Shown in pieces: positions 1-64,000 of a stretch of 64,000 nt of DNA. The DNA is from Dysidea avara. Its lineage: Eukaryota; Porifera; Demospongiae; Dictyoceratida; Dysideidae. Every line of letters starts with the position of its first letter. Position 1 is the stretch's first letter. Below the pieces are notes generated by a model. That model was given only the letters and a program-made list of their open reading frames with translations, was not told the origin of the DNA and made no database searches. The stretch is from contig NC_089275.1 in the NCBI RefSeq assembly GCF_963678975.1, positions 21,575,977 to 21,639,976 of the forward strand, written 5' to 3'. Made by a program: the position numbers and the translations under genes.

Positions 1-3000
1 TGAGGGAAAGGAACCCAAAGAGGAAGATGGCACACAACGTAAAAGGTGAGTGACCTTGCAAACGCTAAGACAGCTCCTAAGCAGATGCAACTCTACTTGA
101 GGGTCCTCGAGGTCAACCAATTTATCCTGAATTGCAACTATTTTATCAAATTGAACAGATAAAAAGGCATCGTAAAACTGTGGAGGTCCCCAAATAGGAG
201 ATCCAAGAAGCTCCAAACCACTGTTCTTGGGGTTGATACGCTTGATGGCAGGATGAAAGTTAGGAAAAGAACTGTCACCAGAAGGCCAGTATAGTTCACA
301 CTTGGATAGATTAATGTAAAGACCAAAACTGGGACCCGACTCAGTAAAATGTGAAAGTAATGCGTGAAGACAAGATCTAGTCCCTATAAATGTGCCATCA
401 TCTAAATACCACAGGTTAAGAAGACATGTTTCACTAAAAGAGATGGAACGAAGAAATTGCACCAACACCAAAGAAAAAAGTAAGGGACCAAGAGGATCTC
501 CCTGTTGGACACCTGTGGAAGCAAGAATACGCCTGTGGCCAAACCTCAGCTCAGCAGGTTGACTGTAGCACCAATACACCCAGGGGGAAATCTCTGGAAA
601 CTCTTTACACACACCATCAAGAAAAGCTGAGCGATTACATTCATTAAATGCATTCTTCATGTCTATTTTGAGTAGAGCTAGAGATTCATCATTGCCAAAT
701 TGGGAAAGAGAATGACGGACAGCATGGATAGCTGCCTCAAGACCACCTGGGATACCAACACCCACTTGACCATAAGGTAGGAAAAAGTCAGAGAGAAAGG
801 GAGGAGCAAACTGACAGCACAGACGACTGGCAAGACGACGAAGAATTTCACCAACTGCAATAGGGCGAACACTCCCGTTCTTTTTCAGAAGAGCTGTTAA
901 AGGGGCACCACACAACCAAGGGGCAAGCGATGGAGAAGCTTTTCCAGAAAGCAAAAAGTTCATCAGACGAGTGAGGGTGGTAAGGCAAAGTTCAGCAGAA
1001 GGTGCAGTGTGGCCACTGACTGCATCAAGAAGGTGTTGTGCCCATAAACCAGAGGCACCAGGACTGGTACCACGAGGAAAACCCTTCAAACATATTAATA
1101 CAGCAGATTCATCTACAACTAAAGAAGCAGTCTTGGGGGCCGAACAAGAAGGTGGATCAGAGACAGGATGTCGTTGAAGCAACTCTTGAAATGCCAAATC
1201 ATCATTCTTATCAGCCACACCAGTAGAAGTAAGAGACTGTACAGCATTACTGTACCTACCTTCCCGAGCCCAGAACAAAGCTCGAGAAATATTGTGTTTT
1301 GAAGACTGAATACAGTGACTGGAGCGAGAGACATGTAAATCATCTTGTAGAGCTTTCCAAAGATTATACAAACCATCGGGCTGAGACCAGAGATGAAGAC
1401 GGTCTAGCAAAACAGAAGCTAAAATAAAACGACGGCGGCGCTGACGAAGTGGAGGCATACGTAGTGCCAGTTTAGCAAACAGAAAAAGACGCATAAAGCC
1501 CCAGATTGAAGAAATTGCATTTCGAAACTCGGTAGACAAGACTCTAGCTAGTAAAGGACGAACACTGCGGGGAACGTGAACAACAGTTGAGACAGGACAG
1601 GTCATAACATAATTCATCACTACAGAAAGAGCCTCAGACTCAAGATGAAGAGGGCCAACAAAAGAACATGCAGAAGCTGACAGAAGGGCTAACTCTAAAG
1701 GATCAGAAGGAATACTGGTGGAGAAAGCTAAGGAAGGTGGTGAAGGAGAAGTGGGAGACTGACTTTCAGACTGATCACAAATTAAGAAAGGAAGATCAGA
1801 AGCAGAAACTAATGGAGCATTACAGCGCTGACCAGGCTTAAGTAAACGTCTGCAGCCTGTTTTACGAAAACGTTCATGAGTAGCCCAACGGCAGGAGGGA
1901 ACAGTGCAAATAAGACGGTTACAGCAAGCAAAGAAAGTCGCAGATGGAAAAACATACCTAGATATGTGAACCGAGTTGATGTGTTGCCATAAAAGAGAAC
2001 AGGAGGAACAGGATTTATTACAAATAGGACAAGATAGAAGTGAAGAAAAGTGATCAGCCGAGGAAGCACTGGCTGGGATATCCGCCATCATTGGTGAGGG
2101 CTGCAAAGATGACTGCATCATAGTGTGAGACAAATCACGACTGTCTGAACTTGCTGGAGAGGGCACAACTTTATCAGGACTTGCTGGAATAGTAACAACT
2201 TTATCAGGGCTTGCTGAAGAGGACAAAACTACATCAGAACTTGCTAGAGAAAGAACAACTTTATCAGGACTTGCAGGAGAGGACACTGCTTTATCAGGAC
2301 TTGCTGGAATAGTAACACCTTTATCAGGACTTGCCATAGAGGACACAACATTTACTGGAATAACAACTTTATCAGGGCTTGCTGAAGAGGACAAGACTTC
2401 ATCAGGACTTGCTGGGGAAGGAACAACTTTATCAGGATTTGTTGGAGAGGACACAACTTTAACAGGACTTACTGGAATAGTGATAACATTAACAGGACTT
2501 GTTGAAGAGGACACAGCTTTAAGACTTGCTGGAAAAGTAACAGGATTATCAGGACTTGCTGGAAAAGACACACCTTTAAGACTTGCTGGAATAGGAACAC
2601 ATTTATCAGGACTTGCTGGAGAGGACACAACTTTAACAGAACTTGTTGAAGTGCACACGACTTTATCAGGAATTGCTGAAGTGACAATTGGGCCACGACC
2701 AGCTGAAGAACACGTAGATACCGACAAAGTAAGACTTGCTGTGTCAGCGACTGTCGAGCGTAACAATGGCGGGCTGGAGGTGACAAAACTAACTTCCTTT
2801 TTGCCATTCTGATTCACAACACACTGAAGAAAGCCACCAATGGGTTTCCCTGCGTAACGAATTGTTCTCTTCCAGTTCTTGGATGAAGAGCGACCAGCGC
2901 GACGCTCAAACTCACAAGGGGTCATAAACGACCCATTCCCGGCAGTAAACGAAATACAACGACTGAAACCATTCTTGAGCTTATCAGGGAACAGTTTGGC

Positions 3001-3248
3001 CGGTAAGGAACCACAAATAACGTCAATAGGTTCTTGGATGAAGAGCGACCAGCGCGACGCTCAAACTCACAAGGGGTCATAAACGACCCATTCCCGGCAG
3101 TAAACGAAATACAACGACTGAAACCATCCTTGAGCTTATCAGGGAACAGTTTGGCCGGTAAGGAACCACAAATAACGTCAATAGGATGGTCGGGAGAGGG
3201 AGCACTTTGAGACACTACAACCGCCATCTTAGTGAAAAAAATTTGCAT
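1..3248 (-). CDS. SAND - zinc-finger - reverse transcriptase retroelement ORF (partial, 5' end frameshifted)
   Basis: Read on the minus strand, one frame stays open from about 3,058 to the window edge (over 1,000 codons) and continues beyond base 1. In order it encodes: a SAND domain (VICGSLPAKLFPDKL, then TPCEFERRAG and WKRTIRYAGKPIGGFL); a low-complexity linker of repeated SPDKVV-type units (about 2,680-2,150); cysteine fingers (CPICNKSC...WQHINSVH and CTVPSC...CRRLLKPGQRC, about 2,030-1,830); a Leu-rich region; and a reverse transcriptase with RPIAVGEILRRLASRL (about 870-820), KIDMKNAFNECNRSAF (about 665-625), GVQQGDPLGPLLFSL (about 512-465) and the catalytic box WYLDDGTFIG (about 412-380). 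The natural start is probably the ATG at 3,248 (MQIFFTKMAVVV), but a 155-bp tandem duplication moves that start out of frame with the RT. The RT resembles the ORFs with RPIAVGE and YLDDG motifs common in sponge and cnidarian genomes; I cannot assign a named clade. No protease, RNase H or endonuclease is visible inside the window. Confidence 0.8.
2150..2680 (-). repeat. Degenerate coding minisatellite (SPDKVV linker)
   Basis: Within the retroelement ORF a unit of roughly 27-36 bp, coding for variants of PASPDKVV, recurs about 15 times. All length changes keep the frame. It forms an extended Ser/Pro/Val-rich spacer between the SAND domain and the cysteine fingers. Confidence 0.75.
2876..3185 (-). 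repeat. 155-bp tandem duplication inside the SAND-coding region
   Basis: Bases 2,876-3,030 and 3,031-3,185 are the same 155-bp segment, with one difference noticed (Asn versus Asp codon). Because 155 is not a multiple of three, the frame that starts at 3,248 leaves the correct frame just after the first copy of AGRSSSKN and stops near 2,922. The downstream frame, which continues into the RT, is closed upstream by stops near 3,061. The high identity implies a recent event. Confidence 0.9.
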
Positions 3249-3289
3249 ATTATATGTGAAGTACGTACCCCGACCTGTATATACTCACA

Positions 3290-5020
3290 GGGGCGGATCC
3301 AGAGTTTGGAAAGGGGGGTGCACTTTGCTGAAAAGTTGAAGACCAAAAAAAAAAAAAAAAAAAGGTCGAGAGCAATAATGGCTGTCCTTTACCAAGTGTT
3401 TATACTATAAAGTATATAAAGATCCTTATTCAGATCCTCATCCATAGCTTCATAGTTAAGCTACACTTCTTCATGAACACTGTGACTGCTTTATTATTAT
3501 TATTATTATTAGTAGTAGTGATTTCCAACCTACCAATTTTTCACACATATTTTTGCTACTTAAATTATACACCTTTAATAAACGTTTCACAAATTGCCGT
3601 TCCAGTAAATGGTAGCCAATGCTTCGTACTTTGTAATGCACTTTACTGGATTAAAATCCATGTGGTATTTATTGAAATACAGCAAATCAAAGTTTGAGAA
3701 ATAAAAGTCCCCATAGGGAGCACATACAAATAATTGCATACGTAATTCTAATTGGAAGAATGTGGTACCTGTGATAGTTGAAGTTTCCGAGTGTGTCCGC
3801 ATGGATCTGCTGCTGATGAGGACGAAGAAAGTGGTTCTGGGCAAACCGTATATGCTGATTTCGATTTTTCCGTGTGTTTTTTGATTGGAGGACGATTGAT
3901 GTTGGATTACGATGAAAATATGGGCCTTTTAAAGGTAAATCGCCATCTAGCACTGCTCAGAATTCAGCATTACAATCACCCTGGGCTTTAAGGCACCCCC
4001 CTGCATCGATGCAAGTATAGTTTGAAGGTGAGCAGTTTGTTGTCTTGCTCGGAATTGCAAAATAAGGTTCAAGGTTGAGCATAATCTTTTCAAAAGTGGA
4101 GACTGGCATGTGATACCGACCTTACATGGCTTCACACTTACCTGTTGTTATATTCTGGTGTATTTACTGCTGTTTTGATCCATTTTATAGCAGCTTCAGT
4201 GATTGTAATTTTGATCAGAAACTATTTATAATTTCTCTTTGTAGTATAGTGATGTCATTGTGTTATATATAATAATTATCATCCTTAGTGCTTACAATGT
4301 GACAAATAAAGCTGAGCAGTGTCCAAACAAATCTATTTTTAAAATAATGTTGCTCTTACATTGTGTTATCTGATTGTCATGCTTCCGAAGTATGTGTTAA
4401 TTGTGACTTGTGATGCCAGTACTTGCATGTTATAAAATATTACTGATTTTTCTAGTTAGTTATCCCTGAAAATGCATTAGGTACCTGTGTATACTCAGTA
4501 TTACACAATACACACAGTTTTATCTGTGAATCACTTGCTTTATTCATGTAATATTCTGAGTGGTCAGTCTACAAAGAACTGGTCACTTTTGAGAGGTTTT
4601 ACTTAGTTTATATGCTGTTCTTCATAAAATAGATATGTGGTGAAAGTTTCATGTCGTTATTAGTTTCCTATCTAGATTTATGACACTTTGAATATTGTGT
4701 TTGGTGCCATGTAATATACATAAAAAGCATCAAAAATGCTGTACACAAAAATCATCACACTGTCAACTTCTTTTCCTTATATCTTTTGATAGGAACCACT
4801 AATTGAGGTGGGGTTTGCACTAAAATGACCCTGCAAAAAATGCACAATATTTGTCATACCAATGAATGTATGGAATGTTAATTATTTAATTTAGTTGGAA
4901 ATCTCTATTATTAGTGATTGGTGATTGACTGCTCTATTAGAGTATCTCAATCTTATATGCATTTTTTAAGGGATGAGGAAGACGACACGTGCCCCCTGTG
5001 CCCCCCCTGAATCCGTCACA
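3290..5020. mobile_element. Probable non-autonomous element with imperfect GGGGCGGATCC-type termini
   Basis: The left end (3,290-3,323) reads GGGGCGGATCCAGAG followed by a G-run and TGCAC. The right end (4,985-5,020), reverse complemented, reads GACGGATTCAGGGGGG followed by a GGCACGTG-like stretch. The ends match imperfectly. The interior (about 1.7 kb) contains a (TTA)n run at 3,491-3,511 and only short unrecognised ORFs, such as 3,791-3,991 plus and 3,687-3,953 minus. Confidence 0.4.
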
Positions 5021-6120
5021 GACTTAGGGATATCTGCATGCGGGCAGGCGCGGTTCATGCATCATGATTAGAAAATTCCGTATGTAGAGTGAGGGCAGTC
5101 GGGTCATTACCATTATATCCCTAGTACTTGCATGCCACAATATACTGCTACAGGCTTATTTTCATACCTCAAATCATTGCATAGCTAACTGGCAGTAAGC
5201 TAACTCTACGACTCTAGCTAATGTGGTAGCTAACCCAACAACCACAAGATTCTGCATGGTCCACTTCAAATACAACTAGTAATCCTTCGTGATAGTTCCA
5301 CTCAAGACTCAACTTCTTTTATGTACTTGTAAAACTCTGCAAACATTAATATCGGAGTGTTCACCGCACAAATGTTTCACTTCTCTTGGTTATGTACAAG
5401 GTAGCTATTGAGTGCAGCAATCTTGAAAACCGAACTGCACGTCCTCAATATTTTGTTAATCAGATCAAATAATAGTTAAATCAGGTAATCCGCCTGGCTG
5501 TGAAAATACATGCAGAAGCTAATGGAAAACAAAATCAGTAAACAGTGGACTTACCTGTAAAGCCATCATTTGCCTGTAACAAGCTGCATGAAAGCATACA
5601 TTACTTAAGCTTGTACCTAGATCATTTTAAGTTGCAGGAATAGCACAAAATTAAATTTGTACTGACTTGATAGCACACTGACAAGTGAGCTGACACCCTT
5701 ACAAGATAATTTTTTTACTGAGCCAGGACAGTAACCAGAAAATAATGGAAGAAGATGGAGTAATGGAACATTGTAGTGCTGACAGTAAAGAGATGGATGG
5801 GAAACAGAGGATTTATTTCAATGGCTAAAGAAACTATTAGCTATGGCTATTTACAACTAGCCCTTGCTCAAACAACAAGAGGTGGTGGCCAATTCCGAAT
5901 ATGACTTAAACGAATTCTGCATCAATAGTTTTGAAATATTTTGTGCTCCATATATAGCTAGTCCATATAGCTAGTCTGACAATTTAAGCATTAAAAGTAG
6001 TTCAACTCTAGTCAGAGGTATAACTATCATTATTCAGATAATGAAATGAGCTATACGCATAAATGAGTCTTCGGTCACATTCAGCTACATAAACAGGGCT
6101 AATACACATTAAATAGTCTT
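5021..6120. other. Gene-free stretch
   Basis: AT-rich DNA with no ORF over 60 codons on either strand and no recognisable RNA gene. I see no internal repeat structure worth naming. Confidence 0.6.
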
Positions 6121-6477
6121 GTGCCCAGACCTTTTTCCCTCAGGGGTGGCACTTGTCGATTAGAGATCATAAGTGCCCCTTCTCCCCTTCAAAATGCCCA
6201 TATATGTACTATTTTTGTTGTGAAGATATCGACAACTTTTGTTGCATGTTAATTGACTTATAAGTGCCTTTTGATACTACGAAGTCAAAAGGTGCAAGTG
6301 TAGTACCTCATGCCCTAAAAAAAGCTTCTTTGTATGTCTTAGAAGGCAGTTAGCATGCGACAAAAGTGGGAACACAATGGTACAGGAAGATGACCTGACT
6401 TTTTCTGAGAGCGGTGCTTATAATCTCTAATCGATAGCTAGATGCCACCCCCAAGGAAAAAGAGTCTGCATGGGCAC
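6121..6477. mobile_element. MITE, about 357 bp, with about 60-bp terminal inverted repeats
   Basis: It starts GTGCCCAGACCTTTTTCC and ends with the reverse complement of GTGCCCATGCAGACTC. Both arms carry the segments GGGGTGGCA and ATCGATTAGAGAT in inverted order. There is no coding capacity. Confidence 0.75.
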
Positions 6478-6509
6478 GAAATTAATACATACAGCATTCC
6501 AGTATTCAA

Positions 6510-6690
6510 ATGTTTTAAAATTCTCCATCTATTCCCCAAAGAATCCTGGCACAAAAAGCAACACTTGTTTAACTTGTGATTGCTCCTTCATCCAAGCTTC
6601 TATGAAAATGAAATTTGGTGTGGGCTTTGTCTGCACTGATCATTGTGGAAATTTTAGTTTTATCATGCACATTATATCTCTGTAAGACTT
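6510..6690. repeat. Dispersed repeat copy, related to 49,423-49,595
   Basis: The segments AAATTCTCC, CCTGGCACAAAA, GATTGCTCC and TTTAGTTTT(A/G)TC occur in the same order and spacing here and at 49,423-49,595. They mark two diverged copies of one family. The 71-codon ORF here is not conserved in the other copy. Confidence 0.6.
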
Positions 6691-6835
6691 AGTCTAGTAG
6701 TGTATGCAGAAAGTTAAAAATTTGTAGCTACTGAAGGCATTTGCTAATGCTTACTTTAAAATCTGTAGTTAATTTGTTCAGGTTAGCAATTTTCAGCTGC
6801 AGCTACACAACAATTTTCTGATGGTTGTTTCACCA

Positions 6836-7479
6836 TTCTGAGGTTGGTTTTATTGAGTGTTGCTAGCCAAGGGCCTACAGAAAACTTGCAGTCTGCTACT
6901 ATAATGATGAGTATGAGGAGTGGAGTAAGCAAAAACTGACTTCTAGTGATTTCACTACTTATTGTGTTCTTCTACAGTACATATACCTATACTCCTTATT
7001 GTTATGCTACAGGGAATGTGCTAGTTATGGTTAACATAATGTCTTGAAGATAGTGGCAAGTTTGTACAATGCCAATAAATTTAGTCACATTATAGTACGC
7101 CAACCAGCACATGTAAGAACTAATCAAGATAGCAGAAAAACCCTACAGTTGTGCAACGAGTTTGTATATTGCATGTAGGAATAAATTTAGCTACAATAGG
7201 AAGGATAAGTTGTGTCCCAGGGGTCTGAACTATTTAGTTCAAGGATACAGTGTCTCATGGGTAACACAAATATAGTACAGTGATTTTGGTTAGCTATTGC
7301 TATATATTACAATCTCCAAAACACAATATTAAGAAGTGTGTAGATGCTGTAGAGTATAAGAAGTAATGAGAAGTCAGTTTTTGCTTACTCCACTCCTCAC
7401 ACTCATCATTTTAGTGGCAGACTGCAAGTTTTCTGAAGGCCCTTAGCTAGCAAGACTCAATAAAACCAACCTCAAAATG
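6836..7479. mobile_element. Foldback element, about 640 bp, with about 112-bp arms
   Basis: The left arm begins TTCTGAGGTTGGTTTTATTG and ends near 6,953 with AAAAACTGACTTCT. The right arm (7,364-7,479) is its reverse complement with only a handful of mismatches. The middle of about 410 bp is non-coding. Confidence 0.85.
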
Positions 7480-7500
7480 TGTAAAAACCAAAAATATATC

Positions 7501-7584
7501 AGTCCAGTAGTCCAGTCCAGTGTTCCAGTAGTCCAGTCCAGTGTTCCAGTAGTCCAGTCCAGTGTTCCAGTAGTCCAGTCCAGT
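7501..7584. repeat. 21-bp tandem repeat, four copies
   Basis: The unit AGTAGTCCAGTCCAGTGTTCC is repeated about four times. It immediately follows the foldback at 6,836-7,479. Confidence 0.9.
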
Positions 7585-8962
7585 GATTATGGTTACAGCC
7601 CAACTCAAAAGTACAAACCACTTCAAAGTCTGCACAATGATGCCATAATTGAAGCTACAACTCCTCCTTAGGTATTGTTGCACCACAACTTTAGTTGTTT
7701 ATCTTTTACTTTTAATCTTTTTTACTTATATTACTTGAGATAGCCACTTGCTTACACCGTATATGGATATACATCATTGTATTGACAAGTGTGCATTAGG
7801 TGAAACGTATAATTTGCTCACCACAAAGTATGGCAAAAATCGCTGAGATCCAATAAACCCTGAAGCTACTCTCATTACATGTACAAGAAGACTCTGGAAT
7901 TTCAAGACAGTCCAGGTTACTAGATAGCTTCCTAATCCAATTGTGCCTTTTTTAACTTTAAAAATGTATGGGGAGTTCCAAAGAGAAAATGTACCTTTTT
8001 TCAGTTTTAAAGGACTGTGCATGCCAAAGTATAGCCAATTCCAACCCAACCAATTATATATTTCTGAGATTGGCAACCATTACTATGATCTGGCAGATCT
8101 GTTCAGAAACCAGTTATGATATTCTGTCCAGCCTAAGTGGTAGCTACATAACAACTACTCCAGGCTACTGGACCTGATTCATAAAGAATTTTAAAAAGTC
8201 AAGTCTTATTTTGTAGCCAGCTATACATTCAAATTGGATCTGAGATATTTGAGATAGCAGCCTAGTTGACAATGTGTGTACAATATAGCCTCAAATTTTG
8301 TATAAATGTCTGGTTTCATTTAGTCGCAAATGACTGGTTACATTTATTATTATTAGAGCTTTATAGTGGCCAGCATTGATAGGGGTTTCATTTATTTACT
8401 GGGGTAGACAAAATCATAACCACAATAAATGCCAGGTTCAAGTATTCATAGTTTTAATAGACATCACTTGATGTTGACTGAAGCCTTCAGTATGACAACA
8501 GAAGCCATGATCAACCTCAGATTACATAGTTTGAGTGATAAACACTGCAAGAAAAGAAATAAATGCCTGGGCCACAATTTGAGGCCACAATCCAAGTAAT
8601 GCAGTACTTAGGATCTGATCAGCTGTAGGATATGACGAGATAACTAATTAACACTATGTAGCTATAGTGGTGTGGCATATTGCTACAAAAGCAACATGTA
8701 GCTTGACAGTTGAACTGCTTTCATTATTGCTCACTGCCTTAGTGCAGGCCAAGTATTCTTGCAGCTTAGGGATCAAAGAAAGAAAAAGCATTGAAACAAA
8801 ATGGCTAAAAAGTCGTGAAACAAGGAAGGTTGCCTATATGTATGCTGTAAAGTCTAACAATAACAATAATAACCCGCTGCAGATATGCATACTAGTGGAT
8901 ACTATCTCTGTACTTCAGTCTATATGCCCATGACTGAATTAGGGATTAAATGAATGATAATA

Positions 8963-9219
8963 TATGTGACCGGATTTGCGAAAAGGTACCTTTTTCACAC
9001 GTAAAATTTGACTCATTTTTTGAACTTTGAAACTTCATAACTTTTTTATCATTGCATATAATTGCTTAAAGTTTTCCATGAGTGCAGATAAAGTATCTGG
9101 CTGCATTTTGAAACTAAAAGCAAGTTAATCAGTGTAAGGAGTCAAGTGTTACATCATTTTGTTTGCTGGCATGTAAAATGTGTGGAAAAGGTACCTTTTC
9201 GCAAATCTGGTCACATATA
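8963..9219. mobile_element. GTGACC-family MITE, copy 1
   Basis: The ends TATGTGACCGGATTTGCGAA and its inverted counterpart (TTCGCAAATCTGGTCACATA) enclose about 200 bp of non-coding DNA with an inner inverted AAAAGGTACC. A near relative lies at 18,781-19,041. Confidence 0.85.
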
Positions 9220-10021
9220 TGTGACCAGATTTTACAAAACTGATCCAAATCACACATTAGGCCAGCAAAATCAACTAACACCACCAGTGGATAGCTACAC
9301 TAAGATGAGTTTTGATCCTCAGCACCACTCAAACTACTTTAGGCTGGTTTTAAGAGATGTCTTTTCTGGGTGGTGTGTGGTAAATTCGAATGGCAGTTCC
9401 TGGCCTTTGTGAATGACTTGGCTTGATAAGAATCAGTGAATCAGCATGGATGGCCTAATATAGTTGGCTAAAAGTTTTCTGTGTTGATTTTGCCACTAAG
9501 AAGCCAGCACAGTCCTATATATTTTGTCTGGACTTCAATCATGGTCTGCCTCCATTTTAATTAAAGTCTATCTCTTACCCTCCCCCTCCCCCCACCACCA
9601 CTCTGCCCCTTTGTGAACACTTGTGATACTACTTTACTCATCCAACTGGCAAGAAATTTCCACCGTAATGTGCTTTTTTCTGTTGTAAAATATTTTCATA
9701 TGCAAAAACTTGTACAAAAATTTCGTACACGAAACTTTTTACATAAGATTGAACTACTTTAATAGAGCAGTCATTCATGTAAATCATATGAAAATATTTT
9801 ATGCAAAATTTTTTATCACAAAAATATTTTGTACGAAAATAGAGCAAATTATGGTATCTAGAAGCTCTACAAGCAGCTACAAGTGCTGGAAGTGGTCTGA
9901 AAGGTAACAAATTGATGCATCTCTTGCGTAAGTTTCATATGCCTGCTCGCTATCCTTGTTCTATATCTCAGAACTTTCAATATGTGATTTAGATCATTTT
10001 TTCAAAACCTGGTCACATATA
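9219..10021. mobile_element. Larger GTGACC-terminus element, copy 1, with a nested insertion
   Basis: The inverted ends TATGTGACCAGATTTT and AAAACCTGGTCACATA continue inward as GATC(C/T)AAATCACA(C/T)ATT, an arm of roughly 40 bp. A second copy in reverse orientation is at 36,629-37,256. This copy has an extra AT-rich foldback at about 9,655-9,845, built from inverted TTTTCATATGCAAAA-like arms and absent from the other copy. It abuts the MITE at 8,963-9,219. Confidence 0.75.
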
Positions 10022-10463
10022 CACAGATAATTTTACATCCCATTCCACCATGGGTCAATTACCTGTAAAAATACATGCAATCTACAAAGTCTCTAGATAT
10101 ATTTATAATACATGCAAGGCATATCTGTACCAAGCTCATGTATGTCACCAAGTATTATGTTTGTGATGACTGTTCTGTTAGAGTATATGCAAATAGTGAC
10201 TGTTCTATTGGAGTATCTCAATCCCCAATGATGAAAAATTATTCTGGCAGCATCTTTGAGTATTTATTACACATAATCTGTACAATCTTAACTGCTTTTA
10301 GATGTGTGTATCTCTGCATAAAAGTCGAAGTAGTGATAACTATACAGTTTGTTTGTAAAATTATTGGTGCACAGAGAAACTGCATTAGTTTTTATTGTAT
10401 ATGCTTATACACACTAACATTATTTGTATTCTTGTATAGCATGGTGTATCATTATATTATTAG

Positions 10464-13400
10464 GTTCCTCATTGACAAGATGTAATGTGAATCGCCAGCA
10501 GTGTTGTAGTCAGATAGTCCTGGACTTTGTTAATCATGCACTATCTACTGCTATTAACAATGAGACAGTAATCAGTCGTTTTACTGCTAGTGCATTTGCT
10601 ACAGCTCAAAATGCCATTGAAGAAACGAGGGATAGAGCCGACGGTATGGAATTACTACAACACCCTGTATATATATGTGATTGTTATGGTTAAAGTGTTT
10701 TGACCAAATCCAGTCATCTTACTGAATGCGCGTATCGTGAACTTCCCCATATGTGACCACATTGCATTATATGTATAATAGTTCACCCTAACCATACCAT
10801 TTTCCGTGCTAATAGCTATAGGGCTTGTCACAAAGTTGGGGCGCACACATAGGGACAGTAGATGCAGGGCTATAGGAGGAAATGGCATTTTATTGCTGTG
10901 ATAAAATGAGTAAGTCAGTGAGGTATGAAGAGCTCTGATGTCATAAGAACTCACACTCAGTTGTATGGTGATCTGTAGTACGTAGACTATGGAGCCATTT
11001 AATGGCACTTAACCACACCATTTATGCTAGAGTACTCTTTATCATCAGAACATCATCTGTACAAAACAACCAGCTTATAAAAGTGGGCGATTTTAAACCT
11101 CAGAGGGCTAGAAATCAGTAATGATTAAACATAATTATGCATGTGCTTATTATTCATAACTGAAGGATAGTTTTATGCTAAGGGTATTTCATTCAGTACA
11201 GCTAGACTGAACAACTTTGCAGAACTATTATTGGTAACCTCTATTTTACATCCACTTGCATACGTATAATATGTTTTACATTGAAATAACACAGTAACTT
11301 GTAAATGATTTTATGTACATTATATGCAAGTTAGCTTATTGGCTAACTAAGTATTTGATTAACCATTATCTGTGCATGGAACTAAAATTCGTGGCTAGGC
11401 CTGTGAAAACCAGGCATAGCTATGGGCACATAAAATTGCCTATACTTTTTCAAAGTTTTATGGGCATCATGACTCACAATATTATTGTGACATTAAAGTA
11501 TGGCTATGCAATTTTCATGTAGTCCTTATTAAACTTTCAATTGGCAGAGTTACAGAATACATGTAACTACTTGCCTGGTTTTCACAGGTCTACATTTGAG
11601 AGAATATGGCACATATTTTATGTATTACTCTTAAGTTATGTTTCAATTATGATCTCTTTGCAGAGATTCTGCGAGATATAACAGAGAATAACATAAGGCC
11701 ACTACTTCTTAGTGTTGTAAATCCTCCTACAACAGAATTTAGTGCAGCAGTTGACAAGGCAACAGCTGATATTGATACTACTCTAAATGGAAGCAAAGTT
11801 GATTTAAAAAACACTGTTGTAACATTCTTTAGAGCTGCAGCAATTGAATATTATAATTCCGCAGTTGAATTTGTAAAACAGAAACTAACATTGGGATCTA
11901 TAACAATATCTCTTCCTACACTTAATTTAACTCAGGAAAGATGTGCAATTGATGGAATACTTAAGCAGATTTATACTCACACTGATGCTACTGATCAGCT
12001 AATAGACTTGCTCCAGAATATTGCCACTGCAGTTAAAGTTATAAAAAAGGTTCATACGAAAATGTCAATATTTGTATAATGAAATAAGTTTGAATGCTAG
12101 TAAGAGATTAGTAGCATAAATTACTGAAACAAGAAAACTGTTTGGAAGAATTAAGTACGTGTTATCTTTACCAATGAGCTTTACTAAGTAAAGTGCATGA
12201 GCTTATTACGTACCTCATTTCTACTCTATTTTGTAAATCTTGGCTTGTGCTCTTCTGTTGTTCATCTTGGCTATATTCCTGGGTATAGCTTATATTAGTC
12301 TATGTTTTTATAGCTCAATTTTTATGGGCTAGTGGAGATGTGTGGGAGTGGTTTAGCTCTATGGCCTTGAAATTGTGTTTAAAACTTTCATAGCAGCTTT
12401 TAAGATTCTGCAAAGGACATGACAAAAATCAACCTTCTAAGGAGTCATCGTTGCTGTTAAAAAAACATCAACTAACAAGAGAAGATGTTCTCCCCAACCA
12501 CCTACAAATTAGGCTGTTTGTGCCCCCATCCCTTGCCAGCTCCTGGATCTGCTACTGCCACTGATCTTTTTCTTTTATATTCTAATGCCCTACCCACTTC
12601 TCTCAACCTTCATCCCTGTGTGGGCACTCATGACATAGCAGCACCACTGAAAAATATTATATTATAGTGGGATGGTTTGAAAAGAGGTTTTAAAGCACTG
12701 CATATGTGGTGAAAATTTGGTGGCTACACACAGTCACAAACTAGCCTTGGCAAGCTACATTCAATCATATACTTTAAATGGTTTGTAAAATTTTTGTTGA
12801 GAAGGTTACATACATATTTGTACCTACTTGTGTACATTTTGTATTTACATACTTCCTTTCCTAGCTTCTTCCTTTGTATGATCAACTGATTGTCAAGCTC
12901 AAGTCATTCAAGTTTTCACAAACATGTATAGATGTATTTATGGACAATTTTCTGTGCCGTTTTTGTTCGAATCAACCAAAGATGTGTCCAGGACGATGCA
13001 GTGAAATCATTGTTGGTTGTCTTTCACCACTTAACCAAGTTGTCGGACAGTTAGATGCCTCCTTTAAGTTGATTGCATGTAAGGAAATGGAATGTACAGT
13101 ATGACCATATGCAGCTGTGGATGGCTAAAATTAGTTATCAGGGTTGAAATCAGATTGGATGGCTTTGGTTTGTACAGTTTAACTACTTGGGATACTTGTC
13201 ATGTATAAGTTAGGGGTATTGCGTTGTAGCTAAACACATTGTGAAAGGTTCTCGCAAAAACTTCAGTACCAACAGGGGCATACATAGGAATCTTGAAAAG
13301 GAGTATCCACTACAACTAAGTGACTGTTGTATTAGAGTAGTTTATATTGCCTGAGTGCTTTATTAGGGTATCTCAATCTTTTCACAAAATCATCATTCAG

Positions 13401-16400
13401 AACAATGCTACAATGTGAAAAACTATTATTTAACTACCATATAGAGGGAAATTTTGGCGGGGGAGAACTATGGTGGCGAATTTGTGATATGCTACAAATT
13501 TGCCAAAGTTTAACCCACCAATTGCTTGTAGCACCTGAGATTAGCATCTTCACAGCTAAATATTTAGCTTCAATTCGCCAAAGTTTATTTTGCCAAAGTT
13601 TCCCTCTATACAGTATTAAAATGTGTCCTGTTCCTTAATAGATTCCAGATTCTGGAAACCTAAGATTTCAATTTCTTAACGTTTCAAGTAGTGTATAAAA
13701 TTGATAGGGGTTTTCTGAAACCCCTGGAAACCCCCTGGGTACACCCTGGTATCAAGATTAAGCTACTGCACTGCATATTCATGCGTATAAATGGTGAATG
13801 TTTACTCCTGTAGGAAGATATTAGCTAATGACCGTTGTCAGATGTGGTCATGGTTACCTTCAGATGGACATATATTAACAACCTTCAATTACTATCCCAG
13901 AGATACATAGCAACACGGTGTATCTAGAGAGAAAGCACAAGTCTGGGCTGCTGTATTCCAAGCAAGGCCTGTACAAATTCATGCCTACTAGTATTTGGGA
14001 TAGCCATTTATGTCATTGGGTCAACCATCCAATGATCTGATTATATTTCAACCCTTAATTATACTCATCAGTGTGCGTATCTATCCATTATATGTATAAA
14101 TACATGTATCAGATTTAGTTTTATTCATGTTGTATTATAGCAATTGTGAAGGGCATGATAGGATCTCAAGAAATAGCTACTAAAGCTGTTGATATTAATC
14201 GTATTCCAATCCTCTATGATAGGATGATTGCATCACTAAAATACTTTGATTTTGCAAACTTTACTTTTATAAAACAGGTATGTGTGTATGATTAAATGGC
14301 TGTCGCTTAATTTTATTGCTGTGTAGTAACTGGTGTTAACTTCTCAACAAACACATCCAAAATTATACAGTACACCATGTGCAATATTGGGTGTGGTCTT
14401 GCAAAACATTGTTATGGCTTTGGATTTCACAATGTTTTACAGGGAAAAAAGTATTAATGATTATTTTAGATTTATTGTAAGAAAACCTTGCCACTGCACA
14501 GAAGAGAAAAAGTTTAATAAGGATTGGTGATACCGTAATCTGCTTTAAAAATTCATATGCAAAAGCTTATTTTCTTGCATGAAATTTGTTTGCAATACAT
14601 AGAGCAGTCATTCATATGCAAAAATATTATTACACGAAAATTTTCACCATTAACTCTTTTTTTGCACAATATGTTTTGCACAAAATAAAGTAGCTAAAGT
14701 ATTTTTATAATTGGCCATATTTCCACATGCAGTCACTGACAAAGTTCCATAAAACAGTTAAAAATTTATAACATTATGTACAGTAGGACCTCCATTATCC
14801 AAACACCTACATTCCAGTTCAATCACAAAAGCATTGAGATAAGTGAATTTGTTCAAATAAATGAGGCCCATTCATTAATATACAGAGTTCCGTTCAACTA
14901 CTCTAATAGAACATACACTTACTTTAATAGAATGTTCAGAATACTCTAATAGAGTAGTCACTTATACTGTTCAGATAATTGAGTGCATAAATAGTGCATG
15001 TATGTGTATACACATGCACTAGTTGTTCATTTGTATTTTTTACTGCTGCTGTGTTGTGTGTATGCGTCCGTGTGTGCGTGCGTGTGTGCGTGCGTGCGTG
15101 CATGCATGCATTGTATCAATCAGACTTCTCACCTTTTATCAACTAGCTTCTTACTTCATGTGGAGTAGAAGTTCCTACTATTCCTACACTACCACCAGTA
15201 ACACTACCACCAATAACACCACCAGTAACACTACCACCAGTAACACTACCACCAGTAACACCACCAGTAACACTACCACCAGTAACACTACCACCAGTAA
15301 CACCACCAGTAACACTACCACCAGTAACACCACCAGTAACACTACCACCAGTAACACTACCACCAGTAACACCACCAGTAACACCACCAGTAACACTACC
15401 ACCAGTAACACTACCACCAGTAACATTACCACCAGTAACACTACCAGTAACATTACCACAAACAACACTACCTCCTATAACATTACCTCCAGTGACTAGA
15501 CCACCTAATCCATTTGGTCGTTTTGGTAAAAGAGACATTAATGGTATTGATGAATATCTCACAAAAAAGTACAAGCGTCAACTCAGTATACCTCAAGTCA
15601 GAATTAACATGTCACTGTTTAATACACTGATAAACATCGATAATTTGGGAAGTGATCAAATAGCAAATGGTAAGTTATGTATTTCATGCTAGTGCATGTG
15701 ATGTTAAATAACATAATTTGTATGCATGTAATGTGTACATGATTGCTATGTGTGTATTTGTTGATTTGTAAATATGCAAAAATAATATGCATGTACAGTA
15801 TACACTGCAACTGACCAGGTCTAAAGAATATATCTTAAAGGATTACCATACATTGTGCTAAGTGTTAAGCATATAAAATTAGAGAAGATCATTATCATTC
15901 ATGCGTAACAGTCAAGATTTCGGACACATGTATGTTTGCAGTTGCTAGATGCAGTATAGTGATCATCTTTTTGTATTATTATGTACTCTATATGTCTTGA
16001 TATACGTGACCCGGTCTGCGAAAAGGGGTCTTATAGCCTTTCCAATTATCCAAGTTTGGCTAATCATAACTCCTAATCTGCTACAGCTATCACCATGTAA
16101 TTGCACTCACATCTAGTGCTATGTTAAGAGTGTGTAGTGACCAAATTGTAGACTTGTACCACATTCACATGTCACGTTATGGGTTACCAAATATATGCAA
16201 TTGAAAAGGCTATAAGACCCCTTTTCGCAGACCGGGTCACTATTATTACAGTGACTCTAAAGTAGACGTTCAGTTATCTACCCTCATATTGAAAATGACT
16301 GTACTATTAGAGTATTTTGTGTAGTGTGTTCTATTAGAGTATTATGTCATAGCTCGGTATAGAAATGTATGGGGCTTCAGTTATTTGTACACTTATCTGA

Positions 16401-16948
16401 ATACTTTTATCATTGCCTGAGAACAATGAGGATTAGATAACCAAAGGGTTCATTGCAATAATACAATATTAAAAATTACTTGTTGAATTTTTCTAGCAAT
16501 TGAGAGATTCTGTAGTCCTAACTATAGTGTGCCTATTTCAAATTTTGAGTTTAAAATAACTGCAGAAAATGGAAATTGTTCTTATGGAATTGATAATGTT
16601 GGAACATACAACAGCACATTCAACAAAAAAGATGTAGTTGATCAAGTAAATGAAAACCCTGCTGGCCATTTTAATTACACTCAACTAATTGATGAAGCAA
16701 AGAACCACACTTATGTGGTAACAGAAGTGTTTGAAGATGGTGAAATCCCTGAGTCTATGTTCTCCATGTTCTTACCTGAAGAGACACTTCCTACCACTAC
16801 CTTTCAAGATGTTCCACCAAAGAAAAGGAAGAAAAATCGAGTCAAGTACATGTGCTATCCAACTCCTCCCAACTATGTTTATGATGCACCCAAACACAGA
16901 AACAGAAAGAAGGTTGATTATGTCTGCTATCCTCGAGATCGTAACTGA
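10464..16948 (+). CDS. Glypican-like protein, copy A (first exon not found)
   Basis: Exons found: 10,464-10,643; 11,664-12,049; 12,865-13,078; 14,141-14,277; 15,147-15,669; 16,497-16,948. All have GT/AG borders and the same phases as copies B and C, giving 631 codons without the signal-peptide exon. Domain marks: CNVNRQQCC (N-terminal CC block); QTCIDVFMDNFLCRFC, then CPGRCSEIIVGCLSPLNQ (Cys-rich core); DINRIPILYDRM; TSCGVE; basic sites GKRD and KKYKRQ; NGNCSYG, then DQVNENPAG (C-terminal core). Glypicans are extracellular proteoglycan cores that bind Wnt, Hedgehog, BMP and FGF ligands; that role is inferred from the family. Two features are odd. Exon 15,147-15,669 contains about 21 TLPPV/TPPV repeats. 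The last exon ends in a basic tail (KKRKKNRVKYMCYP ... RKKVDYVCYPRDRN) with no GPI-type hydrophobic end. AATAAA follows at 17,114. I could not find exon 1 upstream of 10,464. Confidence 0.82.
10644..11663 (+). other. Glypican A intron (about 1.0 kb)
   Basis: Starts GTATGG and ends TTTGCAG. It holds no recognisable element; the ORFs in it (for example 11,313-11,522 plus and 10,655-11,008 minus) show no family resemblance. Confidence 0.7.
13440..13610. mobile_element. MITE, 171 bp, with TATAGAGGGAAA ends
   Basis: It starts TATAGAGGGAAATTTTGGCG and ends with its imperfect reverse complement (GCCAAAGTTTCCCTCTATA). It lies in glypican A intron 13,079-14,140. TA at both ends suggests a TA target. 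Confidence 0.85.
14550..14695. repeat. AT-rich repeat related to the insertion at 9,655-9,845
   Basis: It shares the segments TTCATATGCAAAA and AGAGCAGTCATTCAT with the AT-rich foldback nested in the element at 9,219-10,021. It lies in the glypican A intron 14,278-15,146. Confidence 0.5.
14784..14960. mobile_element. Pogo/Tigger-like terminus fragment
   Basis: ACAGTAGGACCTCCATTATC at 14,784 resembles the CAGTNGGACCTC ends typical of pogo/Tigger-type elements. It is followed by decayed sequence and by two copies of the dispersed CTCTAATAGA motif (reverse strand). Confidence 0.5.
15186..15497 (+). repeat. Coding minisatellite: Thr-Leu-Pro-Pro-Val repeats in glypican A
   Basis: Units of 15 bp (TLPPV) and 12 bp (TPPV) alternate about 21 times, all multiples of three, so the exon stays open. 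They sit between the conserved TSCG cysteine and the basic GKR/KYKR site. The composition (Thr and Pro) suits mucin-type O-glycosylation, which is inference. Copies B and C have only a short PPP linker or nothing here. Confidence 0.92.
16003..16241. mobile_element. GTGACC-family MITE, second subfamily (copy in glypican A intron)
   Basis: The ends TACGTGACCCGGTCTGCGAA and inverted TTCGCAGACCGGGTCACTA are nearly perfect. The arms continue as AAGGGGTCTTATAGCCTTTCC, and a related copy is at 34,995-35,224. It lies in the intron 15,670-16,496. Confidence 0.85.
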
Positions 16949-17113
16949 TAAATGTTGAACAACAAAATTGACATGTTAGATGGTATATACAAATGCATGC
17001 ACTAGATATGTCAATGCTCAACATTGCATTGTGCCAGTAATTTTCCTGATTGTATAATATTATAAAGTATTAGTTTGTATAGCATTTCAATTACTGCACT
17101 ATTGATTGTTAAC

Positions 17114-17119
17114 AATAAA
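17114..17119 (+). promoter_or_regulatory. Possible polyadenylation signal of glypican A
   Basis: AATAAA lies about 165 bases after the stop codon of glypican A. Confidence 0.45.
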
Positions 17120-18285
17120 CATTCTAAGACTAATATTATAATAGTTCAAATGCACACACCTGTTCTCCCTTTATCTATGTGTAAGGAATTGATGTAAGCT
17201 TGCACTGTTCTTGTTATTTCTGTACCTTTATTTACTATATAACAAACATTGATAATTTGGTGGTCCTGCTACATAACTACAAAAGCTCAAATTTCATATG
17301 GAGTTTCCTAGGCTGAAACTCATTCCCTACACTCCTGGTTGACGGATCATATTAGGCATACAAGACTGTGTCATACAGTGGCTAAAAGCTATTCTTTTAG
17401 TAAAGCTCTTTTCACTATAGTAGCACTCAGAATTGACACATCTGAATGATGTGTTCACACTCAGGGGGAGTACTTGCAGAATTTTCATACCTGGTTATAA
17501 ACCTAACAACTAATCTGTAATTGCTACTATCATTCAGAATTACATTATATATACAGTACTGTATAAGACCCTACTAATTGAAAACTGATGAGAGGAAATA
17601 TAATTATTAAATTTTAGTCTTCTGTCATGGAATATTGGCAGTGAGTGAATCTCAATAGCCAACGTATTAATAGGCTTGAGCCTATTATGCTTTTGAAATT
17701 GCCTATTATGCTATTAAGTAATGATCCAAAATTTCCCCTATTATGCTCCAATTATGCCCAGTTGTGTCCCATTATGCTCCCAATATGCTATTATAATTGA
17801 TTTGATGGCTCTATTAATGCATCTGTGAACGTTCTATTAGGTATATCTATCTTTAACTAGTCTTTCCTTCACAAGTAACTATAAATCTGATTTTTGTTGT
17901 GTCTGCACACTATCCCATTCTGTACCTTACAAAATATGCACAGTTTTAACTTCTTTGATAACCAATACACAAAAAGTGTGCTTATTGTGCTGGCATTATG
18001 TTCAATACTTTACCTACCTATTATACCCCAAATTAATAATTATGCTGGCATAAACGGTGCAGGCTTATGTATTAAACTTTAAAACACAACAAAATTAAGA
18101 TGCATTGATAAATTTCCACTGATGTGACATCTTCACATTGCATGTGTGTTTGTCAACATAAACATTAACCTATAAAACCTTTTTGTTAAGTTATTTACTT
18201 AAATTGGGAAAATGATACAGATTTTACAACAGAAGTTATCATCCACTAGTACACATAGCATGATAGCTATAGAGTGCAAGTGAAC

Positions 18286-18312
18286 ATATATATATATATA
18301 TATATATATATA
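18286..18312. repeat. (TA)n microsatellite
   Basis: Uninterrupted TA dinucleotides, about 13 units. Confidence 0.95.
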
Positions 18313-18780
18313 CAGTAGTTATACAGTTAGTAAGGTCGTGCAAAGTTGATTACATGTTTCTGGTCCTATCGATTTCCCAAATTGACTAGGTTAGCACCAG
18401 GTTTTTTTTTCCAACTTTTTGATGTGGTACACTATAGCAGTACATGAAATTACAAAGTTAATGTATAAAGTTAGTGCATCTTTAAGAGTGTTTACAAGAC
18501 ATAAAAATCTTTCAACAGATATTAAATATTATAATTTTTTGTATACATGGTGATTACACAACTCATTCAGCAAAAAAATGACAGGGAGAGAACTAGAAAC
18601 ATATAATTAACTTTTCATGACCTAAATGTAAAATATGACAATATTAAATTAGACCTTGGTAACACAAATACGGTTTGGGCAGTTTATATACATCCTAGTG
18701 ACATATAGTAGGGTGCTATATATACATTCCATTAGCCATGTATAATATAGCTAATGATCAGTGCACAACCTGCATGCATA

Positions 18781-19041
18781 ATATGTGACTGAATTTCCGA
18801 AAAGGTGCCTTTTTCACACACAGAATTTGACCCTTTTTTTTGAGCTTTGAAGCATGTAACTTTTGTATCTTTGTATACAATTGTCTGACATTTTCCATCA
18901 ATGCAGCTAATGTATCTGTCTACATTTTGAAATTAAGAGCAATTTAATTACTCAGTATATGGAGTCAAGTGTTATGTCATTTTGTTTGCTGGTATGTAAA
19001 ATGTTTGGAAAAGGTACCTTTTCACAAATCTGGTCACTTAT
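18781..19041. mobile_element. GTGACC-family MITE, copy 2
   Basis: It matches 8,963-9,219 over its whole length, including GAAAAGGTACC near both ends and the interior GGAGTCAAGTGTTA segment. Confidence 0.85.
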
Positions 19042-20208
19042 ATGGTCACTTTATTGTATTGTATGTAGAGTGGAGGATCCTGTCTAAACTAGTCACAAAC
19101 TTTCTTGGCAATTGGCCTCTTAGACAGGTGAATTAGTATATAACATCCCACTTAAAGTTGAGTTGGCCTTTCTATACAGGTGGCCACTAAGGCATGTTCC
19201 ACTGTACAGTTGTGTATCCCTACATGCACAAACATCTTGTTCATAACAATTATTACTGTAATGAAATTGAAGCAAATAATACTATGAGACTACATGATTA
19301 CATACATATGTTATACTGTAACTGTTTTGCTACATTGAAAGTAATAACCATAGCTACGTACCTAGATGCTTCCTAATACGATTCTTACTGACAAAGGGAT
19401 GTTCTCATGAGTTTAGTGATGTTTTCTCATAATTTGTAATAGCTGTTTGATATGTTGAAACTAGTTTGGGTATAGTTTGGTAAGTTTTTGTTTTGCTATT
19501 TGGTTATACTGTATGTTTTCCTGCACTGAAACATAGCTGTACTTTTAGGTACTTATAATACTGGCATACAGTTGTAGATGCTATTGTTGCATTTTGAAAT
19601 TGATACAGATGTCTGTATTTTAATAAACCATGTATCTTTGAATGTTAAACCTTTTATACAATAACAGTAGTAATAATGAAAGCAATTATTTAGTATTTAA
19701 TTGATAATAATATGCATCAATTCTGATTCATAGCTACAGTGTTACTCATGTGTACTGTACCATTTATGATGCACTACTGCTTTAGTACCCATCATGATGA
19801 TTCAAACTAAGTAGGTCTTTTCATGACCTTTACTTCACAAATTTGCTGCATAGCTAGCCTTCATCACAATGTCACTACATACATACAGCTATAAGCTCCA
19901 GCATCACTCACGCGCTAACTTACAAATGCCTTCAAGCTCTAATTTTGGTGAATAGTATGTAGTTTAAGGTATATATGTTTAATGCAAAGGTACAGCACAT
20001 TGCATTTTCATTTCTTGGCTTGCAAAGAATACTTTATATTATAACTTAGTAGTTGCTAATAATAACTTAAAGTGAAAAACCAGCTGGGCTGGACCCTATA
20101 ACTTGGAATAAGTGTCCCACTATATAGACTCTCTATTCAACTAACTACCCACTGTCTTGGTATTTACACTCTAGCTATTGCATATGTGTATATGCGTTTG
20201 CTATAATA

Positions 20209-20537
20209 TATCTAATCAAAAACAGCCAAGCTGTAAAAAAAAGGTGCGGCCCCCAAAAAGGCCATGGTGAAAAAAGATGTGAAATCCAAGATGGTGGCCA
20301 AGAAATGGCTGTGATGGTAGGTTAATGGTAAAAATTTTAATAACGACAATTCAGGTGAATTTTGTGCCGCTTGGTCTTGGCACCAAATTCACCTGAATTG
20401 TCGTTATTAAAATTTTTACCATTAACCTACCATCACAGCCATTTCTTGGCCGCCACCTTGGATTTCACATCCTTTTTCACCATGGCCTTTTTGGGGGCCG
20501 CACCTTTTTTTACAGCTTGGCTGTTTTTGATTAGATA
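20209..20537. repeat. Near-perfect 329-bp hairpin (inverted repeat)
   Basis: The left arm starts TATCTAATCAAAAACAGCCA and the right arm ends with its reverse complement. The arms are about 155 bases each, separated by about 10 bases near 20,370, with very few mismatches noticed (for example GGTGGCC versus GGCCGCC). The arms carry GGTGCGGCCCCCAAAAAGG near the outside. There is no coding capacity. Confidence 0.95.
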
Positions 20538-20750
20538 ACACTTCTTTTTGTATTTGTATACTGCAAAGCCGGCCTATGGCTGGCTTTGTGGCTTTTTTAA
20601 TCCATGTGTTTTTTTCTTTACCACAGGAAGAAGAAAAGAACTTGAAGAAGATTTTTAATACTTCAATTATTTTTGATTTTATTAGTAATTATACAAATTA
20701 TATACATATATTTATTACATGCCCATTATTCCCCACAGGATATTATTTTG

Positions 20751-23700
20751 CAGCTGATCTCTCTACTGGGTGACTTGAAATGTAGCTGAACTATATACAG
20801 GATGGTTTCTTATTGTAGCTGAACTCTCTACAAGGTGACCTCTTCTAGCTGGTCTCTCTACAGGGTGATTTGTTTCTAGCTGAACTCTCTACAGGTGATT
20901 TGTTTGTAGCTAAACTCTCTACATGGTGGTTTCTTTGTACCTGAACTCTCTACATGATGGTTTCTTTGTAGCTGAACTCTCTATAAGGTGACTTTGTCTA
21001 GCTGAACTCTCTACAGGGTGATTTTTTTGTAGCTGAGCTCTCTATAGGGTGATTTGTTTGCAGTTGAACTCTCTACTTGGTGGTTTCTTTGTAGCTGAAC
21101 TCTCTACATGATGGTTTCTTTGTAGCTGAACTCTCTACAAGGTAACTTCTTCTCTACAGGGTGATTTGTTGTAGTTGAACTCTCTACTTGGTGATTTCTT
21201 TGTAGCTGAACTCTCTACATGATAGTTTCTTTGTAGCTGAACTCTCTACAAGGTGACTTCTTCCAGGTGATCTCTCTACTGGGTGATTTGTTTCTAGCTG
21301 AACTCTCTACAGGTGATTTGTTTGCAGCTAAACTCTCTACTTGGTGGTTTCTTTGTAGCTGAACTCTCTACATGATGGTTTCTTTGTAGCTGAACTCTCT
21401 ACAAGGTAACTTCTTCTCTACAGGGTGATTTGTTGTAGTTGAATTCTCTACAGGATGGTTTGTTTGAGGCTGAACTCTCTACATGGCGGTTTCTTTGTAG
21501 CTGAACTCTCTACAGAGTGCAGCTGAACTCTGTACATGATGGTTTCTTTGTAACTGATCATGAACACTCTACAAGGTGACTTCTTCTAGCTGATCTTTCT
21601 ACAGGGTGAATTGTTTGTAGCTGACCTATCTACAAGGTAACTTCTTCTAGCTGATTTCTCTAAAGGGTGATTTGTTTGTAGCTGAACTCTCTACATGATG
21701 GTTTCTTTGTTGCTGAACTCTCTACAAGGTGACTTCTTCTAGCTGATCCCTCTACAGGGGGATTTGTTTGTAGCTGAACTCTCTACAGGTGATTTATTTA
21801 CAGCTGAACTCTTTATGTGGTGGTTTCTTTGTAGCTGAACTCTCTACAAGGTAACTTCTTCTAGCTGATCTCTCTACAGAGAGATTTGTTTGTAGCTGAA
21901 CTCTCTACAGGCGATTTGTTTGCAGTTGAACTCTCTACATGTTGGTTTCTTTGTAGCTGAACTCTCTACAAGGTAACTTCTTCTCTACAGGGTGATTTAT
22001 TGTAGTTGAATTCTCTACAGGGTGGTTTGTTTGAGGCTGAACTTTCTACATGGCGGTTTCTTTGTAGCTGAACTCTCTACAGAGTGATTTGTTTGCAGCT
22101 GAACTCTCTACATGATGGTTTCTTTGTAACTGATCATGTACACTCTACAACGTGACTTCTTCTAGCTGATCTTTCTACAGGGTGAATTGTTTGTAGCTGA
22201 ACTATCTACAAGGTAACTTCTTCTAGCTGATCTCTCTACAGGGTGATTTGTTTGTAGCTGATCTCTCTACAAGTTGATTTGTGTGTAGCTGATCTTTCTG
22301 CAGGTTGATTTTTTAGCCGATCTCACTACAGGGTAATTTGTTTGTAGCTGAACACTCTATAAGGTGATTTGTTTGTAGCTGATCTCTTTGCAGGTTGATT
22401 TGTTTTAGCTGAACTCTCTACAGGGTGATTTGCTTGTAGCTGAACTCCTTACATTGTGTCTAGTTTTTAGCTAATGTCTCTACAGGGTGGTTTTTTTTTA
22501 GCTAAACTCTCTACAGGGTGATTTGTTTCTAGCTTATCTCTCTACAGGTTGATTTGTTTGTAGCTGATCTCTCTACAGGGTACTTTGTTTATAGCTGACC
22601 TCTCTTCAGGGTGATTTGTTTCTAGCTGATCACTCTACAGGGTGATTTGCTTGTAGTTGAACTCCTTACATTGTGTCTAGTTTCTATCTGATCTCTCTAC
22701 AGGGTGATTTGTTTGTAGCTGATCTCTCTACAAGTTGATTTGTGTGTAGCTGATCTCTCTGTAGGTTGATGTATTTGTAGCCGATCTCTCTACAGGGTAA
22801 TTTGTTTGTAGCTGAACTCTCTATAAGGTGATTTGTTTGTAGCTGAACTCCTTACATTGTGTCTAGTTTCTAGCTGATGTCTCTACAGGTTGATTTGTTT
22901 GTAGCTGAACTCTCTACAGGGTGATTTGCTTGTAGCTGAACTCCTTACATTGTGTGTAGTTTCTAGCTGATCTCTCTACAGGGTGATTTGTTTGTAGCTG
23001 ATCTCTCTACAAATTGATTTGTGTGTAGCTGATCTCTCTGCAGGTTGATTTGTTTGTAGCCGATCTCTCTACAGGGTAATTTGTTTGTAGCTGAACTCTC
23101 TATAAGGTGATTTGTTTGTAGCTGATCTTTCTGCAGGTTGATTTGTTTTAGCTGAACTCTCTACAGGGTGATTGCTTGTAGCTGAACTCCTTACATTGTG
23201 TCTAGTTTCTAGCTGATCTCTCTACAGGATGATTTGTTTGTAGCTGATCTCTATACAAGTTGATTTGTGTGTAGCTGATCTCTCTGCAGGTTGATTTGTT
23301 TGTAGCCAATTTCTCTACCAGGTAATTTGTTTGTAACTGAACTCTCTATAAGGTGATTTGTTTGTAGCTGATCTCTCTGCAAGTTGATTTGTTTTAGCTG
23401 AACTCTCTACAGGGTGATTGCTTGTAGCTGAACTCCTTGCATTGTGTCTAGTTCTAGCTGATGTCTCTACAGGGTGATTTGCTTGTAGCTGAACTCTCTA
23501 CAGGCTGATTTGTTTCTAGCTTATCTCTCTACAGGTTGATTTGTGTGTAACTGATCTCTCTACAAGCTGATTTGTTTGTAGCTGCAGGTTGAATTGTTTC
23601 CAGCTGATCTCTCTACAAGTTGATTTGTTTATTGCTGATTGCTCTAAAGGTTGATTTGTTTGCAGCTGAACTCTCTGCAAAGTGTTTTGTTTGTAGTTGA

Positions 23701-24590
23701 TCTCTCTACAATGTGATTTTTTTGTAACTGACCTCTCTACAGGGTGATTTTTTGCAGCTGACCTCTCTTCAGGGTGATTTGTTTCTAGCTGATCGCTCTA
23801 CAGGGTGATTTGCTTGTAGCTGAACTCCTTACACTGTGTCTAGTTTCTAGCTGATCTCTCTACAGGGTAATTTGTTTGTAGCTGATCACTCTACAAGTTG
23901 ATTTTTGTGTAGCTGATCTTTCTGCAGGTTGATTTGTTTGTAGCCGATCTCTCTACAGGGTAATTTGTTTGTAGTTGAACTCTCTATAAGGTGATTTGTT
24001 TGTAGCTTATCTCTCTGCAGGTTGATTTGTTATAGCTGAACTCTCTACAGGGTGATTGCTTGTAGCTGAACTCCTTACATTGTGTCTAGTTTCTAGCTGA
24101 TGTCTCTACAGGGTGATTTTTTGTAGTTGAACTCTCTACAGAGTTATTTGTTTCTAGCTTATCTCTCAACAGGTTGATTTGTGTGTAACTGATCTCTCTA
24201 CAAGCTGATTTGTATGTAGCTGATCTCTCTGCAGGTTGATTTGTTTCTAGCTGATCTCTCTACAAGTTGATTTGTTTGTTGTTGAACTCTCTGCAAAGTG
24301 TTTTGTTTGTAGCTGATCTCTCTACAGGGTAATTTGTTTGTAGCTGAACTCTCTCCACAGTGACTTGTGTGTAGCTGAATTCTCTAGAGAGTGGCTTAAT
24401 TGTAGCTGAATTCTCTACATGGTACATGACTTGTTTATAGCTGAACTCTCTTCAGTGTGACTTGTAATGTTCTGAATCTCTACAGTGATATATTTGTAGC
24501 TTAACTCTCCACAGCGTGACTTGCTTCTTGCTGAACTGTGTATAAGATTAACTGTTTGCAGCTGAACTCCCTACAGAATAACTTGCAATG
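20751..24590. repeat. 3.8-kb satellite with a 31-bp unit
   Basis: More than 100 head-to-tail variants of a 31-bp unit of the type TGTAGCTGAACTCTCTACAG plus GTGATTTGTT. Subtypes occur in ordered blocks. A CTCCTTACATTGTGTCTAG variant recurs near 22,444, 22,660, 22,846, 22,940, 23,178, 23,417, 23,822 and 24,068, which indicates higher-order repeats of roughly 200-240 bp. Units carry short self-complementary words (CTGTAGAG/CTCTACAG). There is no ORF. Confidence 0.95.
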
Positions 24591-25448
24591 TAATAGCATT
24601 CTATAATGGAGTAAATAAATTACCTGAATGCTCTATTAGGGTGACTGTTCTATTAGAGTATATCGATCTCGCATTTGCTACACGGAGTTGGCTTTCGAAT
24701 CATAACTCAGCGGTATGTAATCCAATTCTTCTATACTACTGCAAGGACTTTTAATGAAGATTATTCCAGCTATACACCGATTTTCAGCTCATTGCTCTAA
24801 GCGGTTTGCCTAGTAGGCGTGAAAACTAATACTTTTTTATTCCTAAAAATCGATCGCGTAATTGTGACAAAGGTTGGGTTTTGTGTCATATCTCCGTGGT
24901 CTTTATCTCGATTCCTTTCAAACCACCAAAAGGCACTCCTACGATGGTTACTCCATCTACATAGCAATTTTCAACTCATTCCATGAAGCGGTTTACCCTG
25001 TAGGCGTGACAACAAATCGATCTTGTTTTACGCGAATAATCGGTCATAACTCCTGAATCATTCATCGGATTTGCAATTTGATGCTAGGATTCGCCTTTGG
25101 ACTCCCCTTCTGTGTGCCAAATGTCAAGGCGATCGGAGTACGCGTTTGCGTTTTATAGCAATTTTTGCAAGTGTGCGAAAAGATGAAGAAGAAAAAAAAC
25201 GAAGAAAATAAAACGAAACTTTGGCCACTCGTATCTCGGAAATGGCTAGAGTGATTTCCTTCAAATTTGGAATGTAGACTCCCCTAGCTAGCGGGCAACT
25301 CTGCAGCAAATGTGGTTTCAATCGGATAAGGTATCACCGAGATACAAAAGTGTGAAAATGACGTTTTCTTTCTTCCTGTCAATATACTCACGGTGTGGCG
25401 CGCCGGCTTCTTGGGCCGCACGACACACTACCGTGTGTCTTGATACAC
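24591..25448. repeat. Unusual CpG-richer segment following the satellite
   Basis: This 0.85-kb stretch differs in composition from its surroundings. It begins at the dispersed motif (GACTGTTCTATTAGAGTATA at 24,641) and ends with GGCGCGCCGGCTTCTTGGGC and a palindrome-like ACACACTACCGTGTGT. It contains two related blocks (GCTCATTGCTCTAAGCGGTT and CTCATTCCATGAAGCGGTTT, each followed by TAGGCGTGA). The short ORFs inside are not recognisable. It is probably the tail of a composite repeat. Confidence 0.6.
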
Positions 25449-25759
25449 AGAGTCATGGACATTATAAACTCATCATTGACTAATTATTAAAATGATGCAA
25501 AACATGTACGTATAACTAAGGCAGGTAGCCTAGTCCTCAGAGAAACAGGACTACAAGAGGAACATGAGCGTAATTATGGCAGGGAAGGCGTAGCCGCGTA
25601 GCTACTTACAAAAATAATGATTACCACAATGTATAACTAAGCAATCCATCTTAGTATGCTTTCCAAGCCAAAGAGTGGGTAGATTTGTAACCACAACCTT
25701 GATAAACGTATATTCACAGAGGTGACATCATAGCTAATGAGTTAGCTAATTCATACATA

Positions 25760-27163
25760 CTACTGTACAATGGAACCTCTCTTATCTGGGCAGTCTGGTA
25801 CATACTACCGTCTAGTCCATATCTCAGAAATATCCATAACTAAGAATGACATGCTGTTATGTTAAAGTAACAGATTTAAATACAAGTAATGTTGTTATTG
25901 CTATCAGTTAGGGCTATGCAGTTTAGTGGGTAGAGGGGGAAGTCACTACATAGCGTTTATGGTCACTCCCTTGGTTGTAAAATGTAAAAATGCATTGTCA
26001 CCTAGCAACCACTTATTAGTAATAGAATAAACAAGCCACCTAACAAGTAAACAGCAATCTTTAGGCTCTGTGCATTCATCTAACCCAAACTTCATTATAT
26101 GCTCAACAGACTACAAGTTACATGACTAATTTGGGATTCAAAAGATGGCCAGTGGTCTGGAATGGTGGAAGGGTGAAATGGAAGGGTGAAATGGAATGAT
26201 AAATTAAATAATTTTGCCTAGTGGTAACCTCTTGTGATTTTACTTAATGTCTAAATTACTGCTGTTTTGTTGTTTTAGAGTGTATCCACATAGGACCGTC
26301 TTGATTAACTGTACACCACACGCCTAGAAAGTCAGAGTCATATCTGATTTATGATATATTACAATAATATCCATGCACATGCAAAAAAAACAATAGCTTG
26401 GCTGTACAAAAAGATGTGAAATAAAAGTAACTGGCAACTGATATAAAGGAGTCAACATCTGGAGAGGCTAAGAAATGAATATTTAATAGTGGCAACTAAC
26501 TATAATTTGCAAACATTATAATTGTTCCTTATTAGCTGTCTTGCTTGTTCCTAATTAATTCTCTTTAACTTTAATTGGCTAGTGGTTTGGCTACATTTTT
26601 CAATAGTCAGTTTAGAAGGAAAAAAGGCGACCACAAATTACTAGCCAATCAGAGTTACAGGAAATTTAATTAGGAATGCAGCAAGACTGCATAAGTCAAT
26701 AATAAAAGACCTAATGTTACAGTATATAGATTTTTGTATTATAGCTAGTTGGTGGCCAGTATTATTAAACATTAATTTGTTAGCCTCACCAGATACAGCT
26801 GCAGCAGCTCCTCTAGTTGCCAGTTATTGCGGTTTTTAGTTCATATCTTTTTGTACAGTCAAGCTGTTTTTTTTTGTTTGTTTTTTTTGCATGGAAATAC
26901 TATGCATATGTAGCTATCATAAATTAGATACTATGACTCTGACTTTTTCTAGGCATGTGGTGTACAGTTAATCGAGACCATCCTACACTAAATGTGGATA
27001 CACTCCAAATACGTAACAAGACAGCAACAATATAGATATTAAAATAGAACGGTCTTTACAAGGAGGTGGTCTTATAATAAGGTAACCACTATGTGAAATT
27101 GTTTACTTTACTGTTCCATTGTACCGAGGTGCCCAGATAATAGAGGTCTGAGGTTCCACTGTA
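25760..27163. mobile_element. 1.4-kb foldback with pogo-like ends and nested inverted repeats
   Basis: The outer ends are TACTGTACAATGGAACCTC (25,760) and, inverted, TACAGTGGAACCTCAGACC (27,163). Longer inner arms, 26,250-26,360 and 26,925-27,035, share GAGTGTATCCACAT and TTAACTGTACACCACA. A further pair (CAATAGCTTGGCTGTACAAA at 26,391 and its inverse near 26,865) forms the core. There is no transposase ORF, so it is non-autonomous. Confidence 0.7.
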
Positions 27164-27172
27164 ACTACAGTT

Positions 27173-27403
27173 AAAAAAGAAGAGTAATAATCACTCTAAA
27201 GATTCTGAGTTCCCAGTGTAGGGAGGATTTAACACCCCTGGAGAGTAACCATCACTCTGAAGAGAATAACCATTGCTCTGAAGAGTAAGTGACACCACCT
27301 TCAGAGCATGTGTTACTCCTTTAGAGTAATGGTTACTCTCCAGGGGTGTTAAATCCTCCCTATTAACTATGGGAACTCTTTAAGAGTTGTGCATTTAACA
27401 GTG
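27173..27403. mobile_element. Foldback element ending in CACTGTTAAA-type termini
   Basis: The arms share GGGAGGATTTAACACCCCTG and GAGAGTAACCAT in inverted order. The terminus TTTAACAGTGTAC resembles the ends of the element at 39,586-40,176 and a remnant near 60,755. Confidence 0.7.
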
Positions 27404-27726
27404 TACTAGAACAAAGGAGCATTATACATACGTAGTACTGTAAAATGTAATGGTAGCTATAGCTATGCACAAGATCTCTGATTAAACATCCAAGGGAAGT
27501 AGCCATGTACCCAACACCTTGACTATATATAGACTTGTTTATGTGCAACTACACTGTTTTAATAGCACATACAGTTAAATTAGTGGGTGTAGTATGGGAC
27601 TCTGTACTTCATAACTAGGCTTCAATTAAGCGATCCTTTCAATAGAAGATTTGTACACAGGTACATTTTCTGTGGTACTAATAAAATTAGCGGCGCGTAG
27701 CTATATTTGGAAGTGTTCAGATTGAA

Positions 27727-27734
27727 TCACGTGA
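27727..27734. promoter_or_regulatory. Palindromic E-box TCACGTGA upstream of glypican B
   Basis: TCACGTGA ends 49 bases before the proposed start codon of glypican B. The same octamer lies 92 bases before glypican C. A third copy near 60,810 is not linked to a glypican. Confidence 0.4.
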
Positions 27735-27783
27735 CACATAGGAAACAACAATATTGGCTATAGCCCCGAGTTCAGCACATTTT

Positions 27784-30700
27784 ATGTTGCAGAAGTATTC
27801 CATGTTGCAGTTGCTTGTTTTAGTTTCCTTATCGGCTGGTGCATTTTGCGCGGTCACTTCCCAGGACTGCGATGATACTGGTGCACGCCTCTCCGCGGTC
27901 TCCCCACTTATTGCTAGTTTATTTTATCTGCAAGACGGTAAGCTGCTTAAATATGGTTATACATACGTATACCTATGTACATGTGCTACTTCTAGGCTAG
28001 CTACGGTAGCTAGGACTTTCGAGCCTATTTGCTAGCAACTTGATTGACTCGATCTACATGTACGATGATGAGAGACGTCTTATTTTGTTAAAACACAACA
28101 TAAGTACTTACAGGGGTCTAGACTCAGGGGTACCATGCACTCAGTGATACCCACAGGGTGGTCAAGTAAGGAGCCCTGGCAAGACTTGCACTATTTGAGT
28201 ACAATACAAAAATAATTATAGCATGCAGAAAATTAGGCCAACCAATAGATTCTAGCCCCTAAATTCAAAAAAATCCTGTATGAGCAGGAGACTGCAATGC
28301 AAGCAGCCTGCTCAAACAGGGATCTTAGTAGTCTTCGTCACTTCACAAGCATTGACCACTTTGTCAACTGATTATGTATGACATAAAATGGCCTAAACTA
28401 GCTATAGGAAACAAAACTACGTACTGGCACCAGTATGTAGCTATTAGGTAGCTATACACTGTAGAGTGACATGATTATTAAAAAATAGATTAAAACAGTG
28501 CAGTTAAACTGCATGTTATTCCATACATAGCAACAGTTCACGGCTACTTTTTGTTGATCTTTAAAAGATTGTTTTATTTTTGGTCGTACGCAGGCTCTTC
28601 TCTGACAAAATGTGTTGTAAATGGTCCGCAATGCTGCCGACAAGATGTCATCAACCTGATAAGTCATTCATTAATTTCGGCTGTTCACAACAGTTCAGCA
28701 AGTTTTACTGTCAGTGGGTTTGCTGATGCACAGGAAGCAGTTGATAAGCTGAGGAATGAAACCAATGGTAGGTACAGCTAGAGTACTTTCTGAGTGAACT
28801 TATCTGTATCTGTAGCAATACTGATCGACATAACAGTGAACAATATAAGGCCTCTTCTACTCAGCGCTGTACCATCACCAACAACAGATTTCATTAATGC
28901 AGTCAATGTGGCAATGGTGGAATTTACTAATGCTCTAACTGGTAGCAGAGTGGATCTTAAAAGCACCATTTCTAAATACTTTAGAGCTGTGGCAACATAT
29001 TATTTGGACAAGGCACTAAGTTCTTTCTCTCTGTTTGGATTCAGAATAACAATAAGACTTAGTAGCTACCAGAAAAACTGTGCGATTCAAGCGATATTCA
29101 ACCAAATATATACCTACACAGATGGTGCTGCTGAGATGGTAGACTTGCTTCAGAACACTGCAACTGCAATAGCAGTCATAAAACAGGTGCAGTTTAATTG
29201 CAATAAGTATGCTACTGTATTATGTATATCATCATAATCATGATTTATCAATACAAATCTGCTTTTGTAGCTACCTCCACAGTTTGACAAACTCATTGCT
29301 AATGTCAAGTCATTTAGATTCTCAGAAACATGTCTAGAAGTCTTTATAACAAATTTGTTGTGTCCATTTTGTGTTAATCAACCATGGATGTGTCCAGGGC
29401 GTTGTAATGAGATATTAGTCGGTTGTCTTTCTCCTCTCAATCAAGCGATTATGCAACTGGATACTTCTGTCAGACTGATACTGTGTAAGGAAATAGTATT
29501 AATTTTTTGATGTAGCTACTGTAATGTTTCATTAGTGTATACTTTTGCAGTACTGTAAATTGGATTATTTTATTATGACATAAATTTTTCCAGTAACTTT
29601 GTAAGTGTATTGTACGTAAGTGTGTAAAAGCTTTTGTGACTTGGATTCCATAATAAAGACATGTACATTTACAATTATATAGCTTGGAATATATAGAGGT
29701 ACATGCTTAACATTTAACTGCATGTTATATATTTCTACACATGCTGGCAAACATAATCAACTAATGTATTGTCTGAAATTGTAGCAATAGTAAAGAGTCT
29801 GGCTGGATCTCCTGGCAAAGTTACCGATCATGTTAATCTGAATCGTATACCAATTTTGTATAATAAGATGGTAGCATCACTGAAAGACTTTGATTTTGTA
29901 AACACTGATTTTATTAAACAGGTACATAATATGCAAACTTGCAGTTGTTGTATCTTGACAACACATGTACTCTGGTATGGTCATGTGGTGTTATATAGTA
30001 ATGCAATTATTTATATATGAAAAACTTTTTTTGAACTCCCAACAAACATACCTGCAGTTGCATGCTGCTGTTTAACTTATCTGTATACTTGAACATTCCA
30101 TACCTAATGACTCCATGTATTCACAAGCTTTAAGCTTTTTCATAGGTCCCTAGTGGGATAGTATTCCATACCTAATGAAATTGTTCTTTAAAGTATATAT
30201 TATGCACGTACATTAATTGTAACCGGTAGAAAACTATTTTGTGCAGTAAATAACAAGGTTCACTGTCATTGTTGTTGTTTAGCTTCTCACTACATGTGGA
30301 GTAAGCATTCCTACTCCCCCACCAATAAGACTACCATCATGGCTTGGTAGAAGAGACCTAGATGATTATGCCAAGGAGCATAAACGTGCACTAAACATCC
30401 CCAATGTTCAAATTGACCAGTCACTATTTGGAACACTAGAAAGAGACTTTGGTTCACTGGGGAGTGATGAAATATCAAGTGGTAAGTAACTATACATATC
30501 ACGCACTCTATCTTTTTGTCTTTTTTCCAGCAATGCAGAAATTTTGTAGCCCAGAGTTTAGTGTACCAGTGTCAGGATTTGACTTCAAAATAACTGCAGA
30601 AAATGGAATGTGTTCTTATGGACTTGGAAATGTTGGGACATACAACAGCACATTCACTCAGAGGGATGTAGTGGACCAAGCATATGACAATCCTGCTGGT

Positions 30701-31234
30701 TACTACAACTACACTGAACTGATCAATCAAGCCAAGAATCAAACTTATGTAATAACCGACTTGTTTAGTAACACTGACATTCCAAAATCAGTATTCTCTG
30801 TGTTTCTGCCTAATGAAGGATTTCCTACCAATGACTTTTTGTCTGCACCCCCTCCAGTTAATCCTAATCCAGTTATTACGACATCATCCACTGTATATTC
30901 ATCAAGTTCAATTTCATTAACATCTGTCATGGGTCCAGTTCAGACTAGTCTCATTGCCACCCAACCAGCCTCAACCATCATCCATTCGATTATTCCCAGT
31001 CCAAACATATCCAGATTAACTGAGCTGGTTTCAGAAGTACCTGTGACAAGATTGACCGAGCCAATGTCATCTCCTGTGGTCACCCAAATCCTAGCAAATC
31101 CTTCAATCGTAGTTGCTACAACTCCAACTAATGAACTGCAAATTCAACCTGGAAGTAGTTCAGCAGTGACATCATCACATTTTGTGTTTTATACAATAGT
31201 ATACAGCATAGCCGTGTTGTTGTCATCATTGTAG
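27784..31234 (+). CDS. Glypican-like protein, copy B (complete, GPI-anchored type)
   Basis: Seven exons: 27,784-27,937; 28,594-28,767; 28,816-29,186; 29,271-29,484; 29,785-29,921; 30,283-30,481; 30,531-31,234. They join in frame to 650 residues. The start gives a signal peptide (MLQKYSMLQLLVLVSLSAG); an inner ATG at 27,802 is also possible. Marks: DC ... KCVVNGPQCC (residues about 25-65); QKNCAIQ (about 208); ETCLEVF, LLCPFC and CPGRCNEILVGCLSPLNQ (about 245-290); LNRIPILYNKM; TTCGVS; dibasic sites GRRD and EHKRA; NGMCSYG and DQAYDNPAGYYNYTEL. From DC onward there are 14 cysteines, as in glypicans. A Ser/Thr/Pro linker (about residues 520-630) leads to the hydrophobic end FVFYTIVYSIAVLLSSL, as expected for GPI attachment. 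The linker has no Ser-Gly pair for heparan sulfate. Location at the outer cell surface is inferred. Confidence 0.88.
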
Positions 31235-31425
31235 TGTGGACACGTTTACATGAACTTGACTCCAAACAACCACACTTTGTGTACTGTAATTTGTAGATGC
31301 AGACAACTACTATAGAATTTTTTTCCTTCAATTATGTACTTGCATACATGTTTGCATTGAAGCATTTGAATTATTAGCACTTCATCATTATCATCCTTAT
31401 GCACTATGGCACCATGGGGAGTCAA

Positions 31426-31447
31426 ATATATATATATATATATATAC
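31426..31447. repeat. (TA)n microsatellite
   Basis: About 11 TA units in the region downstream of glypican B. Confidence 0.9.
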
Positions 31448-31542
31448 TAAAACCCTATCAGAAAATCTTGAAGACCACGGCCAGTGGAGATGTTTTATCC
31501 TCAAAAGGTGATCATGATACTCCAAGCAAAGAATTTTATGCT

Positions 31543-31548
31543 AATAAA
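31543..31548 (+). promoter_or_regulatory. Possible polyadenylation signal of glypican B
   Basis: AATAAA about 310 bases after the stop codon. No other candidate is evident between. Confidence 0.35.
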
Positions 31549-32941
31549 AGTAGTCACACATTCAGCATTGGATCCAGAACTTTCTGCATTCAACCAATAC
31601 TTAAACAGCAGTTAATGCTTTGATCACAAAATAATGCAAAGTGTTACTCTGTGTACATAAATACATATGAAACTGTAAGTGATTATTAAGAAAAGATGAC
31701 GTTGATTGGTCAATTTTATTTACTGTATATAGACTACACCACAAATGATTTAATTCACTGATATCAATGGTCAACTATTTACAAGTTGCACCACATGCAG
31801 CCTATAGAGACATGCTGTTATGTAGCAGGGCCCCATTGCTGTTTGTATGTGTACGTATATGAAGTATGCATTGATATTCTTATGGAATTTTCACAGTTTT
31901 TATATATACTTAGGAGTAGACAGCTGCAAAAGAAGAAAGATGATTAAAGCAGATGACTTACATATAGCATTTAAGTCACCACATAATGACTGTACAGCGT
32001 TCTTCTCTAGAGATGGTAGAGTTCAACAAGACTCTAGAGTACAGTAACTTTACTATTCCATTAGGGACATTTAAATAAATATCATTGATGCATATCTTGA
32101 GTCACTGGTATGCAAAGCTGTCTTAGCTGTGTGTGTGTGTGTGTGCGTGTGTGCTTGCGTGTGTGTGTGTGATTAAAGATATCGATGCACAGTACTGCAT
32201 GCATGGGTTCACACTGAGGTTAGCTATGCAGTACAGCTACAGTAAAGTGCTTCATTTGATTGATTAATTATGTTTTTTTTTAATTTATGAAGCACTTCAA
32301 ATTGGCATAGCTAGCTACAATGTCACATGATACAAGTAAGACATAACACAACTTACAAAAATACACACACGCACAAGAAGTATTACAGCGCAGAGAAATG
32401 ATAAGCTTTAGTCACGCATGATCTTTAATCTTATTTGTTAGCTATACACATACTGTATATAGGTAGCTTTGTGTCTGAAAGAAGTACATGGCAAGGATTA
32501 ATTACTCAATTATTGTATGTTGCACACACTTTTTGATACTGAATTGGATGCTCTGGAGGATTATCTCATCCATAATCATAATGACAGTGGTAAAAAGAAG
32601 CATGGCTAGTTGTGAAAAAAATAGTCATTTGGCTCACTAAGATGCATGGTTGACCTATACATTGTGCATACAGCTAGTATAGCTAACTGACTTGGGTTGA
32701 AAAGCCGTATTACTCTTAGTGTAGCTATTACAAAAGTGTACGAGCTATATGCTATATAATGTTCAGCATAGCAATTTAGAAAGTAACTATCTATTGTTAA
32801 ATGCAATTGACAATCACTTTATCCATCAATCTAATGTGCTATGTATATAGCTAGTTTAGCAATGCTTAATTCACGTATTGGAACTTAAGTGCGTGTTGTC
32901 GGGATATTTTTGTTACGTCAGTTTGCATAGAATAAACTTAC
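31549..32941. other. Intergenic spacer between glypicans B and C
   Basis: No gene is supported. It contains a (GT)n-rich tract (32,128-32,171). The 66-codon ORF at 31,847-32,047 has no recognisable motif. Confidence 0.6.
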
Positions 32942-32991
32942 TCACGTGATCCTGTACGAGAGAATGTTTCTCGAAATCTACGTATTATAAA
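32942..32991 (+). promoter_or_regulatory. Putative core promoter of glypican C (E-box plus TATA)
   Basis: TCACGTGA at 32,942-32,949 is followed by TATAAA at 32,986-32,991, 50 bases before the start codon. The start sits in a strong GCCACCATG context at 33,042. Confidence 0.45.
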
Positions 32992-33041
32992 CTGTCAAAA
33001 TTTTAGATTCTAGCTCAGAATCCAACTGAACCGTTGCCACC

Positions 33042-33391
33042 ATGTTACTGCCATTCTTGCTCATTGCAGTATCGTCCTTACTGACCACAGCGTCGTGCAC
33101 AGTGACCCCTGAAGACTGTGAAAGCGTGGCCGAAAGGTTCACCATACCGCGCAATTTCCGCCAAATTTTTGAGATTCAAGATGGTGAGTTTAGCTCCTGG
33201 GTGCAAGATTAACATTACATACATGACTGAATAGTGATATTGTGATGTCATAGATTCTCTACTCCCCATGTGTTTGATGTGTGAAATTCTTGAAATACTT
33301 AAGGGGGACTGACGTTAATTAGCTAGTACTGTATGCTGTATATGCTAGCTGCTTTCAGGCAGGACTTTCATATCATTGCCGTGGAATGTAG

Positions 33392-33471
<80 letters not shown>

Positions 33472-36400
33472 TGTGTGTCTGTGTGTCTGTGTGTGTGTGT
33501 GTGTGTCTGTGTGTGTCTGTGTGTGTGTGTGTGTCTGTGTGTGTGTGTGTGTGACATTAAGGCTGCAGCATATATTAAGTTGCTGTCAGAATTTCAGTGT
33601 TGGTCACTGTAAAGCTCTAATAATAAAAAATAACAGTGTGGTTTATACTGTTACTTGCTGAAGTTAACCACAGAAGCCTTGTGAACAGAAGATTTGCAAT
33701 TTAACATGTTGCTTTGGTCCTATCGACACTTTTATAAACTCACTGTTTCAAAGTGTGGGATAGAAACGTACATACCAGCTGAAACATGTATGGGCCTACA
33801 TGGTATAAGCCATGATACCCTACTCTTACAGTATTTCACTACACAATACCTTACTTGTGTTTTATACAGTACCAGTAAATTCAATAGTATCAGGACTACT
33901 TCTACATCAGTGTGTTTAGAGTGTTTGCTTGGAATAAGTTTCTCTTTATAAGCAATAATGCAGCAGCTTTACTTTTCTAGTTGAGTTCTATTAAAAACTT
34001 ATATAGTTCTTTAATTAGCAGAAGAATTAGAGTGGAAGTTTATAGTGTATTGAATGTAATAGCTTACTCAGTGCTATACAGGTGTATGGTAGTGCATCAC
34101 ATTTTGCTAGGCTGTTGCCATCCTATATAACATGATATGTAGTTGTGACTCCCTCTTTTTTAATTAAGTACAACCCTCTACTGACATGTATGCATGTCAA
34201 TACCGGTATAACTCTACCAGTATAACTACATTGTACCACTGCACTTGTTACCGCAACAACATTTTTAGGACAGTTGGCAATAATGACATGATGGTGCTAC
34301 CTCTGATGCTGTTCACTTCGGAATATCTAGCCAACTGTATAGTGTATTCTTAAAATAAGTGAAAATTATTTAAATTTTGTTGATGCTTTTTGTATTAATA
34401 CAAGTTTATTATGGCTTATCATGTAGTAGTTATGTATGCGTACAGTTCTGCTGTGACATATCTTGGATGATGACACTGCTCCAATGGTTATCACTGGTTA
34501 TCAATAGCTGAGTGTAAGGATTCTATCCCAATAGCATTCCTCATTTACACTACAGTTAACTGCGTTGATATTCATTCACACATAGCAGGCTACATAACTA
34601 TCAGACACATGGCTCTCCTTAGCTAACAGAAACAGATGAAAGCTCCATACTATTATTTCAAGTTGTGTCTGATAATATATGCATCCAACACACACACACA
34701 CACACACACACATACATACGTAACTTCGTTTATTATGTAAAACTCACACACATAAAATATTGCATGTACATGGTTGCATAATATGCAATAAATATATATA
34801 TTAGGTTCTTCACTGTCTACTTGCCCTATCAATGGACAGCAATGCTGTAGTCCACTACTCATTCAACTATTTACTAGATCAATTGATTCTTTTATTAACA
34901 CTGACACATTTGGGTTTGCAGCCAGTGGGTTAGCCAATGCCGAAGATGCTGTTGATCAGTTGAGAAATGAGACAGATGGTGAGTGTTGTTTGTTATACGT
35001 AATCGGGTCTGCGACAAAGGGTCTTGCAGCCTTTCCAAATTCTCAACTTTGACTAATCATATCTCCTTAAGCTTTTATTTAACCTATCACTTTCATATTA
35101 CAGCAAACAATAGTGGTATGTTAGGGGTACATTGTGACCAAAGTACCATATTCACAAGGTAAGATATGGGTTGCCAAATACATGCAATTGGAAAGGCTGT
35201 AAGATCCCTTTTCGCAGACATGTTTAGCGCAATGGTATACATACATTATGGCATAGAAGATATTTTGTATTTTATGATTTAAATCTTTAGCTGGCTATGT
35301 ACCAGTCAATCAGCCTGTGATAATAAACTGGTTAGTATTAATTCCATTCATCCTCATTGCTCAAAATATTTTGTAAGTCTGCATGGTGCCCACATTGTTG
35401 TGGAGAGTGAGCATGAGATAGCTAAGTTGGTTAGACTATATCTTTAAGTAGACATTTATACAAACAACACTTGTCAACTACAAATTTTAGCTGTGATAAT
35501 AACCCATGGAATGTATATAGATAAATCATAGTGTATCATACACTGCCTTGCCTTTCTATACTGGTAGAACAAACTTTTAGAGTAGCTACATACTTGTTGA
35601 GTGTTGAAGATAGGTTAAGCTTCAGCAATATTTGTTGCAGTTGTTATGTACTTTAATTGGTTGGTAAGTGTATCTCACATTTATTGGGATGCAGTCATGG
35701 ACTTGTTGTTTGTATAAGCCAATAATTGCATGTGTGCTACATGAAATAAACCTCATTAGTGTTGATCTGCTGTACACATTGAACCACATGGGAGAGTACA
35801 GGGTGTTACAGTATACAATGGCCCACAATGGTTTCTGCTTGCATTACATGCAGTTAGCTACCTAATATGGACACACTTGTAACTGCAATTATTAATGAAA
35901 TTAAGATTTATATACTTAATCAAGACTTAGTCAAAAGATAATTGATTTGATAAGGTAAATCATGGTTACTATTTACCTTACAGCAAACTAAATATGTGGT
36001 AGAAAAGTGTATTTTTCTGTGAATGTGGTAAACAAATCACAACATCACTCTGTTGGCTGTAAATGCAAGTTTGAGGATTGCAAATCTTAGTGGTTATAAC
36101 CTAGATAGTTTACATCATGAAGCTTATGATCTAGCATGCACCATTGAAATGATGTTCTTTGTTTTATCTCTCCTTGTATGTACAACGAAATATAAGCCAG
36201 GTGAGTTAGCTTAACAGAATGGTCCAATATTTGTCTATAAGCTTGTGACAAAAGCAGTGCCTGTATCAGGCCTGGCATGTACACTTGTAGAAGATATAAT
36301 ATTCTGTTTGCAATGAAGTATTATAGCAACATTGCCACTTAACTGTAAATGAAGTTATAAATGCATATTACATTTTGCATGTGTCAAGGAGCACATCACG

Positions 36401-37252
36401 TTTAATATATACATGCACAAAAAGAATGTTTTTACCCATTGCTTTGGTTAGGAGTATGTATGTATGTGCTTGCACTTGCATTTACCAATCATATAGTGTA
36501 TATATATAGGTACTGGTATTAAACTATGTACCATGAGGGCGATGAGGCGTTGTGAGTATTTACAGACTCAGCACTTGACCTAACCCATCCTAATGGCAGT
36601 TTTATACTAACTGACAAATTACATAATTTATGTGACTGGATTTTGGAACAATGATCTAAATCGTACATTAGAAGTTTCAAAGAATTCAAGTCAGCATAAC
36701 TTTCCAAGGACTGCAAGCACACATGAAATTTACACAATAGATGCATCAATTTATTACCTTTCAGGCCACTTCCAGTACTTGTAACTGCTTGTAGAGTCTC
36801 CCACCAAATACGATAGAAAATCTGAGCAGTTGAACAAGTAAAGTAGTATCACCAGTGCTCATAAAGGGGTGGGGGGTGGTGGGATGGGCAAGAGATAGAC
36901 TTCAAAATGGAGGCAGACCACGATTGGAGTCCAGACACACAATTACAAGGCTGTGCTGGCTTCTTAGTGGCTGATATGTAGCAAGATCAACAGAACAAAC
37001 ATCTGGTCAACATTGTCAGGCCATCCACCAGTAAACCACTGACTCTTGCCAAGCCAGGCCCTCCACAAGGTCAGAAACCACCATTCGAGCTCTCCACACC
37101 ACCTAGAAAAGATGTCTGTTAAAACCAGCCTCAAGTAGTTTGAATAGTACTGAGGATCAAAACTATAGTAGTATGATAGTGTAGCTATCCACTGGTGGTG
37201 TTAGTTTGATTTTGCCTGACGTGCAATTTGGATCGGTTTTGTAAAATCTGGT

Positions 37253-37288
<36 letters not shown>

Positions 37289-40200
37289 CATAGTCCAGGT
37301 AATTGCATACCTTATTCATTCCAGCTCTGCTATCCACAGACCAACTCATAGTACCTTCCTTTGCAATTGACACAACTTCTGGGGGAAGTTTTAGGAGATG
37401 AATCCATTTTTCCACATGCATATTATAATTGGCCATTACGTAAAAAATACGCTAGACTAAAATGCACAAAACAGTATGGATGAAATGGTTATGTTCAAGA
37501 TGCTGTGTAAACTTGCTATATTATATCGTTTAAGATGTATTTCCCTATGGTACAGTAATACGTACATAGACAGCCATATAGTGTTCCCTGCAGAAAAAGA
37601 AGACGACACAAAAGAGATATGCAAGATTCATTCATACATAGGTGTATAGGGTAATAATTCTGACATATATTATGTAAGTCATTCTTGTTTCTTTACACAG
37701 CTATAATAATGGATATCACTGAGAATACTGTTAGGCCTCTTCTCCTTAGTGCAGTTTCACCTCCTACAGATAATTTCACTGCTGCAGTTGATACAACAGT
37801 GTCTGGAATTACAGCAGCATTGAATGGCAACAGTGTTGACCTAAAGCAGACACTGTACAACTATGTCAGAGCTGTAGCAACCCAACGTTTAGATGAAGTG
37901 TTGGGTTCTGTTGATCTTGGATTTGGATTTAAAATAGTGATAACTCTCACTGAAGAACAGAAAGAATGTGCTGTTCAGTTTGGTTTTAATCATCTATACA
38001 ACAACACAGATGCAGCTGCTGAGTTAGTTAGCCTGCTTCAAAATATTTCTACAGCAGTTGGAGTCATCAAACAGGTATATGAAACACTGTGAGTGCTTTG
38101 TTAGAGTAACTGAACATTCTGTTAGAGTGTAGAATGTATTGATTTTTATTGTGGATTTTATCCCTATACTTCATTTCAGCAACCAGATTTCAAGACAATG
38201 ATTCCCTACCCCCATTCTTCCTACCACTTATGAGATATTATTCCCCGCCCCCACTCTTTCTACCACTTATGAGTAAATATCTCATAAGTGGTAGGAAGAG
38301 TGGGGACGGGGAATCATTGGTCTTGAAATCTAGTTGCTGAAATGAAGCAGGGATAAAATCCACAATAAAAATCAAATGAATACATTCTACACTCTAACAG
38401 AATGTTCAGTTACTCTAACAAAGCACTCACAGTGTTTCAAACAAACATGTTAAAGTTCTATCTTTAATAATGTCTATCAAAGGCTACAAATGGCTCATGT
38501 GTACATGTTCATAGGTTATATACAAAGGTTCTGCTGTTATATTTCAACCCTATCTATTCTTTATCACATAACACATTTTTAAACTCTGTGTACATCACAT
38601 GAGCACCATATTATAATAGTGTAGTAATTAATGATGGCAAAATTGTCCATCCCTCACTGTACAACCAAGTCAATTGCAAATGTATATTACAATCAATTGT
38701 GCTCGAAAAATAAAATCTAGGTAATGGACTTAAAATTGACAGATACCAATACTCATAATAGTGGCACCAATATCATAACAGTAATAGTCCTGGTATATGC
38801 ATTCAGCATATTGGATAGAGATGTGCAATTTCGTGCAGCCACAGTAATTATGCTTTACACACAAATAGGTACATGATGTTGTATCTCATCACCACAATCT
38901 ATCAGGTTTTTTTTGTTAGAAACGCCCAAAAATATTGAATGTTGGCATTGGTATAGTGCTAATGACTTTGGTTATTGGTGTGTTCTTTGTTGTTACCGGT
39001 TCATTTCTGTACGATACTTATACCTGCTGTATGTTATGTACATTTTTCAGCTTCCTCCCATATTTGATGAACTACTTGCAAATTTCAAAGAGTTTAGATT
39101 TTCTAAGACATGTGTTGATGTGCTTACCTCAAACTTTTTATGTCCCATGTGTGTCAATCAACCACTGATGTGTCCTGGACGATGTAGTGAAATAGTCATT
39201 GGTTGTCTGTCCCCACTCAACCAAGCTGTTGTGCAGTTGGATACTTCTCTCAGACTGATCTTCTGTAAGGAATGTAGCCATAAAATAACAACTTTGTGTA
39301 CATGCACGCACGCACACACACACACACACTCACAGCAAAGCCTACTGCACCCACAACTATTAGTGAATCAGCACTGGGATGCTGTGCACCACTAAGGTGC
39401 TTGAGCCTTTTGCACTAACACTGCTAAGTGAGAAAGGACAGTTGGGAATTTACTTTCCCAGTAAACACCAGGTACCCATTAACATTACAGCTGGGTGGGT
39501 TGCTTCCCCAGATGACACCAGGCCACCAGGCCCCCAATATATAGCTGGGTAGACTAGAGCAATAAAACGCACACACACATACACACACTGTTAAAATTTA
39601 GGTGTAGTCATAACACTTTTTAGGGTATCCACTTGCATGCATGCTTAATATAAATCCCTTCAGGTGTTAAAATGGTGCTGAACAGGTGATGTGATGACAC
39701 CTAGAGAGTGTTACAGAGGTGTTGTAATAAGTGTAAAACCAGGGTGTGAAGGTGTTACAAGGGGTGTAAATCCAGAGTGTTAGGAGCTATAAGATGTAGG
39801 GTGTTATAGTGGCAGACTAGACATCATTTTAATATCCAAAGGGGATGGAGCCACTTTCATCCCTTCATTTAACTTGATGGTTTATTCAGGAAACACTTGT
39901 GACCTGTGAAATACAGTAAATAATAATTCAACAGGATAAGAAATACACTAACTTGTTGCTTTCTACACTTGATGTAAGTTGCAGTATGTATTTATAACCT
40001 AACTACAAGGAAACTTTTAGACGTGGGATTCCATTCTGAGAAACACAAGAAACACCCCTTTGACACCCAAAACACCAACTATAAAACCTCTAAAGGTGTT
40101 TATTATTTTCAGAGGTGTCATAACAGATTTTTAGAAAAATATAGGTGTTGTGGTAGCATCTAAATTTTAAACAGTGCACACACACACACACACATGCATC

Positions 40201-42924
40201 TCACAACGGTAATAACTCATACACAAACAACTTATAATTTACATACAAATCATAATACTATCTCTTCATGAAGATTAATATTTTATTTTTAGCGATTATC
40301 AAAGCACTTGCTGGTTTTCCTGACAGAAGTACAGACTTTGTTGATGTTAACCGCATTCCAATACTATATGATAGTCTGTCAGATGCTTTACAAGAATTCG
40401 ATTATGAAGATCCTGACCTAATCAGAAATGTAAGAGATGTGATATTCACTGCATTGTAACTAGTTCTATGTTATATATATTACGTGTACGTAAGCCAATT
40501 GTGTATTTTCAGATACATATAAGTATTATGCTTGAATGCTGTATACCAATGAATTGTACATTATGTATTCTATACAAAGCTGATGGTGCATACTAAAACT
40601 GGATACACTAATAGAATATTAACTGATATCAACAAGGCCAGGCTCATAATGTACTATTGCATAAAACTTGAGTCTCTCTTTCACGTATGTAGTAATGCTG
40701 TTAGAACAAAAAGAACTGTAGAAAACCTCATTGAGCACTGTATGAGTAATTTATAGCTAAATCATATGTACTTTAGTCAGTAACTATGTGCAGCATACAT
40801 AGGGGAGGGGATAATGGGGGTGGGTATGTTGCTCCCTTTTCCCTCACAGTGAGATCTTACAGATATTATATTTTTGGAGCTGAAATGGATGTACTCTAAT
40901 AAAACTTTCACAAGCTCTTTATTGATGTATATTATGTACAATTCTGACCTAGTGTACACATTTCATTCATACTGCATACATTAATGGTTTACCCCTTACA
41001 GATTCTCCAAACATGTGACATACAATTGTCACAATTTTTTGGGAAAAGGAGTATGAATGAGTATCACCAAATGAAGAACAAACGTGATATCACTATCCCT
41101 GAAGTCAAGATTAATCAGTCACTGTTTGAAAACTTGGAAGAATACTTTAGTTCAGTAGCAGGGGATGAGCTTACCAGTGGTATGTATATCAATACAAAAT
41201 GATTGGTATAATATTATACAGTACAGTAGTACTGTATGTTAGGGATCATGGAAGTTTGGGTTTTTCTGGCCAAAAGTATCACTCACAAATCAGCCTCACA
41301 ATGCCATCCTGGTGCCTTGGCAGTACTGGTTAGGTATAACCAAGCCCAAAATTGCCTTCAGTATGACCCTAATGCTTCCAATAGATTGCTGCAAAACTTT
41401 TTAAAAATTTATTTATTGGAATTTTCTATTGACTGCCTGACTGATCCCTTCAGACAAGCATAACTCGATGATGGCTAAGGCTATGGGCTTAAATATTCAC
41501 TGTTGATGTCGCTTCAGCCCTTTTGGCATACTGCAGTATGTACAATGAGTGCATCATGGTCTTACCTTTGTCCTATTTCTTTCTGCTGACAGCCGAAGGT
41601 GTCAATTCGTGGTAGCATACGTGATAGCTTCCCAACGTTTGTAAACAGGAATTGTCCGTATTTTCGTTGGCTAGTGGATTGAATGCAGAAGCACTTCTCC
41701 CACTGTTCTTCATTTGTAACATGGTGAAATAGGCTGAGCATAACTGAAAACAAAGTATAATGGCCACTTTACTTTCAGGTCAGTAATTGATATATAGTTA
41801 GGGCTAGAGATGAGCCTATTTTGCTTTTTTCCACATATTTTTCTTTATAGCAATTCTTATTTTTCTTGCTCAATATTCTGTTCAAAATTTCTGACCATCA
41901 ATAAAAATTAATTGCAGTATCTCAAGCTTACAAGCATGTGTGACTGCTGTAATAGAATATTTCATAGATAGTGACTGCTCTTTTAGAGTATCTCAATCTC
42001 TAGTCACCATTCCTATATAATTATGAGCATATGGCGTGAATGTTCTATTAGAGTATCTCGATCTTTTTCATACAAAATGTGCTATGTTCGAGGCTAGGTT
42101 GCCATTCCTTGGTGCCAATATTTTCCACCTGTTACACTAACTCTGGCACCATCCTTTCTTTTGATGTAGTATGCATGAGTTCAATAGCCACAAAAAGTAA
42201 ACAAATATGTATGAGGAAAATTTTAAAAGTTTAAGTTTGATTAGTGATCCTAGAAAAAAAAGTAGACTGAATCAGGGATTAAATGTCCACTAAAATTGTC
42301 TGCAGGTGTAGGCAACCTCCCTTGTTTCCTTAGGCAACCTTAGTAATAATTACAAACAAACACTACAAAAATGTCACTGTATGTTATAAGATTTTCTCTT
42401 TATATGCAGCGATAGAAGAATTATGTAGCCCCAATTTCAGCATACCAGTGTCGACATTTGAAATGAAAATAGTTTCAGAAAATGGAATGTGTTCTTATGG
42501 AGTTGGAAATGTTGGATCATATAACAACACCTTCACCAGGACTGATGTGCTTGATCAAGCATATAACAATCCTGCTGGCTACTACAACTACACTGAACTG
42601 ATTGATCAAGCTAACACTCAGACTTATGTGCTAACAAGATTGTTTGATAAAACTGATATTCCTGAATCTGTGTTTTCAGTATTTCTTCCTGATGAGACAC
42701 TTCCCACTACTAATTTCTTGTTTGTTAAACCACCAACTAACCCTAACCCACCTCCTCTTCCACCCCCGATGATCACTGGTCCAAGCTCAAGTCCAACCGA
42801 TTCAGATGTCACTCTGAGCAGTAGTGATGATTCAGCTGATAGTAGAGCATCTCTGTTGTCTTATTCCCTGATGGTTGTTTGGGGATGTGGTATAGCTGGT
42901 CTGCTATATTCTGACATGATATAA
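33042..42924 (+). CDS. Glypican-like protein, copy C (complete, GPI-anchored type)
   Basis: Seven exons: 33,042-33,183; 34,805-34,978; 37,701-38,074; 39,051-39,264; 40,293-40,429; 41,002-41,179; 42,410-42,924. They join in frame to 577 residues, close to the usual glypican length (550-600). The signal peptide is MLLPFLLIAVSSLLTTASC, with a GCCACC context before the ATG. Marks: EDCESV and TCPINGQQCC; EEQKECAVQ; KTCVDVL, LCPMC and CPGRCSEIVIGCLSPLNQ (about 245-290); VNRIPILYDSL; QTCD; basic sites GKRS and KNKRD; NGMCSYG and DQAYNNPAGYYNYTEL. A Pro/Ser/Asp linker of about 60 residues without Ser-Gly precedes the hydrophobic end (LLSYSLMVVWGCGIAGLLYS). Exon order, phases and the exon lengths 174, 214 and 137 equal those of copy B, so the two are tandem duplicates. 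The introns are much longer and full of repeats. Confidence 0.88.
33394..33553. repeat. (GT)n microsatellite, about 160 bp
   Basis: Long GT run with CT interruptions in its 3' half, in the first intron of glypican C. The many reading frames through it are not genes. Confidence 0.97.
34688..34712. repeat. (CA)n microsatellite
   Basis: About 12 CA units, 93 bases upstream of the second exon of glypican C. Confidence 0.95.
34995..35224. mobile_element. GTGACC-family MITE, second subfamily (copy 2)
   Basis: It starts ATACGTAATCGGGTCTGCGA, and GGTCTTGCAGCCTTTCC is mirrored by GGAAAGGCTGTAAGATCCC before TTCGCAGACATG. It is related to 16,003-16,241 and begins 17 bases after the exon 34,805-34,978. 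Confidence 0.75.
35225..36628 (+). other. Repeat-poor part of the glypican C second intron
   Basis: No gene or clear element. Short ORFs on both strands (for example 35,668-35,865 plus) lack motifs. Confidence 0.55.
36629..37256. mobile_element. Larger GTGACC-terminus element, copy 2 (reverse orientation)
   Basis: The ends TTATGTGACTGGATTTTGG and GTAAAATCTGGTCAC, and interior words such as CCACTTCCAGTACTTGTA and TAGCTATCCACTGGTGGTG, match the inverse of 9,219-10,021. It lacks the AT-rich insertion seen there. A CA/TA microsatellite (37,254-37,290) follows directly. Confidence 0.75.
38080..38439. mobile_element. 360-bp foldback at the 5' end of a glypican C intron
   Basis: The arms of about 150 bases (TGAAACACTGTGAGTGCTTT and its inverse at 38,439) are nearly perfect. 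The left arm begins at base 6 of the intron, directly after GTATA. The arms include two copies of the dispersed GTTAGAGT motif. Confidence 0.9.
39586..40176. mobile_element. CACTGTTAAAA element inserted in a CA microsatellite
   Basis: The ends CACTGTTAAAATTTAGGTG and inverted (ATCTAAATTTTAAACAGTG) enclose about 590 bp with several GGTGTTA words. (CA)n lies on both sides (39,571-39,588 and 40,175-40,193), as expected if a microsatellite was the target. Confidence 0.7.
41232..42345. mobile_element. TTAGGGATCA-family element, copy 1 (in the last glypican C intron)
   Basis: It starts TTAGGGATCATGGAAGT and shares long segments with 53,808-54,602: GGTGCCTTGGCAGTA, CTTCAGCCC, TTTGTAACAT and AAACAAAG(T/C)ATA. 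It ends around GATTAAATGTCCAC. Two copies of the dispersed CTATTAGAGTATCTC motif lie inside (41,940-42,065). The small minus-strand ORFs are not recognisable. Confidence 0.6.
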
Positions 42925-43455
42925 ATTATGTGACAGAACATGTACAATTGGCAGTAGTTGTCTTTATCTGCAGTTTGTCATATGCTTTAGCTACTTTTGG
43001 TAATGTAGTTAACACACACATTCATATGTGACTCTTTGTGCACTCAACTAAGACAAACAGTTGTTTGTCAGATCAGTGTCCATAATTGTTTGCCATCCAT
43101 TTATCAGTCCTGCATAGTATGAACCACAGTTGTATAATTGACATTTCTTTGAAGCTGTACATGCATGAGTTGACAGAATTGACCGTTTATATGAAAACCA
43201 ATCTTTTACCATATAGCACAGATATTTGATGAGGGAAATGAATTGGATGATCGAGTATTTTAGTGTACAAGTAGATGTTAATGAGATGCTTCAACATTTG
43301 TGTTAAGGAATAGCTACCAAAACTGTAAAATTTTAAGAGAAAAAGATGAATTGTCAAATTTGTCAAAAATTTCCCTGTTAAAATTTCCAGACATACACAT
43401 TTAGTTACAGACTGATTATTCAGTGTTTGAAATTGCACCAGCAACTGGTGATAAT
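42925..43455. other. Region downstream of glypican C
   Basis: No gene is supported, and no AATAAA occurs close to the glypican C stop. The 102-codon minus-strand ORF at 43,187-43,495 overlaps the retrotransposon tail and has no motif. Confidence 0.5.
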
Positions 43456-44165
43456 TAATTAATTTATTTATTATAGACAGCTCTGCTGATAACACCCAGG
43501 AAAAAAGATCAAAATTTACAGTTAATTAGATTAGATGATAGACTGAAATATAGTTAGTGATTTGGATGTTGTTGTGGTTGATGGTAATGTGTTCCGTTCC
43601 TTAATTGTTCTGGGGAAGAAGCTGTTCATGTATGAAGATGTTCTGGTAAACGGATGAATAAAAGAGGTTTATTGACAAAGTCTTGTTTGAATAGGATGCG
43701 CACATCTGATGGTAGTATGGTGGTACTTTGAGTGCAATAAGGTTATTGTTAGCTTTGTAGAGCAGGGATAGTCTATCTTTCTTGTGTCTTTCTTCCAAGG
43801 TGGGCCATTGCAATTGTTGGAGCATTGATGTTACACTGCTGTATCTACTGTAGTCATTTAGTAACCAGCGGGAAGCCCTTCTTTGAATCTTCTTAACGCT
43901 GGTAATGTCAACTGCTTGATAGGGGTCCCATACAGTGCTGGCAAATTCCCAAACAAGACTGAGATATGCAGCTTCTTTAGTTGACTGGAGGCAGTTGGAA
44001 AGGTTTCTATCAATAAAATTAAGTACTGTAGAGGCCTTAGACACAGTGTTGTTTATATGTGAAATAAAGGACATTGTTTTGTCAAGCATCACACCTAGGT
44101 AATGATGTTGATTCACACTTTTCAAACATGGCTCTCAATAAGATAGCTCATAAGAAGTGGACTAC
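43456..44165 (-). pseudogene. Non-LTR (LINE) reverse transcriptase, C-terminal part
   Basis: Minus-strand ORF 43,601-44,125 carries the conserved end of LINE reverse transcriptases: YLGVMLDKTMSF..HI, VWEFASTVWDPYQAVDI, KKIQRRASRW and MLQQLQWPTLEERHKKDRL. An AATAAA-type tail (TTTATTTATTAT on the plus strand, 43,456-43,475) marks the 3' end. A small deletion near 44,128 shifts the frame. The preceding part of the same copy is at 48,229-48,590. Confidence 0.85.
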
Positions 44166-47100
44166 TAGTCCGTTAGTCAAATGCAAAAAAGGTCATGTAC
44201 CCGGAAAAAAATGGTATAAAAGAAGTTTTGGTATCATTCTGTGTGGAATTTAATGGAGAATAACATATCCAAAATCCCAAAAATTCATCTTGGGGAATTT
44301 TTTTTACTGTTTAAATGTTTGCATGTAATTTCTGTAACAAATGGTTGACAGCTGGTATCTAATAGAATAGTAAACACCAGGTACAGCCTACTTGTTGGGT
44401 TGATATTTGAGGAAAAATGGATCACAAGCACAGTACTATGGTTGAGCATATGCATTAGTTTGGAATTGGCAAGTCTAAGTGATAGCTGGTGAAAATAAGT
44501 TTGTACATGTACATGCAGTGCTTAAAGGACCCTCCGTATAAAGTACACTCTACATTTAATCTACTTATGAAGGACGGTTTCTGAATTTCCTGTGAACCTC
44601 TATGATTACAATTTTACCTCTAAAAAGGAATAACAGTAAAATTTCAATCCTCTTGCTTCCTCCAACAACTTCATCTCTTATATTTTGTTTTAAAGAAACA
44701 TGACAATATCAAATCTCATGTATAAGGCCAGCACATTTGTGAGATTGAACATGCCACTTTTAGATGTACCCATCACAATTAGCTCACGAAGCTATTATCT
44801 TTTATAAGCCTTTGGCTTTTCTTTTGTCCACTAAGTGAGGGATGAGTATTTGGTAGTTTTAGGTTTGCTTCATGGTTGCATGTCTGGGATTTTTATTGCT
44901 TTGATCAGCTATCCACTGTATTTTTAGGGCATGTTCTTCCATTGGTGTATACACTAGGGCTCCACTGTTAATGGATTTAGTGAGTATGGAGTCCCTTGTC
45001 TTAGTAATGTTTGGATGTTGTCTCTTTGATGGCCCTTATGAATATTTTAATATTGGTATCATGACATGATTATGGTAAATTTTATATTGATACATTTGTA
45101 CAATCACGCACATTCCTACTGGAAAACTGAACAAAGTATATTGTGATAGCTGTACATGGCAGATGACATAAATGATTTTAATTCAAAATGGTTGATACAA
45201 AGTTTGTCAACAGTAGTGTGAGTACCTCTCCGACACTGGATGTCTCAAGGTAAATACCCACCCATGCCGCTAAGTGCACGTCTTTCAAATGTGTTACTGT
45301 AAATGCGTGATCAGCTTCACCTCCCAGGAACCATAGTAAGGGATTTGACTATTATACAATCAGATTCCCTACGCACATTGCATCATATCCCCATGCACTT
45401 ATATACTTGGGCTACTGTAGGGGCATTGTTTGAATACAGTAGAACATGATAGCGATATAATCACTATGACCATAATATGTACATAGGCTCAGAAGCCATG
45501 GCTAGCTACTATCACCCTCTATTATTCTTGTAAGGGGAGAGGAGGAGAATAATATTGATAAATACATTAATATACAGATATTCACTTCCTGTTACGAATA
45601 AGTAAATGATTGCATTGAACTTTAGCCTGTGTGAGATGCATTCATAAAAAATGTAGTTACATATGTAACCATAAGCACCGATCTTGTTATAGCTACACAA
45701 TGATCAAAATATTGATCATGCTTTTTTTGTCATTTTCAAATAAAACTGCAGAGCAAGGGTGTGTAATATTTTTCAAGATCAGAGTATGTCAGTACATCTT
45801 CAATATCAAATGACCAGAATGATTTTATGGTAAAATATGGCACCATATGACCTGTGATTTAAATCAGTCTTTCAAGAGTGGCAAACTGTGAGCAATATAA
45901 AGGATGAAGGCACATACTGTAGTATCAAACCCTTTAAAGGGAGTGCTGCAGTTTTGAAAGTGTTTTCTTAATCCTGATACTGATGATAATGACACAGCTG
46001 TTGTAAAGAAAGCTGCCGGTAATTAGCTTTTGTTACGTAGTTTAAAAGCTGATGGTACCAGGGAAGGCTGAGATACATATACTCTGAATAACCAAACATC
46101 TGTACTACATCTCAGCATGAATTGATCTCAGAGATCCAAGTAAGGTTTGTGAAACCAAAATTTCTATGATTCAACTAATGCACAGTTCAAGTAATCAGGA
46201 GAATGTGAGATTAGGAGCTAATATCAGTAGCATGCTGCAGTGCAGAAGGCATGTAATCAAAACTAACTGCTTTTACATAGCTCTTTAAGTCAAAACAGAA
46301 TGCATTGAGCTAGCAGTAGCTTCTTATCATTGAATGGAAGGCGGAGGCATAAACTGTCTAACTTACACATACATAACATGTTAGCTTGCAGGATTACCTA
46401 TATATGTAATGTGCAGCTTTTCTTTGTTGCTGGTATAGTGAAGGAGAACTGTGCACAATGCTATCATTTTGAAAAACAGCTTTCCGATTATCACTATGCT
46501 AAGAAGTCTTAGCTAAGGCTTACCCTGTAACTTTGTAGAATAAAATCAACCATAAATTACAGTATGTCTTTTAGCATCTTATAGACAGGCACTAGGCCAA
46601 TTGTTTCCAAATGAAAAGGTGCAAGAAAGCTTGCAACTGATAGGTGACTACCTATATCTGGTGTAAATTCCAGCAGCAGAGTGAGGCATCCTATTGAGTA
46701 AAACTATTAGCCGGCCACACTATGTCTACATCAGTTCGCTAGTTAAAAGATCAGAAATTTTCTTTAGCTGCTTATTCATAGGAGCCAGATGCTTCTGATT
46801 CAGTAGTATCCTTAGCCACCTATCCAGCTGCAGCAGCCACCCCATGGGCAGCACAGGAAGCAGAGAAGGAGATTATATGCAGACTGAGTAGTATACTGCA
46901 GACAGAGACACCAAAATAGGCAGGATAGCTATGTTGATAATCAGGATCAAATATAACTCCTCCATTCTATAGGTAGCTACTGTAAAATTAGGTTTACACT
47001 AACATGTGGGATTCTTGCAGATTCGGGCACAATTTATCAACACAATTACTACAAATCATTTGTGAACAAGTCTCTGCTATTGAACTCAGTGTTTAGAGTA

Positions 47101-48228
47101 ATAGCTTTTAAGAGGAGGTCATTTCATTCCACTGGAATCTTTTGGGATAAGGACACCCTTTGCACCATCAATTCCGAGATCAATTCTTAGACCCATTACT
47201 GATCGTAGTTCCATCCAAAGTGGCTAGGAGAAACTTACATCAATAACTTTCAGTGTGTTCATGCTGAACAAACAATGCCAGGATTATTTTTATGATATCA
47301 GGCTCACATGGTTTGGATGATGACTCCTCCTTTTCCCCATAATTGTACTCTCGTTGTTATAGTCATATCATAGTTGTTATACATGTAGCTATAGTTTATA
47401 GTCACAATTTGTAGTTTCATGTGTAATCGTGTAAAATAGCCGTGGTTTCCCCCTGATTTATGAATGCAATGCCATTGGGTGAAATATTTTGGAATTGTTT
47501 GAGCGCTTCTTTCTCAATGAAGGAAGGTACTAACAGCACAAACCTTGATAGCATCGTGATCCCTAAAGCAATAGGAGTTTGTAAATCTTTGTTTCATGTC
47601 TGTACCCCCAAGGAGACAAAAAGTATGAGCATTAGTCTGCCTTGTGTTGAACAAGTGGATCACCATAGTTTTGTTCTCACATTGTCAATTTTGCCTGGCG
47701 ATGGTTGTAGGAAGGGCCTGGAAGACAAAACTTACCCAGCAATGGATTCACCTGTTCATGGAAAATTTGATGATGTAAGTTGCATCTTGGTAGAAGACTG
47801 CAATCATAAGTTATGACCGTTTAATTAAGTGCCTGTAGTTTATATTCTTTATTGTCACTGTACAAATTGATTTTAGTTCTGTTATTACCACTTTGTAGCA
47901 CTGTCACTTCAAAAGTGCTTGGCTTCTATAGCTGAAACTTCAGTTTACCATTCCTTGGCTATCTAAAGAAAATGGAAATACAAAAAAATGAACTAGTACT
48001 GACATGTGGGGTTCTTGCAGATCCAGTCACGATTGTTAGCAGCTGCTTGTTCTTTGCACATACTGATTGAAAACACCTGGAAATTTTAAACTGATATAAA
48101 ACAAATTCCCCAAGGGGGATTTTTTGGGACTTTGGATATGTTGTTCTATGAGAAAAGAGCTTTAAAATGATACCAAACTTTCTTTTATACCATTTTTTTC
48201 CGGGATATAAGTTTTATCTACCGGACTA
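44166..48228. mobile_element. 4.06-kb DNA element with about 150-bp TIRs, inserted in the LINE
   Basis: The left end TAGTCCGTTAGTC... and the inverted right end TAGTCCGGTAGAT... continue inward with shared CCCGGAAAAAAATGGTATAA, TTTGGTATCATT, ACATATCCAAA and CTTGGGGAATTT. TAC flanks both sides (44,163-44,165 and 48,229-48,231), and removing the element restores the LINE frame. The interior has no recognisable transposase. The ORF 47,460-47,816 (118 codons) is unassigned. Two related segments with ACATGTGGG(A/G)TTCTTGCAG lie near 47,002 and 48,003. Confidence 0.8.
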
Positions 48229-48590
48229 TACTAAGAGATCTATAGCACTGTAAATTGACACATTTGTCTACGTTCAATCTCATTTGCCAGCGTTTGCACC
48301 ATTCAGTATTAAAAGATTTAGGTCTTGCTGTAATATCTCAGTATCTCTTGGGGAGTCAATCACACGGTACAGAATACAGTCATCTGCAAATAATCTCAAT
48401 GTTGAAGAAAAACACCAAATCCAATGTCATTTATGTAGATAAAAAAACCCCAGACTTAACTCGAACCTACTTAGATGCAGTACCATCAATAGTGACGCGT
48501 TGTAATCTGTTTGTTAACCAGAGTGATATCCAGTCAAGCACCTGATTAACAGATAGATTACAACGTGTCACTGTTGATGGATAATAATCA
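48229..48590 (-). pseudogene. Non-LTR (LINE) reverse transcriptase, central part (decayed)
   Basis: On the minus strand, across several frames, one reads WISLWLTNRLQRVTIDGTAS, RLFADDCILYRVIDSPRD (the catalytic ADD box) and WQMRLNVDKC. Between the first two, the usual GVPQGSVLGPLLF block is disrupted. It continues in frame into 44,165-43,601 when the intervening element is removed. Confidence 0.8.
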
Positions 48591-49390
48591 GTGATGGGCA
48601 AGTTACTTTTTAAAAGTAACTAGTTACATATTACATATTACTTGCAGCTGAACTATTTAGTTACAGTTACATATTTATTTATTTATTTATTATTTATTTA
48701 AAACTTTACAGTGTAAACAACAATGATGTACAGGGGAATTGACATGTTGACATAGATAACTTAAGAGTTGTTACACTGATGGAATACTGGCATCCTGTGC
48801 CAGTACCCAAACTACATTACTTATAATTACACTTTAAGTAAACTTATAATTACTTAACTTACAAATTACACCTAACATGAATTATAAATTACATAATTTG
48901 CAGTTACAAGTTGAAAATTACTTGACTGTAGTAATCAGGACTAGAGATGTTCAAAGTTCATGAAGGAGTTGTTTATACAGGAGCCACAGGGGCATAGATA
49001 ATGCAGTTTGTGAGAATCAGTGGGGTTGAAGTTGTCAATGAAATGTTTCCAAAGGAACGATTTTATTTGATTTGATTTTTGATGGTAAAAGTTGTTACCA
49101 ATAAAATAAAGTAACTGTAATAATATTACATATTGTAATTATTACTTTGTGTCCACAGCCTCACGTTTGAAACTACCACCTTATCATGTGACACGATTGC
49201 GTTGTTGGACAATGTGCAAATCTTGATTATAAGTAAGAAGGTGGTGAATAAGCCTCATTCAGTAGTCTTTATTACTTCGTTGTGGCTAGGCGTTACTCAG
49301 TGGATTACTAACGAGATTAGTAACTTCGTTACTTGTAGTAATAATATTACGTAATATTAGATTCGTTACAGTAACTATATTACTAGGCAT
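48591..49390. mobile_element. GATGGGCAAGTTAC-type MITE with internal insertion
   Basis: GATGGGCAAGTTACTTTTTA and AAAGTAACTAGTTAC start the element. Alternating GTAAC/GTTAC and ATATTAC words recur up to about 49,385. A (TTTA)n-led segment at 48,668-49,075 looks like an inserted LINE tail. Confidence 0.5.
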
Positions 49391-49422
49391 TCCAGTATCC
49401 GAGATTTTTTAATTAAAAAATT

Positions 49423-49940
49423 CTCCGTATATTCCCCAATAGAACCCTGGCACAAAACAACAACTCGCGTTTAACTTGGGATTGCTCCGTAGTCCTAGCT
49501 CCAATGAGGATGAAAATCGCTATGGGGTTTGTCCACACACTGATCATCATGAAAAACTTAGTTTTGTCGTGCGCGTTACATATAAGTAAGTTTTGTGTTG
49601 TTTTGTAATCTTTTCAAGCCTTGAAATGTATGTAGAATACTTTAAAACTTTTAAAAATGGAATTTTCTAGTGATTTGCTAAGTAACTGACTGATGCCATC
49701 AGAGAAGCATAATTCAATAATGGCTAAGGCTACAGGCTGATTTTTCACTGTTCGACATTGCTTCAGTTGGACACGTGCTTTTTGGCATACCACAGTATGT
49801 ACAATGCATTCTTTATAAACGTACCAGTGTCCTCCTTTGTGTCCTATTCATCTTTGCTGACAGTGAAAGGTGTCGATTTGGTGGTAGCATGTGATGGCTT
49901 CCCTCGTAATGAAAATCTTGAAAACAGAAATGTCTTGAGG
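49423..49940. repeat. Dispersed repeat copies (two families side by side)
   Basis: 49,423-49,595 matches 6,510-6,690. 49,640-49,940 matches part of the TTAGGGATCA family (41,430-41,680 and 53,980-54,240), for example TTTTTCACTGTTCGACATTGC. The two may be parts of one larger element. Confidence 0.6.
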
Positions 49941-50603
49941 TGGAGCTAACGATACCACAGGCCACAGCACTATATACTATGATTGCCTACATTATCCAGG
50001 AGGCAATCATAGTATGCATGATTGTAGTATGTAGTATATCTGTTTCCATGTTTTCTTAGCTAGTTAACAAGATCATAATACCAATACCACATCAAAAATT
50101 CCCAGTACATTTGACTCAAACCAAACATGTATATATTTGCCCCAAATCTGTTTAACTATTAAAGTGACTATTTCAAGTTACTATTTAAGTTTTCCAAGTG
50201 CATATTGTGAGTCTTGAATACAGATGTGTTTGAAACAGATAAAAGTTTTAAATGTATAAAATTGCTAACTTTCATATTTAGCCTTTAGCACTTTTCTTAG
50301 GGTAAACAGGTATCAGGTGTTAATTGTACAACACCAGCAAATTCCATTAATACTCAGATAAGTAACAAAGTTTCATAAGCACTTTGAATACTACTAAGGA
50401 GAGTAATTATATCACTATAGGGCTAGCCAATTGTAGCCTAGGCATGTATACACCATTAAGTCATTATTCATTAGTCTAGAGGTAAATTGCAATTGTTGTA
50501 TTGTGATACATAGGTAGTGTTCAAGCTAGATTACATACATAGGAGCTGTGATAAGCACAGGAGAAAAAAATGTTTTGAAATGCTATTCTATTTATATATT
50601 CAG

Positions 50604-50759
50604 ACTGAACATTATGATGAAGAGAGGGCCTCTTTTGATGGTTACAATCAAATAGCTGACCCGAATGCTGGCTCCATTGCAGCATACCTTGTTAATATAT
50701 ACCGCAAGGTTATTGAACGCTGTCTCTTGAAACACAGCAAAAGATGTACCAGCAAGGAT
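50604..50759 (+). other. Exon-like open stretch, plus strand
   Basis: ATATATTCAG precedes a 52-codon open block (TEHYDEERASFDGYNQ ... YRKVIERCLLKHSKRCTSKD) followed by a good donor (GTAAGC). The words VIERCL and KRCTSKDV recall the end of protein kinase domains, but only weakly. No partner exons were found. Confidence 0.3.
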
Positions 50760-50910
50760 GTAAGCAATATATACTACTGTATAGCTATAATGATTGTGTG
50801 CTTGTTGTTAATTTGAAGGTAGTGGAGTGGTGGTCAGAGACCAATTTTTAATTGTAGTCACCATGGATACTTCATGTCACATAATGTAATTTGCAAAATT
50901 TATCAGTTCA

Positions 50911-53549
50911 TTATACAGTATCATCATTGTCATCACTTGAATCAGTTATTGACAAGTTTGAACATATAGTTACGCCACAGTCTAGTAAGGAATTAATCAA
51001 GTGAACCAATTTAAGGTACACATTATGACAATTGTAGTGCGTTATAGCATTTGGATTTAATCCAAGGCCATTGTACAAAATTGTACTTGCAGATGTTTTG
51101 AAATCATCTGGGTAGAATCTTGGTGGTGATACTGACTCATGTAACATGCACTGTGCTCACAAGTTAGTATCAAAATCTTGAAGCTGGTCTTGCACCCCTG
51201 TAATTCACATGTTACATCCGTGTTTGTATATACATCTAAACTCACCATGCAGTACTGGCATGTCGTAAATATCATCAGGGCAGCCATGTGATGAACGAGC
51301 ATGTCTGTTCTTTCTAATCGGGTGAGAATTCCACTCTGCAACAAATTCGTTAAGATCTTTCTGTAGAAGTTCCCCAAATACAAATGTAAGTGTGTATCTA
51401 TAAAGTAGAAACAGATATTTATAACAATTATTATTACGTACAGTAGACCATCAAAACTTTCTAGGCTTACAGTACTTGTGTTATTGTGCACAACAAAATA
51501 AATGTTCATATGCATTTGTTCACCATCTACTATAGCTAGCACACATTTTACTTCAAACCATCTTACTCTGACCTGTGAATGGTTTTGGTATTATCATACA
51601 ATCCCTCTGATTGAAGTCCCTATAACACAGAATTATCCTTTAGCATTATGTAATAGTTAGACTTCAGACCACAGGGGTCTAAGTGCTTTTGTAACCCAAT
51701 GGCCCTGTGTCATGGCACCTGAGTGAAGCGAAGGCGCTAGCTACTACAGGGCCTAAATTACTTAGACCCCTGTACGTGGTCTGAAGTCTAAGTTATTTAG
51801 ACCCCTTATGTAGCTGTAATACCTTAACACTGTTGACAGCTGCTTGTAACAGAGAAATGTAGTGTTTATTAGTAGAAACAATTAAGCCATTACTCCACCA
51901 TAACAACAGTTATGGGTTTAAAATTACTGAAATTAATTTTCAGGTGGCTATGCATTGCAATGCTACCAGTGCAAGTGCATGTAATAAACATGAAAAGGGT
52001 CTAAGTAACTTAGACACCTCCAAAATCCACCAAATCCACCACAAAAAGGGTCTAATGATACTATTACTAGGATAGTGTCACATACAACCATATAAATACA
52101 CTAATGGGACATTGTAGCAACAGGGCATACATACAGTGCATAAGGAATACATACAGTAATACCAAGCATACTTTACATAAATCAATCCACCAGTTTGTCT
52201 TAAATCTCCGTAACTGAGACCACCAAGCTTCTATTCTCTGTAAATCACAGTAAGATATACATTTAGCAGAACAATTAAGCATACAATATTTGCTGTTGAT
52301 GGTCCATATATAAAGCTCTTGGAGCCAGACAATCGATCAGTGTGATTCATCCTAAACGCAATGTGAATTTTAGCAACTGCACAGTTTTCAGTGCCATGGT
52401 CAGCACGTACCAGCCTCGGGCAGCCTATAGCAATGAAACAAGTTTCACATTCTTTGATACTAGTATCAATTTTATCCTACTACAGTTCTAAGTCGTATTA
52501 ATAGTTGTTATCCTATTAAAAGCATAAACAATTCAATTACTAATGTCACACAATATGACGAGTGCATGATAATCTCTTGTAGTCATGAAAACATGAATAT
52601 CAACAACCAGCAGTATAAGAGATTAAAACTATTAAAATACACAGCCTTACTTACTTACTTACCTCTTGCACTCTCTACACATTCCAAGTAATACCTGGCA
52701 ATAACTTTAGGGTCATGATTCGTAGGAGAAAGATGCAGCCAAACTATTTTTCTTGAATATCTATTAAGTACATAATATTATAATAAATACACATATATGG
52801 AGCTGATCTAGTTGCTTAATATCATGACACACAGTAGTGTGTCATGCAACCAAGAAATTAAAGCTGGCACATCTTACCATGTGCATATTAACAGGAAGAA
52901 AGAAAATGCTATTTTCAGTTCCATAATTTTATCTCCAAAGTACACCATTTTTTACACTATAGCTAGGGTATAGGCCACACAGAAAATTTGATTAAACTTG
53001 CTGCAGCTATTTGTGATATGGGTGGCCAATTGCAAACTTTCAGTGTTTTTTCTTAGGGTCTATGGGGCACTTTGCAAAAATTGTTATGAAATACAAACAT
53101 GTAAATGCTTGAAAATTTGGTACAGATAAAGGTAGATTCACGTAATAAGTTTACAAGGAATCTGATAAGTTTACACTCTGCTGCGAACATTTACTCGCAT
53201 AATAATGAACTTTTTTCATGGCTACAAGGTAAACCGCTAATGGGAATAACTTGAAATTATATGTGTATATACATAGGCTGATCATAGCAATGCTTTTTGA
53301 TGGTTAAAGAAGTAGCAGCTATAGATTTAAAAAGCAAAAGCCAAGCAACTGTAAACTGTGGGGTCAGAATGCTCTCTGATTTTGGGACCATACAGAGTAC
53401 AGAAAAATTGAATGCACACAAAAACAACCAAGTTGTGAAAAATGGGCGTGGCCTTCACTAGTCTGAGGAAAAATCAAATGTAATCAAGTTTTCTTTATGC
53501 AATCTCAAGTATAGGATCATGGCTTTGTACATACCTTAGCTATACAATA

Positions 53550-53588
<39 letters not shown>

Positions 53589-56500
53589 CCATCAATGCAT
53601 CCATGTATTGACAGTCCATATGGTGTCAATTTGTCATACCCATCCAAGTGCCAGATATAATTAGGACCCTGTAGAATGTATCAATGTGCATCATTTCATA
53701 TTACATTTCACATCAATTACAATATGTGCTTAAAGTGCATACATACATATATTATTATTATTATATGTGTTTATGCACTGTATGATATACCGTATGGCAG
53801 TACTGTATATAGGGATCACAGAGGTGTATACTTCCTCACAAAAAAATATTGACAATAAACCAGCTAAACAATATCTTCATGGTGCCTTGGCAGTATTGGT
53901 GAGGTATTGTATAACCAAGCCAAACAGTACCTTTAGTACTTGCTATGAATTAAAAAAATAATATTCATGGGATTTTCCACTGACTGATTGACTAAAGGAT
54001 GACTTCAGACATGCAAATCTGAATAACAGCAAAAGCTATACAGGCTGGATTTTTCACTGTTCGATGTTGCTTCAGCCCAACAGGTACCCTTTGGCATACA
54101 GCAGCACATACAATGCATACATCGCAAACTTAACTTTTGATGCTCCTTTGTGTTCCAATTCTCTTCGCTGATAGCTCAAGGTGTTGATTTGTAGTAGTGC
54201 TACATAATGGCTTCCTTATATTTGTAAGGGGAATCAACCCAGTTTTCCTGGATTTATTGCAGAGGTGCTTTCTCCTAGTGTTCTTTGTTTGTAACATTGT
54301 ATAACAGGCTAAACATAGTTGAAAACAAAGCATACAATGGCCACTTCATTATTTTAGTAACTGATAGCTGGGGGATACAAATTTAGATGAAAACAATAAG
54401 TATGGCACCATTCTTTCGGGTTCACCAGCCATAATAATGTTACAAAAAGTACTAAGCAAACAAAAACTTGAATTTAAATTTTTGATTGGAGATAACAGAA
54501 ATAGCAAAATAAGGGAGGCTGCCTACACATGAAGATATAATAGTGGTGGACATTTAATCCTTAATTCCATCACAACTACTTTTTATTTCTATGATCCCTA
54601 ATTGAACTTCAAATTCCACTTGTTTAATATATGACTAAGAAATAACAGAACATGCATGGATAGACTAATTACATTTATAGTTAACTATGTTGTGCTTAGT
54701 GGACAATAAATTGCTTGATGTTAAAATTGTTGCGCCTAGTCTGCATGGCTACAAGGCATACTCTTTTTGTACATGACTGATCACTACTTGGACACACTAC
54801 ACAGTAGCGCTGAGTGATAACTTTTAATGTTCACATTAGATGTGGATAAACAATACTGATATATGTATTGCAACGTCACTGTTAGAGCTAATGAACAGCT
54901 TTCCTTGCCCAAGAAGTTAAGTGGCAGTGTTCTAGTCTATAATTATCACATTCTATGATGCCATTAGTGCTTTTAAAATAAAATTCTTTAAATACTCTAA
55001 TACAACAGTCAGTTTCTATTATTAAGGGTGCTCGCTGATATTTGAAGCCGTTTAAGTGCCAGCCCAGAAACCACATGCGGTTATTGCATCATAATTGGCA
55101 TTACTACGTATACTTGTAGTATCCGTGTTAAGCGGACATGTTTTGCGCCAGAGAACACGAGGAAGAATAGTGTGTTTTTTTGCTTCAGAATTGTCACTGA
55201 AGTGTTAGCAAATGATTGTCTGATGGATCAACAGTTACACTAACATGAATTAATCTAAAAGTAAGTGTTATTTAAGGCAACAAGTGTGAACGCACTTTTC
55301 GCTTGTAGGCGACATGCGTTTGTGTCTTGTTTTCTCGAGTGACAGGGTATGCTGGTAGTTAGTATTGTAATTGTAAGCTGCTTATGTAGGGAACAATGTT
55401 ACCAGCTGGAATCACAAGGCGTTACAAGCTGCTGATGATGGCGTCCCTAGCGCAACCTATCCAAGAGCGACTTGGCAACTCCAGGCAGAGCAAGAAGCTG
55501 TTCCTGTGTGTGAAGAAGAGAAATCAGAGCTTTTTGTGTTTAGAACAGCGTTTATGACATGTTATTTTGAAAAGTTGGTGGTTGCGGTCAATAGGAATTT
55601 GTGTGGTTATTGTATCAATAACGTTGGGCGCACGCAATCTTTGCACATGTTTACTAAAAATAAAACTAGTTTTTGAGTGATAGCCATGAAGGCTTCAAAT
55701 TTTGTAGGGAGATTCGCTGATAAATTCTCCAGAGGTCTATGTTTAGATTTTGTCCGTAACGTTATGGCTTCATGAGTTACGGCACCGAGAACATGAGGTT
55801 TTGAATGGTGTAGCACACTTTTAGTACTAACTTAAGTTCTATGTACACTGTGTACTAATACCAAACATAGAGTTGTGAGTTATAAGCTGAAGTTTGTTCA
55901 ACGTGGTTTCCAGTGCGCTACTGTGAAAAATGGAGGACTAGTTTCGATTTAAGCGCTTCATAAAGCTTCAACACTTCCAACGTAAGTAGCATATGGATTC
56001 GTTTTATACATTATGTGAATATAAGCAACAATACAAAAATTGCATGTTTATGGCTTCAAATAGCCGTGAGCACCCTTAAGTTTGTCTACACTATCAAACA
56101 ATAGTCTAATCAAATATTAATTTTACATTATTATATTTTGTACCAAAAGAAGTGTATTCATCATCTTACACAATACAAAAGCTACAAACAGAGCAAGGTA
56201 ATACAGTTTCAGTGAGCTATAACTAGTTTGGCTAATCACTAAAAGTAACTGTCCCTTGATTATTAGTAGGTACTAATCATTAGTCAGTACTAATCATTAG
56301 TCAATGTCACGCATATTTATTTTGCTTTATGAAACTAGAGTTATACATAAGCATGCTTGAGTTCTATTTTAACACAAACCTTTGCAGTATATATTCTCCG
56401 CTTAAGTCTCCTCTTCTTTCGAACTTCAACTCCCAATGGGTCAATTTGTCTCATCATTCTCATCACTGTATCTCTATAATCAAACAAATCATATTGCCAA

Positions 56501-59309
56501 ATATCAAAAACAGTGCACTCTTTATTAACTACATTGTATTGTACGTAATTTCAAATTTAAGGGCTTCCACAAAATCACTGCCCACAAACATATGATGCAT
56601 GGTTATAGTTATATAAGAAGCTTCCTATATCCTGGTTATTACACTTGAACATATAGGAGTGCATCCTTATGTACCCATACCTTCTAATACGCAATCTAAA
56701 TTTTCTGTGTAAAATCCTCCATACAGCACGGTAGCCACGTAGCCGATCAGATGTTTTTACTATTGACTACAAAAATTATATAATCATCAAAACAATAATC
56801 ATAATAATGAAATACCTCAATAATCGTCTTCACTGATTCTTCAGGAGGATCAGGACAGCGTCTCTTTAACCTCAAACGTCTTAGTTGTCGCTTAAGCCAA
56901 GACATGCTAAAACATATAATATTATGTATACAGTGAACAGTAGTAAGAGTATAGAAATGAACATGAAATATATACCGTACGCAAGGAAATTTTGACGTAA
57001 GAAAAATTTGACGAATTCAGACTTCAGCGGATTTGATGTATAAAATGTTGACGAAAATCAAGAAATTATAGGCAAAACCTGTACTTTTAAGGGTGCTTAT
57101 AAACATTTGACAAATTTTTTTGACGTCAAAATTTCCTTGCGTACAGTACATCCATTTTTGTTATACGTATATACAGTATCGACATGTACCTTTTTTTAAC
57201 TCCACGTATACGTTTCAAGCGTTCTAGTATGATCTTGTATGGTCTTCCAGAGTAAAAATATTCATATATTACTACAAAAAAAAGTTAAAATGGGTATAGG
57301 AAATGCATTTCAGTTTTGAACGTACAAACTTTAAGCATAATGGTATACAATGTATAAATATGTATACTATAAGCACGTCTACAATTGTAAGCTGCTGTCA
57401 ACTTATAATAACTTGCAGGTTTCATTTTTGGTAGAGTAGAGAACAAAATGGGTGGGTACATGATTGGTTAACATTAACATTATATAATGTGAGTTAATAT
57501 TAGCATCAACTATGTTTATATACTCCACAATGTACTTTTACATGTTTTTCAACACACAAAATTATGGCAGTTAACATATGTGACCGGATTTGTGAAAAGT
57601 GGTCTTCCACACACATCCGATTTGCCAACTTTGACAATCTATAACGTCATGTTAGAAAGAGCTATTGACTTGAAATTTGGTCAGAAGTGAACACCAACAT
57701 GGTTGAATGCATGGTGAAAATTTCAGTGTAATATGTTACTTGAATACTAAGATATGGTCTCCCAAGTTTATGGAATTGGATGTGTGTGGAAGACCCCTTT
57801 TCGCAAATTTGGTCACACTATATAGCATGCATGTACATGGTTCAGTATTATACAGATTGCAAAATTATGCTGAAGGTCCACCAGTATCCTGTACTGGATG
57901 GTGGCCAGGTTGATTTTAAACTAGCTGAAACTGTTAAAACTATAGAAGCAATCAAAATTTGGTATAGACCATACAGTGGGTGATTTGTTAATGTCAGTCC
58001 TAGCTACCAAAAGAAAAGGGATGGAGCCTAAGGAATACAGTGGTTTATGGCTTGTACTGCCAATCATAACTACCACTTGGTTGCTAGGAGACATTACATT
58101 CTTACAACCCAAGGGGGTGGCCATAAATGTACTAAGTCTACTCCCATTCAATTAGCAAGGTCACAACAAGAGCAATGAATGACAGTTACCTGAATTGTAA
58201 AATCTAACTCTTAGTCCCACTCTGTCCTACCACAACTGATCATGACAGGACATTACGACCAGTCTACTGCAAAAATTATATTTGTTTCTGCTTGTGTCCC
58301 TGTTGTAAGTGCTCTAAACTCTCCTGCCCTGTAAATTTTGATTATGTAGCTAAGTTTGTGTTTTTGGTACCAACTTTTAAAACATCTTAATTTTGCATGT
58401 TGTCTACATGTACAGTAGTTAAAAGTATAAGTAATTAGTTAGGGCAGTTGGCACATGTTGCCATCTCACCCTCAACACCACCATGCTATTTTTGTACAAT
58501 CATTAATGTAATCTTGCATCTAGTGTTGTAAAGCAATAATAAATAAATAAAATAAGCCTTTGATTTCATAGTAGTGAACATGTACACTGCTTTGAAATTT
58601 CGTTGTAAAGACCACGAACTGAACACGATGGGGTAATAATGGCAATGTGCGTCTATCAATGCAATGCCCGACTATGCACTGATATGGGCTGAGGGTGGGG
58701 AAAGGTCAGGGATGGTGGAGGAATTGATCGCTAAATTTCCCCTGACATACAGTATAGCTAGTGGGGATTTGTCTTCACTAAAGAAATTCACTCAGACAGC
58801 AAAAGTGTGTGCTTTCAGTAGTGTCTCAGGTGCTAGATACTACGTTCATACTAGAATCCACTCGAACTAACTCATTACTAGACCAATCAATGCCACATGA
58901 CCGTACAAATCCCGATCCCCTCCTAGCTCCCCGCAGTATTCCCGGGGTTTGCAGGTCGACACTTGGTCGGGGTTTGCATCGCTAGTACTTCCCCAGTAGG
59001 TGGGGAATTGTAATTTTCAGTGAAGCAAATCGCCACCTTCCCCCACCTCAGCCCGTATTAGTGGTAGTCGGGGATTATATTTGTGACCTCGATTGTGAGA
59101 CACCCGTTTCACTTTAGGATATTTAGCTCAAAGATTTTCTTAGGCTCCTAGGCTATGGGAGAACACCTCGAACAGGCTCTGCCTTCTGTGTATACACCCT
59201 CCAGTGCCTAACTGGTAAAGTAGATAATAACAATAACAAGGTACGTAGCTATAGTCTTACCAGCATCCAGGTGCGGCGTAGAAGACGGTCGATCATTTGA
59301 GGCATCCAT
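50911..59309 (-). CDS. Integrase core (DDE) domain protein, twelve exons, possibly decaying
   Basis: Minus-strand exons: 59,261-59,309; 57,190-57,271; 56,816-56,906; 56,681-56,766; 56,380-56,473; 53,589-53,668; 52,663-52,760; 52,285-52,424; 52,172-52,237; 51,573-51,619; 51,246-51,397; then 51,197 downward. All phases fit, giving 341 residues to TGA at 51,157. Order: MDASNDRPSSTPHLDA; helix-turn-helix-like region (YSGRPYKIILERLKRIRG, LKRQLRRLRLKRR); RLRGYRAVWRILHRKF; integrase core with NYIWHLDGYDKL (D143), LVRADHGTEN (D202) and RIEAWWSQLRRF (E243); ending in EWNSHPIRKNRH and DDIYDMPVLHG. The DDE residues are present. This matches the intron-bearing integrase-core proteins found in cnidarians, sponges and fish; whether they are domesticated or transposon-borne is unclear. 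The frame continues after the TGA to 50,911 with plausible family sequence (PPRFYPDDFK). The donor of exon 53,589-53,668 lacks GT. Confidence 0.83.
51657..51791. mobile_element. 135-bp hairpin MITE in an integrase-gene intron
   Basis: TTAGACTTCAGACCAC and GGGGTCTAAGT are mirrored by ACTTAGACCCC and GTGGTCTGAAGTCTAA. It starts 38 bases 5' (minus-strand sense) of exon 51,573-51,619. Confidence 0.85.
53552..53585. repeat. (AT)n microsatellite abutting an exon
   Basis: About 17 AT units, only four bases from the 3' edge (minus strand) of the integrase exon 53,589-53,668. Confidence 0.95.
53808..54602. mobile_element. TTAGGGATCA-family element, copy 2
   Basis: It begins ATAGGGATCACAGAGGTGT and ends with the inverse of TTAGGGATCATAGAAAT. 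It is non-coding and about 795 bp, with related copies at 41,232-42,345 and 49,640-49,940. Confidence 0.7.
55026..56075. mobile_element. 1.05-kb element flanked by TTAA (piggyBac-like ends)
   Basis: TTAA at 55,022-55,025 and 56,076-56,079 flank the inverted ends GGGTGCTC(G/A)C, which continue as ATTTGAAGCC. This is the hallmark of TTAA-targeting elements. There is no transposase, so it is non-autonomous. It lies in the large integrase-gene intron 53,669-56,379. Confidence 0.75.
56973..57148. mobile_element. 176-bp MITE with TACNGTACGCAAGG ends
   Basis: The arms TACCGTACGCAAGGAAATTT and inverted TACTGTACGCAAGGAAATTT run for at least 26 bases and continue with TGACGT. It lies in the integrase-gene intron 56,907-57,189. 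Confidence 0.9.
57577..57820. mobile_element. GTGACC-family MITE, third subfamily
   Basis: TATGTGACCGGATTTGTGAA and inverted TTCGCAAATTTGGTCACA enclose mirrored GTGGTCTTCCACACACA and TGTGTGTGGAAGACC segments. It lies in the first integrase-gene intron. Confidence 0.85.
58170..58560 (+). repeat. LINE-like 3' end ending in (AATA)n
   Basis: A non-coding segment ending TAATAAATAAATAAAATAAG, the tail style of CR1/L2-like retrotransposons. The upstream text has no ORF. The call rests mainly on the tail. Confidence 0.35.
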
Positions 59310-59380
59310 GACTATTTACGACAGGTAGCTACCACTGCCGGAACAGCCGAGGAAACAGTTACACGCTCTGTACCGTTGCT

Positions 59381-59392
59381 CTATATAAAGCA
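59381..59392 (-). promoter_or_regulatory. Possible TATA element of the integrase-like gene
   Basis: CTCTATATAAAG (reverse CTTTATATAGAG) lies about 75 bases upstream of the proposed ATG at 59,309. It has no further support. Confidence 0.3.
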
Positions 59393-59444
59393 CGTTGTAA
59401 TGCGGAGGCACGCGACGCAGCATCATGTGTCACGGACTGCATGT

Positions 59445-59715
59445 CAACGCACCAATGGTCCGGGCAAATAAGGTCCGGGCGGACCATTTATGCTGTCATA
59501 AAAGGTCTGGCCGGACCGTTTATGCACCCGGACCAAATATTTTGTTACAGGACGTATACGTAATGTAGAAGCGGCTTTTCTCGCTTAGCCGACGCGGCTT
59601 CGCAGGCGGATAGCGGCTTGTATTGGCCGAATCGGCTTTTGCAGGTGGCTAGCGGCTGACTTGCTTAGCCGACGCGTCTTTGCAAGCGGCTAGCGGCTGA
59701 CCCTTCTCGGCCACC
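59445..59715. repeat. GC-rich repeat block upstream of the integrase-like gene
   Basis: First GGTCCGGGC/GGACCATTTATGC words repeated in both orientations (59,455-59,535). Then a minisatellite of CTTAGCCGACGCG, CTTCGCAGGCGG and TAGCGGCTGA words (59,570-59,715), about three partial copies. Confidence 0.75.
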
Positions 59716-59904
59716 ATAGGCTACTGACCTTACCAGCAATATCATTGTGTCCGGCAGCTAACGTCAACTGAAAGCAGACGGACATGATATGTACGCCATG
59801 TTTAAGCTAGGTGGCTTTCCTCTCCTCCCTCAAGTCTTCAACTTCTTACACATTGAATACTAGTAGCTAGCGGTGAGTGGGCTGAATACTGTACGTACTA
59901 GTCA

Positions 59905-60225
59905 GTGATACGGCTGAGTCCGCCGAATTTTATTCTCTTTCCCAGGTTGAGTCTTGAACTATTTCTGCTGTGTCACGATAAGGCGCCTAAACTCTCACGA
60001 GCAGTGGTGACTTCCGTTGGAGCGGCCAATTTAATAAACCCAGCGTGTCACACGAGACTACTCAGATATGAGCTCAAACGTGCCCGAAGAAAGAATGAAC
60101 AAGATAGTGAACGTCCAGTAATTATTCACGAACAAGTAAACACTTTAGTATCACCTTTTAAGCACTACAATTCCTCAGAGCCGAAACAAACCGCTTTCAA
60201 CTACTCAACACGGTTCTGTTGTTAA
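59905..60225 (+). CDS. Unrecognised 106-codon ORF
   Basis: An ORF from ATG at 59,905 to 60,225 in locally CpG-richer DNA, divergent from the integrase-like gene. No motif, signal peptide or family resemblance is seen, and no flanking exons were identified. It could be chance, or a first exon sharing a bidirectional promoter. Confidence 0.18.
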   Translation: MIRLSPPNFILFPRLSLELFLLCHDKAPKLSRAVVTSVGAANLINPACHTRLLRYELKRARRKNEQDSERPVIIHEQVNTLVSPFKHYNSSEPKQTAFNYSTRFCC

Positions 60226-61365
60226 AGAAGCCGTTTCTATGGTAATACTCTTCACTCTAAATAATGTGCTTGTAATAGAAATGGTATTTAATAATTATAC
60301 ATACGTATTTCAAAATATTCTTGACTCTTGAGTAACAATTCGTCCTCCTGCTTTCGTATTGTCTGTTTCCTTCACTATGTCTTGGTCAGTCTGTAAAATA
60401 AAACATGAGTCAGTAAATGGCTGCCATTGAAAAGGAAACCTAAATAATTACTTTCCTTTTTACATTGAGTGGCTAGAATTGAACTGGCTAGTTAATGGAG
60501 AAAATATCATAGTGAGACAGCTATAAATGGCTCATCATTCAGTTCAGCTAGTAGCAAGCTATATATATATACTGGCTCACTGAGTTCACCTTAGTTACTA
60601 GCTAGCTGGTAATGGGAACTCTTCAGTTTGGTGCTTTCACTTACTTGGAGTTCTCTTTACCCTTAGTGGGTTACTGTTACTCTCCTAGTAATCCGAACTC
60701 CCCTTTTAGAGTAAAATATTTTACTCCCATAGTTACTGTTACTCCCCTGTTTTAACAGTGTGGGTAGTAGTAGCGGCATAGATTATCGAGAGAGGGATAG
60801 AAAACTATATCACGTGACTCATTAAAAATTGTTTTAACAATCAGTCCTATGCGATTCTTTATCACTATCTAGTGGAACAAAATGGTCTACTCTCTAGTAA
60901 TGCTCACTTGTGTATCTAGGTGTTCCATCCACTATCCTCTGCCCGGTCGAGTTTTATTCCCATGCGCACGAGCTTGTGGCACACCTTACCAGCAACAGGA
61001 ATAGAATTGGATAATTCTTGACAGATTTAACCATTCACTGATGAATGCCATACACCCCAAAACGTATTAAAACTTCAACAAAAGAGTCCTTTGGTCGTTA
61101 TGACTGAAAGCGGCAAAACATGTTCAACTTCAAAACGATTCATGCCCTTTGAAGTGCTAATTTGTGGCACGGCTTACTCCTCAACAACAATGATTAGGCA
61201 GCTCTGCTTCGAGTTATGAAGTCGCCTTGTGCTACTGTACACCCCGAAGAAAACAACTTTTCTCTACAAGCGTTTATAAGAGAGTTTTAAAAAGGTGTAA
61301 ATGGAACTGTAGGTGAGGAGTGCGCACATAAAAATTAGTTTTCTATCCCCTGTCTATGGCAGCGG

Positions 61366-61428
61366 TAGCACAGTGGTAAGCCGGCTGCCTACAGTTCCAA
61401 TAGTCCAGGGTTCGAGCCCAGGTTGAGT
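61366..61428 (+). other. tRNA-like sequence with A and B boxes (pseudo-tRNA or SINE head)
   Basis: TAGCACAGTGG (61,376-61,386) fits the A box, and GGTTCGAGCCC (61,409-61,419) fits the B box perfectly. A T-run follows the 3' side. The T stem and the anticodon arm do not pair well, so a functional tRNA is unlikely. Confidence 0.5.
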
Positions 61429-61702
61429 TTTTTGGGGTTTTTTTCGTTTAGTGACCCTTTTTTTGTCTAAGTTTTACTGTTGCATATCAAACAATTAAGC
61501 GACTTTAAAAAAATTTTTTTTCGTTTACAAGATACACGCGTCTACACTGGAAGCAGGTTTTCAAGGCTCTGTCATGGAGCGTCAGATAACTTTTAAACCT
61601 TTCCCCGGTTCTAGCAGGAATGGCCAAGATGATATCTACTTTCACGTAAAACGCAACAGCTTAATACGGCCTTTTTCATGGTACAAAGTAGGGGTTTAAC
61701 AT

Positions 61703-62090
61703 TAGGCCACTCCAATTGGTAATTATGTTTCTGGTCCACCTCCCGCATCCTTTTTTGGAGAATGTGAAATTTCAGAAATACATGGGTAAAATGCCCGCAT
61801 CAGCTTTTTGAAAAACCTGGATTTCAGAAACAAATATTGGGCTGCAGCAAGTATGCTAAATCTAACTATCTAAACGTCATAATTTGTATTTATCAGTGAA
61901 AACCTGCAAGAAATGGGCAGAGTGCATAGTACGGATCGATATACCCTAATAAAACAGTCAGTAAATCACAAAAATACTCTAATTGAGCAGTCACTTCATT
62001 GTTGCTTTGTTGCTGAATTCCGCCCGCCCGCCCGCACCTAAAACTGATTTTCAAAGGACCAGAAACATAATTACCAATTGGAGTGGCCTT
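61703..62090. mobile_element. 388-bp MITE with 34-bp perfect TIRs
   Basis: Both ends read AAGGCCACTCCAATTGGTAA/TAGGCCACTCCAATTGGTAA and continue to TTATGTTTCTGGTCC with no mismatch noticed. The interior has the dispersed CTCTAATTGAGCAGTCAC motif and a (CCCG)n tract near 62,022. Confidence 0.92.
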
Positions 62091-63090
62091 ACACATAAAA
62101 CCATTGGCAATGAAAATATTGGCTCACCCCAACAATCCAGGCGCGAACTTTTTAACGAATCCCGGTGATACAAGGCTAGATCACTCCTTGCTTGAATACT
62201 TCAGCTAGTTATACCGTTCGTGACGAACGTTATACATGATACAAATAATTTTATAAAAATCACCATCTCAATCCAATAGTCGCATACCCCGGCTGAGCAC
62301 TAATTATTAGTGAAGCGCGCGCTGTATTGCGTGGGCGAGTTGCAATGGAGAAGCATTCTTTTCGTGAATGTTTAATTCATCAACTTTTCAATGGTCAATA
62401 GCCATTGTACATCATGCTAATAACACGTTAAACTATTTTGATCACATGATCCAACTTTGTAAATGTAATCAAATAAATATTAATTTTAAAAAAATGGTCA
62501 ATATAAAACTTTCAAGTTAGCTGTTTGCAGATCTCCAGAATGTAAACCTGTGGAAAAAACGGTCACATTTTAATTGGTGAATTTAAAAAAAATCTTTATC
62601 ACTCACTCACGCACGCACACACACACACACACACACTACACTACACTATACTACACTCACTCAGTGGAGTACATATTCACATAAAAATAAAACACTACAA
62701 GGTATGGTAAGGGTTGTTTACATTAGTTAATTTTGTGGTCCACCACATATAGCAACAAGGGAAATGTGTATCTGTGATCAAGAATTTAATTTAGATTCTA
62801 ATATCATAATTAGATGGTCAGACTACCTTTGTCAACTAGAGATGAACTGACTTTTGGTAAAAAGCGAGGGGTAGCCAATGCCTTGGGACTCTTGTACACT
62901 ATGTGAGAAATCCAATCAGAAATACACAAATATTTTAGAAACCAAATCCTAAACCCAAAATCATGTAAAAATAATGGAGAAAGTGAGTTTAACAAAGTAG
63001 ACAATGATCGATCACGAATAGCTAAAACAAGATGTAGATCAACAACTGTACAGGTAGTTAGTAGTTAGCAATCTCACTAAATGCTTTTAA
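62091..63090. other. Gene-free stretch
   Basis: No gene is supported. It contains a (CA)n tract (62,613-62,636). The 64-codon minus ORF at 62,810-63,004 has no recognisable motif. Confidence 0.5.
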
Positions 63091-63107
63091 AATACATAAA
63101 GATTGGG

Positions 63108-63207
63108 ACTCTCGTACACACCATTTGGGTGCTTTGCGTGGGCGTTGGCAACCCCTCTGGTACGCCATTTCGGTGTTTTGCATGGGCGTTGACTACCCCT
63201 CGAAAAA
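63108..63207. repeat. Two tandem copies of a unit of about 50 bp
   Basis: GTACACCATTTGGGTGCTTT and GTACGCCATTTCGGTGTTTT each continue with GC(G/A)TGGGCGTTG and end in ACCCCTC. Confidence 0.8.
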
Positions 63208-63903
63208 ACAAAAACAAAAAGACTATACAGAAGATGAGCCCTGCACAGCTACGTGGGTTTCTTTGTACAAAGCATACACTCACCTTATTTGCACAGTGCC
63301 CAATCGTCATCATGGACGCTTCCACCTCCCATCGTGCACTAAAGTAATAGAAACATCATTAAAATAATAATATAAGCATTAATATTATTATAGCATAACA
63401 CAGCAGCTCAATATTACAGCATGATAAACAAACCAAAGTATTTATACAGAAAACTACGTCCTAGACATTTAATCGTCTTTGAGCAAGGCCATTTTAACGA
63501 AGGCGCAAATTGTGCGTGGGCGGGAAATTCATTACATTCTGTTCGCCGTTTATAACTATCACTGGCAAACTAATGTATATACAATATCAAAGAACGTATA
63601 TATTTAAACAGTTGCATGATACTTATAGACTGTTTTTTCACTGTCAACCACTTCTTATGCCACCCACCCCCTATATGATATATGTGCTATACAGGTGAGC
63701 ATATAAAAGTTGCTAAAATTAACAGGTTTCTGTAGAATCAGTTTTTTTTTTAAAATTCTAATTGAACAAACAGTACATTTTCATACTATAGCTGAATGAC
63801 AATATTGAATTGTTCTGATATGGTGATACAGATGATTGTTACATGGAAAGCCCAGAATGCAATATTGTTGGGGTCAATTCTACCAACTGTTGATCTGACA
63901 TTA

Positions 63904-63937
<34 letters not shown>

Positions 63938-64000
63938 TTGGTATTACCAATGGTTAGCCCCTAACCACAGGTCAATCAAAAAAAACTCTAAACATACATG
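63208..64000. other. Window end without a supported gene
   Basis: Short ORFs only, and a (CA)n tract at 63,905-63,935. A minus-strand open block at about 63,287-63,342 has CTTTAG before it and GTGAGT after it, but no partner exon. Confidence 0.5.

Follow-up and report, generated by a model that had tools for sequence, protein, structure and literature searches.

The tandem array and its exon architecture

Three genes on the same strand, copies A, B, and C, lie in the window (the whole 64,000-nucleotide stretch of DNA analyzed, C4:21575977-21639976), which belongs to a 550.8 Mb genome of 108 contigs. As the sequence-only reading had proposed, the three genes share an exon architecture, with the first exon of A falling outside the window (Table 1). 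Every intron read in the three copies has GT-AG borders; the phases run 1,1,0,1,0,1 in both B and C, and the five introns that A has within the window follow 1,0,1,0,1. The joined frames contain no stops, versus 31-71 in the two other frames, one base standing in for the missing exon 1 in the count for A. Exon 4 (214 nt) and exon 5 (137 nt) have the same length in all three copies, exon 2 measures 180, 174, and 174 nt in A, B, and C, and 14 ectodomain cysteines are invariant; the identical exon lengths and matching cysteines claimed at the outset thus hold. Comparing the reading frames of the window with one another revealed exon-by-exon likeness far above chance (e.g., 4.9e-48 for exon 7 of A/B, 1.5e-42 for exon 3 of B/C, and 2.4e-34 for exon 4 of A/B).

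Six of the seven exons of copy A are within the window, and exon 1 sits 3.7-3.9 kb before the window start, separated from exon 2 by an intron of ~14.2 kb. This exon was assigned to A because its phase fits and its DNA is 82% identical to exon 1 of an upstream copy, Z. The proline/threonine linker encoded by the repeat in exon 6 of A lies between the twelfth cysteine and a GKR motif and, in alignments, is absent from the other joined copies.

Table 1. Glypican-like genes and their features. Positions are those of the window unless preceded by the contig, C4.
Feature	Position	Strand	Remarks
Copy A, exons 2-7	10464-10643, 11664-12049, 12865-13078, 14141-14277, 15147-15669, 16497-16948 (span 10464..16948)	+	Joined frame open; GT-AG introns; phases match those of B and C
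Copy A, exon 1 (signal peptide)	C4:21572124-21572244, outside the window	+	Assigned on phase and DNA likeness to exon 1 of Z
Copy B, seven exons	27784-27937, 28594-28767, 28816-29186, 29271-29484, 29785-29921, 30283-30481, 30531-31234 (span 27784..31234)	+	Signal peptide and hydrophobic C-terminal tail
Copy C, seven exons	33042-33183, 34805-34978, 37701-38074, 39051-39264, 40293-40429, 41002-41179, 42410-42924 (span 33042..42924)	+	Signal peptide and hydrophobic C-terminal tail
Copy B, signal-peptide exon	27784-27937	+	Within the window
Copy C, signal-peptide exon	33042-33183	+	Within the window
Exon 4 of A, cysteine-rich motif	12865..13078	+	CxxC..CPGRC..GCL; dN/dS in A/Z is 0.09, below that of the other six exons
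Exon 4 of B, cysteine-rich motif	29271..29484	+	
Exon 4 of C, cysteine-rich motif	39051..39264	+	
Tandem repeat in exon 6 of A	15186..15493	+	Found by TRF; codes for the proline/threonine linker (PPVTLPPVT)
Copy Y	C4:21529132-21544877	+	Complete
Remnant X	Between Y and Z on C4	+	Only exons 6 and 7 found; exon 6 frame hits stops
Copy Z	C4:21554524-21568836	+	Complete
M1	C4, ~0.45 Mb from the array	-	Four exon matches, not joined
M2	C4:21093399-21101984, ~0.45 Mb from the array	-	Joined; intron phases same as the family

A genome-wide query with joined B returned at least 35 exon matches, all on contig C4. On the + strand, the order is Y, X, Z, A, B, C, i.e., five intact genes and one broken remnant, accompanied by two more divergent relatives, M1 and M2. 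Exon searches at E below 0.05, covering all but 99 bases between 21516000 and 21659900, found no further copies in that interval. A nine-protein tree clusters Y, Z, A, B, and C together (support 94), with M2 adjoining them (100); A and Z form a pair (100), and B and C branch with weaker support (86 and 69). The local expansion put forward from the three window genes is therefore larger than claimed, extending to Y, X, and Z upstream and to M1 and M2 ~0.45 Mb away on the same contig.

The window also holds a 31-bp minisatellite of ~125 copies between A and B (20747-24576), where AT skew is strong, a 30/60-bp minisatellite (2149-2681) that overlaps a 227-aa open frame (2129-2812), and two copies, 99% identical, of a 155-bp unit (2875-3185). 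Ten further reading frames of the window, the 227-aa frame included, had no Pfam match at E 0.01.

Kinship with glypicans

The three joined proteins have a single Pfam family in common, PF01153 (Glypican), which each of them matches at a score below the curated cut-off of 26.4 bits: 12.6 for B, 23.6 for C (E 2.7e-5), and 14.1 for A, those of A and C being obtained without their C-terminal parts. Joined proteins were needed, as single-exon Pfam scans of 10 reading frames gave no Glypican match, and the window copies are not among the matches listed for a whole-genome PF01153 search. The relative M2 is over the cut-off (28.6 bits), and all eight of its PDB matches up to E 1 are glypicans.

A profile built from five of the six joined members (A left out) placed glypican-3 at the top (E 1.8e-4), collinear over profile positions 29-275, and still matched influenza HA2 from E 0.005. 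When the profile was restricted to A, B, and C, HA2 came first (0.16) and glypican-3 reached only 0.37; we take the HA2 matches as helix-driven noise. Against the genome's own glypicans, hhalign in its default local mode gave a probability of 49% and E 1.7e-4. Both the N-terminal part and the cysteine-rich motif outscored 30 of 30 column shuffles, whereas the region past the motif was not told apart from shuffled columns (13.4 versus a shuffle maximum of 20.0). Exon-level structure models were of low confidence (pLDDT of 57.0 for exon 4 and 35.7 for exon 7), and a single fold search with the exon 4 model returned no glypican and no useful match.

Three canonical glypicans above the Pfam cut-off, Gly1, Gly2, and Gly3, are present in the same genome, two of them 41 kb apart. 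Gly1 shares with the family introns 1 and 2, both phase 1, at matching places, as well as a phase-0 intron located 4 residues ahead of the twelfth cysteine; three introns of the family are absent from Gly1, and one of Gly1 is absent from the family. The intron series of Gly2 and Gly3 is also 1,1,0. Fourteen columns are all-cysteine in A, B, C, Y, and Z and 13 of these in M2, which has another cysteine nearby; they align with cysteines of Gly1-3, with shifts at the fifth (Gly1), twelfth (Gly2), and thirteenth (Gly3). A dibasic GKR follows the twelfth cysteine in Gly1, A, C, Y, Z, and M2, replaced by GRR in B, and a second dibasic site is listed for four of the six joined members; the script used found no GKR pattern in Gly2 or Gly3. 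Identity between the family and Gly1 is 17-19%. According to passages of PMC10930589, glypicans carry two to five heparan sulfate (HS) chains and a GPI anchor, and their core has 14 cysteines that are highly conserved, a C-lobe susceptible to furin, and a disordered linker. Reverse-transcriptase frames that look LINE-like by eye lie beside Gly2 (L005:100-1758) and beside M1 (C4:21055641-21057998, - strand).

Intron positions and phases, the profile comparisons of the N-terminal part and of the cysteine-rich motif, and the PDB matches of M2 thus support common descent with canonical glypicans for these two regions; this support does not extend to the C-lobe. The glypican identity initially proposed survives as homology in that sense. 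The suggested check of joined B and C against PF01153 gave the right family, shared by all three copies, at scores under its threshold, and their C-lobe is not detectable by profile. That undetectable lobe could also mean that the copies form a separate cysteine-rich family, in which a Frizzled-like domain resembles that of glypicans and the C-terminal half has another origin. Glypican N-lobes have been likened to Frizzled-type domains (in passages of PMC10930589), and the cysteine-rich region of Gly3 (L006) itself weakly matches the Frizzled domain (E 0.0018). We consider a separate family rather unlikely: Gly1 has in common with the copies not just three intron positions and phases but also 14 cysteines, including three C-terminal ones, and the GKR site, and the Pfam match of copy C extends beyond the cysteine-rich motif, up to position 435 of the 555 in the profile.

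Tails, codon constraint, and age

No Ser-Gly was found after the last ectodomain cysteine in any of the six joined members (A, B, C, Y, Z, and M2), whereas the same script identified SGSG in Gly1 and Gly2 and one SG in Gly3. Two Ser-Gly do occur in the tail of remnant X, and such sites may thus have existed in an ancestor or sister; copy Y carries a single SG, with acidic surroundings, close to the border of exons 6 and 7. A hydrophobic C-terminus is present in B, C, Y, and M2 (12-residue hydrophobicity maximum of 2.05-2.97) and missing from A and Z (-0.47), whose tail is basic and cysteine-bearing, with no hydrophobic stretch.

The SG dipeptides of X and Y would fit ordinary glypican proteoglycans, with chains attached at unseen sites or through alternative last exons, in which case the array would provide extra HS-bearing co-receptors. 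The glypican homology described above (M2, the five-member profile, and the PDB matches) is also compatible with such proteins, as are six clusters of GT64 exons of the HS-polymerase type in the genome. The script that detects SGSG in Gly1 and Gly2 finds no SG after the last ectodomain cysteine in the six members, and the reading frame closes in exon 7 in all six, which makes ordinary proteoglycans improbable.

Codons are constrained in each of the five pairs compared, M2 not included. In A/Z, dN/dS is 0.32 overall and below 1 in every exon; B/C has a dN/dS of 0.22 with a dS of 1.7. In the four pairs other than A/Z, overall dS is 1.25-1.91, which marks the copies as old. Exon 7 of A (16497-16948) and of Z (C4:21568391-21568836) are 97% identical, with a dS of 0.10 versus 0.17-0.37 in the other exons, and the DNA past exon 7 is not alignable between the two; a gene conversion limited to this exon is possible.

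Such a conversion, together with the variable tails and an array of five intact genes and a remnant, would fit diversifying recognition proteins, directed at self or microbe and kept variable on a glypican scaffold by duplication and gene conversion. The age of the other four pairs and the constraint seen in every exon of A/Z argue against this explanation, which we hold to be quite improbable. Decay of duplicates with little function describes X, with its missing exons and interrupted frame, but is very improbable for A, B, C, Y, Z, and M2, which have open frames and GT-AG borders, the pairs compared also being under codon constraint.

Proposed function and place among glypicans

With modest confidence, we read the copies as an old, constrained, locally expanded glypican-derived family of core proteins without HS, which would bind lipidated ligands and occur in anchored and secreted forms. 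The fold of A, B, and C would be a glypican core, and a furin-like protease would cleave the dibasic GKR or GRR, as it does in glypicans. The copies would bear no HS and would work solely via the protein core, the likeliest mode being the binding of Wnts or other lipid-modified ligands. Those with an anchor (B, C, Y, and M2) would keep the ligand at the cell surface, and those lacking the tail (A and Z) would serve as soluble carriers or decoys. Glypicans bind the lipid of Wnts. The C-terminal half of the Wnt profile matched 11 places in the genome, on C4, C13, and C15, which, with the GT64 exons, indicates that both the ligands and the HS enzymes are present. In Drosophila, Dlp without HS retains most functions, according to PMC10796981. 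A signaling co-receptor role for A, B, and C, as the sequence-only reading suggested, is plausible; that reading made no mention of the lack of the usual HS sites in the tails. A bolder version has a low probability: a natural HS-free glypican lineage, expanded as anchored and secreted core carriers for equally duplicated Wnts, with the core alone picking the ligand.

Two observations concern the genome at large. Wnt matches fall in close groups, as if tandemly duplicated (C13:5319186-5351163, C4:39070841-39087118, and C15:7774667-7815182). Two intronless open frames of 391 and 386 aa (C9:10648999 and C8:23417155) score 31.7 and 29.3 bits, above the threshold of the Pfam family Innexin, are the sole innexin matches among the genome matches listed, and would be of interest if the animal is a sponge.

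Like known glypicans (PF01153; GPC1-6, Dally, and Dally-like), the family combines a signal peptide, a 14-cysteine core, a dibasic site in the C-terminal half, a hydrophobic tail in four members, and three introns common with canonical glypicans of the same genome. It differs in tails without Ser-Gly, a C-lobe that is not detectable, the lack of a hydrophobic tail in A and Z, and the low identity and partly different introns relative to Gly1. The array is a known gene family in divergent and expanded form rather than a system of a new kind.

Human GPC3, GPC4, GPC5, and GPC6 bear HS. Linked glypican genes have precedents: reference titles in PMC7570499 name a human GPC3-GPC4 gene cluster and the co-location of GPC6 with GPC5. 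These are gene pairs, unlike five genes with a remnant and two linked copies. A tandem pair as unexpected in itself was rejected on these titles, and the claim that a tandem glypican array is surprising is weak, given the human pairs and the canonical pair 41 kb apart in this genome. Passages of PMC6162966 already present a demosponge glypican, and those of PMC3789837 report that GPC6/gpn-1 was not found in Trichoplax. Searches of open-licence PubMed Central turned up no paper on such an array or on natural HS-free glypicans. The Dlp form lacking HS sites (PMC10796981) likewise has a glypican core working without HS, but it is an engineered allele, not a natural lineage.

The function of the glypican core without sugar chains has been approached via engineered alleles. 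A constrained lineage that naturally lacks chain sites, within a genome that also encodes canonical glypicans bearing them, would offer an evolutionary readout of that function and make a direct test possible.
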